DNA from: Rhodococcus opacus
Lineage (GTDB): Bacteria; Actinomycetota; Actinomycetes; Mycobacteriales; Mycobacteriaceae
NCBI RefSeq assembly: GCF_012396235.1
Contig: NZ_JAAXPA010000009.1
Span: forward strand, 124,001-188,000
Length of the DNA stretch: 64,000 nucleotides
Direction: 5' to 3'
The translations under genes and the position numbers were made by a program. The notes below the pieces were generated by a model, which made no database searches, was not told where the DNA came from, and was given only the letters and a program-made list of their open reading frames with translations. Shown piece by piece: positions 1 to 64,000 of the stretch; position 1 is the first letter of the stretch; each line of letters starts with the position of its first letter.

Positions 1-3000
1 CGTCGACGGAGCCGATCGGTGCGACCTCCAGCGACCATCCGGCCGGAGAGTCGGTGCGGCGCAGCGACGAACGCAGAGCGTCGTGGCGATCGACGACGGC
101 CGCCAGCGTGCGCACCAGGCGGTCGCGGTCCACCTTCGGCGGCAGTGCCAGGAGGATGGACTGCGAGAAGCGGTGGAAGTCGCCGCCCAGCTCCGTCATC
201 CAGTGCACGACCGGTGTCAGCGGCATCGTGCCGATACCGGCGCCCGGCAGTTCCTCGAGGACGTGCACCGTCGCCGATTCGGATGCCGACTTCGCGACCT
301 CGGCGAGTGAGGCCACGGTCTTGCGCTCGAAGACGTCGCGGGCCGTGAACAGGACACCGGCTTCCTTCGCGCGGGACACCAGCTGGATCGAGACGATGCT
401 GTCGCCGCCGAGCGCGAAGAACGAGTCGCCGACACTGACCCGTGGCAGACCGAGAACCTCGGCGAACAGTCCTGCGATCGACTCCTCCATGGTGCTGCGA
501 GGGGCCACGTACTCACTGGACTCCGCCGCGAACGTGGGTTCGGGCAGGGCCTTCCGGTCGAGCTTGCCGCTCGCGCCGACCGGCATCTCGGCGATCACCA
601 CGACGGCGTCGGGAACCATGTACGAGGGCACCGCACGGCCGACGTGGACCGTCAGATCCTCGACGTCCAGCGCCGAATCGGGTTCGGGGACGACGTAACC
701 GACGAGCCGCTGCCCCAGGGAGCTGTCGTGGACGACCGCAACGGACTGCGCCACATGGGGATACGAGGACATCGCGGCCTCGATCTCGCCCAGTTCGATG
801 CGCAGGCCGCGCACCTTCACCTGGAAGTCGGTGCGACCGAGGTACTCGATGCTGCCGTCGACGCGCCACTTGACGAGGTCGCCGGTGCGGTACAGGCGGG
901 TTCCCGCGGCGCCGAAGGGATTGGCCACGAAGCGTTCTGCCGTGAGCTCCGGCCGGCCCTCGTAGCCGCGCGCGACCTGGGCTCCCGCGAGATAGAGCTC
1001 TCCCGCGGATCCGATGGGAGCGGGCCGGAGGTGGCCGTCGAGCACGTACGCCTCGGTGTTCCACACCGGGGTGCCGATCGGAATCGTGTGGAGGGTCTCC
1101 CGCTCCACCTCTCCCGCGGTGGCGTGCACGGTGAACTCGGTGGGGCCGTAGAGATTGTGCAACCCGGCGTCGGACTTCGCGCGGAACGCTGCGGCGACGG
1201 CAGGCGGAAACGCCTCTCCCGCAACGAGAACGACGCGCAGGCTGACGAGTTGTTCGCGGTCGGCCTCGGCGACGAACACCGACAGCATCGACGGGACGAA
1301 CGACGTCGCGGTGACCTTCTCGCGCGCGATCACGTCGGCGAGGTAGGCGGGATCGCGATGCCCCTCGGGCGCGGCGATCACCAGGCGCGACCCGGAAGCG
1401 AGTGCGGCGAACAGTTCCCACACCGACACGTCGAACGTCGTCGGGGTCTTCTGCAGCACGACATCGTCCGCATCGAGCGCGTAGCGCGACGCGATCCACC
1501 TGACCTGGTTCAGGACCGAAGCGTGACTCACCGCCACACCCTTCGGACGTCCGGTGGACCCGGACGTGTAGATGACGTAGGCCGGGTTGGCCGGACGCAG
1601 ATCGGCGAGCCGTTCGTCGTCGCGGATCGGGCCCGCCGGGACGCCGCGCAGATCCAGGGCGTCGATCTCCACGACGTCCTGATCGGCAGGGAAGGCGAGG
1701 TGGTCCCGCGTGACCGTGAGGATGCACAGCGGGCGGGCGCTCTCGAGCACGTACGCCGTGCGCTCGGCGGGGTGGTCGGGGTCGAGGGGCACGTATGCGC
1801 CGCCCGCCTTGACGACGGCGTACATCGCGACCATGGAGTCGAGCGAGCGGCGGATCGCGAGCGCGACCTTCGTCTCCGGACCCACTCCCCTGCCGATCAG
1901 CGTCCGGGCGAGACGGTTCACCCGCGCGTCGAACTCGGCGTACGTGAGCTCCTCGCCGTCGAAGACGAGTGCCGTCGCGTCGGGCGTGCGCGCGACCTGG
2001 GCGTCGAACAGGTCGACGACGGTCCCCGCCGGCGGCGACACGACATCACCGTTCCACCCGGTCACGACCTGTCCGCGTTCCTCGTCGCTCATCGCGGCCA
2101 GATCCGACACCGAAGCATCGTCGCCGGCTCCGAGGAAGCGCTCGAAGAAGTCGAAGAAGCGGCTGTGGTGACGGTCCAGCTCGTCCGCCGAGTACAGGTT
2201 GGGGTTGGCCTCGAAGTCGATGTGGATCTTGCTGCCCGCCACACCCTGGTAGATGTTCAGCGAGAGATCTTCAACCGGTCCGGTGGTGAGGACGTTCTGG
2301 TGTCCGGTGACCGTCCCCAGCTTGATCTCGCTGTGGAACATCATGATGTTGATCGAGGGACCGAAGAAGCCACGCTGCCCCTGGGGCGCTCCGGCGTCCC
2401 GGCGGATGTCCTCGTGCCGGTACCGCTGGCGGCGCAGGGCGCCGGTGAGCTCGATCTGGACGCTCTTGACCAGCTCGGGGACGGTCATCTCCGGGGTGAT
2501 CTGGAGTCGGAGCGGAACGATGTTCGACACCATTCCGCCGGAGCGGCGCAACGTGGCGGTGGTGCGCGCCGAGACCGGGAGGCTGAGGACGACGTCCGTG
2601 CGGTCGGTCATGTGGGCCAGGTACGCGGCGAATGCGGCCACCACGATGGGCGCGGAGCTGGCGTTGCTGCCGCCGAGAGCCTCGTCGAGAAGGGTGGCGG
2701 TGGACTCGGGCAGTGCCTCGGAGGAGAGCCGCGCGAACTTGCCCACCATGGCCGCACGACCGGCGAGGCTCGGGGCCTCGGGCAGGTGCGCGGTGCGTTC
2801 GGCCCAGTATTCGCGATCCTTCGCGAACCGCTCGGAGTTGCGGTACCGCTGCTCGTCCTCGACGATCCGGACCAGGTCCTCCGCGCGGCAGGCCGGCGGC
2901 TCGGTGCCCTCGACCAGGGCGGTGTAGATCTCGGCGATGCGTGCGATCAGCGCCATCGCGCCGAAGCCGTCGAGCGCGATGTGATGGATGCGGCAGAACC

Positions 3001-3421
3001 AGAAGTAGTGATTCTCCCCGACGTGGAGCAGGTAGACCACGACGAGGCGGTCCTCGAGGAGGTCGACGGGGGCGCTGTAGTTGGCCCGCATCCACTTCTC
3101 GGCGGCGTCGACGGAATCGTTCTCGGCGCGGAGGTCGACATAGGTGATGGCGTCGTCGAGGGACTTGTCGACGTACTGGTAGGGCATCCCCTCGATCTCG
3201 ACGAGGCGGAGGAAGCCGGAACCGAACTCCCGGCCGGTACGGACCGTGGCCTCGGTCAGCAGATCGAGGTCGATGTCACCGCGAAGCTCGATGTACTGGG
3301 CGATGGTGAGAGGAACGTCGCCCATCGCGTGTTGCGCGAACCAGATGCCTCGCTGCGCAGCTGACAGCGGAAACGCCCCTTCCGGAGCACCGCTACTACC
3401 CGCTGCTTGTCCCGACCCCAA
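1..3421 (-). CDS. Non-ribosomal peptide synthetase, 5' part (C-A-T-C/E...), truncated by window edge
   Basis: About 1,140 codons are visible; the 3' end lies beyond base 1. Domains in order: condensation domain from about residue 15 ([17 protein letters not shown]; active site HHIALDG near residue 150); adenylation domain with core motifs [11 protein letters not shown] near 615, FDVSVWE near 660, [22 protein letters not shown] and GKLDRKALP; a carrier domain with [10 protein letters not shown] near 1003; then PLTPVVHWM, the start of a second condensation or epimerization domain. The adenylation pocket, aligned by hand, reads roughly D-V-W-S-L-A-L-V-H-K. This is not a code I can assign; the start resembles Ser-type pockets. 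The only in-frame start after the upstream TAA is TTG at 3421, seven bases after a GGAG Shine-Dalgarno. Because the protein begins with a C domain, it probably accepts an acyl or peptidyl chain from another protein. A siderophore or lipopeptide product is possible but not shown. Confidence 0.93.
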
Positions 3422-4652
3422 GGGTTACTCCGTTCTCGAACGCGTGGCGACTGCCGCCTGTGTCTTTGGTGATTCGTAGCTCTCGGTCCCACGGACTTCG
3501 CCGTGGGCCGGTTCTCCGATGAACGCCATCACATGAACAGGCCTTGCCGGTTCGAAGCATCTCGCGTAGCGGGGACGTGCCGGGCATGGGACGCCCTGCG
3601 CTGATCGAAGAGTTCCACCACACTCGGAGTCGATGTCAGACGATCGTCCGAAACCCGATTGCCTGCGACGCTGAACACTCCAAGGCCCTTACATCCCGAA
3701 CTACTTACGGTGAGCGGGTTCATACGTGGCTCCGTTCTCTCATCGATCCAACAAGCGGCCACCCAATCGGTGCTCGTCATCCTCCGAGTCGAGAGCCGAG
3801 TCTACGGCGCTGGTGGAGCAGCGAAACTTCGTCGCGCTCATCGCTTCGGCCTCCTCTCCCTCGGTGGTGACGATTTCGGTTCGTACGGTTCTGCGGTTGC
3901 GCCGGGAATTACATCGGTGTCGGATCCACTGCCGTTACCGGCGCCGGTGTGACGTACCCAACCCTCGATACTTCCAGAATCAGGCCTGAATTCGATCTTC
4001 GACGCGCACATATTCAACAGGCCGAACCACATTCCAGACACTGTGTACAACCAGAACGTGGATACCGTACCGAGAGTCGGAATTTCACTAGGTGTACAAC
4101 TGTCGTATCCAGTTTCATGTTCCGCCTCCCGACTGTTATCCGTGCACGGTGCAATCGATCTGGTGACCGACCGCGGCGTTGAACACTTACTGCCCCCCCG
4201 TGACCGCAGTTTTTGCCAACCACCGTGTCTACCAAAGCCCCGCGCAGGTCTCAAAACGAAGAACACCCGGAGTTGCGCACAGGGAATAATCGACCAGGTC
4301 CGTCGCCGAGCCGCATCGAACGAAAACTTGGACGTTCAGGTGAGCACCCGGGCGCCGTCAGATCGCCCGCTGACCTGCCACGAGGACAACGAAGACGTCT
4401 CCGCCGAAGAGATGCACATCGACGGCGACACGGCGACATCCCAGCATCTGGAACGTCCTCCCGCTGCGCGACACTGCCGATGTCCGATTAGTCGCGATCG
4501 CCGCGGCGCGACCGGCCGCAGGCAGACGGGAGATTTCTCACATTCGCCGATTGCGCGGACGTCGGACCGCAGACCTCTACCAACAAGTAACCAAAGTAAG
4601 ACTAACCTTCCCGTTGTCACCCCAACGACACTGACATCAACGGACTCGCCGC
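3422..4652. other. 1.2-kb stretch without a convincing gene
   Basis: This gap lies between the NRPS start and the 3' end of the acetoacetyl-CoA synthetase gene. It is visibly less GC-rich than its surroundings. Open frames exist on both strands (for example 3838-4266 minus) but have weak third-position GC and no recognisable motif, unlike every clear gene nearby. It may hold a long NRPS leader and promoter, or decayed foreign DNA. A possible IdeR-like site is listed separately. Confidence 0.5.
4592..4610. promoter_or_regulatory. Possible IdeR/DtxR-type iron box (weak)
   Basis: CAAAGTAAGACTAACCTTC matches about 12-13 of 19 positions of the actinobacterial iron-box consensus TTAGGTTAGGCTAACCTAA, best in the GACTAACCT half, and is an imperfect palindrome. 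It lies about 1.2 kb upstream of the NRPS start, which is far for a promoter operator. Iron control would fit a siderophore NRPS, but the match is only moderate. Confidence 0.25.
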
Positions 4653-6596
4653 TCAGCGTCCGTGCCGCGCGAACCAGTCGAGCAGGTCGGGGTCGTCCAC
4701 GGCGCTGCGGTCCACCGTGCGGTCCGCGTCCGCACCCTGGAATATGCGCTTGAGAGGCACCTCGAGTTTCTTGCCGGTCCGGGTGTGCGGGATGCCGGGG
4801 GCCTCGATGATGTCGTCGGGCACGTGCCGGGGAGAGGCCTGCTCACGAATCGCTCCGCGGATACGCTGCTTCAGCGCGTCGTCGAGTTCCGTCCCCTCCG
4901 ACAGGACCACGAACAGTGGCATCCAGTATCCCCCGTCCGCCAGATCCACACCGACGACAAGCGCCTCCGCGACCTCCGGGAGCTTTTCCACCACCTGGTA
5001 GATGTCGGCGCTACCCATCCGAATTCCATTGCGGTTCAATGTGGAATCGGACCTTCCATGCATCAGGACGGTCCCGCGATCGGTGATCGTGATCCAGTCG
5101 CCGTGCCGCCACACTCCGGGAAACACATCGAAATATGCTTCACGGTAACGCTTTCCGTCCGGATCGTTCCAGAACGACACCGGCATGGACGGCATCGGCG
5201 CCGTCACGACCAGTTCACCCACCTCGCCTCGCACCGGCTGCCCCGACTCGTCGAACGCGTCGACGGCGACGCCCAGACACGGGGCGGACAGCTCCCCCGG
5301 CCAAACCGGCACACTCCGCGCTCCCCCGACGAACGCCGACACCACGTCGGTCCCACCGGTGATCGACATAACAGGAACGCGGCGACCGACGTTCTCGGAC
5401 AACCACAGTGACGACGCCGCCGGCAGCGTGGACCCGGTCACCCCCACCGCGCGGAGCGTGCTCAGGTCGTGCTCGCGTACAGGGACCACCCCCGCCTTGT
5501 CGCACGCGAGAACATAGCCGGGGCTGGTGCCGACCACGGTCACACCCAGACGTGACACCAAGGCCCACAACGCATCCGGCGTCGGATAGGACGGACTCCC
5601 GTCGTAACAGACGATGGTGGCCCCCACCAGCAGTCCCGCCGTCTGGAAGTTCCACATCATCCAACTGGGACTGGTGTACCAGAAGAGGGTGTCGTCGCGG
5701 CCGATGTCGAGTTGGAGCGCGAGCGACTTCACGTGTTCGAGGAGAACGCCACCGTGACCGTGCACGATGCCCTTCGGCAGGCCCGTGGTTCCCGAGGAGA
5801 ACACCACCCACAACGGATGGTCGAACGGGACGGCGACGGGCTCGAGTGCGGCGTCCCGGCCGGTGGCCTCCGCCCAGGTGAGAGTGCCGTCGACGACGGC
5901 GTCCGGATCGAGGTGCGGCACGACCACCGTGAGAGCCGGCGACGACAATCCGCTGCGCAGGTCGGCCGACGCCGCGAGCCGATCGTGTTCCTTGCCCCCG
6001 AACCGGTAGCCGTCCGCGGTGATCAGCGCTTTCGGTTCCAGTTGACCCAGTCGATCGAGCGCGGCCGGCGCGGAGTAGTCCTGTCCGCACGCGGCCCATA
6101 CGGCACCGAGCGACGCCGTCGCGAGGAACGCGACGACGGCCTCGGGAATGTTGGGGAGATAGCCGACGACCCGGTCACCGACCCCGACTCCGTGCTCGCG
6201 GAGAGTCGCGGCAAGGCCCGCCACCGCGGACCGCAACTCGTCCCACCCGACGGAGATGTCGGTAGCGCCCTCACCCGCGTACAGGATCGCCGGTGTTCCG
6301 GGGCGGGCGTTCCGGAAGACGTGGTCGACGTAGTTGAGCGTCGCCCCGGGGAACCAGACGGCGCCCGGCATCGCACCGTCCGCGAGGGCCGGTCCGGGGT
6401 CGGTGGCGGACCGGATCTCGAAGTAGTCCCACACGTCCTGCCAGAACGCCGCCGGATCGGCGACCGACCAGCGCCACAACGCCCGGTAGTCGTCGACCCG
6501 GGCGCCGTGACGCCGGGCGACGAACCGGGCGAAGTCGGTGACGACCGCGTCGCGCACGTCGGACTCGGTGGGCACCCATTGCGGATCGGCAGTCAT
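4653..6596 (-). CDS. aacS: Acetoacetyl-CoA synthetase (acetoacetate-CoA ligase)
   Basis: 647 aa from the chosen ATG. An ATG three codons upstream (6605) is also open, but a GGGGAAG Shine-Dalgarno is better spaced for 6596. This is an ANL-superfamily acyl-CoA synthetase of the AacS type: N-terminal region with FARFVARRHG and LWRWSVADPAAFWQDVW, AMP-binding loop VVFSSGTTGLPKGIVHGHGG, W-R-H-GD near the hinge, and the C-terminal lysine motif TGKKLEVPLKRI. Length matches the family (about 650 aa). It activates acetoacetate to acetoacetyl-CoA. Position after the leucine genes suggests that it rescues the acetoacetate released by HMG-CoA cleavage. The 48-bp gap to the preceding gene is compatible with co-transcription. 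Confidence 0.92.
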   Translation of the reverse strand: MTADPQWVPTESDVRDAVVTDFARFVARRHGARVDDYRALWRWSVADPAAFWQDVWDYFEIRSATDPGPALADGAMPGAVWFPGATLNYVDHVFRNARPGTPAILYAGEGATDISVGWDELRSAVAGLAATLREHGVGVGDRVVGYLPNIPEAVVAFLATASLGAVWAACGQDYSAPAALDRLGQLEPKALITADGYRFGGKEHDRLAASADLRSGLSSPALTVVVPHLDPDAVVDGTLTWAEATGRDAALEPVAVPFDHPLWVVFSSGTTGLPKGIVHGHGGVLLEHVKSLALQLDIGRDDTLFWYTSPSWMMWNFQTAGLLVGATIVCYDGSPSYPTPDALWALVSRLGVTVVGTSPGYVLACDKAGVVPVREHDLSTLRAVGVTGSTLPAASSLWLSENVGRRVPVMSITGGTDVVSAFVGGARSVPVWPGELSAPCLGVAVDAFDESGQPVRGEVGELVVTAPMPSMPVSFWNDPDGKRYREAYFDVFPGVWRHGDWITITDRGTVLMHGRSDSTLNRNGIRMGSADIYQVVEKLPEVAEALVVGVDLADGGYWMPLFVVLSEGTELDDALKQRIRGAIREQASPRHVPDDIIEAPGIPHTRTGKKLEVPLKRIFQGADADRTVDRSAVDDPDLLDWFARHGR

Positions 6597-6644
6597 GGGC
6601 ACCATCTTCCCCGAGAGCGCGGCCGTTCCGCGCTCTTTCGCCGC

Positions 6645-7490
6645 CTACCGAGGGGACTCGGACGTGCTTGTCCCCTTCGACTCGACCTGGGAGCGGCGCA
6701 GAATCGCCTCGGCGTGACGCAGGACCGGTGCGTCCACCATCTTTCCCTCGAACGCGAAGACTCCTCGCTCGTCGGCGACAGCGGCGAGAACCCGCGTCGC
6801 CCAGTCGACGTCCTCGTCGGACGGCGCGTACGCCTCCCGGATCACCGCGACCTGGCTGGGGTGGATGCCCACCTTGATGTCGAATCCGACGGCGACGGCG
6901 TCGACTGCTTCGGTGCGCAACCCGTCGAGGTCCTTGATGTCGAGATAGACGGAATCCAGGGCGAGCCGGTGATACGCCTTGGCGGCCAGCAGTGTCGACG
7001 ACCGCACGTGGGTGGCGACGTCACGGTAGCTGCCGTCCTCGCGGCGACTGGAGTTGCCGCCCATCGCCGCCACGAGATCCTCGGCGCCCCACATCACGCC
7101 GATCGTGCTCGCCGCCAGCGCGATCTCGCTCACCGCGAGCGCACCGAGCGGCGACTCGACGAGGGCGATCACCTCACGCGGCGCCAGCGACAGCACCTGG
7201 TCGGCGGACTCGCACTTGGCCAGCATCAGCCTCGTGTAGCGGGTGCCGTCGAGTGCCAGCAGATCGCGCTCGTGGTCCTCGGTCCCGACCGGATTGACCC
7301 GCACCACCGTGCGATCCGGATCCAGCGGGGTGTCGATCAGGGCGACCCGCGCCGCTTCCTTGTCCGCGGGCGCCACCCCGTCCTCGAGGTCGAGGATCAC
7401 GACGTCGGCTGCTGCAGCCGCCTTCGCATACCGTTCGGGCCGGTCGGCCGGGCAGAACAGCCAGGCGGGCCCGGGCAGTTCCCAGCTCAT
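6645..7490 (-). CDS. citE: CitE-like beta-hydroxyacyl-CoA lyase (HpcH/HpaI family)
   Basis: 281 aa, beginning [19 protein letters not shown], with the acidic metal-binding motif [12 protein letters not shown] near residue 30 and the IHPSQV motif near the C-terminus, both typical of CitE-like lyases. Its ATG overlaps the stop of the MaoC gene by four bases. In Mycobacterium tuberculosis the same gene order (accD1, accA1, fadE19, maoC, citE) places Rv2498c here; that enzyme is reported to cleave (R)-3-hydroxy-3-methylglutaryl-CoA in leucine catabolism and citramalyl-CoA in itaconate breakdown. I infer the same role. No classical HMG-CoA lyase is seen in the window. Confidence 0.85.
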
Positions 7491-7972
7491 GACGGCTTCT
7501 TCTGGACGAGGGTCTTGCGGACCGCGATCGCCACCACGTCGCCGTTCTGGTTGCGGCCGGTGTGCTCGAGGGTGACGATGCCCTCGCCGGGCCTGCTCTT
7601 CGACTCGCGCTTGTCCACGATCTTCGTCTCCGCGTACAGCGTGTCGCCGTGGAACAACGGCTTCGGGAAACTGATCTCCGAGAACCCCAGGTTCGCGACG
7701 ATGGTCCCCTGCGTCAGTTGCGCCACCGACAACCCGACCAGCGTCGAGAGGGTGAACATCGAGTTGACGAGGCGCTCACCGAACTGGGTGTTCTCGCTGT
7801 ACGCGGCGTCCAGGTGCAGTGCCTGGGTGTTCATCGTCTGCGTCGTGAAGAAGACGTTGTCGGCCTCGGTGACGGTCCGGCCGGGCCGGTGCTCGTACAC
7901 CGCTCCCAGCTCGAACTCCTCGAACCACAGGCCCCGCTGAACGATTCGCTTCGGCTCGGTCGTGGCGGTCAC
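7487..7972 (-). CDS. MaoC-family (R)-specific enoyl-CoA hydratase
   Basis: 161 aa. The GTG start at 7972 overlaps the stop of the acyl-CoA dehydrogenase gene as GTGA, and its stop overlaps the ATG of citE as ATGA. A hotdog-fold MaoC domain covers most of the protein: [20 protein letters not shown], a conserved [20 protein letters not shown] segment with the catalytic-type histidine, then [17 protein letters not shown]. It probably hydrates an unsaturated acyl-CoA of the leucine route. Because the downstream CitE homologue acts on an (R)-3-hydroxyacyl-CoA, an R-specific hydratase acting on 3-methylglutaconyl-CoA is a coherent fit, but this is inference. Confidence 0.88.
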
Positions 7973-9129
7973 AGGCCTGCCTCCCGCGCGATCAGCATCA
8001 GCTGCACCTCGGTGGTGCCCTCGCCGATCTCCAGGATCTTGCTGTCCCGGTAGTGCCGGGCCACGGTGTACTCGTTCATGAATCCGTAGCCGCCGTGGAT
8101 CTGAGTGGCGTCGCGGGCGTTGTCCATCGCGGCCTCGGAGGCGACGAGCTTGGCGATGGCGGCCTGCTTCTTGAACGGCTTGCCGGACAACATCCGGGCG
8201 GCGGCGTCGTAGTACGCCGTGCGCGCGGTGTGAGCGCGCGCCTCCATGCGGGCGATCTTGAACGCGATGGCCTGGTTGTGTCCGATGGGCCGTCCGAACG
8301 CCTCCCGTTCCTTGGCGTACTTGACCGACTCGTCGACGCATCCCTGGGCGGCGCCGACGCTGAGCGCGGCGATGGCGATGCGTCCCTCGTCGAGGATCCG
8401 CAGGAAGTTCGCGTACCCGCGGCCACGCTCGCCGAGCAGATTCTCCTCGGGAACGCGCACGTCCGAGAACGTGAGCGGGTGGGTGTCGGAGGCGTTCCAG
8501 CCGACCTTGTTGTACGCCGGCTCGGCAGTGAAGCCCGGCGTCGACGTCGGCACGAGGATGGTGGAGATCTCCTTCTTGCCGTCCTTCGTGCCGGTCACCG
8601 CGGTGACGGTGACGAGCTTGGTGATGTCGGTGCCGGAGTTGGTGATGAACTGCTTGTTGCCGTTGATGATCCATTCGCCGCTGTCGAACTTCGCGGTGGT
8701 CTTCGTCCCGCCGGCATCGCTTCCGGCGCCCGGCTCGGTGAGCCCGAACGCGGCCAGGCTCTTGCCGCTCGTCAGCTGCGGCAGCCACTCCTGCTTCTGC
8801 TCCTCGTTGCCGAACCGGTAGATCGGCATCGCACCCAGCGACACACCGGCTTCCAGGGTGATCGCGACACTCTGGTCGACCTTGCCCAGTTCTTCGAGTG
8901 CCAGGCAGAGGGCGAAGTAGTCGCCGCCCATTCCGCCGTACTCCTCGGGGAACGGCAGGCCGAACAGGCCCATGTCGGCCATCCCCGACACCACCTCGTA
9001 CGGGAACGTGTGGTTGGCGTCGTGTTCCGCCGCGACCGGTGCCACCACGTTCTTGGCGAAATCTGCGACGGTCTTCGCCAACTGCTGGTACTCGTCGGGA
9101 AGCTGGCCGGTGGCAAGGAATTCGGTCAT
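7969..9129 (-). CDS. fadE19: Acyl-CoA dehydrogenase, FadE19-like (isovaleryl-CoA type)
   Basis: 386 aa, standard acyl-CoA dehydrogenase length and layout. The helical N-terminal domain carries [21 protein letters not shown]. The beta domain contains [15 protein letters not shown] and [14 protein letters not shown]. The C-terminal domain has the FAD/dimer segments [20 protein letters not shown] and [19 protein letters not shown], ending [19 protein letters not shown]. Start and stop overlap the adjacent genes by four bases, so it is tightly coupled with accA1 and maoC. Likely oxidises isovaleryl-CoA to 3-methylcrotonyl-CoA, as expected for the orthologous gene in the mycobacterial leucine operon. 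Confidence 0.92.
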
Positions 9130-11153
9130 GACGCATCTTCTTTCGTGTCGGTGGTGTCGGTGGTGTCGGTGTCCGGGGTGACTCGTGCGAGCAGCTGGTC
9201 GACCATCACCTGGTCACCGGGTGCGACGAGGATGTCGACGACGCCGTCGACGGGGGCGGTGAGCGAGTGCTCCATCTTCATCGCCTCGACCACGACGAGC
9301 GTCTGGCCTGCGGTGACGTGGGCGCCCGCCTCGGCGCCGACGGCGATGACGGATCCGGGCATGGGGCTGGTGATCTCGGCCTCGCCGGCGTGGACGTCGC
9401 CGGTGCGGACACTGAGTTCACGGACCTCACGCAGCATCGTCGTGCCGTCGGAACCGGCGAGCCAGATGTGCCCGTCGGTCTGGGCGACCCGGTAGGTTTC
9501 GCGTCTGCCGTCGATCACCACGGAGAGCGTGGCTGCGTCGAGCGCCGCCGTCAGGGACAGGGTGTCGCCGTCCTCGACCTGTGCGGTGGCCTCGGCCGGA
9601 CTGCCGGTGATCCGCACGTGGTCGGTGCGGGTGGCAGAGGACAACCGGATGCTGGTGGGTGCGGGAACCCCGACCCGCCAGCCGCTGGGAACGTCCCACG
9701 GATCGGCCTGTGCCCGCTCGGGCCAGCGCTGCAACCAGCGGAAAGCCGCAGCGGCGATCAGGGCGGCATCGGTGGCCTCCGCCGCGACGAAGTCCTCGAG
9801 CCGTCGGTCGAGCAGACCGGTGTCGAGGTTACCGGCCACCACGTCGGGATCGGCGAGCAGGAAGCGCGCGAACTCGATGTTGGTGACCACTCCCAGCACA
9901 CCGGTGCCGGCCAGCGCCCGGTCCAGCTTCCGCAGCGCACCGGCGCGGTCGTCGGCGTGGGCGATGACCTTCGCCAGCATCGGGTCGTAATCGCTGCCGA
10001 CCACCGTGCCGGGCTGCAGCCCGGAGTCGACCCGGACACCGGGGCCGGCGGGTTCGACGACGTCGGCCACGAGTCCACCGGTGGGGAGGAATCCGCGACT
10101 CGGATCCTCGGCGTAGACGCGGGCTTCGATGGCATGACCGGTGAGGGTGATGTCGTCCTGGGTGAAGCCGAGACGCTCACCGGCGGCCACTCGCACCTGC
10201 CACTCGACGAGGTCCAGGCCCGTCACGAGTTCGGTGACCGGGTGCTCGACCTGCAGCCGGGTGTTCATCTCCATGAAGAAGAACTCGTCGGGCTTGTCGG
10301 CGGAGACGATGAACTCGACCGTTCCCGCTCCCGAGTAGTCGACGCTGCGCGCCGTGTTACAGGCGGCCTCGCCGATCCGGGCGCGTGTCGCCTCGTCCAG
10401 CAGCGGCGACGGCGCCTCCTCGATGACCTTCTGATGGCGACGCTGCAGGCTGCATTCGCGCTCGCCGAGGTGGACGACGTTCCCGTGTCCGTCCGCGAGG
10501 ATCTGCACCTCGATGTGCCGGGGCCGCAGCACGAATCGCTCGAGGAAGAGTGTGTCGTCGCCGAACGCCGACGCCGCTTCACGCCGCGCGCTGCGCAGTG
10601 CCTCGGCGAGTGCGCCCGGCTCCTCCACCAGACGCATGCCCTTGCCGCCGCCGCCTGCCGACGGCTTGACGAGGACGGGGTAGCCGATGTCGCCTGCGGC
10701 CGCGATCAGTTCGTCGTCGGACAGGCCGGGGCGGGCGATGCCGGGGACGACGGGCACGTCGAACTTCGCCACCGCGTTCTTGGCGGTGATCTTGTCGCCC
10801 ATCACCTCGATGGCGTGAGCGGACGGACCGAGGAACGCGATCCCCGCGTCCGCGCAGGCCCCGGCGAACTTGGAGTTCTCCGACAGGAACCCGTAACCGG
10901 GATGGATCGCCTGCGCGCCGGTGGCCTGCGCAGCCGCGATCACCTTCTCGATGACGAGGTAACTCTCCCGCGCCGCGGCGGGACCGAGCAGCACCGCGGT
11001 GTCGGCCTCGCGGACGTGCCGCGCGTCGCGGTCCGCCTCGCTGAACACGGCGACGGAGCGGATTCCCATGGCCCGCAGTGTGCGGATCACGCGCACCGCG
11101 ATCTCGCCGCGGTTGGCTACCAGGACGGTATCTATCCGAGTCATTTCAGTCAT
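9126..11153 (-). CDS. accA1: Acyl-CoA (3-methylcrotonyl-CoA) carboxylase alpha subunit, biotin carboxylase + BCCP
   Basis: 675 aa from ATG 11153; a GTG at 11162 that overlaps the accD1 stop as GTGA is an equally possible start. Biotin carboxylase domain from the N-terminus ([19 protein letters not shown]), ATP-grasp glycine loop [15 protein letters not shown], metal/bicarbonate region [17 protein letters not shown]. The biotinyl-carrier domain at the C-terminus has the biotinylation site [11 protein letters not shown]. The last residues are a low-complexity TDTTDTTD tail encoded by an 18-24 bp GGTGTCGGT tandem repeat (about 9146-9173). With AccD1 it carboxylates 3-methylcrotonyl-CoA. Confidence 0.93.
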
Positions 11154-11158
11154 TCCAC

Positions 11159-12748
11159 TCACATCCGGAAAACGCCGTAGGAGACCGGCTCGACCGGTGC
11201 GTTCGCACACACCGAGAGCGCCAGTCCGAGAACAGTTCTGGTATCGGCGGGGTCGATGATGCCGTCGTCCCACAGCCTGGCCGTCGAGTAGTACGGATTG
11301 CCCTGCGCCTCGTACTGCTCGCGGATCGGCGCCTTGAACGCTTCTTCGTCCTCTGCCGACCACGGGTTGCCCGCGCTGTCGAGTTGCTCGCTGCGCACCG
11401 TCGACAGCACCGACGCCGCCTGCTCTCCGCCCATCACGGAGATCCGGGCGTTCGGCCACATCCACAGGAACCGCGGCGAGTACGCCCGCCCGCACATCGA
11501 GTAGTTGCCCGCACCGTAGGAGCCGCCGATCACGACGGTCAGCTTGGGAACCCGGGCGCACGCCACCGCGGTCACCATCTTGGCGCCGTGCTTGGCGATG
11601 CCGCCCGCCTCGTAGTCGCGACCGACCATGAAACCGGCGATGTTCTGCAGGAACACCAGCGGAATCTTGCGCTTGTCGCACAGTTCGATGAAATGCGCGC
11701 CCTTCATCGCGGACTCGGCGAACAGCACGCCGTTGTTGGCGACGATGCCGACCGGGTGGCCCTCGATGTGCGCGAAACCGGTGACCAGGGTCTTGCCGTA
11801 CTCCGCCTTGAACTCCTGGAACTCGGCGCCATCCACGATCCGGTCGATGACCTCGTGGACGTCGTACGGGGTGCGCGGGTCGGTGGGGACCACGTCGTAG
11901 AGGTCGGTCTGCGGCGCCGACGCGGGGACGGCGCTGATCACGTCCCACGGCCGCTCGGCACGCGGGCCGAGGGTCGCGACGATGTTCCGCACGATCCGCA
12001 GCGCGTCCTGGTCGTCCTCCGCGAGGTGGTCGGTGACGCCGGAGACCTTCGAGTGCAGGTCGCCGCCGCCGAGTTCCTCCGCTGTCACGACCTCACCGGT
12101 GGCAGCCTTCACCAGCGGCGGACCGCCCAGGAAGATGGTGCCCTGGTTGCGGACGATGACGGCCTCGTCGCTCATCGCGGGCACGTAGGCGCCGCCGGCG
12201 GTGCAGGAGCCGAGGACCGCCGCGATCTGCGGGATGCCCTGCGCGCTCATCGTGGCCTGGTTGTAGAAGATGCGGCCGAAGTGCTCGCGGTCCGGGAACA
12301 CCTCGTCCTGCCTCGGCAGGAACGCGCCGCCGGAGTCGACGAGGTAGATGCACGGCAGCTGGTTCTGCAGCGCGATCTCCTGCGCCCGCAGGTGCTTCTT
12401 CACCGTCATCGGGTAGTAGGTGCCGCCCTTGACGGTCGCGTCGTTGGCGACGATCACGCATTCCCGGCCGGACACCCGGCCGATGCCGGCGATGACGCCC
12501 GCTCCGGGGCACTCGTCGTCGTACAGGCCGTTCGCCGCGAGCGGGGAGATCTCGAGGAACGGGCTGCCGGGGTCGAGCAGGGTGTCCACTCGGTCGCGGG
12601 GCAGGAGCTTGCCTCGGCCGACGTGCCGCTCGCGCGACTTCTCGCTGCCGCCGAGCGCGGCCACGGCCAGCCTCGACTTCAGCTCGTCCACCAATTTCGT
12701 GTGCTCTGCCCGGTAGCCCTCCCGTGCAGTGGTTCCGCTCAGTGCCAT
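11159..12748 (-). CDS. accD1: Acyl-CoA (3-methylcrotonyl-CoA) carboxylase beta subunit, carboxyltransferase
   Basis: 529 aa, the normal length of AccD1/MccB. The N-terminal carboxyltransferase half contains [20 protein letters not shown] and [20 protein letters not shown]. The C-terminal half contains [53 protein letters not shown] and [15 protein letters not shown]. These are features of branched-chain enoyl-CoA carboxylases rather than propionyl/acetyl types, which are usually a little shorter. It is the first gene of the six-gene minus-strand operon, facing a divergent TetR gene across 115 bp of AT-rich DNA. Confidence 0.93.
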
Positions 12749-12784
12749 CCTGCCGCCTTCTCGTCTTGACGCGCGTGCCGAGTG

Positions 12785-12828
12785 AGTTAATACTCGATAA
12801 CTGAATCTAAGATAACTGTGATTAACTG
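12785..12828. promoter_or_regulatory. Divergent control region with repeated TAACTG motifs
   Basis: The accD1-tetR gap is markedly AT-rich. TAACTG occurs three times in the same direction (12798, 12813 and 12823), and AGTTA at 12785 forms an inverted repeat with TAACT at 12798. This is the only repeat-rich part of the gap and is the natural place for the TetR operator controlling the leucine operon and its own gene. The exact operator is not determined. Confidence 0.45.
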
Positions 12829-12863
12829 AGTTGTCCAGACCACATCCGAGAAAGAGCAAGGCG

Positions 12864-13469
12864 ATGACCACAGACGTCGACGGCGCCGAAGCGCCGATCA
12901 CGCGCCGGGAGCAGATGAAGGCGGATCGTCGCCGCCAACTGCTCGAGGCCGCCGCCCGCCTCATCGCCGAACGGGGCTTCCTCGGCGTCCGCCTCGAGGA
13001 CCTCGGTTCCGCAGCGGGAATCAGCGGCCCCGCCGTGTACCGGCACTTCCCCAACAAGGACGCCGTGCTCGTCGAACTGCTCGTCGGGATCAGCACGCGA
13101 CTGCTCGAGGGCGGGTCGCTCGTCGTCGCGGAGGCCGCCTCCCCGGAAGCGGCCCTGGAGGGTCTGATCGACTTCCACCTGGACTTCGCGCTCGGGGAAC
13201 CCGACCTCATTCGCATCCAGGACCGAGACCTGGAGAGCCTGCCCGCCGAGGCCCGCCGGGAGGTCCGGCAGACGCAGCGGCGCTACGTGGAGATCTGGGT
13301 GAAGGTGCTTCTGCAAGTGGACACGTCACTGGACGAGACGGACGCCCGCACCAAGGCGCACGCCACGTTCGGGCTCATCAACTCGACCCCGCACAGCGCC
13401 GATCCCACCACCCCCTCGCGCACCCGGAAAGTGCTGCGCGACATGACGCTTCTCTGCCTGCGCCCGTGA
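12864..13469 (+). CDS. TetR-family regulator of the leucine operon
   Basis: 201 aa from ATG 12864, preceded by AAGAGCAAGG; an ATG at 12831 is open but lacks such a site. N-terminal TetR helix-turn-helix: [20 protein letters not shown], then [28 protein letters not shown]. The C-terminal ligand domain is divergent. It is divergent from accD1, the arrangement of Rv2506 beside accD1 in mycobacteria, so repression of the leucine operon with an acyl-CoA inducer is likely. Its TGA stop lies inside the left arm of the long palindrome at 13461-13510. Confidence 0.88.
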
Positions 13470-13510
13470 GTACTTGTTAACCGCCCGCGGTTAACAAGTA
13501 CTCACGGGCG
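13461..13510. repeat. Long palindrome, copy 1 of a dispersed element
   Basis: Perfect inverted repeat: 24-base arms (13461-13484 and 13487-13510) around a 2-base centre. The core arm reads CCCGTGAGTACTTGTTAACC then GC. A second copy with the same core arm lies at 60596-60643. It contains the tetR stop codon and lies between convergent genes (tetR and glsB). It could form a strong hairpin in RNA from either strand. Confidence 0.9.
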
Positions 13511-13523
13511 GCGAAGCCGCAGA

Positions 13524-13552
13524 AGGGCCCCGCCCTGACCGGACGGGGCCCT
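13524..13552. terminator. Bidirectional terminator-like hairpin
   Basis: AGGGCCCCG (13524-13532) pairs with CGGGGCCCT (13544-13552), with further pairing possible inside. It lies between the convergent tetR and glsB genes, 24 bp from the glsB stop. There is no long T-tract, which is common for actinobacterial terminators. Confidence 0.7.
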
Positions 13553-13576
13553 CCTCGTGACGGTGCGATGTGCCGT

Positions 13577-13846
13577 CTACACCCTGTTCTTGCTCGTCAT
13601 CGAGGTGTATCCGAGGGTCAGCACGGCCGCCACGGCGATGCTGATGACCCACCGGATCCAGTCGATGCCGCCGGTGTCTCCCTTGTCGAGGAGCCCCTCC
13701 CACACCCAGTACCCGATCAGCGCGCCGATGATGCCGAGCACGACGGTGATGACCCACCCCATCGCCTGCTTTCCCGGAATCACGAGACGCGCCAGAACGC
13801 CGATGACCGCACCGAAGATGATGGTGCCGATGATGTTGCCGACCAT
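13577..13846 (-). CDS. GlsB/YeaQ/YmgE-family small membrane protein
   Basis: 89 aa. Starts MVGNIIGTIIFGAVIGVLAR, with GKQAMGWVITVVLGIIGALIGY forming the second membrane segment and a third near the C-terminus. Glycine-rich transmembrane helices and the LVIPGKQ loop are the hallmark of this family, often called transglycosylase-associated or stress-response membrane proteins. The biochemical role is unknown. It is a single gene, convergent with tetR. Confidence 0.88.
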   Translation of the reverse strand: MVGNIIGTIIFGAVIGVLARLVIPGKQAMGWVITVVLGIIGALIGYWVWEGLLDKGDTGGIDWIRWVISIAVAAVLTLGYTSMTSKNRV

Positions 13847-13994
13847 GGCCCTTGTCCTCTCAACACGCAATTCATGGTGCGAGCGGAAGGTCACCGCTCA
13901 TCTCGAACATAACCACCTGGACACCCGTTCGACAGGGCTTCGGCAAATCGTTGCCAAAAGGTTCATGCGGCGTACCGCTGTGAACCCCCTCGGT

Positions 13995-14620
13995 TCAGCG
14001 AATGCCCTGCCGTCGCAGGGCTACGGACACCGCTGCGGCCCGGGTGTCGACACCGAGCTTCGCGTAGATGTGGGCGAGATGGGTCTTGACCGTCGCCTCG
14101 CTGATGAAGAGGGCTTTGCCGAGCTCCTTGTTGGTCATGCCCTTGGCCAGCAGAGTCAGCAGTTCGGCCTCCCGCGGTGTGAGAGCCTCCTCGGGGCGCT
14201 GCATCTGCTGCAGTAGTCGCGAGGCGACGGGCGGCGACAGCACACTCTGGCCGGCGGCCGCGCCGCGCACGGCCGCGAAGATCTCCTGGGGCGTCGAATC
14301 CTTCAGGAGGTATCCGATGGCACCGGCATCGATGGCGCGCACCACGTCGGCATCCGTGTCGTACGTCGTGAACACCAGCACCGGCAGGTTCCGATCGACC
14401 TGCCGGATGCGGCGAATGGCCTCCACCCCGTCGATACCGGTGCCGAGGGCGAGATCCATCGTCACGAGCTGCGGCCGAATGTGCTCACGGCGTCGACCGC
14501 CTCCTCCCCCGTGCCCGCCTCGGCGATCACCTCGATGTCCGGCTGCGAGTCGAGTAGCGCTCGCAGTCCGGCGCGCACGACCACGTGGTCGTCGACCAGC
14601 AGCACGGTCACGGTCGTCAT
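13995..14620 (-). pseudogene. senR: NarL-family response regulator (SenR-like), frameshifted
   Basis: The ATG at 14620 overlaps the kinase stop (ATGA) and begins a normal receiver domain (VTVLLVDDHVVVRAGLRALL). After EEAVDAVST this frame reads FGRSS and stops at TGA (near 14463). The missing part continues in another frame from the same point: RPQLVTMDLALGTGIDGVEA with the phosphoacceptor Asp, the conserved KDSTPQEIFAAVRGA, and a complete LuxR-type HTH (LTPREAELLTLLAKGMTNKE). Together the two halves make a normal regulator of about 208 aa, so one base is missing near 14478-14482. Either the gene is broken, or the sequence has an error, or a programmed shift occurs. Re-initiation downstream would give a protein without its N-terminal receiver half. 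Confidence 0.85.
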
Positions 14621-15819
14621 GCCGCGGTTCCTCGCGCGCACGGTATCTGAGCGGCCACCACGGTGCCCTCGCCCGGTGCGCTCTCGACGGTGAACGTGCC
14701 GCCCAGTTGCTCGACGCGACCGCGCATCGCGCGCAGGCCGTATCCGCCGCGCGCCGAAAGAGTTCCGGCGGGCGCGGGTTCGAAACCGGCGCCGTCGTCG
14801 AAGATGTCGAGCACGACGGCGTCCGGAAGATACGTCAACGTGACACCCACGGTCTCGGCGTGCGCGTGCCGGGCAATATTGGACACGGCGCTCTGGGTGA
14901 TCCGCAGCAGCGCGTGCGTCACCTCCGCCGGAATCGCGATCGGAGTACCCACGATCCGGAGCTCCGCCCTCGGGTGGTGGGTACGCGCGGCAGCGAGCAG
15001 TGCCGCGTCGAGCGGCTGGGATTCAAGGTTGGGCGCCGCGAGATGGTGCACGAGACTGCGCGTTTCCGCCAGGTTCTCGCGCAAAGTTCCGGTCGCCACG
15101 CGGACGTCCTCGCGTGCCCGCGCCTCCGTCCGCGGATCTGCCTGTGCCCAGATCTGCTCGGCCGCCTCGAGCCGAAGCAGGCTGCTGGTCAGTCCCTGTG
15201 TCACGGTGTCGTGGATCTCGCGGGCCAGTCGTTCGCGTTCGGCGAGCATTCCCGCCTCCCGCTCGGTCTCCGCGAGCCGGGACCGGGTCTCCGCCACCTG
15301 GCGGAGCAGTCGCACCCGTTCCCGGCCGTCCCGCTCGATCTGGCTGTACGCCATGACGATCAGCGCTCCGGTACACAGCGGTCCGACCAGCACCGCCCAC
15401 TCGCTGCGGCCGGAGAAGGTGAAGAACGCCAGCGACGTGAGCACGGCGAGAACCCCGACGACCGGGTACGCGATCCGGCTCGGGTACGCCCTCGTGCACA
15501 GGAAGAACATGGGAAACGCGCACCAGGCGAAACTCGGCGCGAGCCAGACGAGCACCGCCCACGTCGTCAGGACCGGCCACACCCACGGTTCCCATACGCC
15601 TTCCCGCCGTGCGACCACGGCGGTGACCGTGTACAACGCGGCGAGCGCGGCAATCAACGCGACCACTACGACGAACTGCCCGCTCACTCCGTGGTAGGTC
15701 AGATATCGCGCCGTCGACGTCGCGAGGAGGACGTAGAACGACACATGGATGGCGGTAGCGAGCGGGCCGCGCAGACCCGCGCCGTCCGACCTGTCCACTC
15801 CGTCCACAGGTGTCGTCAC
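14617..15819 (-). CDS. senS: NarL-family sensor histidine kinase, SenS-like
   Basis: 400 aa. Four to five hydrophobic segments in the first 160 residues, then a coiled region (ETRSRLAETEREAGMLAERE). A HisKA_3 dimerisation domain with the phosphorylated histidine is in RLAREIHDTVTQGLTSSLLR. The ATPase domain has an N-box (ITQSAVSNIARHA), FDDGAGFEP and YGLRAMRGRVEQLGG. It forms a 4-base overlapping pair with the response regulator and faces a secreted haem-binding protein gene. This is the organisation of Streptomyces SenS-SenR-HbpS, which senses haem and redox stress. The assignment is by context and architecture, so moderate for function. Confidence 0.85.
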   Translation of the reverse strand: MTTPVDGVDRSDGAGLRGPLATAIHVSFYVLLATSTARYLTYHGVSGQFVVVVALIAALAALYTVTAVVARREGVWEPWVWPVLTTWAVLVWLAPSFAWCAFPMFFLCTRAYPSRIAYPVVGVLAVLTSLAFFTFSGRSEWAVLVGPLCTGALIVMAYSQIERDGRERVRLLRQVAETRSRLAETEREAGMLAERERLAREIHDTVTQGLTSSLLRLEAAEQIWAQADPRTEARAREDVRVATGTLRENLAETRSLVHHLAAPNLESQPLDAALLAAARTHHPRAELRIVGTPIAIPAEVTHALLRITQSAVSNIARHAHAETVGVTLTYLPDAVVLDIFDDGAGFEPAPAGTLSARGGYGLRAMRGRVEQLGGTFTVESAPGEGTVVAAQIPCARGTAA

Positions 15820-15982
15820 GTCGATTGATCCTACGGATCTGCCGTGGGTCGCGGATCAACCGTTCGGATGATCTGCCGGGGCCGGACGGATGAGTTCGGG
15901 AGCGCCGTCGGCCCGATGCGGTCACCGGCACCGCCGGGCCAGGCTGGTCAGGTCAGCTCGTCACTTCCCGAAAGGCCTTCCG

Positions 15983-16567
15983 ATGCGCACCTTCCACCGC
16001 CTGCCCCGCATTCTGGCGATCACCGTCCCGCTCGCCGCGATCGTCGCCACCTCGGCGTGCGGCACGTCCGCGTCCGACGAGGCCAGTCCGGCGTCCACTC
16101 CGGTCGCGGCCGCCGCTGCGCCGGCCCCGATCGACGGTGTGGACGGCGTGGTGAGCCAGAACCGTCTCGGTATCGGCACTGCGCAGGCCGCCGCGCAGGC
16201 GGCGCTCGCGAAGTGCCAGGCCGACGGGCTCGGCTTCGTCACCGTGTCGGCGGTCGATCGCGCCGGCAACGTGCAGGCCATGTTGCGCGGGGACAACGCG
16301 GCTCAGCACACCGTGGAGGCGGCCCGCCAGAAGGCGTACACCGCTGCCGCGTTCGGCGCGAACACCAGTGATCTGAGCGAACGGGCCAAAGGCGACGGCG
16401 CGACGGTCGCCGACCTTCCCGGCACGTTGTTCCTCGCCGGCGGGGTGAGCGTGAAGTCGGCCGGCGGGTCGATCGCGGGTATCGGCGTCGGCGGCGCTCC
16501 CGACGGAATGCGGGATCAGGCGTGTGCGGCCGCCGGGCTCGACGCGATCGCCGGGGCGCTGGGGTGA
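15983..16567 (+). CDS. hbpS: Secreted HbpS/GlcG-family (DUF336) lipoprotein
   Basis: 194 aa. N-terminal signal sequence ending in a lipobox (IVATSAC, cysteine near residue 27), so it is probably anchored outside the membrane. The mature part is a GlcG/HbpS domain: AQAAAQAALAKCQADGLGFV, TVSAVDRAGNVQAMLRGDNA, ARQKAYTAAAFGANTSDLSE and a closing AGGVSVKSAGGSIAGIGVGG. Streptomyces HbpS binds haem and modulates the SenS kinase; the divergent position to a SenS-like kinase here supports a similar sensor-accessory role. Start chosen at the ATG that gives the signal peptide. Confidence 0.85.
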   Translation: MRTFHRLPRILAITVPLAAIVATSACGTSASDEASPASTPVAAAAAPAPIDGVDGVVSQNRLGIGTAQAAAQAALAKCQADGLGFVTVSAVDRAGNVQAMLRGDNAAQHTVEAARQKAYTAAAFGANTSDLSERAKGDGATVADLPGTLFLAGGVSVKSAGGSIAGIGVGGAPDGMRDQACAAAGLDAIAGALG

Positions 16568-16677
16568 AGAGCCGCCCCGTGTCGACGCCCGAACCGGAAC
16601 GCGCGCTGTAGGGACTGAACGAGATTCTCGCGCTCACCCCCGTCGCGACGTTGCTGCGGACCAGGTGACGAGGCGGG

Positions 16678-18315
16678 TCAGGTGCGCCCGATCAGGTCGA
16701 GGGACTGCTCGCGCATCTCGACCTTGCGCACCTTGCCCGTCACGGTCATCGGGAACTCGTCGACGACGTGCACGTACTTCGGGATCTTGTAGTGGGCGAG
16801 CTTGCCGGTGCAGAATTCGCGTACCTTCGCCGCGTCCAGGGGTTCGGCACCGTCCTTCATCCGCACCCACACCATCAGTTCCTCGCCGTACTTCGCGTCC
16901 GGCACCCCGATGACCTGGGCATCGAGGATGTCCGGATGCGTGTACAGGAACTCCTCGATCTCGCGGGGATAGACGTTCTCGCCGCCGCGGATGACCATGT
17001 CCTTGATCCGCCCGGTGATCGCGACGTAGCCGTCGGAATCCATCACACCGATGTCGCCGGTGTGCATCCACCGTCCGGCGTCGATTGCTTCCGCGGTCTT
17101 CTCCGGGTTGTTCCAGTACCCGAGCATCACCGAGTAGCCCCGGGTACAGAGTTCACCCGGTGTGCCCCGCGGAACGGTCAATCCTGTTGCCGGATCGACG
17201 ATCTTGACCTCGAGATGCGGACCGACGCGGCCGACCGTCGACACGCGCTGATCGATCGTGTCGTCCGACCGGGTCTGCAGCGACACCGGGGACGTCTCGG
17301 TCATGCCGTAACAGATGGAGACCTCGGCCATCCCCATCTGTTCGATGACCTGCTTCATCACCTCCACCGGGCAGGGTGATCCGGCCATGATTCCGGTCCG
17401 CAGGCTCGACAGGTCGAACGATGCGAAGTCCGGTTCGGCGAGTTCGGCGATGAACATCGTCGGCACCCCGTACAGCGACGTGCACTTCTCCGCTTCGACG
17501 GCCTGCAGCGTGGCTTTCGGGTCGAAGGAGGGCCCCGGAATGACCATGGTCGCGCCGTGACTCGTGCATGCCAGGTTGCCCATGACCATACCGAAGCAGT
17601 GGTAGAACGGCACCGGGATGCAGACGCGGTCGTTCTCCGTGTAGTGGCACAGCTCGCCGACGAAGTATCCGTTGTTCAGGATGTTGTGATGGCTGAGCGT
17701 CGCACCCTTGGGGAATCCGGTTGTCCCCGAGGTATATTGGATATTAATCGGGTCGTCCGAGGACAGGGCCGCCTGCGCGGCGGGCAGCAGGGACGGGTCG
17801 GCGGCGTGCGCAGCCATGCCGTCCGACGCCAGCTTGCTCCACTCGGCACTGCCGAGGAGCACCACCCTCTCGAGGTCGGGGCACTGCGGCCGGACCTCCT
17901 CGATCATGCCCGCGTAGTCGGAGGACTTGAACTCGGGCGCCGACACCAGCAGACGGATACCGGCCTGATCGAGCACGTACTTCAACTCGTGCGCCCGGTA
18001 AGCGGGGTTGATGTTGACGAGCACGGCGCCGATCTTGGCCGTCGCGAACTGGATCAGGGTCCACTCCGGGCAGTTCGGCGCCCAGATCCCCACCCGGTCG
18101 CCCTTCCCGATACCCCGCTTCAGCAACCCCACCGCCACGGCGTCGACGTCCCGCCTCAACTCCGCGTACGTCCACCGCCGCCCCGAGGGCCGGTCGACCA
18201 GGGCGTCACGATCGGCGTGGGCTGCCACCGTCCGGTCGAAGTTGTCTCCGATGGTGTCGCCGAGCATCGGGGCGTCCCACACGCCGTTGGTATAGCTGGG
18301 AAGCGGGGTTGTCAT
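16678..18315 (-). CDS. AMP-dependent fatty acyl-CoA synthetase (FadD type)
   Basis: 545 aa ANL-family ligase. P-loop [19 protein letters not shown] near residue 190, [15 protein letters not shown] for the A5 motif, [20 protein letters not shown] with [20 protein letters not shown] at the hinge, and the catalytic lysine near the C-terminus in [14 protein letters not shown]. The family activates medium- to long-chain acids for beta-oxidation; the exact substrate cannot be read from sequence. It is convergent with hbpS and downstream of no obvious partner gene. Confidence 0.9.
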
Positions 18316-18476
18316 CACTCTTCCTCTCCAGGAGCCCGTTCGGGCACCTACGGGACGGGCGGACCCGGAGGCCCTTCCGCGGTCGAACTTACTCTTGGTT
18401 GATGTGATCCAGGGCATACTGCACGGCGAGGGGCGCCGATATCTGTGCGAAGTCCGGACACCCCTCGCCGGCTCTG

Positions 18477-19817
18477 TCAGAGCGCGTCGTCTTTCGTTTC
18501 CACCAGGGCCTTCGTGCACAGCAGGCTGACCACGCCGAGGACGGCGAGCATGACGCCGATCGCGGCGCTGCCGTACGCGGACGCCAGGGGTGCGGCGATC
18601 AGCGGCGGCACGGCGCCGCCGAGCACGCCGGCGAGGTTGTAGCCGAGGCCGGCGCCGGTGTAGCGGTAGCGCGTCTGGAACATTTCCGGAAGCAGAGCCC
18701 CGCAGGGGCCGTAGGCGATTCCGAAGATGGCGAGCGTGACCATCACGCCTATCGTGAACGCCACAGGTGAACCGGTGTCGAGCAGCGGGAACAGCGCGAG
18801 CGCCCACACGACGGCCAGTCCGCAGGAGATCATGATGACCCGCCGACGCCCGATCCGGTCCGAGTACAGAGCGGAGACGACGATCGTGAGTCCGAAGACT
18901 ACGGCCGAGGCGATCCCGACCGTCAGCACGAACGGGCGGCTGAACCCGAGGGTCTTGGTGCCGTAGCTGGTGAGAAACGCTGTGCCCATGTAGAAGAACG
19001 CGAACAGCGTGGCGAGAGCGCCGGCCGAGAGGAGGATCTCCTTGGTCTGGTACCGCCAGGCGTCCATCAGCGGGAGGGTCCGCGGGGTCGCGTCGGCACG
19101 GTCGGCCTGCTGGGCCGCGCGGAACACCGGCGTCTCCTCGATCGCCAGCCGCATGTAGAGGCCGATGCCGACCAGGACGGCACTGAACAGGAAGGGAATC
19201 CGCCACCCGTATTCGAGGAAGACCTCGTTGGTGTCGCCGAGCAGGGTGCCGGTGACGAGGAACGTGGCGCTGGAGAGGATGAAGGCCACCGCGGGGCCGA
19301 GTTGCGGGAACATCGCGTAGAGGCCGCGCTTGCCCGGGGGTGCGTATTCCGCCGTCAGCAGCGTGGCGCCCGCCCACTCGCCGCCGACCGCGAATCCCTG
19401 ACCGAAACGCAGCAGCACCAGCAGGATCGGGGCCGCGACCCCGATCGTCTCGGCACCGGGCAGCAGGCCGATCAGGAACGTCGAGACACCCATCAGGATG
19501 AGCGTGGAGATCAGAGTCTTCTTACGTCCGATCCGGTCACCGTAGTGGCCGAACAGCATGGCACCCACGGGCCTGGCGACGAACGCGACGGCGAAGGTCG
19601 CGAAGGAGGCGACGGTGCCGGCGGTGGAGCCGAGCGCGGGAAAGAACACCGTGGGGAACACCAGGGCTGCGGCGGTGCCGTAGATGAAGAAGTCGTAGAA
19701 CTCGATGGTCGTGCCGATGCCGCTGGCGACGGCCACCTTGCGGACGCTGGTACCGCCCTGGCGCACCGGTGTGGGGGCGTGGGGGGCGCCCGCACCCGAG
19801 TTGGAGACTGTGGTCAC
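18477..19817 (-). CDS. MFS transporter, metabolite:H+ symporter (MHS) family
   Basis: 446 aa with about 12 hydrophobic helices. MHS signatures: [20 protein letters not shown] in helix 1, [20 protein letters not shown] in the 2-3 loop, [20 protein letters not shown], and the repeat motif [10 protein letters not shown] in the second half. MHS transporters import organic acids or betaine-like solutes with protons. Substrate unknown. The acyl-CoA synthetase gene downstream on the same strand (161-bp gap) could act on the imported acid, but this is only a suggestion. Confidence 0.92.
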
Positions 19818-19897
19818 TCGATTCCTCCGTGGTCCGTGGGGAACACCCTGGTGGGCGTATCCCGGATGAGAGGAAAAGTAGTGATCCGGCTCACTGT

Positions 19898-19927
19898 GTC
19901 ACCACCCCCGGATAGGGGGGTGGTGAC
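19898..19927. terminator. Terminator hairpin after the HTH gene
   Basis: GTCACCACCCCC (19898-19909) pairs perfectly with GGGGGTGGTGAC (19916-19927), a 12-bp stem with a 6-base loop. It starts 11 bp downstream of the stop of the minus-strand HTH gene, ending the ethanolamine operon. Confidence 0.75.
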
Positions 19928-19937
19928 GCGTGTCACG

Positions 19938-20483
19938 TCACTCGGCGGTGCCGGACGCGCCGAGCAGCTCCTTGCGGAGTTCGGTCCACACGGTGGCGTA
20001 CGAGTCGATCACGGGTTCCGAGATCCACTTCGACTCCCCCGCCGCGACTTTCGCGAGAGCGTCGGCGAACAGGTCCTGGTAGCGGGACAACCGGGGTACG
20101 AACGCCGACAGGTCGTCGAACACGACCGACGCCCGGCGGTCCAGGTCGGCCAGCTGATCGGCGTCGGCCGAATCGATCAGTCCGACGAACTCCTCGTGGA
20201 ACGGCACGAAGCTCTCGTACACCTCCGCGATGGAGTCCTCGTCGATGGACACCCGCTCGGCGTCGAGCTGATCCTCGAGCTCCGAGTGTCCGGCCTCGGT
20301 GAGCCCGATCCGGCCGTCCGACACTTCCTGCGCCTTGCCCTGGGTCAGCAGCGCGTCGTAGGCGGCCTGCGCGGACGCGGCGCTCACACCGAGATGCTCG
20401 GCCAGAACGGCCGCGCTGACCTGCTCTTTCAACCGGACCGCCTGCAGCAGGGCCAACTCGTCCACATTGCCAGCGAAGGCCAT
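19938..20483 (-). CDS. Winged-helix HTH protein downstream of eutBC
   Basis: 181 aa. Residues 10-75 look like a winged helix (LLQAVRLKEQVSAAVLAEHL, VSAASAQAAYDALLTQGKAQ, then a wing and LTEAGHSEL). The rest is an acidic helical region (FVPFHEEFVGLIDSADADQL, RLSRYQDLFADALAKVAAGE) that I do not recognise. It is 78 bp after eutC on the same strand and is probably co-transcribed with the ethanolamine genes, so a regulatory role there is plausible. Not assignable to a named family by eye. Confidence 0.72.
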   Translation of the reverse strand: MAFAGNVDELALLQAVRLKEQVSAAVLAEHLGVSAASAQAAYDALLTQGKAQEVSDGRIGLTEAGHSELEDQLDAERVSIDEDSIAEVYESFVPFHEEFVGLIDSADADQLADLDRRASVVFDDLSAFVPRLSRYQDLFADALAKVAAGESKWISEPVIDSYATVWTELRKELLGASGTAE

Positions 20484-20561
20484 AGATCTCTCCTCGTCAC
20501 ACCCCGTCCAGGGCGGTTCTCCGCAGGCCCGGTCGGACCTGCCGCCCTTTAGATAACACGA

Positions 20562-21329
20562 CTACAGTTCGAGGATCTCCGAGGGGGCTGCGAGCGCATC
20601 CGCGCGGGAGGTGTCCTTCAACTCCACTCCGGACCGGCCCAGTTTCCTGGCGCCGGACACGAGACCCGCCACGACGCGGGCTGCGAGTTCGTAGCCGAGC
20701 CCCTCGGGCGGGTGGATGTTGGACACGCAGTTCCGGTCCGCGTCGGTGCGTCCGGGACGTGGGAGGTGCGTGAGGTAGACGCCGACGCTGTCGGCCACCG
20801 ACAATCCGGGCCGCTCCCCGATCAGCAGGACGAGGGTCTGCACGCCCAGCGCCTGCGCGATGTGGTCTCCGAGCGCCACCCTGGCCTGGGTCGCGATCAC
20901 CGGTGGCGCCAGCGAATACGTCCCGCCGAACTCGTCGACCAGAGCGGACAGCAGGGAGACCCCGTGATCGGTGAGCGCCCGGGGCGACAACCCGTCGGCG
21001 AGGACGAATCCCACCTCGGCCGTTCCCGCGGGTACCGCGGACAGGTCTGCCGGTGTGCGGCCCAGGTCGGGCCGACGCAGGTACTCGCTGCGGTCCGACG
21101 CCTGACTCGTGACGACCACGGGCCTGCCCAGGCCCACGGTCTCGACCTGTTCGGCCAGCGCCTCCGCGTCGAGCGGCTGGTGGACGGCGTCCCGTGCGGC
21201 GGCGTGCGCCGACCGGAACTCGAGGACGCGCTGCGTGGGCAGGGCGTCACCGGTGCGGCCGAGTCCGATACGCGCCTGCGTCGTGGCCCGCAGTTCCGCC
21301 CAGAAGTCGTGCACCACAGGATCGCTCAT
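20562..21329 (-). CDS. eutC: Ethanolamine ammonia-lyase small subunit
   Basis: 255 aa, the normal size of EutC. Conserved segments include ARIGLGRTGDALPTQRVLEF, VVTSQASDRSEYLRRPDLGR, VQTLVLLIGERPGLSVADSV, and the C-terminal NCVSNIHPPEGLGYELAARV. It overlaps the end of eutB by four bases (ATGA). With EutB it forms the adenosylcobalamin-dependent enzyme that splits ethanolamine into acetaldehyde and ammonia. The segment carrying the cobalamin-contacting residues looks intact. Confidence 0.94.
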   Translation of the reverse strand: MSDPVVHDFWAELRATTQARIGLGRTGDALPTQRVLEFRSAHAAARDAVHQPLDAEALAEQVETVGLGRPVVVTSQASDRSEYLRRPDLGRTPADLSAVPAGTAEVGFVLADGLSPRALTDHGVSLLSALVDEFGGTYSLAPPVIATQARVALGDHIAQALGVQTLVLLIGERPGLSVADSVGVYLTHLPRPGRTDADRNCVSNIHPPEGLGYELAARVVAGLVSGARKLGRSGVELKDTSRADALAAPSEILEL

Positions 21330-22738
21330 CGTGCCACCGTCAGCGCCCGCAGCGGCGACGCCGCGGCGTCGACCGGCAGGACCCGTCCCGCGTCGTCGAC
21401 CATGCCGAGACGGCGCATCCAGTCCTCGAATTCCGGTGCCGGTCTGAGTCCGAGCACCTGACGTGCGTACAGCGCGTCGTGGAACGACAGACTCTGGTAC
21501 CCGAGCATGACGTCGTCCGCGCCGGGTACCGCGATGACGAAGGCCGCGCCTGCCACCCCGAGCAGGGTGAGCAGCGTGTCCATGTCGTCCTGGTCGGCCT
21601 CGGCGTGATTGGTGTAGCAGACGTCGACACCCATCGGCAGGCCCAGGAGCTTTCCGCAGAAGTGATCCTCGAGCCCGGCCCGGATGATCTGCTTGCCGTC
21701 GTACAGGTACTCCGGACCGATGAACCCGACCACCGTGTTGATGAGCAGCGGTTCGAGATCACGGGCCACCGCGTACGCCCTGGTCTCGAGGGTCTGCTGG
21801 TCGACGGGCCTGCCACCCGTTCCGAGGTGGGCGCCCGCACTGAGCGCCGAACCCTGACCGGTTTCGAGATACATGACGTTGTCGCCGACGGTGCCGCGTT
21901 TCAGGGACCGGCCGGCCGCGTTGGCCTCACGGAGCAGCGAGATGTTCACGCCGAAACTGGAATTGGCGCCCTGAGTTCCGGCGATGGACTGGAACACGAG
22001 GTCGACGGGGACACCTTCCTCGATCAGGCCCATCGTGGTGGTCACGTGCGACAGCACGCACGACTGCGCCGGAATGTCGAAGCGCTGACGGATGTCGTCG
22101 AGCAAGTGGAGCAGTTCCGCCGTGGCGTGCGGCGAATCGGTGGCCGGGTTGATTCCGATGACGGCGTCACCGCAGCCGAGGAGCAGGCCGTCGAGCGTGG
22201 CGGCCGCGATTCCGCGCGGGTCGTCGGTGGGATGGTTCGGCTGCAGCCGGGTTCCCAGGTGTCCCGGTACGCCGAGCGTCGTCCGGAACCCCGCGGTGAC
22301 GGTGACGGCCCGCGCGACCGCGATGAGGTCCTGGTTGCGCATGATCTTGCTGACCGCCGCGACCATCTCCGGGGTGAGCCCCGGGGCGACGCGGCGGAAC
22401 GTCTCGGCCGCACCGTCCCGCGCCGCGACGTCCAGCAGCCAGTCGCGCAGGCCGCCGACGGTGAGATGGGAGATCTCGCCGAACGCGACCCGGTCGTGCG
22501 AGTCGATGATGAGCCTCGTGACCTCGTCGTCCTCGTAGGGAACGACGAGTTCGTTCAGAAACGTGCCGAGCGGGACGTCGGCCAGCGCCCACTGCGCGGC
22601 GGCGCGTTCGGCGTCGGAGGACGCCGCGCACCCGGCCAGTTCGTCTCCGCTGCGCAGCGGTGTCGCCTTGGCCATCAGGTCGACGAGACCGTCGAACGTG
22701 TACCCGGTTCCCGCGACTCCGTGACTGTAGGTGGTCAT
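21326..22738 (-). CDS. eutB: Ethanolamine ammonia-lyase large subunit
   Basis: 470 aa, matching EutB. The TIM-barrel body contains LGVPGHLGTRLQPNHPTDDP, DAVIGINPATDSPHATAELL, FQSIAGTQGANSSFGVNISL, MYLETGQGSALSAGAHLGTG and FIGPEYLYDGKQIIRAGLED, including the substrate-binding glutamate and asparagine region. The ATG overlaps the permease stop (ATGA). No EutA reactivase, EutT adenosyltransferase or shell proteins are present, so this is the cytosolic, non-compartment form seen in actinobacteria. Confidence 0.95.
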   Translation of the reverse strand: MTTYSHGVAGTGYTFDGLVDLMAKATPLRSGDELAGCAASSDAERAAAQWALADVPLGTFLNELVVPYEDDEVTRLIIDSHDRVAFGEISHLTVGGLRDWLLDVAARDGAAETFRRVAPGLTPEMVAAVSKIMRNQDLIAVARAVTVTAGFRTTLGVPGHLGTRLQPNHPTDDPRGIAAATLDGLLLGCGDAVIGINPATDSPHATAELLHLLDDIRQRFDIPAQSCVLSHVTTTMGLIEEGVPVDLVFQSIAGTQGANSSFGVNISLLREANAAGRSLKRGTVGDNVMYLETGQGSALSAGAHLGTGGRPVDQQTLETRAYAVARDLEPLLINTVVGFIGPEYLYDGKQIIRAGLEDHFCGKLLGLPMGVDVCYTNHAEADQDDMDTLLTLLGVAGAAFVIAVPGADDVMLGYQSLSFHDALYARQVLGLRPAPEFEDWMRRLGMVDDAGRVLPVDAAASPLRALTVAR

Positions 22739-24189
22739 TCGAGTTCTTCCTCTGCCTTCGCAAGAACAGCAAACTCCTCGTCGGGCGAATTGGCAACGAG
22801 GTGATGGCGGCTGTACAGGCCGAAGTACGCCATGAAGGCCGCGAACGCGATCAGCGTCCAGAGTGCGGCGACCGGATCGACGAGGAAGGTGGCGATCACC
22901 GCGGCGGCCGCGATGACGAGCGCGAACGACGTGGTGACGATGCCGCCCGGGGTGCGGTACGGGCGCTTCATCTCCGGTTCACGCCTGCGGAGGACGATGT
23001 GGCTGACCATCATCAGCACGTAGCTGACGGCCGCGCCGAACACCGCCATGTTCAGCAGCATCGCGCCCTCACCGGTGAGCGACAGCACGAACCCGATGAC
23101 ACCCGGCACGATGAGGGCGAGCGTGGGCGCCTTCCGCGAATTGGTGATCGACAGACTCGTCGGGAGGTAGCCGGCGCGGGACAGCGCGAACGTCTGCCGC
23201 GAGTAGGCGTACATGATCGAGAAGAAACTGGCGACGAGGCCGGCCAGTCCGATGTAGTTGACGACCTTCGCCGCGGTTCCGTCACCGAGCGCTTCGACGA
23301 GCGGATTGCCGGACGTCGACAGGCTCTCGGCACCCAGCGCTCCGGTGGCAAGGAACAGGACAGTTGCCCCCGTGACGATGAGGATGAGCATGCTGATGAT
23401 GATTCCGCGTGGCACGTTCCTCTCCGGCTCGCGGGCTTCCTCCGCGGCCAGCGGCACGCCTTCGACGGCGAGGAAGAACCAGATGGCGAACGGGACGGCC
23501 GCCCAGATTCCGAATGCGCCGAAGGGCAGGAAACTCGACGCGCCCACCGCATCGGTCGCGGCGATGTCGGTGAGGTTGCCCGCGTCGAACAGACCGATCG
23601 CGGAGACCGCGAAGATCACGAGACCGACCAGTGCGATCGCCGTGATGACGAACATGGCCTTGAGTGCCTCGCCGGCGCCGGTCAGATGGATTCCGATGAA
23701 GATGGCGTAGACCGCCAGGTACACCCACCACCCGTCGGTGATACCGAACAGGTTCAGTGACTCGACGTAGCTGCCGATGAAGGTCGCGATGGCGGCGGGC
23801 GCGATCGCGTATTCGATGAGAATGGCCGTGCCGGTGGCGAATCCGCCCCACGGCCCGAGTGCGCGCCGCGCGAACGTGTAACCGCCGCCTGCGGCGGGCA
23901 GGGCGGACGACATCTCGGCCATACCCAGCACCATGGCCAGGTACATGCCCGCGATGACGACACCGGCGATCAGCAGGCCGCCGAATCCGCCCTCGGCCAG
24001 TCCGTTGTTCCATCCGGCGTAGTCGCCGGAGATCACGTAGCTGACACCGAGGCCGGCGAGCAGCACCCAGCCCGCCGAACCCTTGCGGAGCGTGCGTTTT
24101 TCCAGATAGCTGCTGTCTTCCGAGTGGAAATCGGCAGCATCGTGATGTTGACCGGTTCCGGAATTCTTGGATGGTTCTACGAGTGACAT
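22735..24189 (-). CDS. APC-family amino acid/ethanolamine permease
   Basis: 484 aa, about 12 transmembrane helices. N-terminal cytoplasmic tail, then LAGLGVSYVISGDYAGWNNG, MAEMSSALPAAGGGYTFARR (APC helix 3 signature), and SIMYAYSRQTFALSRAGYLP in the middle. This matches ethanolamine permeases of the Eat/EutP type, which also have the SGDYAGWN motif. As the first gene of the permease-eutB-eutC operon it supplies the substrate. I chose ATG 24189 because upstream sequence in this frame does not resemble the family. Confidence 0.92.
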   Translation of the reverse strand: MSLVEPSKNSGTGQHHDAADFHSEDSSYLEKRTLRKGSAGWVLLAGLGVSYVISGDYAGWNNGLAEGGFGGLLIAGVVIAGMYLAMVLGMAEMSSALPAAGGGYTFARRALGPWGGFATGTAILIEYAIAPAAIATFIGSYVESLNLFGITDGWWVYLAVYAIFIGIHLTGAGEALKAMFVITAIALVGLVIFAVSAIGLFDAGNLTDIAATDAVGASSFLPFGAFGIWAAVPFAIWFFLAVEGVPLAAEEAREPERNVPRGIIISMLILIVTGATVLFLATGALGAESLSTSGNPLVEALGDGTAAKVVNYIGLAGLVASFFSIMYAYSRQTFALSRAGYLPTSLSITNSRKAPTLALIVPGVIGFVLSLTGEGAMLLNMAVFGAAVSYVLMMVSHIVLRRREPEMKRPYRTPGGIVTTSFALVIAAAAVIATFLVDPVAALWTLIAFAAFMAYFGLYSRHHLVANSPDEEFAVLAKAEEELE

Positions 24190-24343
24190 TCCGTCCCCTA
24201 CGTCGATCCGAATGGTGCCTCGCCCGCACCGCTCGGGGAGCGGAATCGAACGGCCGAGGCCAATGGTGAACGAGTTGTGTACACGTCGTGTCAGCAGAAC
24301 GTGACCGCGACGTAAAAACCTGGGTCGTAGCGCGCTTCGGGTG
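24190..24343. promoter_or_regulatory. Promoter region of the ethanolamine permease operon
   Basis: 154 bp between the DUF779 stop and the permease start. It contains an 8-base palindrome GTGTACAC (about 24276-24283), followed by CGTCGTGTCAGCAGAACGTGACC. The GAF regulator encoded nearby may act here, but no operator is established. No riboswitch fold was recognised. Confidence 0.35.
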
Positions 24344-24886
24344 CTACGGGACCGGGCGGCGGGCGGGCACGGGACATGCGTCGACGGCTTCGGCGACCAC
24401 TTGCGGTTCGGGGGACGGCGCGGGCCTCCAGCCCTGCTCCCACTGCTGGCCCACGATGACCTCCTCCGCGGCGAGGCTGGCGTTCTCCTCCGGGGTAAAG
24501 GCACGTGCACGACTGAGAAAGCGCATGCCTTCGGGACTTTCCAGGCTGAATCCCGATCCGCGACCGGGCACCACGTCGAGCACCAGCTGAGTGTGCTTCC
24601 ACGCCTCGAACTGCGAACCGGAGATCCACACGGGCACGGCATCGGCACCCTCGGCCCGGGTGGACGGGGTCTCCCCGACACCGAGACGCAGGTCGAGGAC
24701 GCCGAGCAGCACGTCGCGGTCGCCGACGATGAATTCACCGTCGGGGTAACACATCGGCGCGGAGCCGTCGCAGCACCCGCCGGACTGATGCATCATCAGC
24801 GCCCCGTGGGTACCGCCGAGGCGGCGGAGAAGCTCCACCGCCCCGGCGGTTGCCTTCAGGCGCTGAGGCGCCCGGGCTGCGTCCAT
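24344..24886 (-). CDS. DUF779-family protein linked to aldehyde dehydrogenase
   Basis: 180 aa. The DUF779 core includes LGGTHGALMMHQSGGCCDGS, SAPMCYPDGEF and VWISGSQFEAWKHTQLVLDV. The paired cysteines and histidine could bind a metal, but this is unproven. The first base of its ATG is the last base of the aldehyde dehydrogenase stop (TGATG), so translation is coupled. DUF779 genes are repeatedly found next to this ALDH type, suggesting an accessory or maturation role. The proline-rich tail of about 30 residues is specific to this protein. Confidence 0.85.
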   Translation of the reverse strand: MDAARAPQRLKATAGAVELLRRLGGTHGALMMHQSGGCCDGSAPMCYPDGEFIVGDRDVLLGVLDLRLGVGETPSTRAEGADAVPVWISGSQFEAWKHTQLVLDVVPGRGSGFSLESPEGMRFLSRARAFTPEENASLAAEEVIVGQQWEQGWRPAPSPEPQVVAEAVDACPVPARRPVP

Positions 24887-26409
24887 CAGAAGAAGCCCTG
24901 AGCCTTCTGGGCGTAGCTGACCAGCAGGTTCTTCGTCTGCTGGTAGTGCTCGAGCATCATCAGGTGGTTCTCGCGGCCGATGCCGGACTGCTTGTAGCCA
25001 CCGAACGCGGCGTGCGCGGGGTACTGGTGGTACGTGTTGGTCCACACGCGGCCGGCCTGGATGTCACGTCCGGCCCGGTAGGCGACGCCACCGTCCCGCG
25101 ACCACACGCCGGCGCCGAGGCCGTACAGCGTGTCATTGGCGATCTCGATCGCCTGGTCGTAGTCCTTGAACGACGTGACGGAGACGACGGGACCGAAGAT
25201 CTCCTCCTGGAAGATCCGCATCTTGTTCTGACCGGTGAAGATCGTCGGCTGCACGTAGTAGCCGCCGGACAGATCGCCGCCGAGTTCGGCGCGCTCACCG
25301 CCGGTGACGACCTTGGCGCCTTCGCCCTTGCCGATCTCGATGTACGACAGGATCTTCTCGAGCTGATCGTTCGAGGCCTGCGCGCCGATCATCGTGTCGG
25401 TGTCGAGCGGGTCGCCCTGGCGGACGGCCTTGGTGCGGATGGCCGCCATCGCGAGGAACTCGTCGAAGATGTCCTCCTGGATCAGCGAACGCGACGGGCA
25501 GGTGCACACCTCGCCCTGGTTGAGGGCGAACATGGTGAAGCCCTCGAGCGCCTTGTCCTGGTAGTCGTCGTTGGAGGACAGAACGTCGGAGAAGAAGATG
25601 TTGGGGCTCTTGCCACCGAGTTCGAGGGTGACCGGGATCAGGTTCTGCGACGCGTACTGCATGATGAGCCGACCCGTGGTGGTCTCACCGGTGAACGCGA
25701 TCTTCCGGATCCGCGGGCTCGAGGCGAGCGGCTTGCCCGCCTCCACACCGAAGCCGTTGACGATGTTCAGCACACCGGCGGGCAGCAGGTCGCCGATGAC
25801 GGAGATCAGGTGCAGGATCGACGCCGGGGTCTGCTCGGCCGGCTTGAGAACGACCGCGTTGCCCGCGGCGAGTGCGGGAGCGAGCTTCCACACGGCCATG
25901 AGAATCGGGAAGTTCCAGGGGATGATCTGGCCGACGACGCCGAGCGGCTCGTGGAAGTGGTAGGCGACGGTGTCGGAGTCGATCTCCGACAGTGCGCCTT
26001 CCTGCGCCCGGATCGCGCCGGCGAAGTAGCGGAAGTGGTCGATGGCCAACGGAATGTCGGCGTTCAGGGTCTCGCGGATCGGCTTGCCGTTGTCCCAGGA
26101 CTCGGCGAGCGCGATGGACTCGAGGTTCTCCTCGATGCGGTCCGCGATCTTGTTCAGGATGATGGCGCGCTCGGCCACCGACGTCTTACCCCAGGCCGGA
26201 GCCGCAGCGTGTGCGGCGTCGAGCGCAAGTTCGATGTCCTCGGACGTCGAACGCGCGACCTCACAGAACGGCTGCCCGGTGACGGGTGTCGGATTCTCGA
26301 AGTACTGGCCCTTGACGGGCGCAACCCACTGGCCGCCGATCCAGTTGTCGTAACGCGATTGGAAGGACATGACGGCGTCCGGCGAACCCGGGCGGGCATA
26401 CACGGTCAT
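24886..26409 (-). CDS. NAD+-dependent acetaldehyde dehydrogenase (ExaC/AldA-like)
   Basis: 507 aa, normal for the family. The nucleotide-binding part has [39 protein letters not shown] and [15 protein letters not shown]. The general base lies in [12 protein letters not shown] and the catalytic cysteine in [19 protein letters not shown]. The C-terminus has [16 protein letters not shown]. This sequence type oxidises acetaldehyde and short aldehydes. It would turn the acetaldehyde from ethanolamine (or ethanol) into acetate. Start ATG 26409 follows AGGGAG with good spacing. It is encoded next to its likely regulator. Confidence 0.93.
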
Positions 26410-26484
26410 CGATAACTCCCTGGTGTCGTGAAACTCGGGTGGAACTGGGTGTGACTCACAACACTAGGGACCGTACCGTTGCAA

Positions 26485-27801
26485 CTACGTTGCGTACTGC
26501 TGATCGAACAGATCGATCCTGGACTTGACCTGGGAATACAGGGGCGAACGCGGGTCGAGGCCTGCCAGATACGCCTCCCATGCGGCGACGTCCTCGCGGC
26601 CGTGGACGGACGTGGTCCATTTGGCGAGCAACCGTTGATCACCCTCGCGCAGCAGCGCCGCCTGGACGCGTGCCCGCAACTCGTCGCGAAGATCCTCGAC
26701 CCCGGGCGCCTCCGACCCGGGAAGGACCGGTCCCGAGTAGACGTCGAGGGCGGCGGCGAGCTCGCCGCGATCCAGGGCTCCGCGGACCTGCCGGACGTCC
26801 GACGTCAATTCGGCGAGCAGCCGATAGGGCCGCGAACCGAGGTTTGCGGGACCGAAAACCTTACGCAGGCGCGACATCTCGGCACGGATCGTGACGGCGT
26901 CGAGTTCGTTCTCGTCGAGCAGCACCGCGAGGCGGTCGGAACTCAGGCCTTCGGGGTGCTCCGCCAGGAGCAGGAGAATCTCCGCGTGCCGCTGCGACAG
27001 CGGGATGCGTTCGGGCCCACGAACCAGAGTCGGCCGTCCCGATCCCAGCACCTCCAACCGCAGTACCGTCTCGACGAGCGGGTGCGGTGAACGCAGCTGG
27101 TGCAGTCGCAACTCCGCCTCGGCGGCCGCGACGGTCGCCCTGATCAGCGAGAGCACCTCGGGCACCGCCACCCGCGGACCACCGGTGATGTCGATCGCCC
27201 CGACGATCAGCCCGGTCGCGGGGTCGTGGACGGGCGCCGCCGAACAACTCCAGTCGTGCACCGAGCGGCTGAAATGCTCGGCACCGAAGATCTGCACACA
27301 ATGGTCGAGCGCCAGCGCGGTACCCGGGGCGTTGGTGCCGACGGTGTCCTCACTCCAGTCGGCGCCCTCGACGAAGTTCATCTCCAGTGCGCGGTCCTTG
27401 GCGGACGAATCGCCCTCGACCCACAGCAGCTGGCCCTTCTCGTCCGTGATGGCCACGAGCAGCCCCGTGTCGGCGGCGTCCTCGACGAGAAGCTTGCGGA
27501 CCACCGGGCGGATGATCGACATCGGGTGCGACGCCCGGTACGTGGCGAGATCCGCGGCCGCCAGATCGACCGCGCGGGCCGACCCGTCCGGGTTCACTCC
27601 CTTGCTGGTGCTGCGCATCCACGAGTCGAGGATGACGGAACGGACGGAATTTCCCTCACCGTCCGGGGCACGACCGGAGGGTGCGTGACGCTCGACGAAC
27701 AACTGATGCGCCGACGACACCCTGCGTGCCAGCATCGCGACGTCGTCTCCCGGGCGCACGGCGACCCACGGATTGCCCCCTGTGGGCGGTTGACTTTGCA
27801 T
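26485..27801 (-). CDS. GAF-domain transcriptional regulator (AcoR-like sensor half, no sigma-54 domain)
   Basis: 438 aa. The N-terminal half resembles AcoR-type sensors: SVILDSWMRSTSKGVNPDGS, then a GAF domain with DTGLLVAITDEKGQLLWVEG, GADWSEDTVGTNAPGTALAL and SRSVHDWSCSAAPVHDPATG. There is no AAA+ sigma-54-interacting module. The C-terminal part instead carries a winged helix near residue 270 (LSQRHAEILLLLAEHPEGLS, then VTIRAEMSRLRKVFGP). Located immediately upstream of the ALDH gene on the same strand, it is the obvious candidate activator of the acetaldehyde and ethanolamine genes. Confidence 0.88.
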   Translation of the reverse strand: MQSQPPTGGNPWVAVRPGDDVAMLARRVSSAHQLFVERHAPSGRAPDGEGNSVRSVILDSWMRSTSKGVNPDGSARAVDLAAADLATYRASHPMSIIRPVVRKLLVEDAADTGLLVAITDEKGQLLWVEGDSSAKDRALEMNFVEGADWSEDTVGTNAPGTALALDHCVQIFGAEHFSRSVHDWSCSAAPVHDPATGLIVGAIDITGGPRVAVPEVLSLIRATVAAAEAELRLHQLRSPHPLVETVLRLEVLGSGRPTLVRGPERIPLSQRHAEILLLLAEHPEGLSSDRLAVLLDENELDAVTIRAEMSRLRKVFGPANLGSRPYRLLAELTSDVRQVRGALDRGELAAALDVYSGPVLPGSEAPGVEDLRDELRARVQAALLREGDQRLLAKWTTSVHGREDVAAWEAYLAGLDPRSPLYSQVKSRIDLFDQQYAT

Positions 27802-27867
27802 CGAACTCCTCCACGGCGTCTCTGCCTACTGTAACCCACATCACACGGGCCCGTGTCGCCCCCTCGG

Positions 27868-29340
27868 TCACTCCCCCAGGAAGGTACTGACGCGCTCGGC
27901 GACCATCACCGCCGTGGCGTGCGGCCCACGGCTCGGGACCACCGGGAACACCGAGGTGTCGGCGATGGTCAGCCCTTCAATTCCGCGGACGTTGCACCAC
28001 TCGTCCACCACCGCCCCCTCGTCGTCGCGTCCGCCCATCCGGCAACTGCCGCACAGGTGCAGCGACGTCCCCAGATGCGCGAGCACCGAGCGGTCGGACA
28101 CCTCCTCCGACAGCGGCACGACGAACGGACCGAGCTCCGGCGAACACAGCAGTTCCAGTGCGATGGCCTGCCCCTCGCGCAGCGCCCGGCGGTCGGCGGC
28201 CGATTGCGCGTAGCGGTATTCGATTCGGGGACGGTCCCGGCGGTGCCGCGACGTGAGCCGGATGTCGCCCCGGCTGTCCGTCACCATGAGCCCGATCCCG
28301 AGGACCGGGTCGGGCTGCCCGGATCCGGGGACGAGCACGTCGAACGGCGCCGTGTACGGACGGATCTCGAGGTCGCCGACATTCAGCACCGTTTCGACGA
28401 CCGGACTGGTGTCGCTGCGACGGAGCGTGTCCCGGATACGGTACGGCAGAGCCACTTCGGGGTGGTCGCTGAAGTCGCTGCCGACCCCGGGCGCGTCGAG
28501 TATGACAGGAATGTCGTTGTCTTTCAGGTGTTCTTCCGGACCAATTCCCGAAAGCATCAGCAGCACCGGGGTTTCGACGGGACCTGCCGCCAGCACGACC
28601 CGACCGGTGCGGACCGTGCGCCGCACGCCGTCCGACTCCACCTCCACTCCGATGGTCTCGTTACCGGAGAACAGGATTCGGATGACGTCGGAATTCGCTT
28701 CGACCGTCAGATTGGGCCGCTCCCACGCCGGCAGCAGGTACGCCACCGCCGTGCTGACACGGCGGCCGCCGTCGACATTCAGGGGCACCGGACCGATCCC
28801 GCCGACGCCTGCACCGTTCTTGTCCGGTTCCTCGGGATGTCCCGCGCCGAGGGCCGCGGCGCGGAATGCCGCACTGATCTCGCTCAGCCGTTCGGCGGGC
28901 TGCCTGCGAACGGGCATCGGCCCGGTCGTGCCGTGCCGGGAATCGTCGAAGTCGGCGTCACGCTCGAGCGCCCGGAAGACGGGCAGCACGTTCTCGTACG
29001 ACCACGACGCGGGCCAGTGCCGGAAATCCGCTTCCGTCCCACGGACGAAGTAGGCGCCGTTGACGGCGCCCGAACCGCCGAGGACGTGCCCACGCACCAT
29101 GGCCGAGGGAACGCTCGGTGCCAACTCCACGCCGTACGTCTCCGCGAACGCGCTGCCCGGACCGACCGGCAGTGTCCGGTAGTCGAGCACGGGACAGTCG
29201 GCCACCGACCGGTAGCCGGGTCCGGACTCGAGGAGCAGGACCGATCGTCCGGGATGCTCGCTGAGCCGAGCGGCCACCACACATCCGCTCGAACCGCCGC
29301 CGACGACTACGACGTCGGCGGCGCGAATCGGATCGGCCAC
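27868..29340 (-). CDS. mftG: Mycofactocin-system GMC oxidoreductase
   Basis: 490 aa, GTG start overlapping the mftF stop by one base (TAGTG). GMC flavoprotein: FAD-binding VVVGGGSSGCVVAARLSEHP at the N-terminus, second FAD motif GHVLGGSGAVNGAYFVRG, glycine-rich AGPVETPVLLMLSGIGPEEH, and the catalytic-histidine region HLCGSCRMGG plus RGPHATAVMVAERVS at the C-terminus. In mycobacteria MftG is reported to help pass electrons from reduced mycofactocin towards the respiratory chain. Position at the end of the mft operon supports the same name here. Confidence 0.92.
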   Translation of the reverse strand: MADPIRAADVVVVGGGSSGCVVAARLSEHPGRSVLLLESGPGYRSVADCPVLDYRTLPVGPGSAFAETYGVELAPSVPSAMVRGHVLGGSGAVNGAYFVRGTEADFRHWPASWSYENVLPVFRALERDADFDDSRHGTTGPMPVRRQPAERLSEISAAFRAAALGAGHPEEPDKNGAGVGGIGPVPLNVDGGRRVSTAVAYLLPAWERPNLTVEANSDVIRILFSGNETIGVEVESDGVRRTVRTGRVVLAAGPVETPVLLMLSGIGPEEHLKDNDIPVILDAPGVGSDFSDHPEVALPYRIRDTLRRSDTSPVVETVLNVGDLEIRPYTAPFDVLVPGSGQPDPVLGIGLMVTDSRGDIRLTSRHRRDRPRIEYRYAQSAADRRALREGQAIALELLCSPELGPFVVPLSEEVSDRSVLAHLGTSLHLCGSCRMGGRDDEGAVVDEWCNVRGIEGLTIADTSVFPVVPSRGPHATAVMVAERVSTFLGE

Positions 29341-30740
29341 TACGACTTCAACCGGGGCTTCAATGCGTCGAGGTCGCGGGCGGTGATGGCGCCCTTCCAG
29401 AGCCCGGCGCCGTACGCGACGTCGTCGATCCGCTTGAACACCGTGTGCCGCACGGGTCCCAGCCCTCCGGGCTCCCGGTGAGTCACCCAGTCGGCGACGC
29501 CCTCGGCGACGGCGATCGCGAGCGCGATGCGGCGAATCCGTTTCGAGAGCAGCACCGCCAGCAGGGTGATGGGCCAGTAGTGACGACACATTGCGGACGC
29601 CAGCTGCCAGGCACCGCCGGCGAAGCCCTGCGCCGCGAGGATCGCGGCGATGCGGGTCGGCTGGTCGAGGCCCGTGAACATGCGGCGCAGGCGCAGCACC
29701 ATCATCGCGACTGTGGCGACGGCGCCGAGCAGGCCCAGCCGGGTGCACGTGGCGGCGGCGAGGCACGCGAAGAACGTCCACGGCGACATCGACAGCGGGG
29801 GAACCATGCCCGAGTGCCTCGCCGCCAGCGGCGCCGCACCGGTGCCGTAGAACAGCTTGCGGTCGAACCACTTTCCGAACGTCACACGGTGATCGTGCGC
29901 AACGTGGGCCACGGGCTCGTATCGCAGTCGCCAGCCGGACTCCTGGAGTCGCCAGCACAGGTCGACATCCTCCGCCACGTGCATGGACTCGTCGAAGCCG
30001 CCGAACTCGTCGAGCACCTCGCGACGGGCGATCATCGCAGCGCTCGGGACGTATGACACCGGGCCGCCGGACTGGACCGCGGACTCCTTGCGTCCGAGGT
30101 CGAGGGAGGAGCGGGCGTGCTCGTACCGCGCGAGTGTGCTCGCCTCGGGTTCGAGCGCCACGATCCTCGGAGCGACGAGTGCGACGGCGGGATCGCTGAA
30201 GTGGCCGAGCATGACCTCGATCCAGCCGGTGCGCGGCAGGACGTCGGAATCGAGAAACGCCACGAACGGAGTTGCGGCGTAACGCAGACCGGTGTTCCGG
30301 GCAGCGGCCGGCCCCTTGGCAGTCTCGTGGCGCAGGACGGTGACGTGGCCACCACACCCGTTCTGCAGCGCGGGGGCGACGATCGGGACGTCGGAGCCGT
30401 CGTCGACGACGACAACCTCGAGTCCGCGGAGCGAGGCCAGCACCCGATGCAGCCCGGACGCGTTGTTCTTCACCGGAATGACAACGGTGACATCCCGGGG
30501 GGACGGAGTACTCATGGGGCGCGGGTTGGCGACCCCCGAATCGAGGAGGCGGCGTGCGACGACCGCGGACTGCGGATCGACGACCTCGAGGTAGCCGTCT
30601 CCGATCATGGCCGCCGCGGTGGGCGCCAGCTTCAGCATCCGAGTCGGCGAACCGCCGATCAACACTCGACCTCCGGAATATGCGCGTACCTTGGGGTCGA
30701 TTCGGATCCCGAATCCATCGGGAAGTCGAGCTTGGCGCAT
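29340..30740 (-). CDS. mftF: Mycofactocin glycosyltransferase
   Basis: 466 aa. After an N-terminal PqqD-like stretch comes a GT2 glycosyltransferase domain from about residue 85: [49 protein letters not shown] (DxD), and [20 protein letters not shown]. The C-terminal part has several hydrophobic segments, suggesting membrane association. MftF attaches beta-1,4-linked glucose units to premycofactocin. Length and order (mftE-mftF-mftG) match the standard system. Confidence 0.94.
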
Positions 30741-30846
30741 CAGTCGATCGTATGCGGATCGGAGAGCGCTGGCAGGGCATGCTGGAAATTAGTCGCGTGG
30801 GCATGCCGGAAATCCGCCCTCGGCAACTCGAGGACGCCCGTGCGGG
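30741..30846. repeat. mftE-mftF gap with 15-bp direct repeat
   Basis: GGGCATGCTGGAAAT (30775-30789) recurs as GGGCATGCCGGAAAT (30799-30813), one mismatch, 24 bp apart. It lies between mftE and mftF, just upstream (in mft direction) of mftF. No gene is seen here. Confidence 0.6.
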
Positions 30847-31569
30847 TCATCGGAGCCTCCCATCGGCGCCCGGTTCCCACCGGAGCCTTCCATCGGGGCC
30901 CGGTTCCCACCGGGCCAGTGCCTTGGTGACTGTGTGGACGAGTACGCCGAAGATCTGCGCCCCCTCCGCGGCCGTTGCGCCCGTCGGGTCACCGAGCACG
31001 CCGTTGGCCGACACGGCGACCATACCGCCTTCGCGCAGTCTTGGCATCAACCTCGCAACAGGTTCCGTATTACCGACTTCAGCCCTGGACAACCTCACCC
31101 GACCAGGTGAAAGGTGTAGCAACAAGGACGTTTCCGTACGCCCGGCATGGGCGTCCGCCCCGGGAACCGCACACGGCACCCAGGCCACATCGCGAGCCTC
31201 GTACCGAAGCAAGGCGACAGCCTTGACCAATGCGGGCCCGTTTCCGCCGTGCCCGTTGACGAACAGCACACGGTCGGCCCACCGGCACGCGGACCTGCCG
31301 TACTCGACCAACACGGCCTCCAGCGCCTCAGCCCCGAGCGACACGGTCCCGGGAAACCCCTCGTGCTCGCCACTGGCGCCGTAGGCGATCGGGGGTGCCA
31401 CCAGCACGTGCGGCAGCGCGCGGGACACGGCGTCGGCGATGGCGGTATCGGTGTCGAGCGGCAGATGCGGTCCGTGCTGCTCGAGCGAGCCGACCGGGAC
31501 GACGACCGTCGACACACGGGATGCGAGTTCGGGCCACACCGCGTCGTCGAGGTGTCCGGAATGGGGCAT
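30847..31569 (-). CDS. mftE: Mycofactocin precursor peptide peptidase (creatininase family)
   Basis: 240 aa. Creatininase-family metal-ligand motifs: VGSLEQHGPHLPLDTDTAIA (Glu/His/Asp), FVNGHGGNGPAL, and ADAHAGRTETSLLLHL. MftE removes the C-terminal Val-Tyr-derived dipeptide (AHDP) from the modified MftA peptide. The last 20 residues are a tandem repeat of a 10-residue unit (RWEPGPDGRL, RWEPGADGRL), encoded by a 30-bp duplication at 30851-30910. The tail is unlikely to be part of the catalytic core. Confidence 0.92.
   Translation of the reverse strand: MPHSGHLDDAVWPELASRVSTVVVPVGSLEQHGPHLPLDTDTAIADAVSRALPHVLVAPPIAYGASGEHEGFPGTVSLGAEALEAVLVEYGRSACRWADRVLFVNGHGGNGPALVKAVALLRYEARDVAWVPCAVPGADAHAGRTETSLLLHLSPGRVRLSRAEVGNTEPVARLMPRLREGGMVAVSANGVLGDPTGATAAEGAQIFGVLVHTVTKALARWEPGPDGRLRWEPGADGRLR
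30851..30910 (-). repeat. 30-bp tandem duplication at the mftE 3' end
   Basis: Two adjacent 30-bp units (30851-30880, 30881-30910) that differ at two bases. They keep the reading frame and add a second copy of a WEPG-type decapeptide to the MftE C-terminus. Confidence 0.85.
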
Positions 31570-31609
31570 CCCCCGATGCTAGGCGACGCGGAACCGGCTG
31601 CTGCTCGCA

Positions 31610-33571
31610 CTAGAGCGCGAGCGCCACCCGCTCCCCCTCGATGACGGCGGAATGCGCGCGGCGCGGAGCCAGGGCGTCGCCGATGCGATGAACCTCGATA
31701 CCGCTGTCGGCCAGCTCTTTCCAGAGCCCGTCCTCCGGCTGCTGATGCGCCGAGGAGACCACCCAGTCGACGGTGAGTTGCCGCGGCTCACCGGTCGGGT
31801 GATGCAGGAGCGTGACCTCGAGCCGCCCGCCGTCGACGACGTCGCACCCGGTCGGCACCACGTCCGTCACCTGCGTGATGCCCTTGCCGTGCGCCCGCCG
31901 GTTCCATCCCTCGAGGTCCAGCGTGATGCCCAGGTCCTGGCCGACGATCATCCCCGGAGTGCAGATCGTGACGGCACACCCGTCGTCGGCGACGAACTCC
32001 GCGACGGACGTGCCCTGATGAAATCCCAGTTCGTCGACCACCAGCACCGTCCCGGACGGACACGCGCGACCCTCCAGCACGTCCCGCACGTCCACCACCC
32101 GCCCCGACGCACCCGCCCAGTGCGGACGGCGCGGACGTGCCCCGGTCGCGAGCACCACCACGTCGGGACGTCCCCGCACCAGGGTCTCGGCGGTCGCGTC
32201 GGTGCCCGTCCGCACGTCCACACCGCGCCGAACGCATTCCGATTCCAGATCGACGACGAGGTCGAGGAACTCGCGGCGACCCGGGACGACGGCGGCCGTC
32301 CGGACCTGGCCGCCGAGAACAGTCGCGCGTTCGAACAGCGTCACGTCGTGGCCCCGCTGCGCCGCGGTCGCCGCGGCCTTCAACCCGGCCGGTCCACCGC
32401 CGACCACGAAGACCCGCCTGCCGCGAACGGTCGGTTCGGGCAGCGGGACCGCTTCCCTGCCCGCGCGCGGGTTGACAACGCATCCGAGCCACCGGCCCAG
32501 CCCCATGCGTCCGATGCATTCCTGATTGCACGCCAGGCACGTTCGGATGTTTCCCTCTTCGCCGGCCAGGGCTTTCGCCGCGAAGTCCGGGTCCGCGATC
32601 TGGCCGCGCACCACCCCGATCAGGTCGCAGTGTCCCTCGTGCAGAGCCTGGTCGGCCTGGTGCGGATCCGAGAATCGGCCGACACCGACCACGGGAAGAC
32701 CGACCCGTCGCCGGATGGCGTTCGGGACGAACAGCGCGTACCCGCGAGGGACGGCCATGGACGCCTCGATCATGTGGAGCGTCTCGGTGGCCATGCCGAT
32801 GGACGTGTTGATGTAGTCGACCCGGCCGTCCGCCTCCACCAGAGCGGCCACCTCCACCGCCTCGTCGAGGCGGACTCCACCGTCGAACAGATCCTCCCCC
32901 GCGAGTCTCACCCCGAGTGCGCGGTCCGGACCGATCGCGGCACGCACGGCCTCGACGACCTCGAGGAGGAACCGGGCACGGTTCTCCAGCGACCCTCCGT
33001 ACCGGTCCGTGCGCTGGTTCGTGGCGGGGGCCAGGAAACTGCGCACCAGCGACGAGTGGGAGCACTGCAGTTCGATCCCGTCGAATCCGCCTCGGACACA
33101 GTGCTCGGCCACGCGCGCGTACCCGTCGACGAGGGTCCGGATCTCCCGCCGATCGACCGCCTTGGGAACTTCACGGAACAGTGGGTCGGGGACGGCGCTC
33201 GGCGCCCACAGCGGCCGCCGCGAGTACATGCTCGATCCCTGGCCGCCGTTGTGGTTGACCTGAGCCAGGATCGGGACACCGTGCTCGTGGACCGCGTCGG
33301 TGATCCGCCGGTACCCCGGGACGACCTCCGGCCGGTAGCCGGCAATCACCTTCTCGTACGGCCAGTCCCCCGGATGGGTGGCGTGCTCCTCGGAGATAAT
33401 CAGGCCCGCACCGCCCTTCGCGCGCGCCGCATAGTAGGCGGCGTGCTGCGCGGTGGGCAGGCCGTCGACGGCGTACCCCGTGAGGTGCGCGGAGAAGACC
33501 ACCCGATTGCGCAGGGTCAGCGGCCCCAGGCGCAATCGGGTGAACAGGTGGCGGTACGCGGAGGTGCTCAC
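31610..33571 (-). CDS. Mycofactocin-system OYE/FadH-family oxidoreductase 1
   Basis: 653 aa, GTG start overlapping the SDR stop (GTGA). N-terminal OYE-type TIM barrel: FTRLRLGPLTLRNRVVFSAH, DGYARVAEHCVRGGFDGIEL, NQRTDRYGGSLENRARFLLE. A [4Fe-4S] motif follows, CLACNQEC then C after 11 residues (CX2CX3CX11C). The C-terminal half is an FAD/NAD(P) disulfide-reductase-like domain (VFVVGGGPAGLKAAATAAQR). Architecture equals 2,4-dienoyl-CoA reductase or trimethylamine dehydrogenase. It sits inside the mft operon between the SDR and mftE, so it may exchange electrons with mycofactocin. Substrate unknown. Confidence 0.88.
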   Translation of the reverse strand: MSTSAYRHLFTRLRLGPLTLRNRVVFSAHLTGYAVDGLPTAQHAAYYAARAKGGAGLIISEEHATHPGDWPYEKVIAGYRPEVVPGYRRITDAVHEHGVPILAQVNHNGGQGSSMYSRRPLWAPSAVPDPLFREVPKAVDRREIRTLVDGYARVAEHCVRGGFDGIELQCSHSSLVRSFLAPATNQRTDRYGGSLENRARFLLEVVEAVRAAIGPDRALGVRLAGEDLFDGGVRLDEAVEVAALVEADGRVDYINTSIGMATETLHMIEASMAVPRGYALFVPNAIRRRVGLPVVGVGRFSDPHQADQALHEGHCDLIGVVRGQIADPDFAAKALAGEEGNIRTCLACNQECIGRMGLGRWLGCVVNPRAGREAVPLPEPTVRGRRVFVVGGGPAGLKAAATAAQRGHDVTLFERATVLGGQVRTAAVVPGRREFLDLVVDLESECVRRGVDVRTGTDATAETLVRGRPDVVVLATGARPRRPHWAGASGRVVDVRDVLEGRACPSGTVLVVDELGFHQGTSVAEFVADDGCAVTICTPGMIVGQDLGITLDLEGWNRRAHGKGITQVTDVVPTGCDVVDGGRLEVTLLHHPTGEPRQLTVDWVVSSAHQQPEDGLWKELADSGIEVHRIGDALAPRRAHSAVIEGERVALAL

Positions 33572-34380
33572 ACCTTGGTGTTGCCCATGTCGACGGCGAC
33601 CTGACTGCCCGTGACCCTCCGCGAACCGTCGCCGGCAAGCCACAGCACCGCGTCGGTGATGTCGTCGGTGTCGGCCAGCGGGTGGTCGGTGAGGATGGTG
33701 CCGAAGCTCGACAGATAGTGCGGGTGCTTCTCGAGTATCACGAGGCTGCCCGGATCGGTGCCCATCGGAGTCTTCACCCCGTACGGATGAATGGAGTTGA
33801 CCCGGATGCCGTATTCGCCCAGTTCCTTCGCCGCGGTCTGGGTGAGTCCGACGAGCCCGAACTTGGAGGCGGCGTAATTCGCCTGCCCCGGAAGCGGCTT
33901 GATACCCGCGACGGAGCTGATCACGATGATCGAACCCCCGCGACCTCCCTCGATCAGCGCCGGGACCGCAGCCTTCAGCGTCTTCCACGCGCCGGTGAGG
34001 TTCACGTCGATCAGCGTCTCCCACTGCTCGTCGGGCATCTCCCAGAAGCGGCTCCAATTGCAGATCCCGGCGTTCGCGATCACGATGTCCAGCCGGCCGA
34101 ACTGTTCGACTCCCCGGTCGACGACAGCCTTCAGTTGCGCACTGTCCCGCACGTCCGCCTGCTCGGCGAGAATCTTGCCGCCCTCGGATTCCACGAGCCG
34201 CACCGTCTCGGCCAGGGCGTCCGGCGTCGCAGGCTCGTAGCTGTTGTACTCCGACACCGGCCCGCAGATGTCCACGGCGATGATCGCCGCACCTTCCCGC
34301 GCCAACCGCACCGCGTGCGTCCGCCCCTGCCCACGGGCAGCCCCGGTGATGAACGCGACCTTGTCGTCGAACTGTCCCAT
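33568..34380 (-). CDS. Mycofactocin-coupled SDR-family oxidoreductase
   Basis: 270 aa. SDR fold with TGAARGQGRTHAVRLAREGA at the NAD site, NAGICNWSRFWEM, and the catalytic YAASK (with Ser in VISSVAGIK). After the AVDICGP strand there is an insertion (VSEYNSYEPATPDALAETVR) typical of the mycofactocin-associated SDRs, whose nicotinamide is thought not to exchange freely. It is predicted to oxidise an alcohol and hand electrons to mycofactocin. It is flanked by the two OYE-type enzymes in the same operon. Confidence 0.9.
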   Translation of the reverse strand: MGQFDDKVAFITGAARGQGRTHAVRLAREGAAIIAVDICGPVSEYNSYEPATPDALAETVRLVESEGGKILAEQADVRDSAQLKAVVDRGVEQFGRLDIVIANAGICNWSRFWEMPDEQWETLIDVNLTGAWKTLKAAVPALIEGGRGGSIIVISSVAGIKPLPGQANYAASKFGLVGLTQTAAKELGEYGIRVNSIHPYGVKTPMGTDPGSLVILEKHPHYLSSFGTILTDHPLADTDDITDAVLWLAGDGSRRVTGSQVAVDMGNTKV

Positions 34381-34388
34381 GAAATGTC

Positions 34389-36353
34389 CTATCTCTCGTT
34401 GACGAGGGTGAACGGATGGTGGTCGAACTCGTTCTGTCCGTGTGCGGTCCAGGTCAGCGCCTCGGCGCGACCCTCACGGACCGCCTCGAGCAGTGTGCGG
34501 GGTGCCACGCAGTCGCCGACCCGCACCGCATCCGTGTGCGACGAGCCGAGGGTGTCCTCGGGAAGGCGATGCGAGCAGTCGATGAGCACGGCGCACGGCA
34601 CCACCGACTCTTCGGCGGTGTACCGGTTTCGTAGGCGCACACCTTCGTCGCCGATCGACACGATGCGGCTGTCGAGGTGGCGCGTCACCCCGGCTCGTTG
34701 CAGACGGGTGTTGGCGTCGGCCAGGTCCCCGGTCATGCCGAGTCGTGAGCCGGCAACGGAATCCTGGGTCACGATGCTCACCTCCCGGCCCCGCGCCGCG
34801 AGCCATTCGGCGACTGCCACGCCGACCGGTCCGCCGACCGGGTCGAAGACGACGTGCGGCCCTTCCGTCGACGCGTCGGCGTCCAGCAGGTCCGCGACGC
34901 CGACACACCGGACGCTCCCCTCGACCGGGAACGGCAACGCGCGAGGCCTGCTGCCGGTCGCGAGGATCATCCTCGTGCCCTCACCTTCCGCGGCGTCGAG
35001 TTCGGCGTCCGAGACAGCGGTACCGAGACGGAATTCGACTCCGAGCCTGCGGCATTCGTCCTCGAGCCAGTCGGCCAACGCCGTGAGGTGCGGCGCACCC
35101 GCGGCGGCCCGGAGAATCCCGCCGAGCCGGGCCGACGCGTCCGCCACGGTCACGCTGTGACCGTTGAGGGCCAGCACTCGCGCCGCTTCGAGACCGGCCG
35201 GACCGCCGCCGACCACCAGCACCGCGCCCGTGGCCCCACCAGTGCTGTCCTCGGCAGGATCGACGGTCTCGTGTCCGGCCGTCGGATTACCGACACAGGT
35301 GACGACCGGATTGCGGGGGTCGAGCACCTGGCACGTCTGATTGCACAGGACGCACGGCCGCGGCACCGCACCGCGACGGATCTTGACGACGAGGTCGGGG
35401 TCGGCGATCTGGGCGCGCGTCATCTCGACGACGTCGGCGACACCCTCGTCGAGCGCCCGCCGGGCATCGGCCGGATCGACGACGCTGCCCTGCAGAACGA
35501 CCGGGACCATGCCTGCGACGGCAACGCGGATGTCCCGGCAGAGTTCGGTGTTGAACGCGGGTTGCCGATGAAAGTCGGGGCGGTAGGCGTTCGGCGTCAT
35601 CGGCCCGCCCCGGACCACCACGAGCAGGTCGAGAGCCCCGGCGAGTTCCCGTGCGTGCCCGACGGCGATCGACGGCGTGATCCCCGCCCAGGACGTCGCC
35701 TCGTCGCAGCTCAGGCGCAGGGACAGGACCCGGCCGGGACCCAACTCGTCGCGGACGGCTGCGAGGACCTCGCGGGTGAGGCGCAGCGGGTCGGCGCCGT
35801 ATCCGTCTTCGCGCATGTTGGTGAGGTTCGAATGGAACTGTCGCAGCAGCCCTCTCGGTCCGGCGTCGAGCTCGACACCGTCCACGTTCGCGGACACGGC
35901 CGCGGATGCCGCGGCACGGAAGCCCTCGACGAGCCCGTCGATCTCCGCCTGCCCCATCTGCATCGGCATCTCACGGGAGATCACGTCGGCAATCCCCGAC
36001 GGTCCCCACAGCACCGCCTGCGAATACGCACTCGACCCCTGCAGTCCGGTGTGCCCCAGCCCCGCCAGCACCAGCGTGCCGTGCGGACGGCACGCCGCGA
36101 CCACGTCCCGCCAGCCGCCGACGCAGTCGGACGCCAGCGGCGCGCGCTCGTACGGCCAGTCGGAGGCATGAACCGACGCCACCTCGGTGACGACGATCCC
36201 CGCGCCACCACGCGCCCGACGTTCGTAGTACGCGACGTGCCGCGGTGAAAGCGTTCTTCCCGCACCGAGATTGGTGGTATGCGGACCCAGAAGCACCCTG
36301 GACCGGGCGTGGCGTCCGGCCAGGGTGATCGGGTCTGTCAATTGCGCAGACAT
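34389..36353 (-). CDS. Mycofactocin-system OYE/FadH-family oxidoreductase 2
   Basis: 654 aa, a paralogue of the 31610-33571 gene with the same three-part layout. TIM barrel start DPITLAGRHARSRVLLGPHT; Fe-S motif CVLCNQTC followed by C 12 residues later (TCVGNP); C-terminal VLVVGGGPAGLEAARVLALN nucleotide-binding domain. The barrel is clearly diverged from paralogue 1, so the two probably have different substrates. It lies between mftD and the SDR gene, 8 and 16 bp from its neighbours. Confidence 0.88.
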   Translation of the reverse strand: MSAQLTDPITLAGRHARSRVLLGPHTTNLGAGRTLSPRHVAYYERRARGGAGIVVTEVASVHASDWPYERAPLASDCVGGWRDVVAACRPHGTLVLAGLGHTGLQGSSAYSQAVLWGPSGIADVISREMPMQMGQAEIDGLVEGFRAAASAAVSANVDGVELDAGPRGLLRQFHSNLTNMREDGYGADPLRLTREVLAAVRDELGPGRVLSLRLSCDEATSWAGITPSIAVGHARELAGALDLLVVVRGGPMTPNAYRPDFHRQPAFNTELCRDIRVAVAGMVPVVLQGSVVDPADARRALDEGVADVVEMTRAQIADPDLVVKIRRGAVPRPCVLCNQTCQVLDPRNPVVTCVGNPTAGHETVDPAEDSTGGATGAVLVVGGGPAGLEAARVLALNGHSVTVADASARLGGILRAAAGAPHLTALADWLEDECRRLGVEFRLGTAVSDAELDAAEGEGTRMILATGSRPRALPFPVEGSVRCVGVADLLDADASTEGPHVVFDPVGGPVGVAVAEWLAARGREVSIVTQDSVAGSRLGMTGDLADANTRLQRAGVTRHLDSRIVSIGDEGVRLRNRYTAEESVVPCAVLIDCSHRLPEDTLGSSHTDAVRVGDCVAPRTLLEAVREGRAEALTWTAHGQNEFDHHPFTLVNER

Positions 36354-36369
36354 CTACGCCGTTCGTCGG

Positions 36370-37551
36370 TCAGGATTCGGCGCCGAGCACACGGGCGAAT
36401 CCGGGCGGGATCACGACGTCGGACGGCGTGAGGTCGTGGATGGACGAATGACCCAGCCCGAGCAGTGCCGAGTCGATACCGCCACGGAGGACGTCGAGGA
36501 CGTTCTCGACGCCGGCCTGACCGTTCGCCGAGAGGCCCCACAGGTACGCGCGGCCGATCATCACCGCCCGCGCACCGAGCGCGACGGCCTTCACGACGTC
36601 GCTGCCACGGCGGATACCGCCGTCGAGAAGCACCTCGACCTGGTCGCCGACGGCCTCCGCGATGGCGGGCAGCGCTCGAATCGGCGCCGGAGTGCCGTCG
36701 AGGTTGTTGCCGCCGTGATTCGACACGGAGATGGCGGTCACCCCGGCATCGACGGCGCGCTTCGCGTCGTCGACCCGCATGACACCCTTGAGCATGAACG
36801 GCCCGCCCCACTGCTCGCGCAGCCACGCGATGTCGTCCCACGTCGGCAACGGCGTCTGCATCCACTCGCCGTAGGCACCGAAGAACGTGGGCGGTTCCTG
36901 ACCGGGCTGCGCCAGGTTCGGGGTGGTCAGATCCGGGATCTTGCGGGTCTTCGCGAACTCGTACAACCACTTCGGACGGCTGATGCCCTCGGGGGCGAAC
37001 TGGAGCATCGCCTTGAGGTCCATCTTCTCGGGGATGGCCGGGCTGCCCCAGTCGCGTCCGTACGAGAACGACCAGTCGGTGGTGATGATCAGTCCGGTCG
37101 CCCCGGCGGCACGGGCGCGTTCCATCCGCTGGATCAACACGTCCCGGGTACCGACCCAGTACATCTGGAAGAACGTCTGAGGATTGGCCGCCGTGACCTC
37201 CTCGATCGACTTGCTCGCGAACGAACTCAGACCGATCGCCGTTCCGCGTGCCGCCGCCGCGCGGGCGACCGCGACCTCACCGTCGGGATGCACCGCCTGC
37301 ACACCGGTCGGGGAGATCACGACGGGCAGCGAAATCGGCTGTCCCATCACGGTCGTGGACAGCTCACGCTTGTCGGACAGACCGACCACGTGGGGGGCGA
37401 ACCCCAGCTCGGCGAACGCCGCGATGTTGTCGTCGACCGTCACGCCCCGCTCGGAACCGGCGATCAGCGCCGCGTACACCGACTTCGGCAGGCGCTTCTT
37501 CGCGCGACGCTGAGCCTCCGCCACCGTCTCGAAGAACGGATTCTTACCCAT
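36370..37551 (-). CDS. mftD: Mycofactocin FMN-dependent deaminating oxidase
   Basis: 393 aa, FMN-dependent alpha-hydroxy-acid dehydrogenase family. Conserved FMN and active-site segments include GLSSFASKSIEEV, ISVSNHGGNNLDGTPAPIRA with the catalytic histidine, and EVLLDGGIRRGSDVVKAVAL with ARAVMIGRAYLWGL. In the pathway MftD oxidatively deaminates AHDP to give premycofactocin with its redox-active keto-amide. It lies 29 bp downstream of mftC. Confidence 0.95.
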   Translation of the reverse strand: MGKNPFFETVAEAQRRAKKRLPKSVYAALIAGSERGVTVDDNIAAFAELGFAPHVVGLSDKRELSTTVMGQPISLPVVISPTGVQAVHPDGEVAVARAAAARGTAIGLSSFASKSIEEVTAANPQTFFQMYWVGTRDVLIQRMERARAAGATGLIITTDWSFSYGRDWGSPAIPEKMDLKAMLQFAPEGISRPKWLYEFAKTRKIPDLTTPNLAQPGQEPPTFFGAYGEWMQTPLPTWDDIAWLREQWGGPFMLKGVMRVDDAKRAVDAGVTAISVSNHGGNNLDGTPAPIRALPAIAEAVGDQVEVLLDGGIRRGSDVVKAVALGARAVMIGRAYLWGLSANGQAGVENVLDVLRGGIDSALLGLGHSSIHDLTPSDVVIPPGFARVLGAES

Positions 37552-37580
37552 GGCAATACCTCTCGTACCTGGCAGACGAC

Positions 37581-38798
37581 TTACGTCTGGTCCATGCCCG
37601 CAAGCGGGTTCTCGTCACAAATCTTGGCCGGCGGACGCACCATCAGCGTCAGCGGAACCGGCGCCCGCGGAGTCCGGCGCTGGCCGGTGCGGGAGTGGTC
37701 GACACTGGATTTCGGGATCTCCCCCGCGGCAGCCAACGCCAGTTCGCCGTTGCCGATCACACATTCGGGGTCCGGGCCGTCCATCGGCAGCCCGGTGAAG
37801 AACTTCGCGGCCATGCATCCGCCGCGGCAGGAGTCGTAGTGGTTGCACTTGCTGCACGCGCCGCCGGTCTGCGGGGACCGCAGCTCCTGGAACAGCTCCG
37901 ACGTCTGCCACACCTTCTGGAAACCGCCGTCCGCCACGATGTTTCCCGCAAGGAACTGCTCGTGGATCGCGAACGGGCAGGCGTAGACATCGCCGATCGG
38001 GTCGATCAGGCACACCACCCGTCCGGCGCCGCACAGGTTCAGACCGGGCAACGCATCGCCGTAGGCGGACAGATGGAAGAAAGAGTCTCCGGTGAGCACG
38101 CCCTCGCCATTGGCGACCAGCCAGTTGTACAGCTCACGCTGCTGCGCCTGCGTGGGATGCAGTTCGTCCCACACGTCCGCGCCACGCCCCGACGGTCGCA
38201 GCCGGGTGATACGCAGGGTGGCGCCGTACTTGTCGGCCAGGGCCTTGAAGTCGTCGAGCTGGGACACGTTGTGCCGGGTGACCACCACGGAGATCTTGGC
38301 GTCCTTGAAACCAGCCTCGGACAGATTCTCGAGTGCCCGCACCGCCATCGCGAACGAACCCGGACCACGGACGGCGTCGTTGACCTCGGCCGTCGCACCG
38401 TCGAGGGAGATCTGCACGTCGACGTAGTCGCTGGCCGCGAGCCGGGCGGCGACCTTCTTGTCGATCTTCACCCCGTTCGTGGAGAACTTCACCCCCACCT
38501 GGTGGGCGGTCGCGTAATCGACCAGCTCCCAGAAGTCCGAGCGAACCGTCGGCTCACCGCCGCCGATGTTCACGTAGAAGACCTGCATACGCTGCAGTTC
38601 GTCGATGATCGACTTGCACTGCTCGGTGCTCAACTCCCGCGGGTCACGCCGGCCGGAGGAGGACAGACAGTGCACACACGACAGGTTGCACGCGTAGGTC
38701 AACTCCCAGGTGAGGCAGATCGGGGCGTCGAGACCGAGTTCGAACTGGTCGACGAGGCGGCCGACCGGGGCGGAAGGCCTTTCGAGCATGGAGGTCAT
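37581..38798 (-). CDS. mftC: Mycofactocin radical SAM maturase
   Basis: 405 aa. Radical-SAM motif CNLSCVHC (CX3CX2C, Cys37, 41 and 44), GGGEP-type SAM contact IGGGEPTVRSDFWEL. The C-terminal SPASM region has cysteines in LNLCGAG, YACPFAIHEQF, GGACSKCNHYDSCRGGCMAA and PECVIGNG, enough for two auxiliary clusters. It decarboxylates the MftA C-terminal tyrosine and then forms the Val-Tyr carbon-carbon bond. Order mftA-mftB-mftC is canonical. Confidence 0.96.
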   Translation of the reverse strand: MTSMLERPSAPVGRLVDQFELGLDAPICLTWELTYACNLSCVHCLSSSGRRDPRELSTEQCKSIIDELQRMQVFYVNIGGGEPTVRSDFWELVDYATAHQVGVKFSTNGVKIDKKVAARLAASDYVDVQISLDGATAEVNDAVRGPGSFAMAVRALENLSEAGFKDAKISVVVTRHNVSQLDDFKALADKYGATLRITRLRPSGRGADVWDELHPTQAQQRELYNWLVANGEGVLTGDSFFHLSAYGDALPGLNLCGAGRVVCLIDPIGDVYACPFAIHEQFLAGNIVADGGFQKVWQTSELFQELRSPQTGGACSKCNHYDSCRGGCMAAKFFTGLPMDGPDPECVIGNGELALAAAGEIPKSSVDHSRTGQRRTPRAPVPLTLMVRPPAKICDENPLAGMDQT

Positions 38799-38832
38799 GG
38801 GCTGTGTCCTCTGGTCGGGTGGAGAGAGCTGG

Positions 38833-39135
38833 TCAGGCGGGGACGATCATGTGCGACTCGGCCAACGTGCCGAGCGCGCGCGCATACTGCGCGGCAGTGT
38901 CGTCCCCGATACCCTGCGCCCGCAGTGCGGACCGGGCGTCGGCGTGTGAGGGAAGCGCTTCGACCACCGCGACGATCGTGCGGTTCTTCAGGAACGACAA
39001 CTTGCGCGTCCCGAAGTGGTAGAGCAGCGCCCCGAAAGGTTCGGGACGCAGCGCCACCTGCGGATGAAGCTTCCAGCCCACATCGAGATCGATACCGGCG
39101 TTGCCGGCCACTGAAGCAGAAGCTGGAGCGGACAT
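38833..39135 (-). CDS. mftB: Mycofactocin peptide chaperone (RRE protein)
   Basis: 100 aa from the ATG at 39135, two bases after the mftA stop; a longer frame to 39153 overlaps mftA and is less likely. PqqD-like RiPP recognition element: WKLHPQVALRPEPFGALLYH, FGTRKLSFLKNRTIVAVVEA and a C-terminal helix. It binds the MftA leader and delivers it to MftC. Confidence 0.95.
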   Translation of the reverse strand: MSAPASASVAGNAGIDLDVGWKLHPQVALRPEPFGALLYHFGTRKLSFLKNRTIVAVVEALPSHADARSALRAQGIGDDTAAQYARALGTLAESHMIVPA

Positions 39136-39137
39136 GA

Positions 39138-39233
39138 TCAGTACACGCCGCACATGCCGTCGATCGAGACCTCTTCCACCAGGGATTCCTCGACCAAGTC
39201 GTTTTCCAGCACGTTGTTGTCGCGATCCGACAT
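39138..39233 (-). CDS. mftA: Mycofactocin precursor peptide
   Basis: 31 aa; too short for most gene finders. It starts MSDRDNNVLENDLVEESLVE and ends EVSIDGMCGVY, the conserved MftA C-terminus. Val30 and Tyr31 are the residues converted to the cofactor; the acidic N-terminal part is the leader. It is the first gene of the mft operon and faces mftR. Its stop is two bases before the mftB start. Confidence 0.97.
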   Translation of the reverse strand: MSDRDNNVLENDLVEESLVEEVSIDGMCGVY

Positions 39234-39366
39234 GATTTCCTCCTACTGTTCGGTGATACGGCGCGAGCCGGAGGGATGTTCCCCGTCATAGGAGACCGTC
39301 CCTGTGACTCGCCTCACCACTGTAATGGCATCGAGTGCAGAATGACAGATCAGGAGGGGACGAAGA
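39234..39366. promoter_or_regulatory. Divergent mftA/mftR control region
   Basis: 133 bp between the two start codons, holding both promoters. GTGA and TCAC form a short inverted repeat around CTCGCC near 39304-39317. MftR should bind in this gap; the exact operator cannot be fixed by eye. Confidence 0.5.
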
Positions 39367-39990
39367 TTGAGAAGTCGTCGAAAACCATCCAGTCGGATAG
39401 GGCGACGCCCGTCCACGACGCAGGATCGGATCAGTACCGTCGGGATCGAACTGTTCACGGAACAGGGGTTCGACGCCACCAGCGTCGACGAAGTCGCCGA
39501 AGCGTCCGGCATCGCCCGGCGCACCCTCTTCCGCTACTTCCCGTCCAAGAACGCGATCCCGTGGGGTGACTTCGACGCTCACCTCGCCGAAATGCGTGCC
39601 CAACTCGCAGCGCAACCCGACGACATCCCTATCGTCGACGGACTCACCGCAGCACTCCTGCAGTTCAACGCGTTCCCCGCGAGCGAGGAAATCAACCACC
39701 GCAAGCGCATGGGGCTGATCCTGCGAGTCCCGGCCTTGCAGGCGTATTCGGTGGTCATGTACGAAGGGTGGCGCAACGTCATCGCCGAGTACGTCGCGAG
39801 CCGGCTCGGAACCTCACCTACCGACCATGTTCCGCGGACAGTCGGTTATCTTCTACTCGGCGTTGCGATGTCGGCGTACGAGCAGTGGCTCGACGACGAT
39901 TCGCTCGAACTGAACGAACTACTCGCCAGCGGAATGCAATCGCTCTACGATGGGCTGAGTTCCCTCGGCGAGCCCGACTCCCGAACCTGA
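39367..39990 (+). CDS. mftR: TetR-family regulator of the mycofactocin locus
   Basis: 207 aa. The open frame begins at TTG 39367, preceded by GGAGGGG with suitable spacing, and the nearest upstream ATG is in another frame, so a TTG start is likely. HTH: TQDRISTVGIELFTEQGFDA then VDEVAEASGIARRTLFRYFP. The C-terminal domain is of the MftR type. In mycobacteria MftR represses mft genes and is released by long-chain acyl-CoA. Divergent from mftA here. Confidence 0.92.
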   Translation: MRSRRKPSSRIGRRPSTTQDRISTVGIELFTEQGFDATSVDEVAEASGIARRTLFRYFPSKNAIPWGDFDAHLAEMRAQLAAQPDDIPIVDGLTAALLQFNAFPASEEINHRKRMGLILRVPALQAYSVVMYEGWRNVIAEYVASRLGTSPTDHVPRTVGYLLLGVAMSAYEQWLDDDSLELNELLASGMQSLYDGLSSLGEPDSRT

Positions 39991-40028
39991 CCCACTCCCG
40001 CCATCACCTCTCGGCAAGGTTGCCTCGA

Positions 40029-40853
40029 ATGACTTCCACTCTCGACACACCCGCGTTCGACTCTCTCGCACCGTGCGAATCCGGGCTGTGGTCACATGGT
40101 CACGTCACGGTGGAGCGGGTCGCAGCCGGGCCGCTCGCACTCACCCGTGACGGCGAGCAGCTGCGGGTGACGCACGCCCTGACACCCGAAGATCTGAGCG
40201 AACGACTCGTCGCCTCGGTTACCACGTCCATCGAGGACGCCGACTTCGGTCAGGACGAATTCGAATCGACCATGGTCGGACTGGTCCGCTCCACCGTCGA
40301 CGGTGCGCTCGAAGCGTGGACCGTCTACTACCGCAACTCCCTGAACGAACTGCTCGACGGCACCGCCGACTTCGCACCGATCCACGAGAAGGCAGAACAA
40401 CTGGTCCATGACTCCGTCCTCGACCTCGGGTCGTGCTTCGGATTCCTTCCCCTCCGACTCGCCCGCGCCGGCCGGTCCGTCACGGCGACCGACATCCTGC
40501 CCGGCACCATGACCCTCCTCGACGCCGTGGCACCGGGACTCGGACTCGATCTGCGCACCCTCGTGTGCGACGCCGCGCACGTGCCGGTTCCCGACGACAG
40601 CGCCGACACCGTCACCGCAATCCACCTCCTCGAACATGTCGACGAAAACATCGGGGCCGCAGTGATATCCGAGGCCCTCCGCGTTGCCCGCGACAGGGTT
40701 GTCGTCGCCGTCCCCTACGAGGACGAGGCAACGGCCTGCCACGGACACATTCGCACCTTCGACACTCCGTCGCTCACGAAGCTCGGTGAATCGACGGGAC
40801 GCCCCTTCGAGGTGTTCGAACACCACGGCGGATGGCTCGTCATCGACTGCTGA
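40029..40853 (+). CDS. mftM: Mycofactocin oligosaccharide methyltransferase
   Basis: 274 aa. SAM-dependent methyltransferase: motif I VLDLGSCFGFLPLRLARAGR, acidic VTATDILPG for the ribose, and HLLEHVDENIGAAVISEALR. The N-terminal 100 residues are the family-specific part (THALTPEDLSERLVASVTT). MftM methylates the second glucose of the mycofactocin glycan in mycobacteria. It follows mftR by 38 bp on the same strand and is probably in its transcript. Confidence 0.9.
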   Translation: MTSTLDTPAFDSLAPCESGLWSHGHVTVERVAAGPLALTRDGEQLRVTHALTPEDLSERLVASVTTSIEDADFGQDEFESTMVGLVRSTVDGALEAWTVYYRNSLNELLDGTADFAPIHEKAEQLVHDSVLDLGSCFGFLPLRLARAGRSVTATDILPGTMTLLDAVAPGLGLDLRTLVCDAAHVPVPDDSADTVTAIHLLEHVDENIGAAVISEALRVARDRVVVAVPYEDEATACHGHIRTFDTPSLTKLGESTGRPFEVFEHHGGWLVIDC

Positions 40854-40858
40854 CCACC

Positions 40859-42214
40859 TCACGACGCCCACAGATGCGCCGAGGTCGGGAGCGGCGGCGC
40901 GGTTGATCGGTAGTGGTGCCCGGTCGGGGTGCCGACGTCGATGAGATGGGTGCGGCCAGGGTTGTGTACGGGGCGGGCGGACCACCCGTAGCCTTCCTTC
41001 GCATGGTTGCACGCCTCGCACAGCCCGGACCCGTTGTGCACACTTGTCTCACCAGACCTCCGCCGTGAGCGGATGTGGTCATGATGCCGGATCGGCGCAT
41101 CGCACCACGGGGTTCGACACGTCCGATCCCGCAGGTCGATCAGCTTTCGCAGGCTTTTCGGGAACGTGCGGGCTTGCGATTCCATCGCGGTCAGCGCCCC
41201 CGACTGCGGGCACGAATACACCCGCCGCAACGACGTCTCGGTATCTCCATCGACGGCGTCCGCCACCAACTGCCGGGCGATGCCTGCCGGCACCGGCCCG
41301 AACCCCTGGAGCTGTGCCGCCTCGTGCCCGCCGGCCAGCAAGGCCTCGTCCGAGAGCACCAGGTTCACCGCCACCGGAACACCACCAGCAGCGGCCCGCC
41401 CGGTGCCGCGGTCGAACAACAGGTCCACCATCAGCTGATTGCGGGTCCGGCCACCACTGTTGCCGGTGGCGATGACACTGTCCGCATCCCGCCCCAGCGT
41501 CGCCTGCAGACACACCGCCTGCTCCATCGGCATCAACACGCTCAGATAGGCCATCGAATCCGGCGCCGGCCGTGTCGTCACCCGACGCTCGGACACCGCC
41601 TTGCGGTGCCGGGCCACGACCGCCGCGGCGTCGAGTTCCACCGCCAACGTTTTCGCGCGTGCGATCAGCCCGCGGTCCCCGACGCCGTCGAGAATGGCCG
41701 GGTCCGAGCACAACCGGCGGTCCACGATCGCCCGATCGACCGCCGACAGGCACGCCGTCTCCCGCACCAGCAACGTCGCACGCCATTCGTTCAACCGACC
41801 CGACCGCAACAGGGCCAGGGTGTGCGGCATCTCGTGCACCAGAGCCTGCGCGAAACCCAGATGTCGCCCGCCTCGGTTCGGGGACTCTCTGCGCGCCAAA
41901 GCAATCTGCGAGGCGATACCCCGGTCCCACTCCACCCGTGGCAACCCCCGAGCCCTGCGGTCCGCCCGAATACTCGTCGCGACACCATCGGTGATCACCG
42001 CCTGCACCGCGCACCCGACCGACTTCAACGCCTCGATCGCATCGAGCCACTCGATCCCCAACCCCGCGTCCCCACCCACCTCGACGCATCGCAGCCGCGC
42101 CGTGAACGCACGCAACTCGTCCAGATCCGCTGCAACCAATTCCCCCACAACCAACCTCCCCCAAGGCCGTTCGAAACTTTGTTCGATTCTAGCAACCGAA
42201 CGCGACCCGAGCAA
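40859..42214 (-). CDS. DUF222/13E12-type HNH endonuclease-like protein
   Basis: 451 aa. Long helical DUF222 region from about residue 25 to 320, with the conserved RTRNQLMVDLLFDR and AGGVPVAVNLVL. The HNH nuclease fold at the C-terminus has LIDLRDRTCRTPWCDAPIRH, HHDHIRSRRRSGETSVHNGS, GLCEACNHAKE: paired cysteines plus the His-Asn-His set. Such proteins are numerous in actinobacteria, often linked to mobile DNA; no defined role. It is convergent with mftM, 5 bp apart. No inverted repeats or integrase nearby. Confidence 0.9.
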   Translation of the reverse strand: MLGSRSVARIEQSFERPWGRLVVGELVAADLDELRAFTARLRCVEVGGDAGLGIEWLDAIEALKSVGCAVQAVITDGVATSIRADRRARGLPRVEWDRGIASQIALARRESPNRGGRHLGFAQALVHEMPHTLALLRSGRLNEWRATLLVRETACLSAVDRAIVDRRLCSDPAILDGVGDRGLIARAKTLAVELDAAAVVARHRKAVSERRVTTRPAPDSMAYLSVLMPMEQAVCLQATLGRDADSVIATGNSGGRTRNQLMVDLLFDRGTGRAAAGGVPVAVNLVLSDEALLAGGHEAAQLQGFGPVPAGIARQLVADAVDGDTETSLRRVYSCPQSGALTAMESQARTFPKSLRKLIDLRDRTCRTPWCDAPIRHHDHIRSRRRSGETSVHNGSGLCEACNHAKEGYGWSARPVHNPGRTHLIDVGTPTGHHYRSTAPPLPTSAHLWAS

Positions 42215-42431
42215 TAGACGCTTTCCGACAGGTCCGTCGAACCGCTCCGGACTTCGTCACCCGCCCCTACGCCTCCTCCGGTGGGTCCGCCAACCTCGAT
42301 CCCTTTCGCCCGGGTCGGCGCTCACAGTCGGCGCCACGAAGGTTCAGCTAACGAAATCCGATGCCGCACCGACAGAAGCAACAAACGGACCCGATCGTCA
42401 GGCGGGGCCGCCGGACCCGAAGGAGTATCCG

Positions 42432-42887
42432 ATGACCCACAGGATCCGCAGGTTCCTCGCCGGAGCGGCCGCATCATCCGCCCTCGCCGCCGCGGTGGTC
42501 GCGGTGGCCGCCGCACCCGCCCAGGCCGAACCCTCGGCCGACTGTCACACCGGCACCACGCCCACATCGGGCACCTCGCACTGCACGGCGTACGACGTGC
42601 CCGCCGGCAGGACCACGGTCCACGTCGGGACCGTCGAGTGCTTCGGCCTGACGCCACGAGCGATTCCGGGACCCGGAGGTGTCTCGCACATTCCGTGGAT
42701 TCAGGGCTATCGCCGCGATGGCCTGTGGGTGCCGACGAGGACACCGTCGACCGGATCGTGCGTCGGCGGGATCGGTGCCCCGTGGCGGGAGGCCGGCGTC
42801 TCGACGGGCGCCTTCACTACCTGCGGGCTGCAAGAGGGGATCGTCACCTACGTCAGCGTCGGCTGCAATCCGATCCGCCCCCAGTAG
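42432..42887 (+). CDS. Small secreted protein of unknown function
   Basis: 151 aa, preceded by AAGGAG. Sec signal peptide: MTHRIRRFLAGAAASSALAA then AAAPAQA-EP, a clear signal-peptidase I site near residue 32. Mature part has six cysteines (SADCHTG, TSHCTAY, VECFGL, GSCVGG, TTCGLQ, VGCNPI), probably disulfide-bonded. No known domain recognised. Confidence 0.85.
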   Translation: MTHRIRRFLAGAAASSALAAAVVAVAAAPAQAEPSADCHTGTTPTSGTSHCTAYDVPAGRTTVHVGTVECFGLTPRAIPGPGGVSHIPWIQGYRRDGLWVPTRTPSTGSCVGGIGAPWREAGVSTGAFTTCGLQEGIVTYVSVGCNPIRPQ

Positions 42888-42906
42888 TGCACACGACCAT
42901 CAGCGA

Positions 42907-43386
42907 TCACGGAATGTGGTCGGTGAGGATCTGCTCGCGCAGGATGTCGGCGTGACCGGCGTGCTGGGCGAGTTCACGCAGTACCTGCAGGTACAGCGCC
43001 CACACGGTGCGCTCGCCTCGGCCGTCGACTGTGTCGTCGAGCGCCAGACCGGCCATGGTCCGCCGGGATGCGGCACAGCGTTCGGCGTGGGCGTCGAGCA
43101 CGGATGCGATGGTGTCGGCCCGGGTGAGGGTGAACGACTGGTCGGGGGTCCTCGCGATGCCGATCTCCCGGTACGAGCGACCGGTCACCGCCTGGTCGAA
43201 CCACACGCCCTCGACGTAGGTGACGTGTTTGACCAATCCGAGCAGCGTCGTCTTCGAGCGCACCAGACGCAGGCGCGCCTGCTCGTCGTCCAGACCGTCG
43301 AGACTGCCGCGCAGAGCGGCACGGTGCTCGTCGAGTAGTTCATCCATCCGCCCGCGGAGATCGTCAGTCCACCCCATGCCCGGCAT
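42907..43386 (-). CDS. DinB-family protein (DUF664)
   Basis: 159 aa from ATG 43386 (GGGGGG eight bases upstream); ATG 43377 also possible. Four-helix bundle of the DinB/DUF664 type: MDELLDEHRAALRGSLDGLD, LLGLVKHVTYVEGVWFDQAV with the first metal histidine, and LRELAQHAGHADILREQI with the histidine pair (HAGH). Family members are often thiol-dependent metalloenzymes. Specific role unknown. Confidence 0.88.
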   Translation of the reverse strand: MPGMGWTDDLRGRMDELLDEHRAALRGSLDGLDDEQARLRLVRSKTTLLGLVKHVTYVEGVWFDQAVTGRSYREIGIARTPDQSFTLTRADTIASVLDAHAERCAASRRTMAGLALDDTVDGRGERTVWALYLQVLRELAQHAGHADILREQILTDHIP

Positions 43387-43568
43387 GCTAGTCGCCCCCC
43401 AACGCGGCCGACATGTCACATCTGCTGTGCTGGGGCGACAACGACCGCGATGAGTTTCGCGCGCGCATGCAGTCTGTACTGGATGAGAGGTGCTGTGGCG
43501 AAGACAGTCCCGGCTCGAAGTACACCCGACCGGCTCGACAGGAAGACGCCTGGAAGAGGAGCGAACCC

Positions 43569-43874
43569 ATGGTCATCGTCGCAGGACACATCACCGTCGC
43601 ACCCCAGCAGCGCGAGTCCTATCTCGCAGGCTGCGTGAGCGTCGTCGAACAGGCACGCAGCGCAGCAGGCTGCCTCGACTTCGCGATCACCGCCAACCTG
43701 GTCGACCCCGGTCGCATCAACGTCTTCGAGCGCTGGGAGTCGCACGCGGCGGTCGAAACCTTCCGCGGCAGCGGTCCGAGCGACGAGCAAGGCGCGGAAA
43801 TGCTCTCGGCGGCGGTTGCCGAGTACGACGTCGTCGCCGAGGTGCGGCCCCTGTTCGGGGACGGCACAGCGTGA
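43569..43874 (+). CDS. Antibiotic biosynthesis monooxygenase (ABM)-fold protein
   Basis: 101 aa. Single ABM ferredoxin-like domain: MVIVAGHITVAPQQRESYLA, GCLDFAITANLVDPGRINVF, ERWESHAAVETFRGSG. The family includes cofactor-free monooxygenases and stress-related enzymes. It is followed by the Imm-5-like gene after 42 bp. Confidence 0.87.
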   Translation: MVIVAGHITVAPQQRESYLAGCVSVVEQARSAAGCLDFAITANLVDPGRINVFERWESHAAVETFRGSGPSDEQGAEMLSAAVAEYDVVAEVRPLFGDGTA

Positions 43875-43916
43875 AAGCGCGGAACGGCACGGGCCCCGAT
43901 GGTCGAAAATGGAACC

Positions 43917-44489
43917 ATGGCAGGGAAAGCGAGCGAGATCGTTCTGAGCAAGCATGAACTTCGTGAGGTCGTCGCGTTCGCCGCGGCATGTGCGGAGGTG
44001 GTGCTCGCGGTATTCGAGGCCGATCAGCCGCACGACTCGCGGCCCCGCGCCGCGATCACTGCTGCGTGGGAGTTCGCGCGGGGTGGCGAGCGTGGGAAAT
44101 CTCTGCGCGACACAGCGTGGGCGGCGCTCGAGGCAGCCAAGGGCACGGACACTGCGGCTGCGCGCGACGCAGCGTGGGCTGCGATGTCTGCGGCAGGCGC
44201 CGCCTATTTGCATCCGTTGCCCAAGGCCACCCAGGTCAAACACATTCTCGGGGCGGGCGCTCACGCGGCCAGAGCGGCCGAGCTCGTCGCCGGTGACGAC
44301 CGGACCGTCGGTGCCGGACACGTCGAACAAGCGGTGCATCGTGCGACACCGGTCGTTGTCGACGTGCTCGAACGCTTTCCGGCGGCACCGGGTGGCGGTG
44401 GACGGGTCGGCGAGTTGATCCGCATGCTGGACACCGACCTGCGGCGCCGACCGTCGACCCAGCCTCCCTGTGCCGCTACGAATTCGTGA
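43917..44489 (+). CDS. Imm-5-like helical protein
   Basis: 190 aa from ATG 43917; an upstream ATG (43899) adds six residues. All-helical, alanine-rich: SKHELREVVAFAAACAEVVL, FEADQPHDSRPRAAITAAWE, AYLHPLPKATQVKHILGAGA, matching the Imm-5-like family annotated as putative immunity proteins. No toxin gene is next to it, so immunity is uncertain. Its last 14 bp overlap the convergent ABC permease gene. Confidence 0.78.
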   Translation: MAGKASEIVLSKHELREVVAFAAACAEVVLAVFEADQPHDSRPRAAITAAWEFARGGERGKSLRDTAWAALEAAKGTDTAAARDAAWAAMSAAGAAYLHPLPKATQVKHILGAGAHAARAAELVAGDDRTVGAGHVEQAVHRATPVVVDVLERFPAAPGGGGRVGELIRMLDTDLRRRPSTQPPCAATNS

Positions 44490-46140
44490 GGTCGCGCCGG
44501 CGGAACAGCACGACTCCGACCGCACCCACGACGACGGCGATCACCGCCAGCCAGACCAGCGGAGTGGCCGTCACCTCAGCGGCGGGAACAGGAGGGACGT
44601 GTGTGAACGGCGACAGATCGCGGACCGCCTGAGGCAGCCCGAGCAGTGATCCGAGGAATCCGAAGATCAGGCAGCCCGCGAGCGCACCCCAGGAGAGCCC
44701 GGCCGCCCAGGCGGGAACGCCGCCGAACGCCAACACCGCCAATGCCGCGACCACCCCGATCGCCGGTACGAAGACGAGGGCGGCCCCCGTGAGGTTCACG
44801 ACCTTTCCCGGCACGTCGTCGGTCACGAGACCGTACGCGAGACCGGTCGCCGCCCCGGTCAGCGCCTGCAGGACGACGATGCCGACGGTGACCAGGCCGA
44901 TGTGCGCCAGCATCCACCGCGGACGCGAGACCGCTGTCGCGAGAACGGGTTCGAGTCGCCCCGCCGATTCCTCACCGCGCATCCGCAGTAAAGCCTGTAC
45001 GGCGTAGCCCGCGACCGCGATCGCCATCATGCCGAAGATGGCGGCGAAGTAGGCGTCGACCATGTTCGTCGTGCCGCCACCGAGCTGTTCCATCATGTCG
45101 GCCACCTGCTCGCCCTCGCCGAGGAAGTCGTCGATCTGGTCTGCGATCGCGCCGTACACCACGGCGAGGACGACGATTCCGAATGCCCACCAGAACAGGA
45201 TCGTCCGTTGCATCCGCCACGCCGATCCGACCGCCGTCGGCAGCGAACGGGATGCGCGGGCGGGGCCCGGGCGGGTCGGCACGAGCCCGGAGCCGATGTC
45301 CCGGTGCTCCGTGAGGGCGAAGCCGACCGAGCCGACCGCGAGTGCGAACACGGCGGGCAACGCCAGCACCCACCAGGCGTTGTCGTCGTACGGACGGACC
45401 TGCTCGGCCCAGCCGATCGGCGACACCCACGTCGGCCAGCCACTCACCACCCGAGTGCCGTTGTCCGTCACGGTCCCCGTCATGTCCCCCACCGCGCGCA
45501 ACAGGAATGCCACGCCCAGGGCGGCCCCGGCGAGTCCGTTCGCGGTGCGGGCACTGTCCGTCACCTGCGCCGTCACCGCGGCGATCGCCGCGAACGCGAT
45601 ACCGGCACCGGCGACGGCCGCGCCGAGCGCCACCGACCCGTCCAGTGGCAGACCCGCCGCCACCAGCACCACGACGTTGAGCAGTCCGAGAGCGAGGTTC
45701 GCTCCGACCGCGACCACCAGGGCCGCGGTGAGCAGTGCCTTCCGGCCCACCACGGCGGCCTCGACGAGTTCGGCGCGGCCGGTCTCCTCGTTCTGGCGGG
45801 TGTGCCGCACGACCAGCAAGGTGGTCATCAGGCCGGCGGCCAGCGACAGGGGCATGACGATCTGACAGGCGAGCACGGCGCCGGCGCTGTACCCCGACAC
45901 GAGACCGTTGGTGGCCAGCGCGACCGGCGACGCCGCGGTGGCCATCGCGAAACTGCGCAGGTCGGGCTCCGTGGGATACAGGCCGAGCACGCTCGACGCC
46001 GAGAATGCCTGCAGCGCTGCGAGAGCGAGCAGCCACACCGGCAATTGGATTCGGTCGCGGCGCAGGGCGAGCCGCACGAGCCGGGCGGTCCCCGCATACT
46101 GGCCGCGGCCCGCCGTCGCCGGCGCCGTCACCGTGCTCAT
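44476..46140 (-). CDS. ABC exporter permease (anthracycline/polyketide-export type)
   Basis: 554 aa with about 12 hydrophobic segments; no ATPase domain. Start ATG overlaps the ATPase stop (ATGA). Motifs: [40 protein letters not shown], and in the second half [20 protein letters not shown], features of the TnrB/exporter-of-polyketide-antibiotics family. Pairs with the upstream ATPase to export a hydrophobic compound. Substrate unknown. Confidence 0.88.
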
Positions 46141-47072
46141 GGCGTCCGCGTCCCGGACTCGGCCCGCCGGTGGTTCTCGCCCTCCCGGGCCAGTTCGTCC
46201 CCGTAGTGCCGGAGGAACAACTCTTCCAGTGTCGGGGGCGTCGACGTCAACGACGTGATCCCGAACGTCAGCAGATGGCGCAGCACCCCGTCGATCGCGC
46301 TGGTGTCCACCTCGCACCGGGTGTGCAGGCCGTCGACTCGCACGTCGTAGACCCCCTCGACGGCGTCGAGTCCGGTCACCGGCCGCTGTGTGTCGGCGGT
46401 GATCGACGTGCGCGTGAGGTGACGCAGTTCCGCGAGGGTGCCGGTCTCCACCGTCCGGCCCTCGCGGATGATGCTCACCCGATCGCACAGCGCCTCGACC
46501 TCCGCGAGGATGTGACTCGACAGCAGGACCGTCTTCCCCGCGTCGGACATCTCCTCGACGCAGTCCTGGAACACCGACTCCATCAACGGATCCAGCCCGG
46601 ATGTGGGTTCGTCGAGCACGTACAGTTCGACGTCCGACGCGAACGCGGCAACCAGTGCGACCTTCTGCCGGTTGCCCTTCGAGTACGTGCGCGCCTTCTT
46701 CGTCGGATCGAGTTCGAACCGCTCGAGGAGTTCCGCGCGCCGCGGCTCGTCCAGCCCGCCGCGCAACCCCGCGAGGAGGTCGATCGCCTCACCGCCGGTG
46801 AGATTGGGCCACAGGTTCACCTCACCGGGAACGTAGGCGAGCCGCCGGTGCAGCGACACCGAGTCGCGCCACGGGTCACCACCCAGGAGGCGGGCTTTAC
46901 CCGAATCCGCGCGCAGCAGGCCGAGCAGTACCCGGATGGTTGTCGACTTGCCGGACCCGTTGGGGCCGAGGAATCCGTGCACCTCCCCCGTCCCCACCTC
47001 GAGGTCGAGGCCGTCGAGTGCGCGGGTCGGCCCGAACGTCTTGACGAGATTCTCCACCGAGATCGCAGCCAT
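46137..47072 (-). CDS. ABC exporter ATP-binding protein
   Basis: 311 aa. Walker [21 protein letters not shown], signature [20 protein letters not shown] (variant of LSGGQ), Walker [19 protein letters not shown]-loop [15 protein letters not shown]. The C-terminal 80 residues resemble the DrrA-type extension. Cognate permease follows directly. Confidence 0.92.
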
Positions 47073-47142
47073 GATGGGGACGCTACGCCGGTTCGCGGGT
47101 GGCCACGACGGGTTCCGCGGCCCCGGCCGCGACGGGGCCGGA

Positions 47143-47829
47143 TCAGATCAGACCGAGTTTGCCCGCCTCGTACACGGCCTCCGCACGGCGGCCGACGTCG
47201 AGTTTGCGCATGATGTTGCTGACGTGAAACTTCACCGTCGTAGCCGAAATGAACAGCCGCTCACCGATTTTCGCATTCGACAGACCCTTGGCCAGGAGTT
47301 GCAGGACCTCGAGTTCACGCTCGGTGAGCCCGTCCCGCGGCGTCGTCTGCCCGTTGAGCGAGCGGATCACGGCCGACGCGCTGCGTGAATCGAACGCGCT
47401 CTCACCGCGGGACACGGCGCGGATGGCGCGCACCAGTTCGGTGGTGTCGACGTCCTTGACCACGTATCCGCGGGCGCCGGCGTGGATGGCGCGCACGACG
47501 AGTTGCTCGTCGAGAAACGTCGTGAGCACGAGCAGACCCATCTTGCCGTCCGCGGCGGACAGCTGGGCGCACAGTGCCAGCCCCTCGTAATCGGAGGCCG
47601 CCGACAGCTTCAGGTCCATCAGCACGACGTCCGGCGCGACGTCTCCGACGACGGCCAGCGCCTCCTGCATGGAGGACGCCTCCCCGACGACCTCGAGATC
47701 CGGCTCCCGTTCGAGGACCGAACGCAGACCCTGGCGGAGAATCGCGTGGTCGTCGACGAGCACGAGCTTCACCACCGAGGTGGGGCGGGCGGACCCGGCC
47801 TGGTCACGCACCGAGGTTCGTATGGTCAT
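47143..47829 (-). CDS. madR: NarL-family response regulator (MadR-like)
   Basis: 228 aa. Receiver domain with [19 protein letters not shown], phosphoacceptor Asp in [38 protein letters not shown]; LuxR-type HTH at the C-terminus: [40 protein letters not shown]. Its ATG overlaps the sensor stop (ATGA). Located in the methanol dehydrogenase cluster, it is the likely regulator of those genes. The mad name follows mycofactocin-associated dehydrogenase loci and is my assignment by context. Confidence 0.9.
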
Positions 47830-49166
47830 CGGTCCACCTCACTGTCGGAATGTAACGGGATCCGGGCAGCCACCCGGACTCCGCCGATCCTGGCCCGCGC
47901 CACTTCGAGAGTGCCGCCCAATTCGGCTGCCCGGGCCTGCATGTTCGCCAACCCGCGGTGGTGGCCGTCGAGGTCGTTGTTCGCCGCCATCCGCAGCATC
48001 AGGCGCATCCGCTTGGGGTCTCCGTCTCCGTCGTCGGCGACGGAGAGCAGCACCGAATCTTCCGAATACGTGAGCCGCAGGACGGCGCGCGTCGCGTTGG
48101 CGTGGACCGCCGCGTTGAACAGCGCCTCGCCGGCGATCCTCAGCAGCGCGTGTTCCCGGTCGCTGGACAGCTCGGCGGGGGTGCCGCCGACGCGGACGGT
48201 GACCGCGAGTTCGTCGGGCATGTGCACCACCCCGAGCTGCTCGAGCATCTCGGGCAGGGACGTCCGGTCGGAGCCGCCGGAGTGATTGAGCGCGTAGATG
48301 GCCGAGCGCAACTGCTCCACGGCGCGGCGCGTCAATTCCTTTGCAAGATCGAGCCTCTCGCTGCGTTCGTCGTCCGGGACACCGCTCCGGCACACCTCGA
48401 TCTGCATCCCCGCCGACAGCACCGCCTGCGTCACGCTGTCGTGGAGTTCGCGCGCGATCCGGTGTCGTTCCTCGTCGAGGACCTGGTGCCGGTGCGCCGC
48501 TCCGAGTTGACGCTGGGTGGATTCGAGTTCGGCGTTGCGCACCGCGAGATCGGAGGCGGTACGACGCGCCTCCGAGTATGCGTGCTCGGCCCGCTCGAGC
48601 AGCAGCTGGCCCCGCTGGTAGAGCGCCGAATTCTGCAGAGCCACGGCGGTCTGGCTCGCGAGGATGCTGAGGACCGCGCCGTCGGTCGTGTCGAGCGTGC
48701 GGTGCTCGGCCGTCCAGGCCGCGAAGGCTCCCACGACGCCACCCTCGAGGACGATCGGCACGAAGGCATGGTGCGCGTCGATGACGGGAGCGCCCCCGGT
48801 GCGCGCGGACCTGATGTCGGCCAGACACGTCACGACCTCGTCCGGCAGCGGCGGGCCCTCGACATTGTCGACGAGGAACGGCGTCGCGTCCGGGCCCAGG
48901 ACGAGCCGGCGTGGGCCGGCGTCGGGCAGCATGCCGTCGGCGAGGGCAAACGCGACCCATCGCGCGTCCAGGTGCGCCCGCGCCGCCTCGGCGACCGCGC
49001 AGATGAGGGTCTCGGGGCCTTCCACCGTGCGGACGAGGGCACGCGAGATGAGCTCCAGTGCGTGGACGACACGTTCGAGACGTTCTGCGGCGCCACGATA
49101 TTGGGGGTAGAACGTCGGCTTGCCGGACCGCAGTCCGGTGAGCGTCGACAGGTCCGGGACGTTCAT
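47826..49166 (-). CDS. madS: GAF-domain sensor histidine kinase (MadS-like)
   Basis: 446 aa, no transmembrane segments. GAF domain roughly residues 35-190 (SRALVRTVEGPETLICAVAE, VLSILASQTAVALQNSALYQ), linker coiled coil, HisKA_3 with HRIARELHDSVTQAVLSAGM, then HATPase_c with LLRIAGEALFNAAVHANATR (N-box), VADDGDGDPKRM and HRGLANMQARAAELGG. A soluble sensor suggests an intracellular signal, perhaps a metabolite or redox cofactor. Four bases after the iron alcohol dehydrogenase stop. Confidence 0.9.
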   Translation of the reverse strand: MNVPDLSTLTGLRSGKPTFYPQYRGAAERLERVVHALELISRALVRTVEGPETLICAVAEAARAHLDARWVAFALADGMLPDAGPRRLVLGPDATPFLVDNVEGPPLPDEVVTCLADIRSARTGGAPVIDAHHAFVPIVLEGGVVGAFAAWTAEHRTLDTTDGAVLSILASQTAVALQNSALYQRGQLLLERAEHAYSEARRTASDLAVRNAELESTQRQLGAAHRHQVLDEERHRIARELHDSVTQAVLSAGMQIEVCRSGVPDDERSERLDLAKELTRRAVEQLRSAIYALNHSGGSDRTSLPEMLEQLGVVHMPDELAVTVRVGGTPAELSSDREHALLRIAGEALFNAAVHANATRAVLRLTYSEDSVLLSVADDGDGDPKRMRLMLRMAANNDLDGHHRGLANMQARAAELGGTLEVARARIGGVRVAARIPLHSDSEVDR

Positions 49167-49170
49167 GCGC

Positions 49171-50358
49171 TCACAGCGCAGTCCGGAACAGCGCCACCAT
49201 CTGCTCCTGGGTGGCCGTGCGCGGGTTGGTGGACATGCAGGCGTCGCGGAGCGCGAACTCGGCCAGGCGTGACAGGTCGGCTTCGCGAACCCCCAACTGG
49301 CCCAGACCTTTCGGAACTCCGACCTCGCGGGCGAGGCGTTCCACCCGGTCCGCGACCGCCAGAGCAGCCTCCGCGGGTGTTCCGCGACGCTCCTCGAGAC
49401 CGAGAGCAGCGGCGATGGCGACGAACGGGGTGGCGTCGTCGGTGGCGTTGAAACGGATCACGTGCGGGAGAAGGATGCCGTTGATGACTCCGTGCGGCAG
49501 GTCGAGCAGTCCCCCGACCTGATGGCTCATCGCGTGGGCGGCACCGAGGATCGCATTGGTGAACGCGAGGCCGGCTTCGAGGCTCGCCTGCGCCATGACG
49601 GCGCGCGACTCCATCTCCATCGGCTCCTCGATGGTGCGGACGAGGGTGTCGGTGACCAGCCCGACCGCGCGGAGCGCATGGTGGTCGGTGAGCGGGTTGT
49701 GGGCCAGCGACACGAACGCCTCGATACCGTGAGTGAGGGCGTCCAGGCCGGTCGCCGCATTGAGCCACTCCGGCATGGTGGTCAGCAGCCGGGGGTCGAT
49801 CACGGTCACGTCCGGTACGAGCGCGCGGCCGATGATGGTGATCTTGGTGCCCCGCTTCGTGTCCGTGACGATGCAGAACTGCGACACGTCGGCGCCTGTG
49901 CCCGACGTGGACGGCACCATCACCAGCGGCGGGATCGGACTGGTGGCCTGGTCGACTCCCTCGTAGTCGAGGATGTTGCCCCCGTTCGCGGCGAGCACCG
50001 CGATGCCCTTCGTCGCGTCGATGACGGAGCCGCCGCCCAGGGCGACGAGGACGTCGCATTCACCCTCGCGATACGCGTCGTGCCCGGCCGCGATCTCGTG
50101 GTCCTTGGGGTTGGGCGTCAACGCGCTCCACACGACCGGGGTGAGGCCCTGCTCGCGCAGCTGATCCTGAAGCTCGGTCGCCCAGCCGGCGTCGATCAGA
50201 CCCGGATCGGTGACGAGCATCGGCCTCGATCCGCCGAGGCGGAGTACCGCGTGCGCGGCCTCGACCATCGATCCGATACCGAACACGATCTCGGGCGCAT
50301 GGAATTTGACCAGCCTGCCCGGGGCGGTGGTGCGGGTGGACGGATAGGATACGGACAA
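49171..50358 (-). CDS. Iron-containing alcohol dehydrogenase, ErcA-like
   Basis: 395 aa. I chose TTG 50358 because GGGAGGAG lies exactly seven bases upstream; an ATG at 50388 is open but has no such site. Type III ADH motifs: VALGGGSVIDATKGIAVLAA, PSTSGTGADVSQFCIV, ATGLDALTHGIEAFVSLAHN and AHAMSHQVGGLLDLPHGVIN, containing the usual Asp and three His metal ligands. ErcA in Pseudomonas acts in signalling for ethanol oxidation with a nearby kinase; here a kinase-regulator pair follows directly, so a sensing or tuning role is as likely as bulk catalysis. Confidence 0.9.
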   Translation of the reverse strand: MSVSYPSTRTTAPGRLVKFHAPEIVFGIGSMVEAAHAVLRLGGSRPMLVTDPGLIDAGWATELQDQLREQGLTPVVWSALTPNPKDHEIAAGHDAYREGECDVLVALGGGSVIDATKGIAVLAANGGNILDYEGVDQATSPIPPLVMVPSTSGTGADVSQFCIVTDTKRGTKITIIGRALVPDVTVIDPRLLTTMPEWLNAATGLDALTHGIEAFVSLAHNPLTDHHALRAVGLVTDTLVRTIEEPMEMESRAVMAQASLEAGLAFTNAILGAAHAMSHQVGGLLDLPHGVINGILLPHVIRFNATDDATPFVAIAAALGLEERRGTPAEAALAVADRVERLAREVGVPKGLGQLGVREADLSRLAEFALRDACMSTNPRTATQEQMVALFRTAL

Positions 50359-50465
50359 GTCGACACTCCTCCCGACACCTGCGTGCATGTGATCCAGATT
50401 ACAAGACTCTGACCTAGACCCTACGGTCCGGGACGAGCTCCCACACCCACCGAAGGACAGGTACG

Positions 50466-50487
50466 TACCTACCCGATCGGGTAGGTA
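50466..50487. promoter_or_regulatory. 22-bp perfect palindrome upstream of the ErcA-like gene
   Basis: TACCTACCCGATCGGGTAGG then TA: 11-base arms with no spacer, which is typical of a dimeric protein-binding site. It lies 11 bp after the madC stop and its centre is 118 bp upstream of the TTG start of the iron ADH. A related palindrome lies upstream of the methanol dehydrogenase (54675-54690). A role as a terminator hairpin is also possible. Confidence 0.65.
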
Positions 50488-50497
50488 GACGGGATCT

Positions 50498-52033
50498 TCA
50501 CCGCAACGCGTGCCCCAGCTCGGCCGCGCGGGACATCAGCTGGGCGGCATCCCGCGCGACGACGACACGGTCGCAGATCTCGGCGTACTCCGGCATCGCG
50601 CACGATGCCTGGTTCCAGTACCGCTCGGGTTCCGGGGTGATCCAGGCCAGCCGGTGCACTTTGCGACGCAGTTCGGCGAATTCGTCGACACCCGGTGGGA
50701 GGCCGTTGCACCGCCCGTCGCCGACGACGACCACCGAGGTGCGGGAGTTCACGTCGGTGCCGAACGCGGTCAGCACGTCGGAGAACACCCGGCCGTAGTC
50801 GCTGCTCGCCTCCAGATCGATGCGCGGGTCGGCGAGCACCGACGCGAGCGCGTCGTCGTCGGCCCCGGCGAGGAGAGTGTCCGTGACGTCGACGGGCCGG
50901 TCCACGAACGCCAGGACCTGGCAGCGGCTCGCCCGGCGATGCATGGCCTGTGCCAGCCGGAGGGTGAAGGCGGTGACGGGTCGCACCGACAGCGACACGT
51001 CCGCGAGAATCAGCACCCGCACCCGGTCCGGGCGGGGCGCCTTCACCATGAGGTGGAAGGGTATGCCCTCGGTCCGCAGGCTCGCGCGCACGGTCCGGCG
51101 CATGTCGAGCCGGCCCCGCGCCAGTTCGCGCGGGCGGGGGCGTGACGGTCCGCGCATCCGCCGAAGCACCTCGTAGCACGCCTGATTCACTTCGGCACGG
51201 GACGTGGCCGACACCGCGCCGCCCGTGGTCCCCGGTGCTTCTGCGGGTCCGGCGGTCAGGTCGCGGGCGTCCGCCAGCGCGCCGACGAAGGCCTCCACCG
51301 CCTCCGCCAGCCGGTTCAGCTGGGCCGCGGTGAGTGGTTCGGCCCCATCGGAATCGGCGTAGACCGTGCTCGGGTCGTAGGCGTCGAGCCACGCGAGAAT
51401 CGACTCCGGATCGTCCCAGGACAACGATCCGACGACGGCACCGCTCGTCGACGACGCCAGGTCACCGACGGCGGTGCTCGCCGCCCGCTCGACCTCCACC
51501 GTGTAGGTGACACCGCGTCGTCCGGACTCGGCTTCCGAATCGACGGACAGATCCGCGTCGCTCGACGTCATGCTGACGTCGTCGTCGTCCTTGTGGGGGT
51601 TGAAACCCTTCTGCGCTTCGGGGGTGTCGAAGTGGTCGCCCACCTCGGCGGCGCGCTCGTTGTACTCCGCGTACCGGGCGGTCTCCGCGTTGTCCGCCAC
51701 CTCCAGCGCGGAGGGCAGGCCCTCCGCGAACTCGGTCCGGTACGGGGGACGCGCGTCGGGTGCGGCGTCGGCGACCGATGCGAAGAACACGTCGAAGGCG
51801 CGGTCGAAACCCGCCTGCTCGTACGTGTACTTCGCGCACACCGCTCGCAGCGACGCCCTCAGTGTGGGCAGGTCGCGGCCGCCGACCAGGCCGAACACCC
51901 GGCGAGCCTCGATGACCTCAGCAGGAGACGCGGCGACGCCGTAGCGGCGCAACACCTTTCCGAAGGACGCCGCGAGCACGTCGAGAAGTTGCGCGGGCAG
52001 GGACGGAGAGGGGTCGGGCTGCGGGCGGAGCAT
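50498..52033 (-). CDS. madC: VWA-domain protein, CoxE/MadC type
   Basis: 511 aa. An acidic, Ser/Asp-rich middle (HKDDDDVSMTSSDADLSVDS) precedes a C-terminal von Willebrand factor A domain with the MIDAS motif DVSLS in RVLILADVSLSVRPVTAFTL, and VVVVGDGRCNGLPPGVDEF. CoxE-type VWA proteins work with MoxR ATPases to insert metals or remodel enzymes. It follows madB by 2 bp. Its probable target is the neighbouring methanol dehydrogenase, an unusual pairing for a non-PQQ enzyme. Confidence 0.88.
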   Translation of the reverse strand: MLRPQPDPSPSLPAQLLDVLAASFGKVLRRYGVAASPAEVIEARRVFGLVGGRDLPTLRASLRAVCAKYTYEQAGFDRAFDVFFASVADAAPDARPPYRTEFAEGLPSALEVADNAETARYAEYNERAAEVGDHFDTPEAQKGFNPHKDDDDVSMTSSDADLSVDSEAESGRRGVTYTVEVERAASTAVGDLASSTSGAVVGSLSWDDPESILAWLDAYDPSTVYADSDGAEPLTAAQLNRLAEAVEAFVGALADARDLTAGPAEAPGTTGGAVSATSRAEVNQACYEVLRRMRGPSRPRPRELARGRLDMRRTVRASLRTEGIPFHLMVKAPRPDRVRVLILADVSLSVRPVTAFTLRLAQAMHRRASRCQVLAFVDRPVDVTDTLLAGADDDALASVLADPRIDLEASSDYGRVFSDVLTAFGTDVNSRTSVVVVGDGRCNGLPPGVDEFAELRRKVHRLAWITPEPERYWNQASCAMPEYAEICDRVVVARDAAQLMSRAAELGHALR

Positions 52034-52035
52034 CG

Positions 52036-53142
52036 TCAGCGCCTGCCCTGCCGACCCGCGCCGACGCCGCCCCGGTCGCGGCCACCGTGCCCGCGGAAGA
52101 CGGCCGTGGTGGTGTTGGCCGGCCGCGATGCGACCGTCACCCGCTCCACCGGCCCGGCCGGAGCGGTTTCGCCGTCGTCCGCCGGGACAGGCTGTTCGCC
52201 GGAGAGCCGGGTGCGGACCAGTTCGACGTCGCTGGTGTATTTCAGCAGGGCGGTGAGCAGGATGTCGCGGACCTCGGCCTGCGAACTCACGGCCACTCCC
52301 GTCGACTTCAGGACCACCGCCGCCCGGGCCGCATCGATGACCTCCGCGATGGACGGACTCTTGCGGAGCGGCAACTGCCGCAGCGTGCGAGCCAGATCCA
52401 CCACGTCCGCCGCGACGGCCTCCTCGACCTCGGGGGCCTTGGCCGTCACGATGTCCCGCTCGCGCTGTGGTGTCGGGTAGCCGAGGTGGTAGTGCAGGCA
52501 ACGACGCTTGAGTGCGGGCGACAGTTCACGAGTGTCGTTGGACGTCAGGATCACCCACGGCGCCGACCGCGCGGTGAACGTCCCCACTTCGGGGATGGTG
52601 ACCTGTCCCTCCGCGAGAACTTCGAGGAGCAGCGCCTCCATCGACTCCTCGGTGCGGTCCACCTCGTCGACGAGCAGCACCACCGGTTCCGGTGACAGGA
52701 TCGCCTCGAGCAGCGGGCGGACCGACAGGAACTTCTCCGAATACAATCCGAAATCCTGCGCGGCCAGGAACTGCGACGCCTCGGCGACATCGTCGAACGC
52801 GGCCATCTTCTCACCGATGCGGTCGCGCAACATCTGCACGTGCAGAAGCTGTTTCGCGTAGTCCCACTCGTACAGGGCCCGGTTGTCGTCGAGACCTTCG
52901 TAGCACTGCAGCCGAACGAGCTTCCGCCCCGACGCCTCGGCCAGCGACTTCGCCAGCTCCGTCTTGCCGACGCCGGCAGGCCCCTCCAGCAGCAGCGGGC
53001 GCTCGAGCGCGGTCGCCAGGTGGACGACCACCGCGAACTCGTCGTCGGCGATGTAGTCGACCTCGCGCAACGCCTCCTTCAGTTCCGCGCCGTCGGCGAA
53101 GCGGATGTCCTCCGGTTCCGGGGCTGTGTGCGGTGCAGTCAT
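52036..53142 (-). CDS. madB: MoxR-family AAA+ ATPase (MadB type)
   Basis: 368 aa. Walker A LLLEGPAGVGKTELAKSLAE, Walker B VVLLVDEVDRTEESMEALLL, sensor 1 WVILTSNDTRELSPALKRRC with the arginine finger region. The C-terminal tail of about 50 residues is Arg/Gly-rich (FRGHGGRDRGGVGAGRQGRR). With the VWA protein it forms a chaperone pair. Located 107 bp after madA. Confidence 0.92.
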   Translation of the reverse strand: MTAPHTAPEPEDIRFADGAELKEALREVDYIADDEFAVVVHLATALERPLLLEGPAGVGKTELAKSLAEASGRKLVRLQCYEGLDDNRALYEWDYAKQLLHVQMLRDRIGEKMAAFDDVAEASQFLAAQDFGLYSEKFLSVRPLLEAILSPEPVVLLVDEVDRTEESMEALLLEVLAEGQVTIPEVGTFTARSAPWVILTSNDTRELSPALKRRCLHYHLGYPTPQRERDIVTAKAPEVEEAVAADVVDLARTLRQLPLRKSPSIAEVIDAARAAVVLKSTGVAVSSQAEVRDILLTALLKYTSDVELVRTRLSGEQPVPADDGETAPAGPVERVTVASRPANTTTAVFRGHGGRDRGGVGAGRQGRR

Positions 53143-53184
53143 GATCGGGGCGTCCGTCCTTCGTCAGCGGTGTGGTGGTGGGAA

Positions 53185-53233
53185 CGCGTCCGGGGCGGGG
53201 CCGGGCTGGGGTGAGGCGCCCGCCCCGGACGCG
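53185..53233. terminator. Strong hairpin between the methanol dehydrogenase and madB
   Basis: CGCGTCCGGGGCGGG (53185-53199) pairs with CCCGCCCCGGACGCG (53219-53233): a 15-bp perfect stem with a 19-base loop, 17 bp past the dehydrogenase stop. It could end or stabilise the abundant dehydrogenase mRNA, lowering expression of madB and madC. Confidence 0.75.
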
Positions 53234-53249
53234 AGTCTTCTGCGGTCGG

Positions 53250-54521
53250 TCAGTACGCGTTGTTGATCGCGTGATCGACCACGGGGAGCATCGACTCGAC
53301 CGTCACCTCGCGCGGGTTGCCCGGTGTGCACCAGTCGCCCTGGATGTGCTCGGAGATGGCCCGCACGGTCTTCTCGTCGCCCCGGATGGTGTCACCGCGA
53401 CCCTCGTACTTCTTGGTGTTCATCTGGTTCTTGTCGTACGAGTCGGTGCGCACCTGACCGAAGTTGTCCGGAATGCCGACGTCCTTCGCCAGGCGGATGG
53501 CCGCCTCGACCGCTGCGTCCGCTGCCTGCACCGTGGTGAGGTTGCGGGTGTCCACGCCCAGCGCTCCAGCCAGCTGAGCGTAGCGCTCGTACCGCGACGG
53601 CAGGTTGTACTCCCAGACGCGGGGCAGGGCGATGGCGTTGTTCAGGCCGTGGTGGCTGTCGAAGAACGCGCTGACCGCGTGCGAGATGGAGTGCACGATG
53701 CCGAGGCCGCCGGAGTTGAATGCCTGGCCGGCGATGTACTGCGCGTTCATCATTCCCTCGCGGGCCTTCAGGTTGCGCGGCTCGAACACGGCCTCCCGCA
53801 GGTTCTTCGCGACCAGTTCCACCGAGTACAGCGCGTTGCCGAGCGACGGCGCGAAGTCGAGACGCGACACGTACGGCTCACTGCCGTGCGCGAGAACGTC
53901 GAATCCGCAGTACGCCGTGAAGTGCTGGGGGCAGGTGTAGTACAGCAGCGGGTCGTCGATCGCGAGGGTCACGATGGTCGCCTCGTCGAATCCCACCCAC
54001 TTGTGCGGGTTGTTCATGTCCGACGTGTCGGTGATGACGTACGCCCACGATGTCTCCGAACCCGTACCGGCCGTGGTGGATACGGCGATGTGGGGTGGGT
54101 TCTCCTTGTTGGTGGACTTCGCGAATCCCTCGAACTCGTTGATGTTACGGCCGTCGTGCGCGACCACCACCCGGGCGCCCTTGGCGGCGTCGTGACTCGA
54201 GCCGCCGCCGACGGAGATGATCGAATCGCACTTCTCCTTCTGGTAGAGCGCGGCGGCTTCCATGACGTTGTAGTCCTTGGGATTGGACTCGACCTTGTCG
54301 TAGAGCACGACCTCGACGCCCTGGTACTCGATCTTGCCGACCAGTTCCTCGATGATGCCCGAGCCGCGCAGGCCCGTGGTCATGAGCAGGGTCCTCTTGA
54401 ATCCGAGGTTCTTCGCCTCGACGCCGATGATGTCGTGGGCGCCCACTCCCATCAGTGCCCGCGGGAACGGGTGGAATTCCTTGATGGGGAAGTCCCAGAT
54501 CTGGTTGAGCTCGATGGCCAT
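53250..54521 (-). CDS. mno: NDMA-dependent methanol dehydrogenase (nicotinoprotein)
   Basis: 423 aa, preceded by GAGGAG. Type III ADH family: SIISVGGGSSHDAAKGARVV at the cofactor site, STTAGTGSETSWAYVITDTS, AYCGFDVLAHGSEPYVS and HSISHAVSAFFDSHHGLNN with metal ligands. N-terminus AIELNQIWDFPIKEFHPFPR is characteristic of the actinobacterial Mno/Mdo decamers, which hold NADP(H) tightly and need an external acceptor. In actinobacteria this acceptor in vivo is mycofactocin, whose full biosynthetic locus lies 13 kb away in this window. Function: oxidises methanol and short alcohols. Confidence 0.95.
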   Translation of the reverse strand: MAIELNQIWDFPIKEFHPFPRALMGVGAHDIIGVEAKNLGFKRTLLMTTGLRGSGIIEELVGKIEYQGVEVVLYDKVESNPKDYNVMEAAALYQKEKCDSIISVGGGSSHDAAKGARVVVAHDGRNINEFEGFAKSTNKENPPHIAVSTTAGTGSETSWAYVITDTSDMNNPHKWVGFDEATIVTLAIDDPLLYYTCPQHFTAYCGFDVLAHGSEPYVSRLDFAPSLGNALYSVELVAKNLREAVFEPRNLKAREGMMNAQYIAGQAFNSGGLGIVHSISHAVSAFFDSHHGLNNAIALPRVWEYNLPSRYERYAQLAGALGVDTRNLTTVQAADAAVEAAIRLAKDVGIPDNFGQVRTDSYDKNQMNTKKYEGRGDTIRGDEKTVRAISEHIQGDWCTPGNPREVTVESMLPVVDHAINNAY

Positions 54522-54674
54522 GGCCGTCTCCTCGATTAGTCGATGTCGGATCTGAAGCGTTGCGGAAGGGGACGCACTCGATGTGATCGGCGTCTCACCT
54601 GGAATCCACTGTGACCTAGTTCGGGCCCCGGTTACAGGCCTGCGGGGCCGAACCGTCCGACCGCGGCGCACAAA

Positions 54675-54690
54675 CTGCCCGAACGGGCAG
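54675..54690. promoter_or_regulatory. Palindrome CTGCCCGAACGGGCAG upstream of methanol dehydrogenase
   Basis: 7-base arms with a 2-base centre, about 160 bp before the methanol dehydrogenase start. It shares the pattern CTRCCCGAWCGGGYAG with the palindrome upstream of the ErcA-like gene, making both candidates for the same regulator, most simply MadR. Confidence 0.55.
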
Positions 54691-54769
54691 GTGCGGCCGG
54701 GCCGAGCCGGAGGGGGCGGCACTCGATAGGATGTCCACTTCACGCGGAGTCCACCCGCTAGGCAAAAAC

Positions 54770-54783
54770 TAGAACCTGTTCTA
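54770..54783. promoter_or_regulatory. KstR operator of kshB
   Basis: TAGAACCTGTTCTA matches the KstR consensus TnnAACnnGTTnnA at every fixed position and is perfectly palindromic outside the CT centre. KstR is the repressor of cholesterol and steroid catabolism in mycobacteria and rhodococci. The site overlaps the likely promoter 60 bp before kshB. Confidence 0.93.
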
Positions 54784-54843
54784 TATTTGGAGCAGGCAAG
54801 CGAGCGTTCCGGCGCTGCGAAGTACGGAAGGACTGCACACACG

Positions 54844-55899
54844 ATGACGACTGTCGAGGTGCCGCACAGCTCACGATCGGTGGTGCTCACCGTGTCGGGC
54901 GTGGTCGAGGAAACACCCGACTCCCGGTCACTGGTCTTCGACGTCCCGGCAGACCTCGCCGACAAGTTCGCCTACAAGCCGGGCCAGTTCCTCACCCTGC
55001 GCATCCCCAGCGACCGCACGGGCTCGGTCGCCCGGTGCTACTCGCTGGCCAGCTCACCGTTCACCGACGACGCCCCCAAGGTGACCGTCAAGCGGACGGC
55101 CGAGGGCTACGGGTCCAACTGGCTCTGCGACAACATCGCCGTCGGCGACACCCTCGAGGTCCTCCCCCCGTCGGGAGTGTTCACCCCCAAGTCACTGGAC
55201 CACGACTTCCTGCTGTTCGCGGCAGGTAGTGGCGTCACGCCGGTGATCTCGATCCTCAAGTCCGCCCTCACCGAGGGGTCCGGCAAGGTCGTGCTCTTCT
55301 ACGCCAACCGCGACGAGAAGTCGGTCATCTTCGCGGAGGAACTCCGCACGCTCGCGAGCCGGTACCCGTCACGGCTCGTGTCCATCCACTGGCTCGAGAC
55401 GGTCCAGGGACTGCCGAGCGTCGATCAACTCGCCTCCGCCGTCGCGCCCTACCTGGGGCACGAAGCATTCATGTGCGGACCGGTGCCGTTCATGGACACC
55501 ATCCACAAGGCGCTCGCCGACGCCGGGATGCCCCGCAGCCAGGTGCACGCCGAAGTGTTCAACTCGCTGGCCGGCGACCCGTTCCGTGACGCCGACGTCG
55601 TGGAGGTCACCGACGACGAGGCCGCCGACGCCGCCACCGTGGAGGTGGAACTCGACGGCGAGATCCACAACCTGAGCTGGCCCCGCAAGCAGACCCTCGT
55701 CGACATCATGCTGGCCAAGGGAATCGACGTGCCCTACTCCTGCCAGGAGGGCGAGTGCGGGTCCTGCGCGTGCACCGTGCTCGAGGGCAAGGTCGAGATG
55801 GAGAACAGCGAAATCCTCGACCCCGAGGACATCGAGAGCGGCTACATCCTGGGCTGCCAGGCCCGGCCGGTCACCGACCACCTCAAGATCGAATTCTGA
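54844..55899 (+). CDS. kshB: 3-ketosteroid-9-alpha-monooxygenase, ferredoxin reductase component
   Basis: 351 aa. FAD domain with FAYKPGQFLTLRIPSDRTGS and RCYSLASSPFTDDAPKVTVK, NAD(P) domain with FLLFAAGSGVTPVISILKSA and AFMCGPVPFMDTIHKALADA, then a C-terminal plant-type [2Fe-2S] ferredoxin with CQEGECGSCACTVLEGKVEM (CX4CX2C) and the distal Cys in YILGCQARP. This order and the sequence match KshB (Rv3571 in M. tuberculosis). It passes electrons to KshA for 9-alpha-hydroxylation of steroids. A KstR box lies upstream. KshA is not in the window. Confidence 0.95.
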   Translation: MTTVEVPHSSRSVVLTVSGVVEETPDSRSLVFDVPADLADKFAYKPGQFLTLRIPSDRTGSVARCYSLASSPFTDDAPKVTVKRTAEGYGSNWLCDNIAVGDTLEVLPPSGVFTPKSLDHDFLLFAAGSGVTPVISILKSALTEGSGKVVLFYANRDEKSVIFAEELRTLASRYPSRLVSIHWLETVQGLPSVDQLASAVAPYLGHEAFMCGPVPFMDTIHKALADAGMPRSQVHAEVFNSLAGDPFRDADVVEVTDDEAADAATVEVELDGEIHNLSWPRKQTLVDIMLAKGIDVPYSCQEGECGSCACTVLEGKVEMENSEILDPEDIESGYILGCQARPVTDHLKIEF

Positions 55900-55905
55900 C
55901 TCCGC

Positions 55906-56502
55906 TCACCCGAGCCGGCCGAAGCCGACGACGGCGGAGTCGCTCGTCCAGTCCACGGTGTGGACGCGGATACGGCCGAACTCGTTGCCGCCGACCGTCG
56001 TAGCGGTGTCCCCGTCCACCGCGACGACGACATTGGTGTGCTGGCCGACCCAGCTGCTGTTGTCGTAGAGCACCACGTCCCCGACGGTCGGGCGGTATCC
56101 GCCCCCGACCTCCTCGAACCGCGACTGCGACTCGTAGTACTCCTGCAACGTGTAGACCCCGGGAATCCGCCAGTGCCCGGAATTCGGATTCGCCAGCGGC
56201 AGGCCGGCTTCCCGCATGATCCAGCTGACGAAGTCCGCGCACCAGGGCTCCTCGACCCCTTCGGAGTAGAACGTGCCCGGCCGCTGCCTGTCGTGTTCGG
56301 CCTCGAGCAGCCCGACGATCCGTGCCTGCTGCGGCGACAACGCGGATGTGTCGACGGCCGGGAATTCTGCGGTGTCCCACGGTAGATAGCGGTCCGGCGC
56401 GAGCCACAACACCCCTCCCGCCACGACGACCATCACAGCGACGACGGCGCCGAGGATCACCCCGGCACGTCGGCGGCGGCGAGTGGGCGCGGGAGCAGTC
56501 AT
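55906..56502 (-). CDS. Membrane-anchored CHAP-domain-like protein
   Basis: 198 aa. One N-terminal transmembrane segment (AGVILGAVVAVMVVVAGGVL after an Arg cluster). The outside part has EEPWCADFVSWIMREAGLPL with the catalytic-type Cys, and YRPTVGDVVLYDNSSWVGQH with a His, the Cys/His pattern of CHAP/NlpC amidases. Possibly cleaves or modifies peptidoglycan. Convergent with kshB, 6 bp apart. Confidence 0.82.
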   Translation of the reverse strand: MTAPAPTRRRRRAGVILGAVVAVMVVVAGGVLWLAPDRYLPWDTAEFPAVDTSALSPQQARIVGLLEAEHDRQRPGTFYSEGVEEPWCADFVSWIMREAGLPLANPNSGHWRIPGVYTLQEYYESQSRFEEVGGGYRPTVGDVVLYDNSSWVGQHTNVVVAVDGDTATTVGGNEFGRIRVHTVDWTSDSAVVGFGRLG

Positions 56503-56527
56503 GCCACCGAATGTAGCGGGTATCCGG

Positions 56528-57256
56528 TCACCGCATCGCGCGGTAGCCCGCACGCTCCTCTGCGGTCAGATGCTCGCACGCATACGTCAGGGCGGTGCGG
56601 CCCATCGCCGCGGCGTGCCGGTCGAGGAAACCGGTGAGCAGGTCGCGGTCGACCCGCTTGCCGACCTCGCGCAGCATCCAGCCCGTCGCCTTCTGCGTGA
56701 GGTCGCGGCGATCACCGAGAACACGCTCCGCGACCTCGAGCGTCGTGGAGGCGTCACCTCGGCGGATGAAACCGAACGTACTGAGCAGCGCGACACGGCG
56801 CCGCCAGAGGTCGTCGTCCGCGGCCAGATCGAACACCGGGGCGCGCGGCCGGTCGTACAGCCACGCGCCCAGGATCCGGTCGGCGGACGAGTCCACCAGA
56901 TCCCAGTTGTTCACCCGTCCCCGCATCACCACGTCGAGGTAGAAGGTCGCGATCTTCTCGCGCAGGGCGTCGTCGTCTGCCTTCGCCGCCCGGTCGAACT
57001 GCGTCGCGAGCACCAGCAGCCCCGCCAGTCGATGCTCGTGCACCGGACTGTCGAGGAGCACCGTCACCTCCGGAAGGTCCAGATCGGCGTGCGCACGAAC
57101 CACGCTGCGCGTCCCGGGAACCCGCACGCCGATGAAGACGTCGCCCTCCCCGTACTCCCCCGGACCGGTCTTGAAGAACCGTGCCAGATTGACGGCGTCG
57201 GTCTCGTCCGACAACTCGTCGAGTGCGCGCTTCACGTCGTCCGCGGTGGAAGTCAC
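56528..57256 (-). CDS. AlkD-family DNA alkylation repair-like protein
   Basis: 242 aa from GTG 57256. HEAT-like helical repeats: ARFFKTGPGEYGEGDVFIGV, HEHRLAGLLVLATQF, VNNWDLVDSSADRILGAWLY, KATGWMLREVGKRVDRDLL, ending TALTYACEHLTAEERAGYRA. The WDLVD and GWMLREVGK segments are typical of AlkD glycosylases for N3- and N7-alkylpurines. The start is uncertain; an ATG at 57313 would give 261 aa. Confidence 0.87.
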   Translation of the reverse strand: MTSTADDVKRALDELSDETDAVNLARFFKTGPGEYGEGDVFIGVRVPGTRSVVRAHADLDLPEVTVLLDSPVHEHRLAGLLVLATQFDRAAKADDDALREKIATFYLDVVMRGRVNNWDLVDSSADRILGAWLYDRPRAPVFDLAADDDLWRRRVALLSTFGFIRRGDASTTLEVAERVLGDRRDLTQKATGWMLREVGKRVDRDLLTGFLDRHAAAMGRTALTYACEHLTAEERAGYRAMR

Positions 57257-57364
57257 GAAGGCACTGTCCCACAGGGGGCCGACAGCCGCCGCGACAGCAC
57301 GGGCAAAAATCACGAAACATACTCTGACCTGCAGTTCGCGTTATCCGACTGCAACGAGCCAGGT

Positions 57365-57382
57365 ATTGATCGGTCGGTCAAT
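57365..57382. promoter_or_regulatory. Inverted repeat in the alkD-like/SPW divergent gap
   Basis: ATTGA and TCAAT flank TCGGTCGG, giving ATTGATCGGTCGGTCAAT. It is placed between divergent genes and could bind a dimeric (TetR-like) regulator. No regulator is assigned. Confidence 0.4.
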
Positions 57383-57429
57383 CTGGCGTGTACTCGAGGT
57401 GGACACAATCCATTTCGAGGAGGCTGGAC

Positions 57430-57795
57430 ATGAGATCGTGGAGTCGTATGCAAGATGTGGTGGCGATCGTGATCGGAGCCTTCGCGGCGCTCTCGCCGTT
57501 GTGGCTCGACACCAACAACGCCGCGATGTGGTCACTCATCGTGCTCGGTGTACTCGTGGCCCTCTCCGGTCTCGTCCACATGAGCCGCCCGGAGATGACC
57601 GTGGCCGAGTACGCGATGGCCGTCTTCGGAGTGCTGTTGTTCCTCTCCCCGTGGGTGATGAACTTCGACGCATTCACGGGCGCGTCGTGGACCGCATGGG
57701 TCGTCGGTGTCCTGGCAGTCGTCGTGGCTGTCACGGGGTTGCCGATGATGAGTTCCCGGATGCACGGACACGGAGGTCTGGCGACACATCACTGA
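57430..57795 (+). CDS. SPW-repeat membrane protein
   Basis: 121 aa with four hydrophobic helices in two similar halves. Each half contains the SPW-type motif: AALSPLWLDTNNAAMWSLIV and LFLSPWVMNFDAFTGASWTA. Start either ATG 57430 or 57448. Function unknown; family members are integral membrane proteins. Confidence 0.87.
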   Translation: MRSWSRMQDVVAIVIGAFAALSPLWLDTNNAAMWSLIVLGVLVALSGLVHMSRPEMTVAEYAMAVFGVLLFLSPWVMNFDAFTGASWTAWVVGVLAVVVAVTGLPMMSSRMHGHGGLATHH

Positions 57796-57828
57796 TCTGT
57801 GAACCACAGCACCGAGAACATCGATTGG

Positions 57829-57861
57829 GGCGGGGCGCAGGCTTACGGCCTGCGCCCCGCC
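57829..57861. terminator. Terminator hairpin after the SPW gene
   Basis: GGCGGGGCGCAGGC (57829-57842) pairs perfectly with GCCTGCGCCCCGCC (57848-57861), 14-bp stem, 5-base loop TTACG. It lies 33 bp after the SPW stop and 20 bp before the next start. Confidence 0.8.
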
Positions 57862-57881
57862 GTTCACGTCCGGAAAGGCCC

Positions 57882-58535
57882 ATGCCAGCACCTCATCTCG
57901 GTAAGCCCGGTGGCCTCCAACCGCGGAAAGGCCGGCGGCGGCGCAGCGCGAAGATCGACGGCGACGCCCGGGAACTGATTCTCGACGCCGCCGAATCCCT
58001 CATCGCCGTACACGGATTCGATGCCACGTCCACCGCATCGATCGCCTCTGCCGCGCACGTCCCGAAAGGACTGGTGTTCTACTACTTCCCCTCCAAAACC
58101 GACATCCTTCTGGCGCTGCTGTCCGAGAGACTGCCCACCGAACCCTTCGGCGACGTGGCCCCCCTGGTGACTCCGGGCGACCCCGCCGCCAGCCTCGTCA
58201 ACCTCGACAACGCGCTGAATCTGCGCGATCACCACTCGTCGGTGATGCGCGTGATCATCTGGCGCGAGGCCGAGACCCACCCGGACGTCCGTGCACACCT
58301 GCGGCGGTTCCGCGACTACCTCAGCGACATCACCGAGCGTCTCCTGCAGGCCAGTTCGCCCTACCCCGTGCAACCCGGGACGCTCCGGGCCTGCGCGACG
58401 GCGTGGGTGGCCGCGATGTTCTCCGTGGCGGGCAACGACCGCCTCCACGACCTCGACGACCTGCCGCGACGGCACGGCGAGGAACTCGACAACGTCGCAC
58501 GCGTCGTGGCGGCCGGGATGGTTCAGCTCGGCTGA
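57882..58535 (+). CDS. TetR-family transcriptional regulator
   Basis: 217 aa. Basic N-terminal extension (LQPRKGRRRRSAKIDGDARE), HTH with LILDAAESLIAVHGFDATS and IASAAHVPKGLVFYYFPSKT. The C-terminus is unassigned. The last 13 bp overlap the convergent racemase-like gene. Target unknown. Confidence 0.87.
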   Translation: MPAPHLGKPGGLQPRKGRRRRSAKIDGDARELILDAAESLIAVHGFDATSTASIASAAHVPKGLVFYYFPSKTDILLALLSERLPTEPFGDVAPLVTPGDPAASLVNLDNALNLRDHHSSVMRVIIWREAETHPDVRAHLRRFRDYLSDITERLLQASSPYPVQPGTLRACATAWVAAMFSVAGNDRLHDLDDLPRRHGEELDNVARVVAAGMVQLG

Positions 58536-59296
58536 GAACGCCCCGCCGACAACAGCTGACCGGCGGGGAACGCCTCGGCGCTCGCGGGCAGCCGCCCGGG
58601 CCTGCCGCTGAGGAAGACCTCGACGGTGCCCTCCCCCGCGCTCGGACGGTTCAACGCATCGATACGGCGGAGGGTCTGCGCCGCCACCGCCTCCGCGCTG
58701 TCGAACAACCGCACCCCGGCGGGAAGCTGCGCCGCGATCTCGTCGGCCATCAACGGATAGTGGGTGCAGCCCAGCACCACCCCGCCCACGTCGTCGGGTG
58801 TGCGCTCCACGGCGGAGGCGATGGCAGCGGTGGCCGCGTCCCGCTCGCCGCGGTCGATCGCCTCGGCGAGACCGTGGCACGCGACACCCACCACGGAACT
58901 GCCGTTCCCGAACTTCTCGATCAGATCGGCCTGATACCGGCTCGCCGTGGTCGCCGCGGTCGCCCAGACGGCCACCGACGGACACGCGGCGGCCGCCGGC
59001 TTGATCGCCGGAACCGTGCCGACGACCGGAACAGCCGGTCCGACGAACTCCCGGACGTGGTCGAGCGCCGTGACGCTCGCCGTGTTGCACGGCAGCACGA
59101 TCACCTCGGCTCCGCGGTCGAGGCAGCGCTGCGCGGTCGCGAGAACGCGGTCGATCACCCACTGTTCCGGCTTGGGACCCCACGGAGCCCCGTCCGGATC
59201 CAGAGCGAGGATCAGATCCAGTTCCGGTCGCAACTTGCGCAGCCACGCCGACGTCGGCAACATGCCGAGACCCGAGTCGATGAGCGCAACAATCAC
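58523..59296 (-). CDS. Aspartate/glutamate racemase-family protein (MurI-like)
   Basis: 257 aa. Catalytic cysteine motifs PCNTASVTALDHV near residue 70 and VVLGCTHYPLMADEIAAQLP near 180, plus N-terminal VALIDSGLGML in place of the usual FDSGVGG. The N-terminus differs from standard glutamate racemases, so this may be a second, specialised racemase rather than the housekeeping MurI. It has an odd short gap to the next gene and no cell-wall genes nearby. Confidence 0.82.
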   Translation of the reverse strand: MIVALIDSGLGMLPTSAWLRKLRPELDLILALDPDGAPWGPKPEQWVIDRVLATAQRCLDRGAEVIVLPCNTASVTALDHVREFVGPAVPVVGTVPAIKPAAAACPSVAVWATAATTASRYQADLIEKFGNGSSVVGVACHGLAEAIDRGERDAATAAIASAVERTPDDVGGVVLGCTHYPLMADEIAAQLPAGVRLFDSAEAVAAQTLRRIDALNRPSAGEGTVEVFLSGRPGRLPASAEAFPAGQLLSAGRSQPS

Positions 59297-59328
59297 CCGG
59301 AGAATCTATCGCGCCCCCGCCCGGCGGC

Positions 59329-60510
59329 CTACGCCGACGCGGCCTCGAGGACCTCCCCGATCGGAGTTCCCGCCGCGATCTTGCCCCGCATCTTCATAAC
59401 GCCCCCCGCCATGCCGGCGCCGACGACACCCGCCAGGATGCCGTCCCGCTCGTAGTAGGCGAGGAACTTGCGGCCGTCGTCCTTGATCACGTGCACCTCG
59501 TCGGTGGCCGCCACCGTGCCCAGTGCCTGGATCTTGATGTCGTACTGGTCGCTCCAGAAGTACGGCACCTGAGCGGCGGCGTTCTCGTCGCCGGTCCCGG
59601 TCAACGCCCCGGCGAGGATCTTGGCCTGCTCACCGGCATTGCTCCAGTGCTCGACGCGTTTGCGACCGCCCACCTTCAGCTGCCACGCGGCCACGTCGCC
59701 GACTGCCCATACGTGCGGGACCGCCGTGCGTCCCACGCCGTCGCACACCACACCGTTGTCCCGTTCGACGCCCGAGCCGTCGAGCCACGCGGTGACCGGC
59801 ACCGAGCCGACTCCGATCGCCACCACGTCGACGTCCACCTCGCTTCCGTCGCCGAGGACGGCTCCGGTGACGCGGTCCGTGCCCACCAGCGAGGTGAGCC
59901 CGACACCGGCACGCAGGTCGACTCCCTCGTCCGTGTGCAGCCGGGCGACGAGTCCGCCGATCTTCTCGCCGAGCACGGACGCGAGCGGTGTCGGCTGCGG
60001 CTCCACCACCACCACGTCGAGACCACCGGCCCGCATGCTCGCCGCCAGCTCGCAGCCGATGAAGCCCGCGCCGACGATCAGTGCCCGCTTGGCCTCGGCG
60101 AGGTCCGCGCGCAACGCCAGGCTCTCGTCGATGGACCGGAGAACGTGGACGCCCGCGAGCTCGGGCAGACCCGGTATCCGCCGCGGCACGAGGCCGGTGG
60201 CGATCACCAGTTCGTCGTAGCCGAGTTCGGTGCCGTCCGCGAGTCTCAGGATGCGGGAACCGGTGTCCACCGAGGCCGCCTCGACCCCCAGACGCAACTG
60301 GATGTTCTTCTCGTCGAAGAACTCGCGCGGCTTGAGTGTGGTGTCGCTCTTCTCCCCGCGCATCACTTCCTTCGACAGCGGCGGGCGGTCGTACGGAAGG
60401 TGCGGTTCACCGCCGAGAAGCACCAGGTCACCCTCGTATCCGGCCCGCCGGAGTTCCTCGGCTGTGCGCAGACCTGCCAGGCCCGCTCCGACGATCACAA
60501 TTCTCTGCAC
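59329..60510 (-). CDS. NAD(P)/FAD-dependent ferredoxin-type reductase
   Basis: 393 aa, GTG start at 60510 with GGGGAC upstream. FAD motif RIVIVGAGLAGLRTAEELRR, LPYDRPPLSKEVMRGEKSD, second Rossmann RALIVGAGFIGCELAASMRA, and PHVWAVGDVAAWQ near the C-terminus: the layout of ferredoxin/rubredoxin reductases for oxygenases. A partner ferredoxin or oxygenase is not adjacent, so its electron acceptor is unknown. Confidence 0.9.
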   Translation of the reverse strand: MQRIVIVGAGLAGLRTAEELRRAGYEGDLVLLGGEPHLPYDRPPLSKEVMRGEKSDTTLKPREFFDEKNIQLRLGVEAASVDTGSRILRLADGTELGYDELVIATGLVPRRIPGLPELAGVHVLRSIDESLALRADLAEAKRALIVGAGFIGCELAASMRAGGLDVVVVEPQPTPLASVLGEKIGGLVARLHTDEGVDLRAGVGLTSLVGTDRVTGAVLGDGSEVDVDVVAIGVGSVPVTAWLDGSGVERDNGVVCDGVGRTAVPHVWAVGDVAAWQLKVGGRKRVEHWSNAGEQAKILAGALTGTGDENAAAQVPYFWSDQYDIKIQALGTVAATDEVHVIKDDGRKFLAYYERDGILAGVVGAGMAGGVMKMRGKIAAGTPIGEVLEAASA

Positions 60511-60595
60511 TGTCCCCGTACCCGCCCAATCTGCCCCTGCGACGAACATGACCGCCATCACATCTCTGGCACAAGTCATATCAAACGCGCTCCGC

Positions 60596-60643
60596 ACCCG
60601 TGAGTACTTGTCAACCGCGGGCGGTTGACAAGTACTCACGGGT
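60596..60643. repeat. Long palindrome, copy 2 of a dispersed element
   Basis: Perfect inverted repeat, 23-base arms (60596-60618, 60621-60643) with centre GG. The arm contains CCCGTGAGTACTTGTCAACC then GC, differing from copy 1 by one base (C for T). The other arm has the matching change, so pairing is kept. It abuts the stop codon of the following minus-strand permease gene (60643-60645). Confidence 0.9.
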
Positions 60644-63174
60644 CAGAGATCGGCGATGGCCTCCAGCGGCCGGGTGCGGGCGGCCCGGCTCGCCGGCCAC
60701 AGCGCGGCGAGGACGCCGACCACGCCGGATCCGAGGAGCATCGCTATCACCTGCCCCCACGGCACCGTCACCTGGTCGAGCCCCTGGTCCTTCAGGGTGC
60801 TCACGAAACCCCAGCCGAATGCGATGCCGAGCAGCACGCCGACGGCCGCACCGAACACCGCGATCAGCATCGACTCAAGGTAGATCGTGCGACGCATCTG
60901 GGACCGCTGCATTCCGACCGCGCGGAGCATGCCGATCTCCCGCCGACGCTCGACCACCGACAGCGCGAGCGTGTTGATGATGCCGAGAATCGCGATCACG
61001 ACGGCGAGTGCGAGCAATCCGTAGAGGATGGCGAGGAGTGTGTCGATCTGTTGCCCCTGTGTTCCCTTGAACTGTTCGCGGTCCTGCACCTGAACCACGA
61101 CGAACTGCTTGGTCGCGGATTCGAGGTCGGCGCGCAGCTGCGTCAGATCTGCACCCGGCTTCGCGTCGACGAGGACAGCCAGATCGGGAATGGTCGCGGC
61201 GGGCATCACCTGGCGGTACACGTCGTCCGAGACGAGCCAGTCGCCGACCAGCTGGTTGTCCTCGAAGACACCTGTCACCTCGGCGTCGACGACCTTGCCG
61301 TCCGCGCTCGTCATCGGGACGGTTGTCCCCAGTGTCCAGCCCTTCTGCGCGGCCGTCGTCTGGGACACGATGAGGTGGTTACCCGTCAGATCGGCGCCGC
61401 CCGCGACGAGCTTGTAGTCGAGGACGCCCTCGAGCGGGCCGTCCAGCGACGCGCCCTGCTGCTGCTCGTCGTCGACCTTCACGGACACCGGATGCAGGGC
61501 GGCGGCGCTCTGGACGTCGTCGAGGTTCCGCACGGCCCTCGCCGCGCCGCTGGGCACACCGATCTGGTTGGGGCCGGTGAGCACGTAGTCGGCGGACACC
61601 CCCGAGTCGACGAGCTGGTTGACGCTGGCCTTCGCGGACGCGCCGAACACGCCGATCACGGACACGAGCATCAGACCGAGCGTCAGCGCGAACGCGGTGG
61701 CGGCGGTACGACGCGGATTCCGCACGGCATTGGTGCGGGCCAGGCGCCCGACCGGGCCGAACGGCTTGGCCAGTACCGCTCCGAGCGCCCCGACGATCGG
61801 CCGGGACAACGCAGGCGCAGCGAACAGCACGGCCAGGATCAGACCGAGCGCGCCGGCACCGACGACGGCGGCCGCGCCCCCACCCGTGCCGCGCGAACCG
61901 ATCACGAGTCCCACGACGCCGAGTACCCCGAGGACGGCGCCGGCGACGGTCCGCACGTGCAGCGAGTCACCGGTGGACGCGAATTCCTCCCGCATCGCCG
62001 CGACCGGCGGCACCTTGGACGCGCGCCGGGCGGGCGCGTACGCGCTGATCGTCGTCACCAGCACCCCGACCACGAGGGCGATGAGAACCGTGCGCGGCCC
62101 CACCTGCAGGGGCCCCTCGGGCAGACCGACGTCGAACGCGTTCAGCAGTCCGCGCAGACCGTAGGCCAGGCCGACGCCGGCGGCGATCCCGATCGCGCTG
62201 CCGATCACGCCGACCACGAGGGCCTCGAAGACCACGGAACGGCCCACCTGCTTGCGGCTGGCACCGATCGCGCGGAGCAGCGCCAGTTCGCGCAGGCGCT
62301 GGGCCACGATCATCGAGAACGTGTTGTAGATGATGAACGTGCCGACGAGCAGGGCGATCGCACCGAATGCGAGGAGGAAGTAGTTGATGAAGCTCAGCGC
62401 CTCCGTCACCTGCGCCTTGGTTTCCTCGCGCACCTCGTCGCCGGTCTGGACCTTCGCGTCGGGAAGGGCCGCGGCGATCTCGTCGCGCAATTCGGTCTGG
62501 GACGGACCCGTTCCGGCGACGTCGATGTACTCGACGTGCTTGCCGTCGGTGAACAGTTCGCGGGCCTGCGAGTCGACGAACGTCGCGCCGATGAATCCAC
62601 CGGTCTCGTTGCCGGTGTCGTAGATGCCGGAGACGGTGACGTCGACCATGCCGCGAGCGGGCACGAGAACCTTGGTGGTGTCGCCGACCGCCAGTTGCGC
62701 GCGTTCGGCGGCACTGGCGTTGACGGCCATCTGACCGACCTGGGCCGGCGGGCCGCCCTGAACGTATTCGTCGGGTTCACCGAGCGCCTGACCCGGCGGG
62801 AGGTACGACTCGCCGATGCTCGGCGCACCACCAGTCTGGACGGCGGCGCCGTCGGAGTCGATGAGGACGATCTGCCCGCTGACGGCTGGTGCCACCGCGC
62901 GCACTCCGTCGAGCGCGGTGATGGTGTCGAGGTCGGCGAGGGGCACTCCGCTGGAGTTGCGCTCCTCGCTCGACACGCGGACGTCGACCCCTTGCGCGGT
63001 GTTCTCGAAGATCGAGTCGAACGTCTTCTGGAGTGTGTCGGTGAAGACGAAGGAGCCTGCGACGAACGCGGTGCCGAGCACCACGGACAGCACCGTCAGT
63101 GCCAGCCGAACCTTGTGTGCCGCCAGATTGCGCAGCGACACCTTGCGCATCGGAGCGCTGGATGTGGACGCCAT
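60643..63174 (-). CDS. MacB/FtsX-type ABC transporter permease
   Basis: 843 aa. First transmembrane helix after a short basic tail (LAAHKVRLALTVLSVVLGTA), large extracytoplasmic domain, then three FtsX-type helices (ALLVGTFIIYNTFSMIVAQR, ALLRAIGASRKQVGRSVVF). A second similar FtsX module lies at the C-terminus (VVERRREIGMLRAVGMQRSQ). This duplicated layout suits lipid, lipoprotein or peptide export. Pairs with the ATPase 4 bp upstream. Confidence 0.9.
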   Translation of the reverse strand: MASTSSAPMRKVSLRNLAAHKVRLALTVLSVVLGTAFVAGSFVFTDTLQKTFDSIFENTAQGVDVRVSSEERNSSGVPLADLDTITALDGVRAVAPAVSGQIVLIDSDGAAVQTGGAPSIGESYLPPGQALGEPDEYVQGGPPAQVGQMAVNASAAERAQLAVGDTTKVLVPARGMVDVTVSGIYDTGNETGGFIGATFVDSQARELFTDGKHVEYIDVAGTGPSQTELRDEIAAALPDAKVQTGDEVREETKAQVTEALSFINYFLLAFGAIALLVGTFIIYNTFSMIVAQRLRELALLRAIGASRKQVGRSVVFEALVVGVIGSAIGIAAGVGLAYGLRGLLNAFDVGLPEGPLQVGPRTVLIALVVGVLVTTISAYAPARRASKVPPVAAMREEFASTGDSLHVRTVAGAVLGVLGVVGLVIGSRGTGGGAAAVVGAGALGLILAVLFAAPALSRPIVGALGAVLAKPFGPVGRLARTNAVRNPRRTAATAFALTLGLMLVSVIGVFGASAKASVNQLVDSGVSADYVLTGPNQIGVPSGAARAVRNLDDVQSAAALHPVSVKVDDEQQQGASLDGPLEGVLDYKLVAGGADLTGNHLIVSQTTAAQKGWTLGTTVPMTSADGKVVDAEVTGVFEDNQLVGDWLVSDDVYRQVMPAATIPDLAVLVDAKPGADLTQLRADLESATKQFVVVQVQDREQFKGTQGQQIDTLLAILYGLLALAVVIAILGIINTLALSVVERRREIGMLRAVGMQRSQMRRTIYLESMLIAVFGAAVGVLLGIAFGWGFVSTLKDQGLDQVTVPWGQVIAMLLGSGVVGVLAALWPASRAARTRPLEAIADL

Positions 63175-63178
63175 GCGG

Positions 63179-63952
63179 TCAGACCGCCGCGTCGGACGCG
63201 AGGGCGTGGGCGGGCTCGTCGAGTCGCTTCATCGTGTCGAGGACCGAATCGGCCGTCGGGTCCCGCAGTTCGTCGACGATCTTGCCGTCGGCGAGGAAGA
63301 CCACCCGGTCGGCGTAGGCCGCCGCGCGGGGATCGTGCGTGACGATGACGACGGTCTGGTGGAACTCGTCCACCGCCGCCCGCAGGATCGCCAGCACCTC
63401 ACCCGACGACTTCGAGTCGAGGTTGCCGGTGGGCTCGTCGCCGAAGATGATCTCCGGCTGCCCGGCCAGGGCGCGGGCGCACGCGACCCGCTGCTGCTGA
63501 CCGCCGGACAACTCGCCGGGGCGATGCTCGAGACGGTCCTGCAGTCCGAGCTTGGTGAGCACGTTCTCGAGCCACGCGGCGTCCGGCTTGCGGCCCGCGA
63601 TGTCCAGCGGAAGGGTGATGTTCTCCAGTGCCGTCAGCGTCGGCACCAGGTTGAACGCCTGGAATACGAAACCGATGCGGTCGCGTCGCAGCTGCGTCAT
63701 CTGTTTGTCCGTCAGCGTCGTCAACTCGGTGTCGCCGATCAGGACGGAACCCGAACTGGCCGCGTCGAGACCTGCCAGGCAGTGCATCAGCGTCGACTTA
63801 CCGGAACCGGACGGTCCCATGATCGCGGTGAACTCACCACGGGCGAACTCGGCGGATACCGCGCTGAGCGCGTGAACCTGGGTGTCGCCGGTGCCGTACG
63901 TCTTGGACAGCTCGACAGCACGGGCAGCGACAGCGGGGGCATGCGTGCTCAT
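63179..63952 (-). CDS. LolD/MacB-type ABC transporter ATPase
   Basis: 257 aa. Walker A IMGPSGSGKSTLMHCLAGLD, signature GELSGGQQQRVACARALAGQ, Walker B EIIFGDEPTGNLDSKSSGEV, H-loop VIVTHDPRAAAYADRVVFLA. Standard for MacB-like exporters. The promoter of the two-gene operon lies beyond 63952, partly outside the window. Confidence 0.93.
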   Translation of the reverse strand: MSTHAPAVAARAVELSKTYGTGDTQVHALSAVSAEFARGEFTAIMGPSGSGKSTLMHCLAGLDAASSGSVLIGDTELTTLTDKQMTQLRRDRIGFVFQAFNLVPTLTALENITLPLDIAGRKPDAAWLENVLTKLGLQDRLEHRPGELSGGQQQRVACARALAGQPEIIFGDEPTGNLDSKSSGEVLAILRAAVDEFHQTVVIVTHDPRAAAYADRVVFLADGKIVDELRDPTADSVLDTMKRLDEPAHALASDAAV

Positions 63953-64000
63953 GATCGCCTTTCGTCATTCCTCTTGTGGCGGTCCGGCCCCGTGGTGACG

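What the first reader, a model, noticed from the sequence alone, without database searches (positions are those of the whole stretch)
13461..60643. Dispersed long palindrome with compensatory base change at gene 3' ends
Two almost identical palindromes occur 47 kb apart. Both have the arm CCCGTGAGTACTTGT(T/C)AACCGC, are perfectly self-complementary (24- and 23-base arms), and touch a stop codon (tetR at 13467-13469, permease at 60643-60645). The single difference in the arm is matched by the complementary change in the other arm, so base pairing, not just sequence, appears to be kept. The 2-base centre is CC in one copy and GG in the other, as if the loop flipped or the element were inverted. 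This looks like a family of REP-like elements that may act as bidirectional terminators or protein-binding sites.
Basis: seen in the sequence. Interest (0 to 1): 0.7.

Follow-up and report, generated by a model that had tools for sequence, protein, structure and literature searches.

The report
Palindromes docked on Rhodococcus stop codons
About eighty near-identical 46-base hairpins sit where genes end in this soil bacterium, often between two genes that face each other, and look like an overlooked family of gene-end signals that keeps its shape and core letters while its loop flips over between species.

Summary
The window's genome (a Rhodococcus close to R. wratislaviensis) holds 80 copies, reversed control 0; nine related genomes hold 20-90. 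R. erythropolis-like genomes carry a sister family with another consensus. Copies sit at gene 3' ends: of 35 examined in this genome, 17 convergent, 16 tandem, 1 divergent, 1 unplaced; 47 of 50 gene ends lie within 25 nt of the core or inside it. At orthologous sites paired changes occur (22 of 42 groups) and the CC/GG centre flips (64 of 191 comparisons). But unpaired changes occur in 40 of 42 groups, and a 10-bp block per arm changes in 1.0% of base comparisons against 31% at the four most variable paired positions: sequence is kept more strictly than pairing. The REP end tags were not seen and REP-type transposase genes do not follow the element; there is no U-tract in the window's family. 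Best reading: an old, mostly vertically inherited REP-like element acting as a two-way gene-end signal, probably read by an unknown factor. In-frame copies inside NRPS genes suggest past mobility. No transcription data were available.

The parts
12864..13469 (+). TetR-family regulator gene; its TGA (13467-13469) lies inside the left arm of copy 1 (start codon as chosen by my gene caller)
   Evidence: Gene call; Pfam TetR_N 3.6e-15, TetR_C_24 1.1e-9
13461..13510 (.). Palindrome copy 1: 24-bp perfect arms, centre CC; 46-bp element 13463-13508, 40-bp core 13466-13505
   Evidence: Sequence; model R1 match with E 2.3e-16; fold -37.3 kcal/mol
13508..13520 (+). Adjacent small hairpin GCGGC-GAA-GCCGC, sharing its first base with the palindrome
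   Evidence: Sequence; a 4-bp-or-longer hairpin abuts the core in 82 of 158 copies against 26 of 158 in stretches 30 nt farther out
13524..13552 (+). Separate GC-rich hairpin AGGGCCCCG...CGGGGCCCT downstream of copy 1; a similar hairpin is present in G012 and G020, which lack the element at this site
   Evidence: Sequence and orthologues
13577..13846 (-). Convergent gene, weak Transgly_assoc similarity below the curated cut-off
   Evidence: Gene call; Pfam 19.9 bits against a cut-off of 25.3
59329..60558 (-). FAD/NAD-dependent reductase gene downstream of copy 2 on the same strand; its called start is 39 bases from the 46-bp element (tandem arrangement)
   Evidence: Gene call; Pfam Pyr_redox_2 4e-59
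60596..60643 (.). Palindrome copy 2: 23-bp perfect arms, centre GG on the + strand; 46-bp element 60597-60642, 40-bp core 60600-60639
   Evidence: Sequence; model R1 match with E 3.4e-16; fold -39.6 kcal/mol
60643..63150 (-). MacB/FtsX permease gene whose TGA (60643-60645) abuts copy 2 (start codon as chosen by my gene caller)
   Evidence: Gene call; Pfam FtsX 7.7e-43, MacB_PCD 1.1e-22

Best explanation
A chromosomal, REP-like family of 46-bp hairpin elements that sits on or beside stop codons and works as a two-way gene-end signal. SHOWN: 80 copies in this genome; position at gene 3' ends, about half of them between convergent genes; copies kept at the same sites across species; a nearly invariant 10-bp block per arm (GTGAGTACTT); arms that change together more often than independence predicts; a centre that is CC in one species and GG in another; a sister family with another consensus in R. 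erythropolis-like genomes at the same kind of place. INFERRED: transcribed from either side, the element folds right behind the stop codon into a very stable hairpin that ends transcripts or protects their 3' ends (U-less terminator, or Rho-assisted with an exonuclease barrier), so that neighbours are insulated. INFERRED: the invariant block is read by a clade-specific trans-acting factor. INFERRED: strand-switch copying between the arms helps to keep them equal and could flip the loop.
For: 80 copies, control 0. Of 162 flank-distinct copies from ten genomes (orthologues counted in each): 77 convergent, 69 tandem, 9 divergent, 7 not classed; 210 of 223 gene 3' ends within 23 nt of the core or inside it, at fixed offsets. 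In this genome alone 17/16/1 of 35, 47 of 50 ends near. Background gaps of 60 bp or more: 32 convergent, 190 tandem, 139 divergent. Sister family, 56 copies: 38/17/1, 90 of 93 ends within 19 nt or inside. Sites shared with G012 at 14 of 19 readable sites. Block change 48 of 4660 against 576 of 1864 at the four most variable paired positions; mean flank identity 92%. Doubles 173 against 102 expected. Fold -37 to -40 kcal/mol. Sister family: 3 or more T in the 8 nt after the hairpin at 36 of 91 ends, background 17%.
Against: No transcript data. The window's family lacks a U-tract (34 of 211). No RNA-strand bias among mismatches in tandem copies (G.U 29, A.C 44, p 0.10). One-sided changes outnumber compensated ones (423 to 129). 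69 of 162 copies are tandem and 28 of 87 downstream gene starts lie within 25 nt, where a strong terminator would cut a possible operon; 9 copies are divergent. On 91 de-duplicated copies covariation is only modestly above shuffles (pairs changed on both sides 6, reached in 296 of 500 shuffles). No trans-acting factor was identified.
Confidence: 0.5

Rival explanations
1. A miniature mobile element (REP/MITE-like) whose copies survive mainly where they do least harm, on or just behind stop codons; no host function is needed.
For: Copies read in frame inside NRPS genes in two different protein contexts (L134 in R. wratislaviensis; plasmid pDK1 and, similarly, a USK10 plasmid). The core offers a stop in each forward frame, and 107 of 223 gene ends use one of them. 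One own gene ends five codons earlier than its G020 orthologue (site 5). Position at 3' ends and stop codons supplied by the element are printed for known REPs (PMC3733652, section 15).
Against: No Y1 transposase gene that follows the element: 12 of 28 genomes have one, element-rich G012, G024 and G019 none, G006 (no model match) four; other transposase classes were not screened. Most readable sites are shared with G012 (14 of 19). In G018 the 46 listed sites all lie on the 7.8-Mb contig between 0.93 and 6.95 Mb. Few plasmid matches. Mobility alone does not predict an almost invariant block beside freely changing paired positions at orthologous sites.
Confidence: 0.22
2. A DNA site: a dimeric protein binds the two GTGAGTACTT half-sites (40 bp end to end in 149 of 151 copies), for chromosome organisation or as a roadblock between genes; the hairpin is secondary.
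For: Sequence constraint exceeds pairing constraint; fixed 40-bp core in 149 of 151 copies; no RNA-strand bias; clade-specific consensus.
Against: A two-site protein does not need perfect pairing of the inner arms or of the flanking bases, yet compensatory changes occur there; no protein known. The roadblock version overlaps with the best explanation.
Confidence: 0.18
3. No present function: paired changes and loop flips come from templated mutation (strand switching at long palindromes) and from conversion between copies.
For: Centre flips in 64 of 191 comparisons, 5 of them with otherwise identical arms; internal deletions or remnants in G001, G012, G015, G019 and G020.
Against: Does not explain the near-invariant block beside variable paired positions, the 3'-end position, or the sister family at the same kind of place. 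For flipped pairs the arm comparison is a tie in 59 of 64, so inversion as such is not shown.
Confidence: 0.1

Closest known systems
GTAG- and CGTC-tagged REP elements (PMC3733652: abstract passages and section 15 seen)
   Same: Short dispersed palindromes, mostly between convergent or same-direction genes, often less than 20 bp from 3' ends; REP ends can supply stop codons.
   Different: No GTAG or CGTC end tag; perfect 22-24-bp arms in many copies; no correlated Y1 transposase gene; a family of an actinomycete genus, while the passages seen place GTAG REPs in other phyla.
Inverted uptake-sequence pairs used as terminators in Haemophilus influenzae and Actinobacillus (PMC5217627, passages seen)
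   Same: One recurring sequence in inverted pairs at gene 3' ends, thought to serve as terminators.
   Different: In the 33 own-genome arm loci that I looked at (30, 3) each arm has a partner arm, some of them imperfect; uptake sequences are abundant as single copies (about 1300 in H. influenzae). No poly-T tail in the window's family.
Structured transcript ends without U-tract in Streptomyces ('HS-U-lack', I-shaped terminators; PMC8269248, passages seen)
   Same: Stable stem-loop at a gene 3' end without a U-rich tail; bidirectional ends are reported there.
   Different: Those share structure only; here the stem sequence itself recurs 80 times.
Rickettsia palindromic elements (mentioned in PMC3733652 section 15)
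   Same: Palindromes read in frame inside proteins.
   Different: In-frame copies are rare here: 1 of 162 in the counted set plus the related plasmid NRPS copies.

Membership tests
GTAG/CGTC REP super-families | Terminal GTAG or CGTC tetranucleotide | tested here: not met
   In the 151 copies listed the core ends in GTGA/TCAC flanked by C- and G-rich bases; CGTC appears only near the centre of some copies.
GTAG REP with RAYT | A Y1 tyrosine transposase gene (PF01797) in element-bearing genomes | tested here: not met
   12 of 28 genomes match; element-rich G012, G024, G019, G010, G014, G017 have none, G006 without a model match has four. Whether any of the found genes is flanked by the element was not examined.
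REP-like in the broad sense | Short palindrome, many copies, mostly outside genes, dispersed | tested here: met
   80 copies in this genome; 1 of 162 copies inside a called gene.
Canonical intrinsic terminator | Stem-loop followed by a U-rich tract | tested here: not met
   3 or more T in 8 nt at 34 of 211 gene ends, window background 11%. Sister family 36 of 91, background 17%: partial there.
Functional bidirectional terminator | Transcript ends on both strands at the element | not testable with these tools
   No transcript data held; position between convergent genes is the only support.
Uptake-sequence dyads | Abundant single copies besides inverted pairs | tested here: not met
   All 33 own arm loci looked at have a partner arm; not all of the 80 arm matches were read one by one.
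Rfam RNA family | Match at the gathering score | tested here: not met
   0 in the window; around copy 1 only 29 sub-threshold matches up to E 1, mostly microRNA-precursor models.

The most novel reading that the evidence does not exclude
A still unknown Rhodococcus factor recognises paired half-sites (GTGAGTACTT in one clade, TGTGCGCCTTT in the other), has co-evolved with them clade by clade, and defines gene ends in both directions; the palindromes are living structures whose loop is inverted in the cell from time to time.
Probability: 0.25. Interest if true: 0.75.

Novelty: new variant of a known kind. Interest (0 to 1): 0.52.

Why it matters
A genus of industrially used actinomycetes appears to carry a REP-like family without the tag or the transposase that mark known REPs, and with a clade-specific consensus. 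It gives candidate bidirectional gene-end parts for Rhodococcus engineering, 42 groups of orthologous copies on which templated mutation and loop flipping in nature can be measured, and a 10-bp half-site as a handle for finding the factor that reads it.

Tried and rejected
Chance: excluded. Only two copies: excluded. RAYT-driven REP: not supported. Phage origin: 0 in viral contigs and 0 in phages; plasmids: 4 records at E 0.01, 10 at E 10, all Rhodococcus. Canonical intrinsic terminator: no U-tract in the window's family. Fixed loop orientation relative to the gene: none (tandem copies CC 32, GG 28, CG 9). RNA-strand wobble bias: none. Inversion test on flipped pairs: uninformative, 59 of 64 ties on the 40-bp core. 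First readings of the orthologous gene ends used a wrong frame or strand for many rows; one search replaces them. Output was cut and is not used for counts. Covariation on 91 de-duplicated copies is only modestly above shuffles. Three genomes of another genus in the order have weak model matches (best E 3e-5); not followed up. The 162 and 56 copies include the same site in several species, so the small p-values are not for independent events; the own-genome count is the cleaner one. Nine paper searches listed no paper on this family; arm sequences gave no Rhodococcus paper. That library lacks most subscription papers, so 'unpublished' is not claimed.
Full report
CHECK. The two palindromes are as described: copy 1 at 13461-13510 with the TetR TGA inside its arm, copy 2 at 60596-60643 abutting the permease stop. 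A tolerant pattern search gives exactly these four arms in the window, 0.03 expected. Pfam supports the neighbours: TetR, MacB/FtsX permease, an FAD/NAD reductase; the gene convergent to TetR has only a sub-threshold match.

HOW MANY AND WHERE. The window lies in an 8.1-Mb genome of 109 contigs. Two 8-base ends 24 apart, GTGAGTAC and GTACTCAC, occur 80 times there and 0 times in the reversed control. Of 28 Rhodococcus genomes 12 have the pattern: 80 (own), 89, 72, 86, 79, 46, 90, 49, 81 and 20 copies in ten of them and 1 each in G022 and G020. A covariance model from 91 copies matches 24 of 28 genomes of the genus; G013, G006, G008 and G002 have no match. In 150 genomes of the order 4 match: the own one and three weakly, in one other genus.

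ANATOMY. The core is 40 bp in 149 of 151 listed copies. GTGAGTACTT and its mirror image are almost invariant; the bases beside and inside vary; the two centre bases are CC or GG in 128 of 147 copies and something else, mostly CG, in 19. A small hairpin of 4 or more bp abuts the core in 82 of 158 copies against 26 of 158 in stretches 30 nt farther out. The window copies fold at -37.3 and -39.6 kcal/mol.

A SISTER FAMILY. In seven genomes (G004, G007, G009, G010, G014, G016, G017; of the R. erythropolis type by recall of genome size and sequence, no call names them) the model finds palindromes of the same length and inner part but with other outer arms, [G/A]CTGTGCGCCTTT[G/A]TTAACCGC. The differences from the window's type are paired on both arms. 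G022 and G020 show further types.

GENE CONTEXT. With my own codon-usage gene caller (window genes agree with Pfam, otherwise not validated) I classed 162 flank-distinct copies of the window's type from ten genomes: 77 convergent, 69 tandem, 9 divergent, 4 skipped, 2 at a locus edge, 1 inside a gene (an earlier, narrower rule gave 68 convergent, 61 tandem, 10 divergent, 19 overlapping a gene, 4 edge). These include orthologues. In the own genome alone, 35 copies: 17 convergent, 16 tandem, 1 divergent, 1 edge; 47 of 50 gene ends within 25 nt of the core or inside it. Background gaps of 60 bp or more in the same material: 32 convergent, 190 tandem, 139 divergent. The 223 gene 3' ends cluster at fixed offsets: stop ending at core base 4 (68), 15 (20) or 29 (19), or 3 nt (30) or 7 nt (20) outside; 13 are farther than 25 nt. 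The core offers TGA, TAA and TAA in its three forward frames. Sister family, 56 copies (orthologues included; small training set): 38 convergent, 17 tandem, 1 divergent; 90 of 93 gene ends within 19 nt or inside, 5 of 93 inside. Against a pure terminator: 28 of 87 downstream gene starts lie within 25 nt.

HISTORY AT ORTHOLOGOUS SITES. For the window's two sites I read the orthologues in the genus. Permease end: element present in G000, G015, G018, G024, G023, G005 and G019; the pair at core base 11 is G-C, A-T, C-G or G.T in different species; the centre, read along the gene, is CC in four and GG in three. G001 has an internal deletion, G012 a remnant; G020, G011 and G006 have no intact element. 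Of eleven genomes with a 77-79% identical permease, ten carry another palindrome there, of the GTGCGCACTTT(T/C)GG type, and G042 none; the exact form GTGCGCACTTTTGG is low-copy (0-3 per strand) and found in 11 of 28 genomes. TetR end: element in G000, G018, G041, G023, G005, G001 and G024; remnants in G015 and G019; none in G012 and G020, whose gene ends at the same codon. For 30 own gene ends searched in G012, G020, G006 and G011, 20 sites gave a readable orthologue in at least one; in G012, 19 sites were readable: 14 with the element, 1 remnant, 4 without. Where the element is absent the stop codon is often at the same place (sites 17, 24, 25), so the element then sits on a pre-existing stop; sites 2, 5, 23, 26 and 29 have at least one orthologue whose stop is shifted.

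WHAT IS CONSERVED. In 233 orthologous comparisons in 42 groups (comparisons within a group are not independent, and some groups join neighbouring sites), 129 pair changes are Watson-Crick to Watson-Crick on both sides, 423 one-sided, 44 other doubles; doubles 173 against 102 if independent. 22 of 42 groups show compensated changes, 40 one-sided ones, 18 centre flips; 64 of 191 comparisons with CC or GG on both sides are flipped. The 10-bp block changes in 48 of 4660 base comparisons, the four most variable paired positions (picked) in 576 of 1864, and mean flank identity is 92%. The search for copies allowed two mismatches per 10-base end, so the low rate is not simply forced. On 91 de-duplicated copies, 93.2% of cells pair, but covariation is only modestly above shuffles and unpaired cells are common at four pairs. 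The RNA test (A.C 44, G.U 29 in tandem copies, p 0.10) gives no sign that the RNA helix is what is selected.

TAILS. In the window's family 34 of 211 gene ends have 3 or more T in the 8 nt after the hairpin, window background 11%; in the sister family 36 of 91, background 17%. So the sister family has some T enrichment and the window's family almost none.

MOBILITY. NRPS genes contain the palindrome in frame: L134 (R. wratislaviensis; Pfam AMP-binding, Condensation, PP-binding), before an LPDYMVP stretch, and the annotated NRPS gene of plasmid pDK1, just before YTSGTTG, with a like sequence in a USK10 plasmid. Gene ends cannot explain these; they suggest that the sequence has moved, though recombination between NRPS genes is not excluded. 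In G018 the 46 listed sites all lie on the 7.8-Mb contig between 0.93 and 6.95 Mb, and sites are shared between species, so movement now seems rare. No Y1 transposase gene follows the element. In G018 a DDE-type insertion sequence has landed in the centre of one copy.

COMPARISON. Position and habits equal those printed for REPs (PMC3733652, passages and section 15); tag and transposase features are not met. Inverted uptake sequences (PMC5217627, passages) and U-less structured ends of Streptomyces (PMC8269248, passages) are the nearest functional parallels. PMC12306157 was seen in passages only.

VERDICT. A real family, so far seen strongly only in Rhodococcus; a new variant of a known kind. 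The two-way gene-end role is the most likely function at about one half; a mobile-element origin without function and a DNA-site role remain open.

Noticed in passing
L403 (G018:C1:933400-935700); L032, L041: A DDE-type insertion sequence (Pfam DUF772, DDE_Tnp_1_6) sits in the centre of one copy of the palindrome and splits its two arms.
   Followed up: partly
L134:6652-6691 and L404:3001-3046 (plasmid pDK1); L405: The palindrome is read in frame inside non-ribosomal peptide synthetase genes at two different places of the protein.
   Followed up: partly
window 13508-13520; many copies: A small hairpin of changing sequence, such as GCGGC-TNC-GCCGC or GCGC-TGA-CGCGC, abuts the palindrome in 82 of 158 copies and differs between orthologous sites.
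   Followed up: partly
L223-L233 (erythropolis-type genomes), behind the permease gene: A different low-copy palindrome, GTGCGCACTTT(T/C)GG type, occupies the same orthologous site.
   Followed up: partly
L187 and L197 (G022): A further palindrome type, GTGAGCACTTGACGAGTC and its mirror image.
   Followed up: no
L152 (Nitrospirae MAG contig): A lone arm GTGAGTACTTGTCAACCG without a partner; chance or contamination.
   Followed up: no
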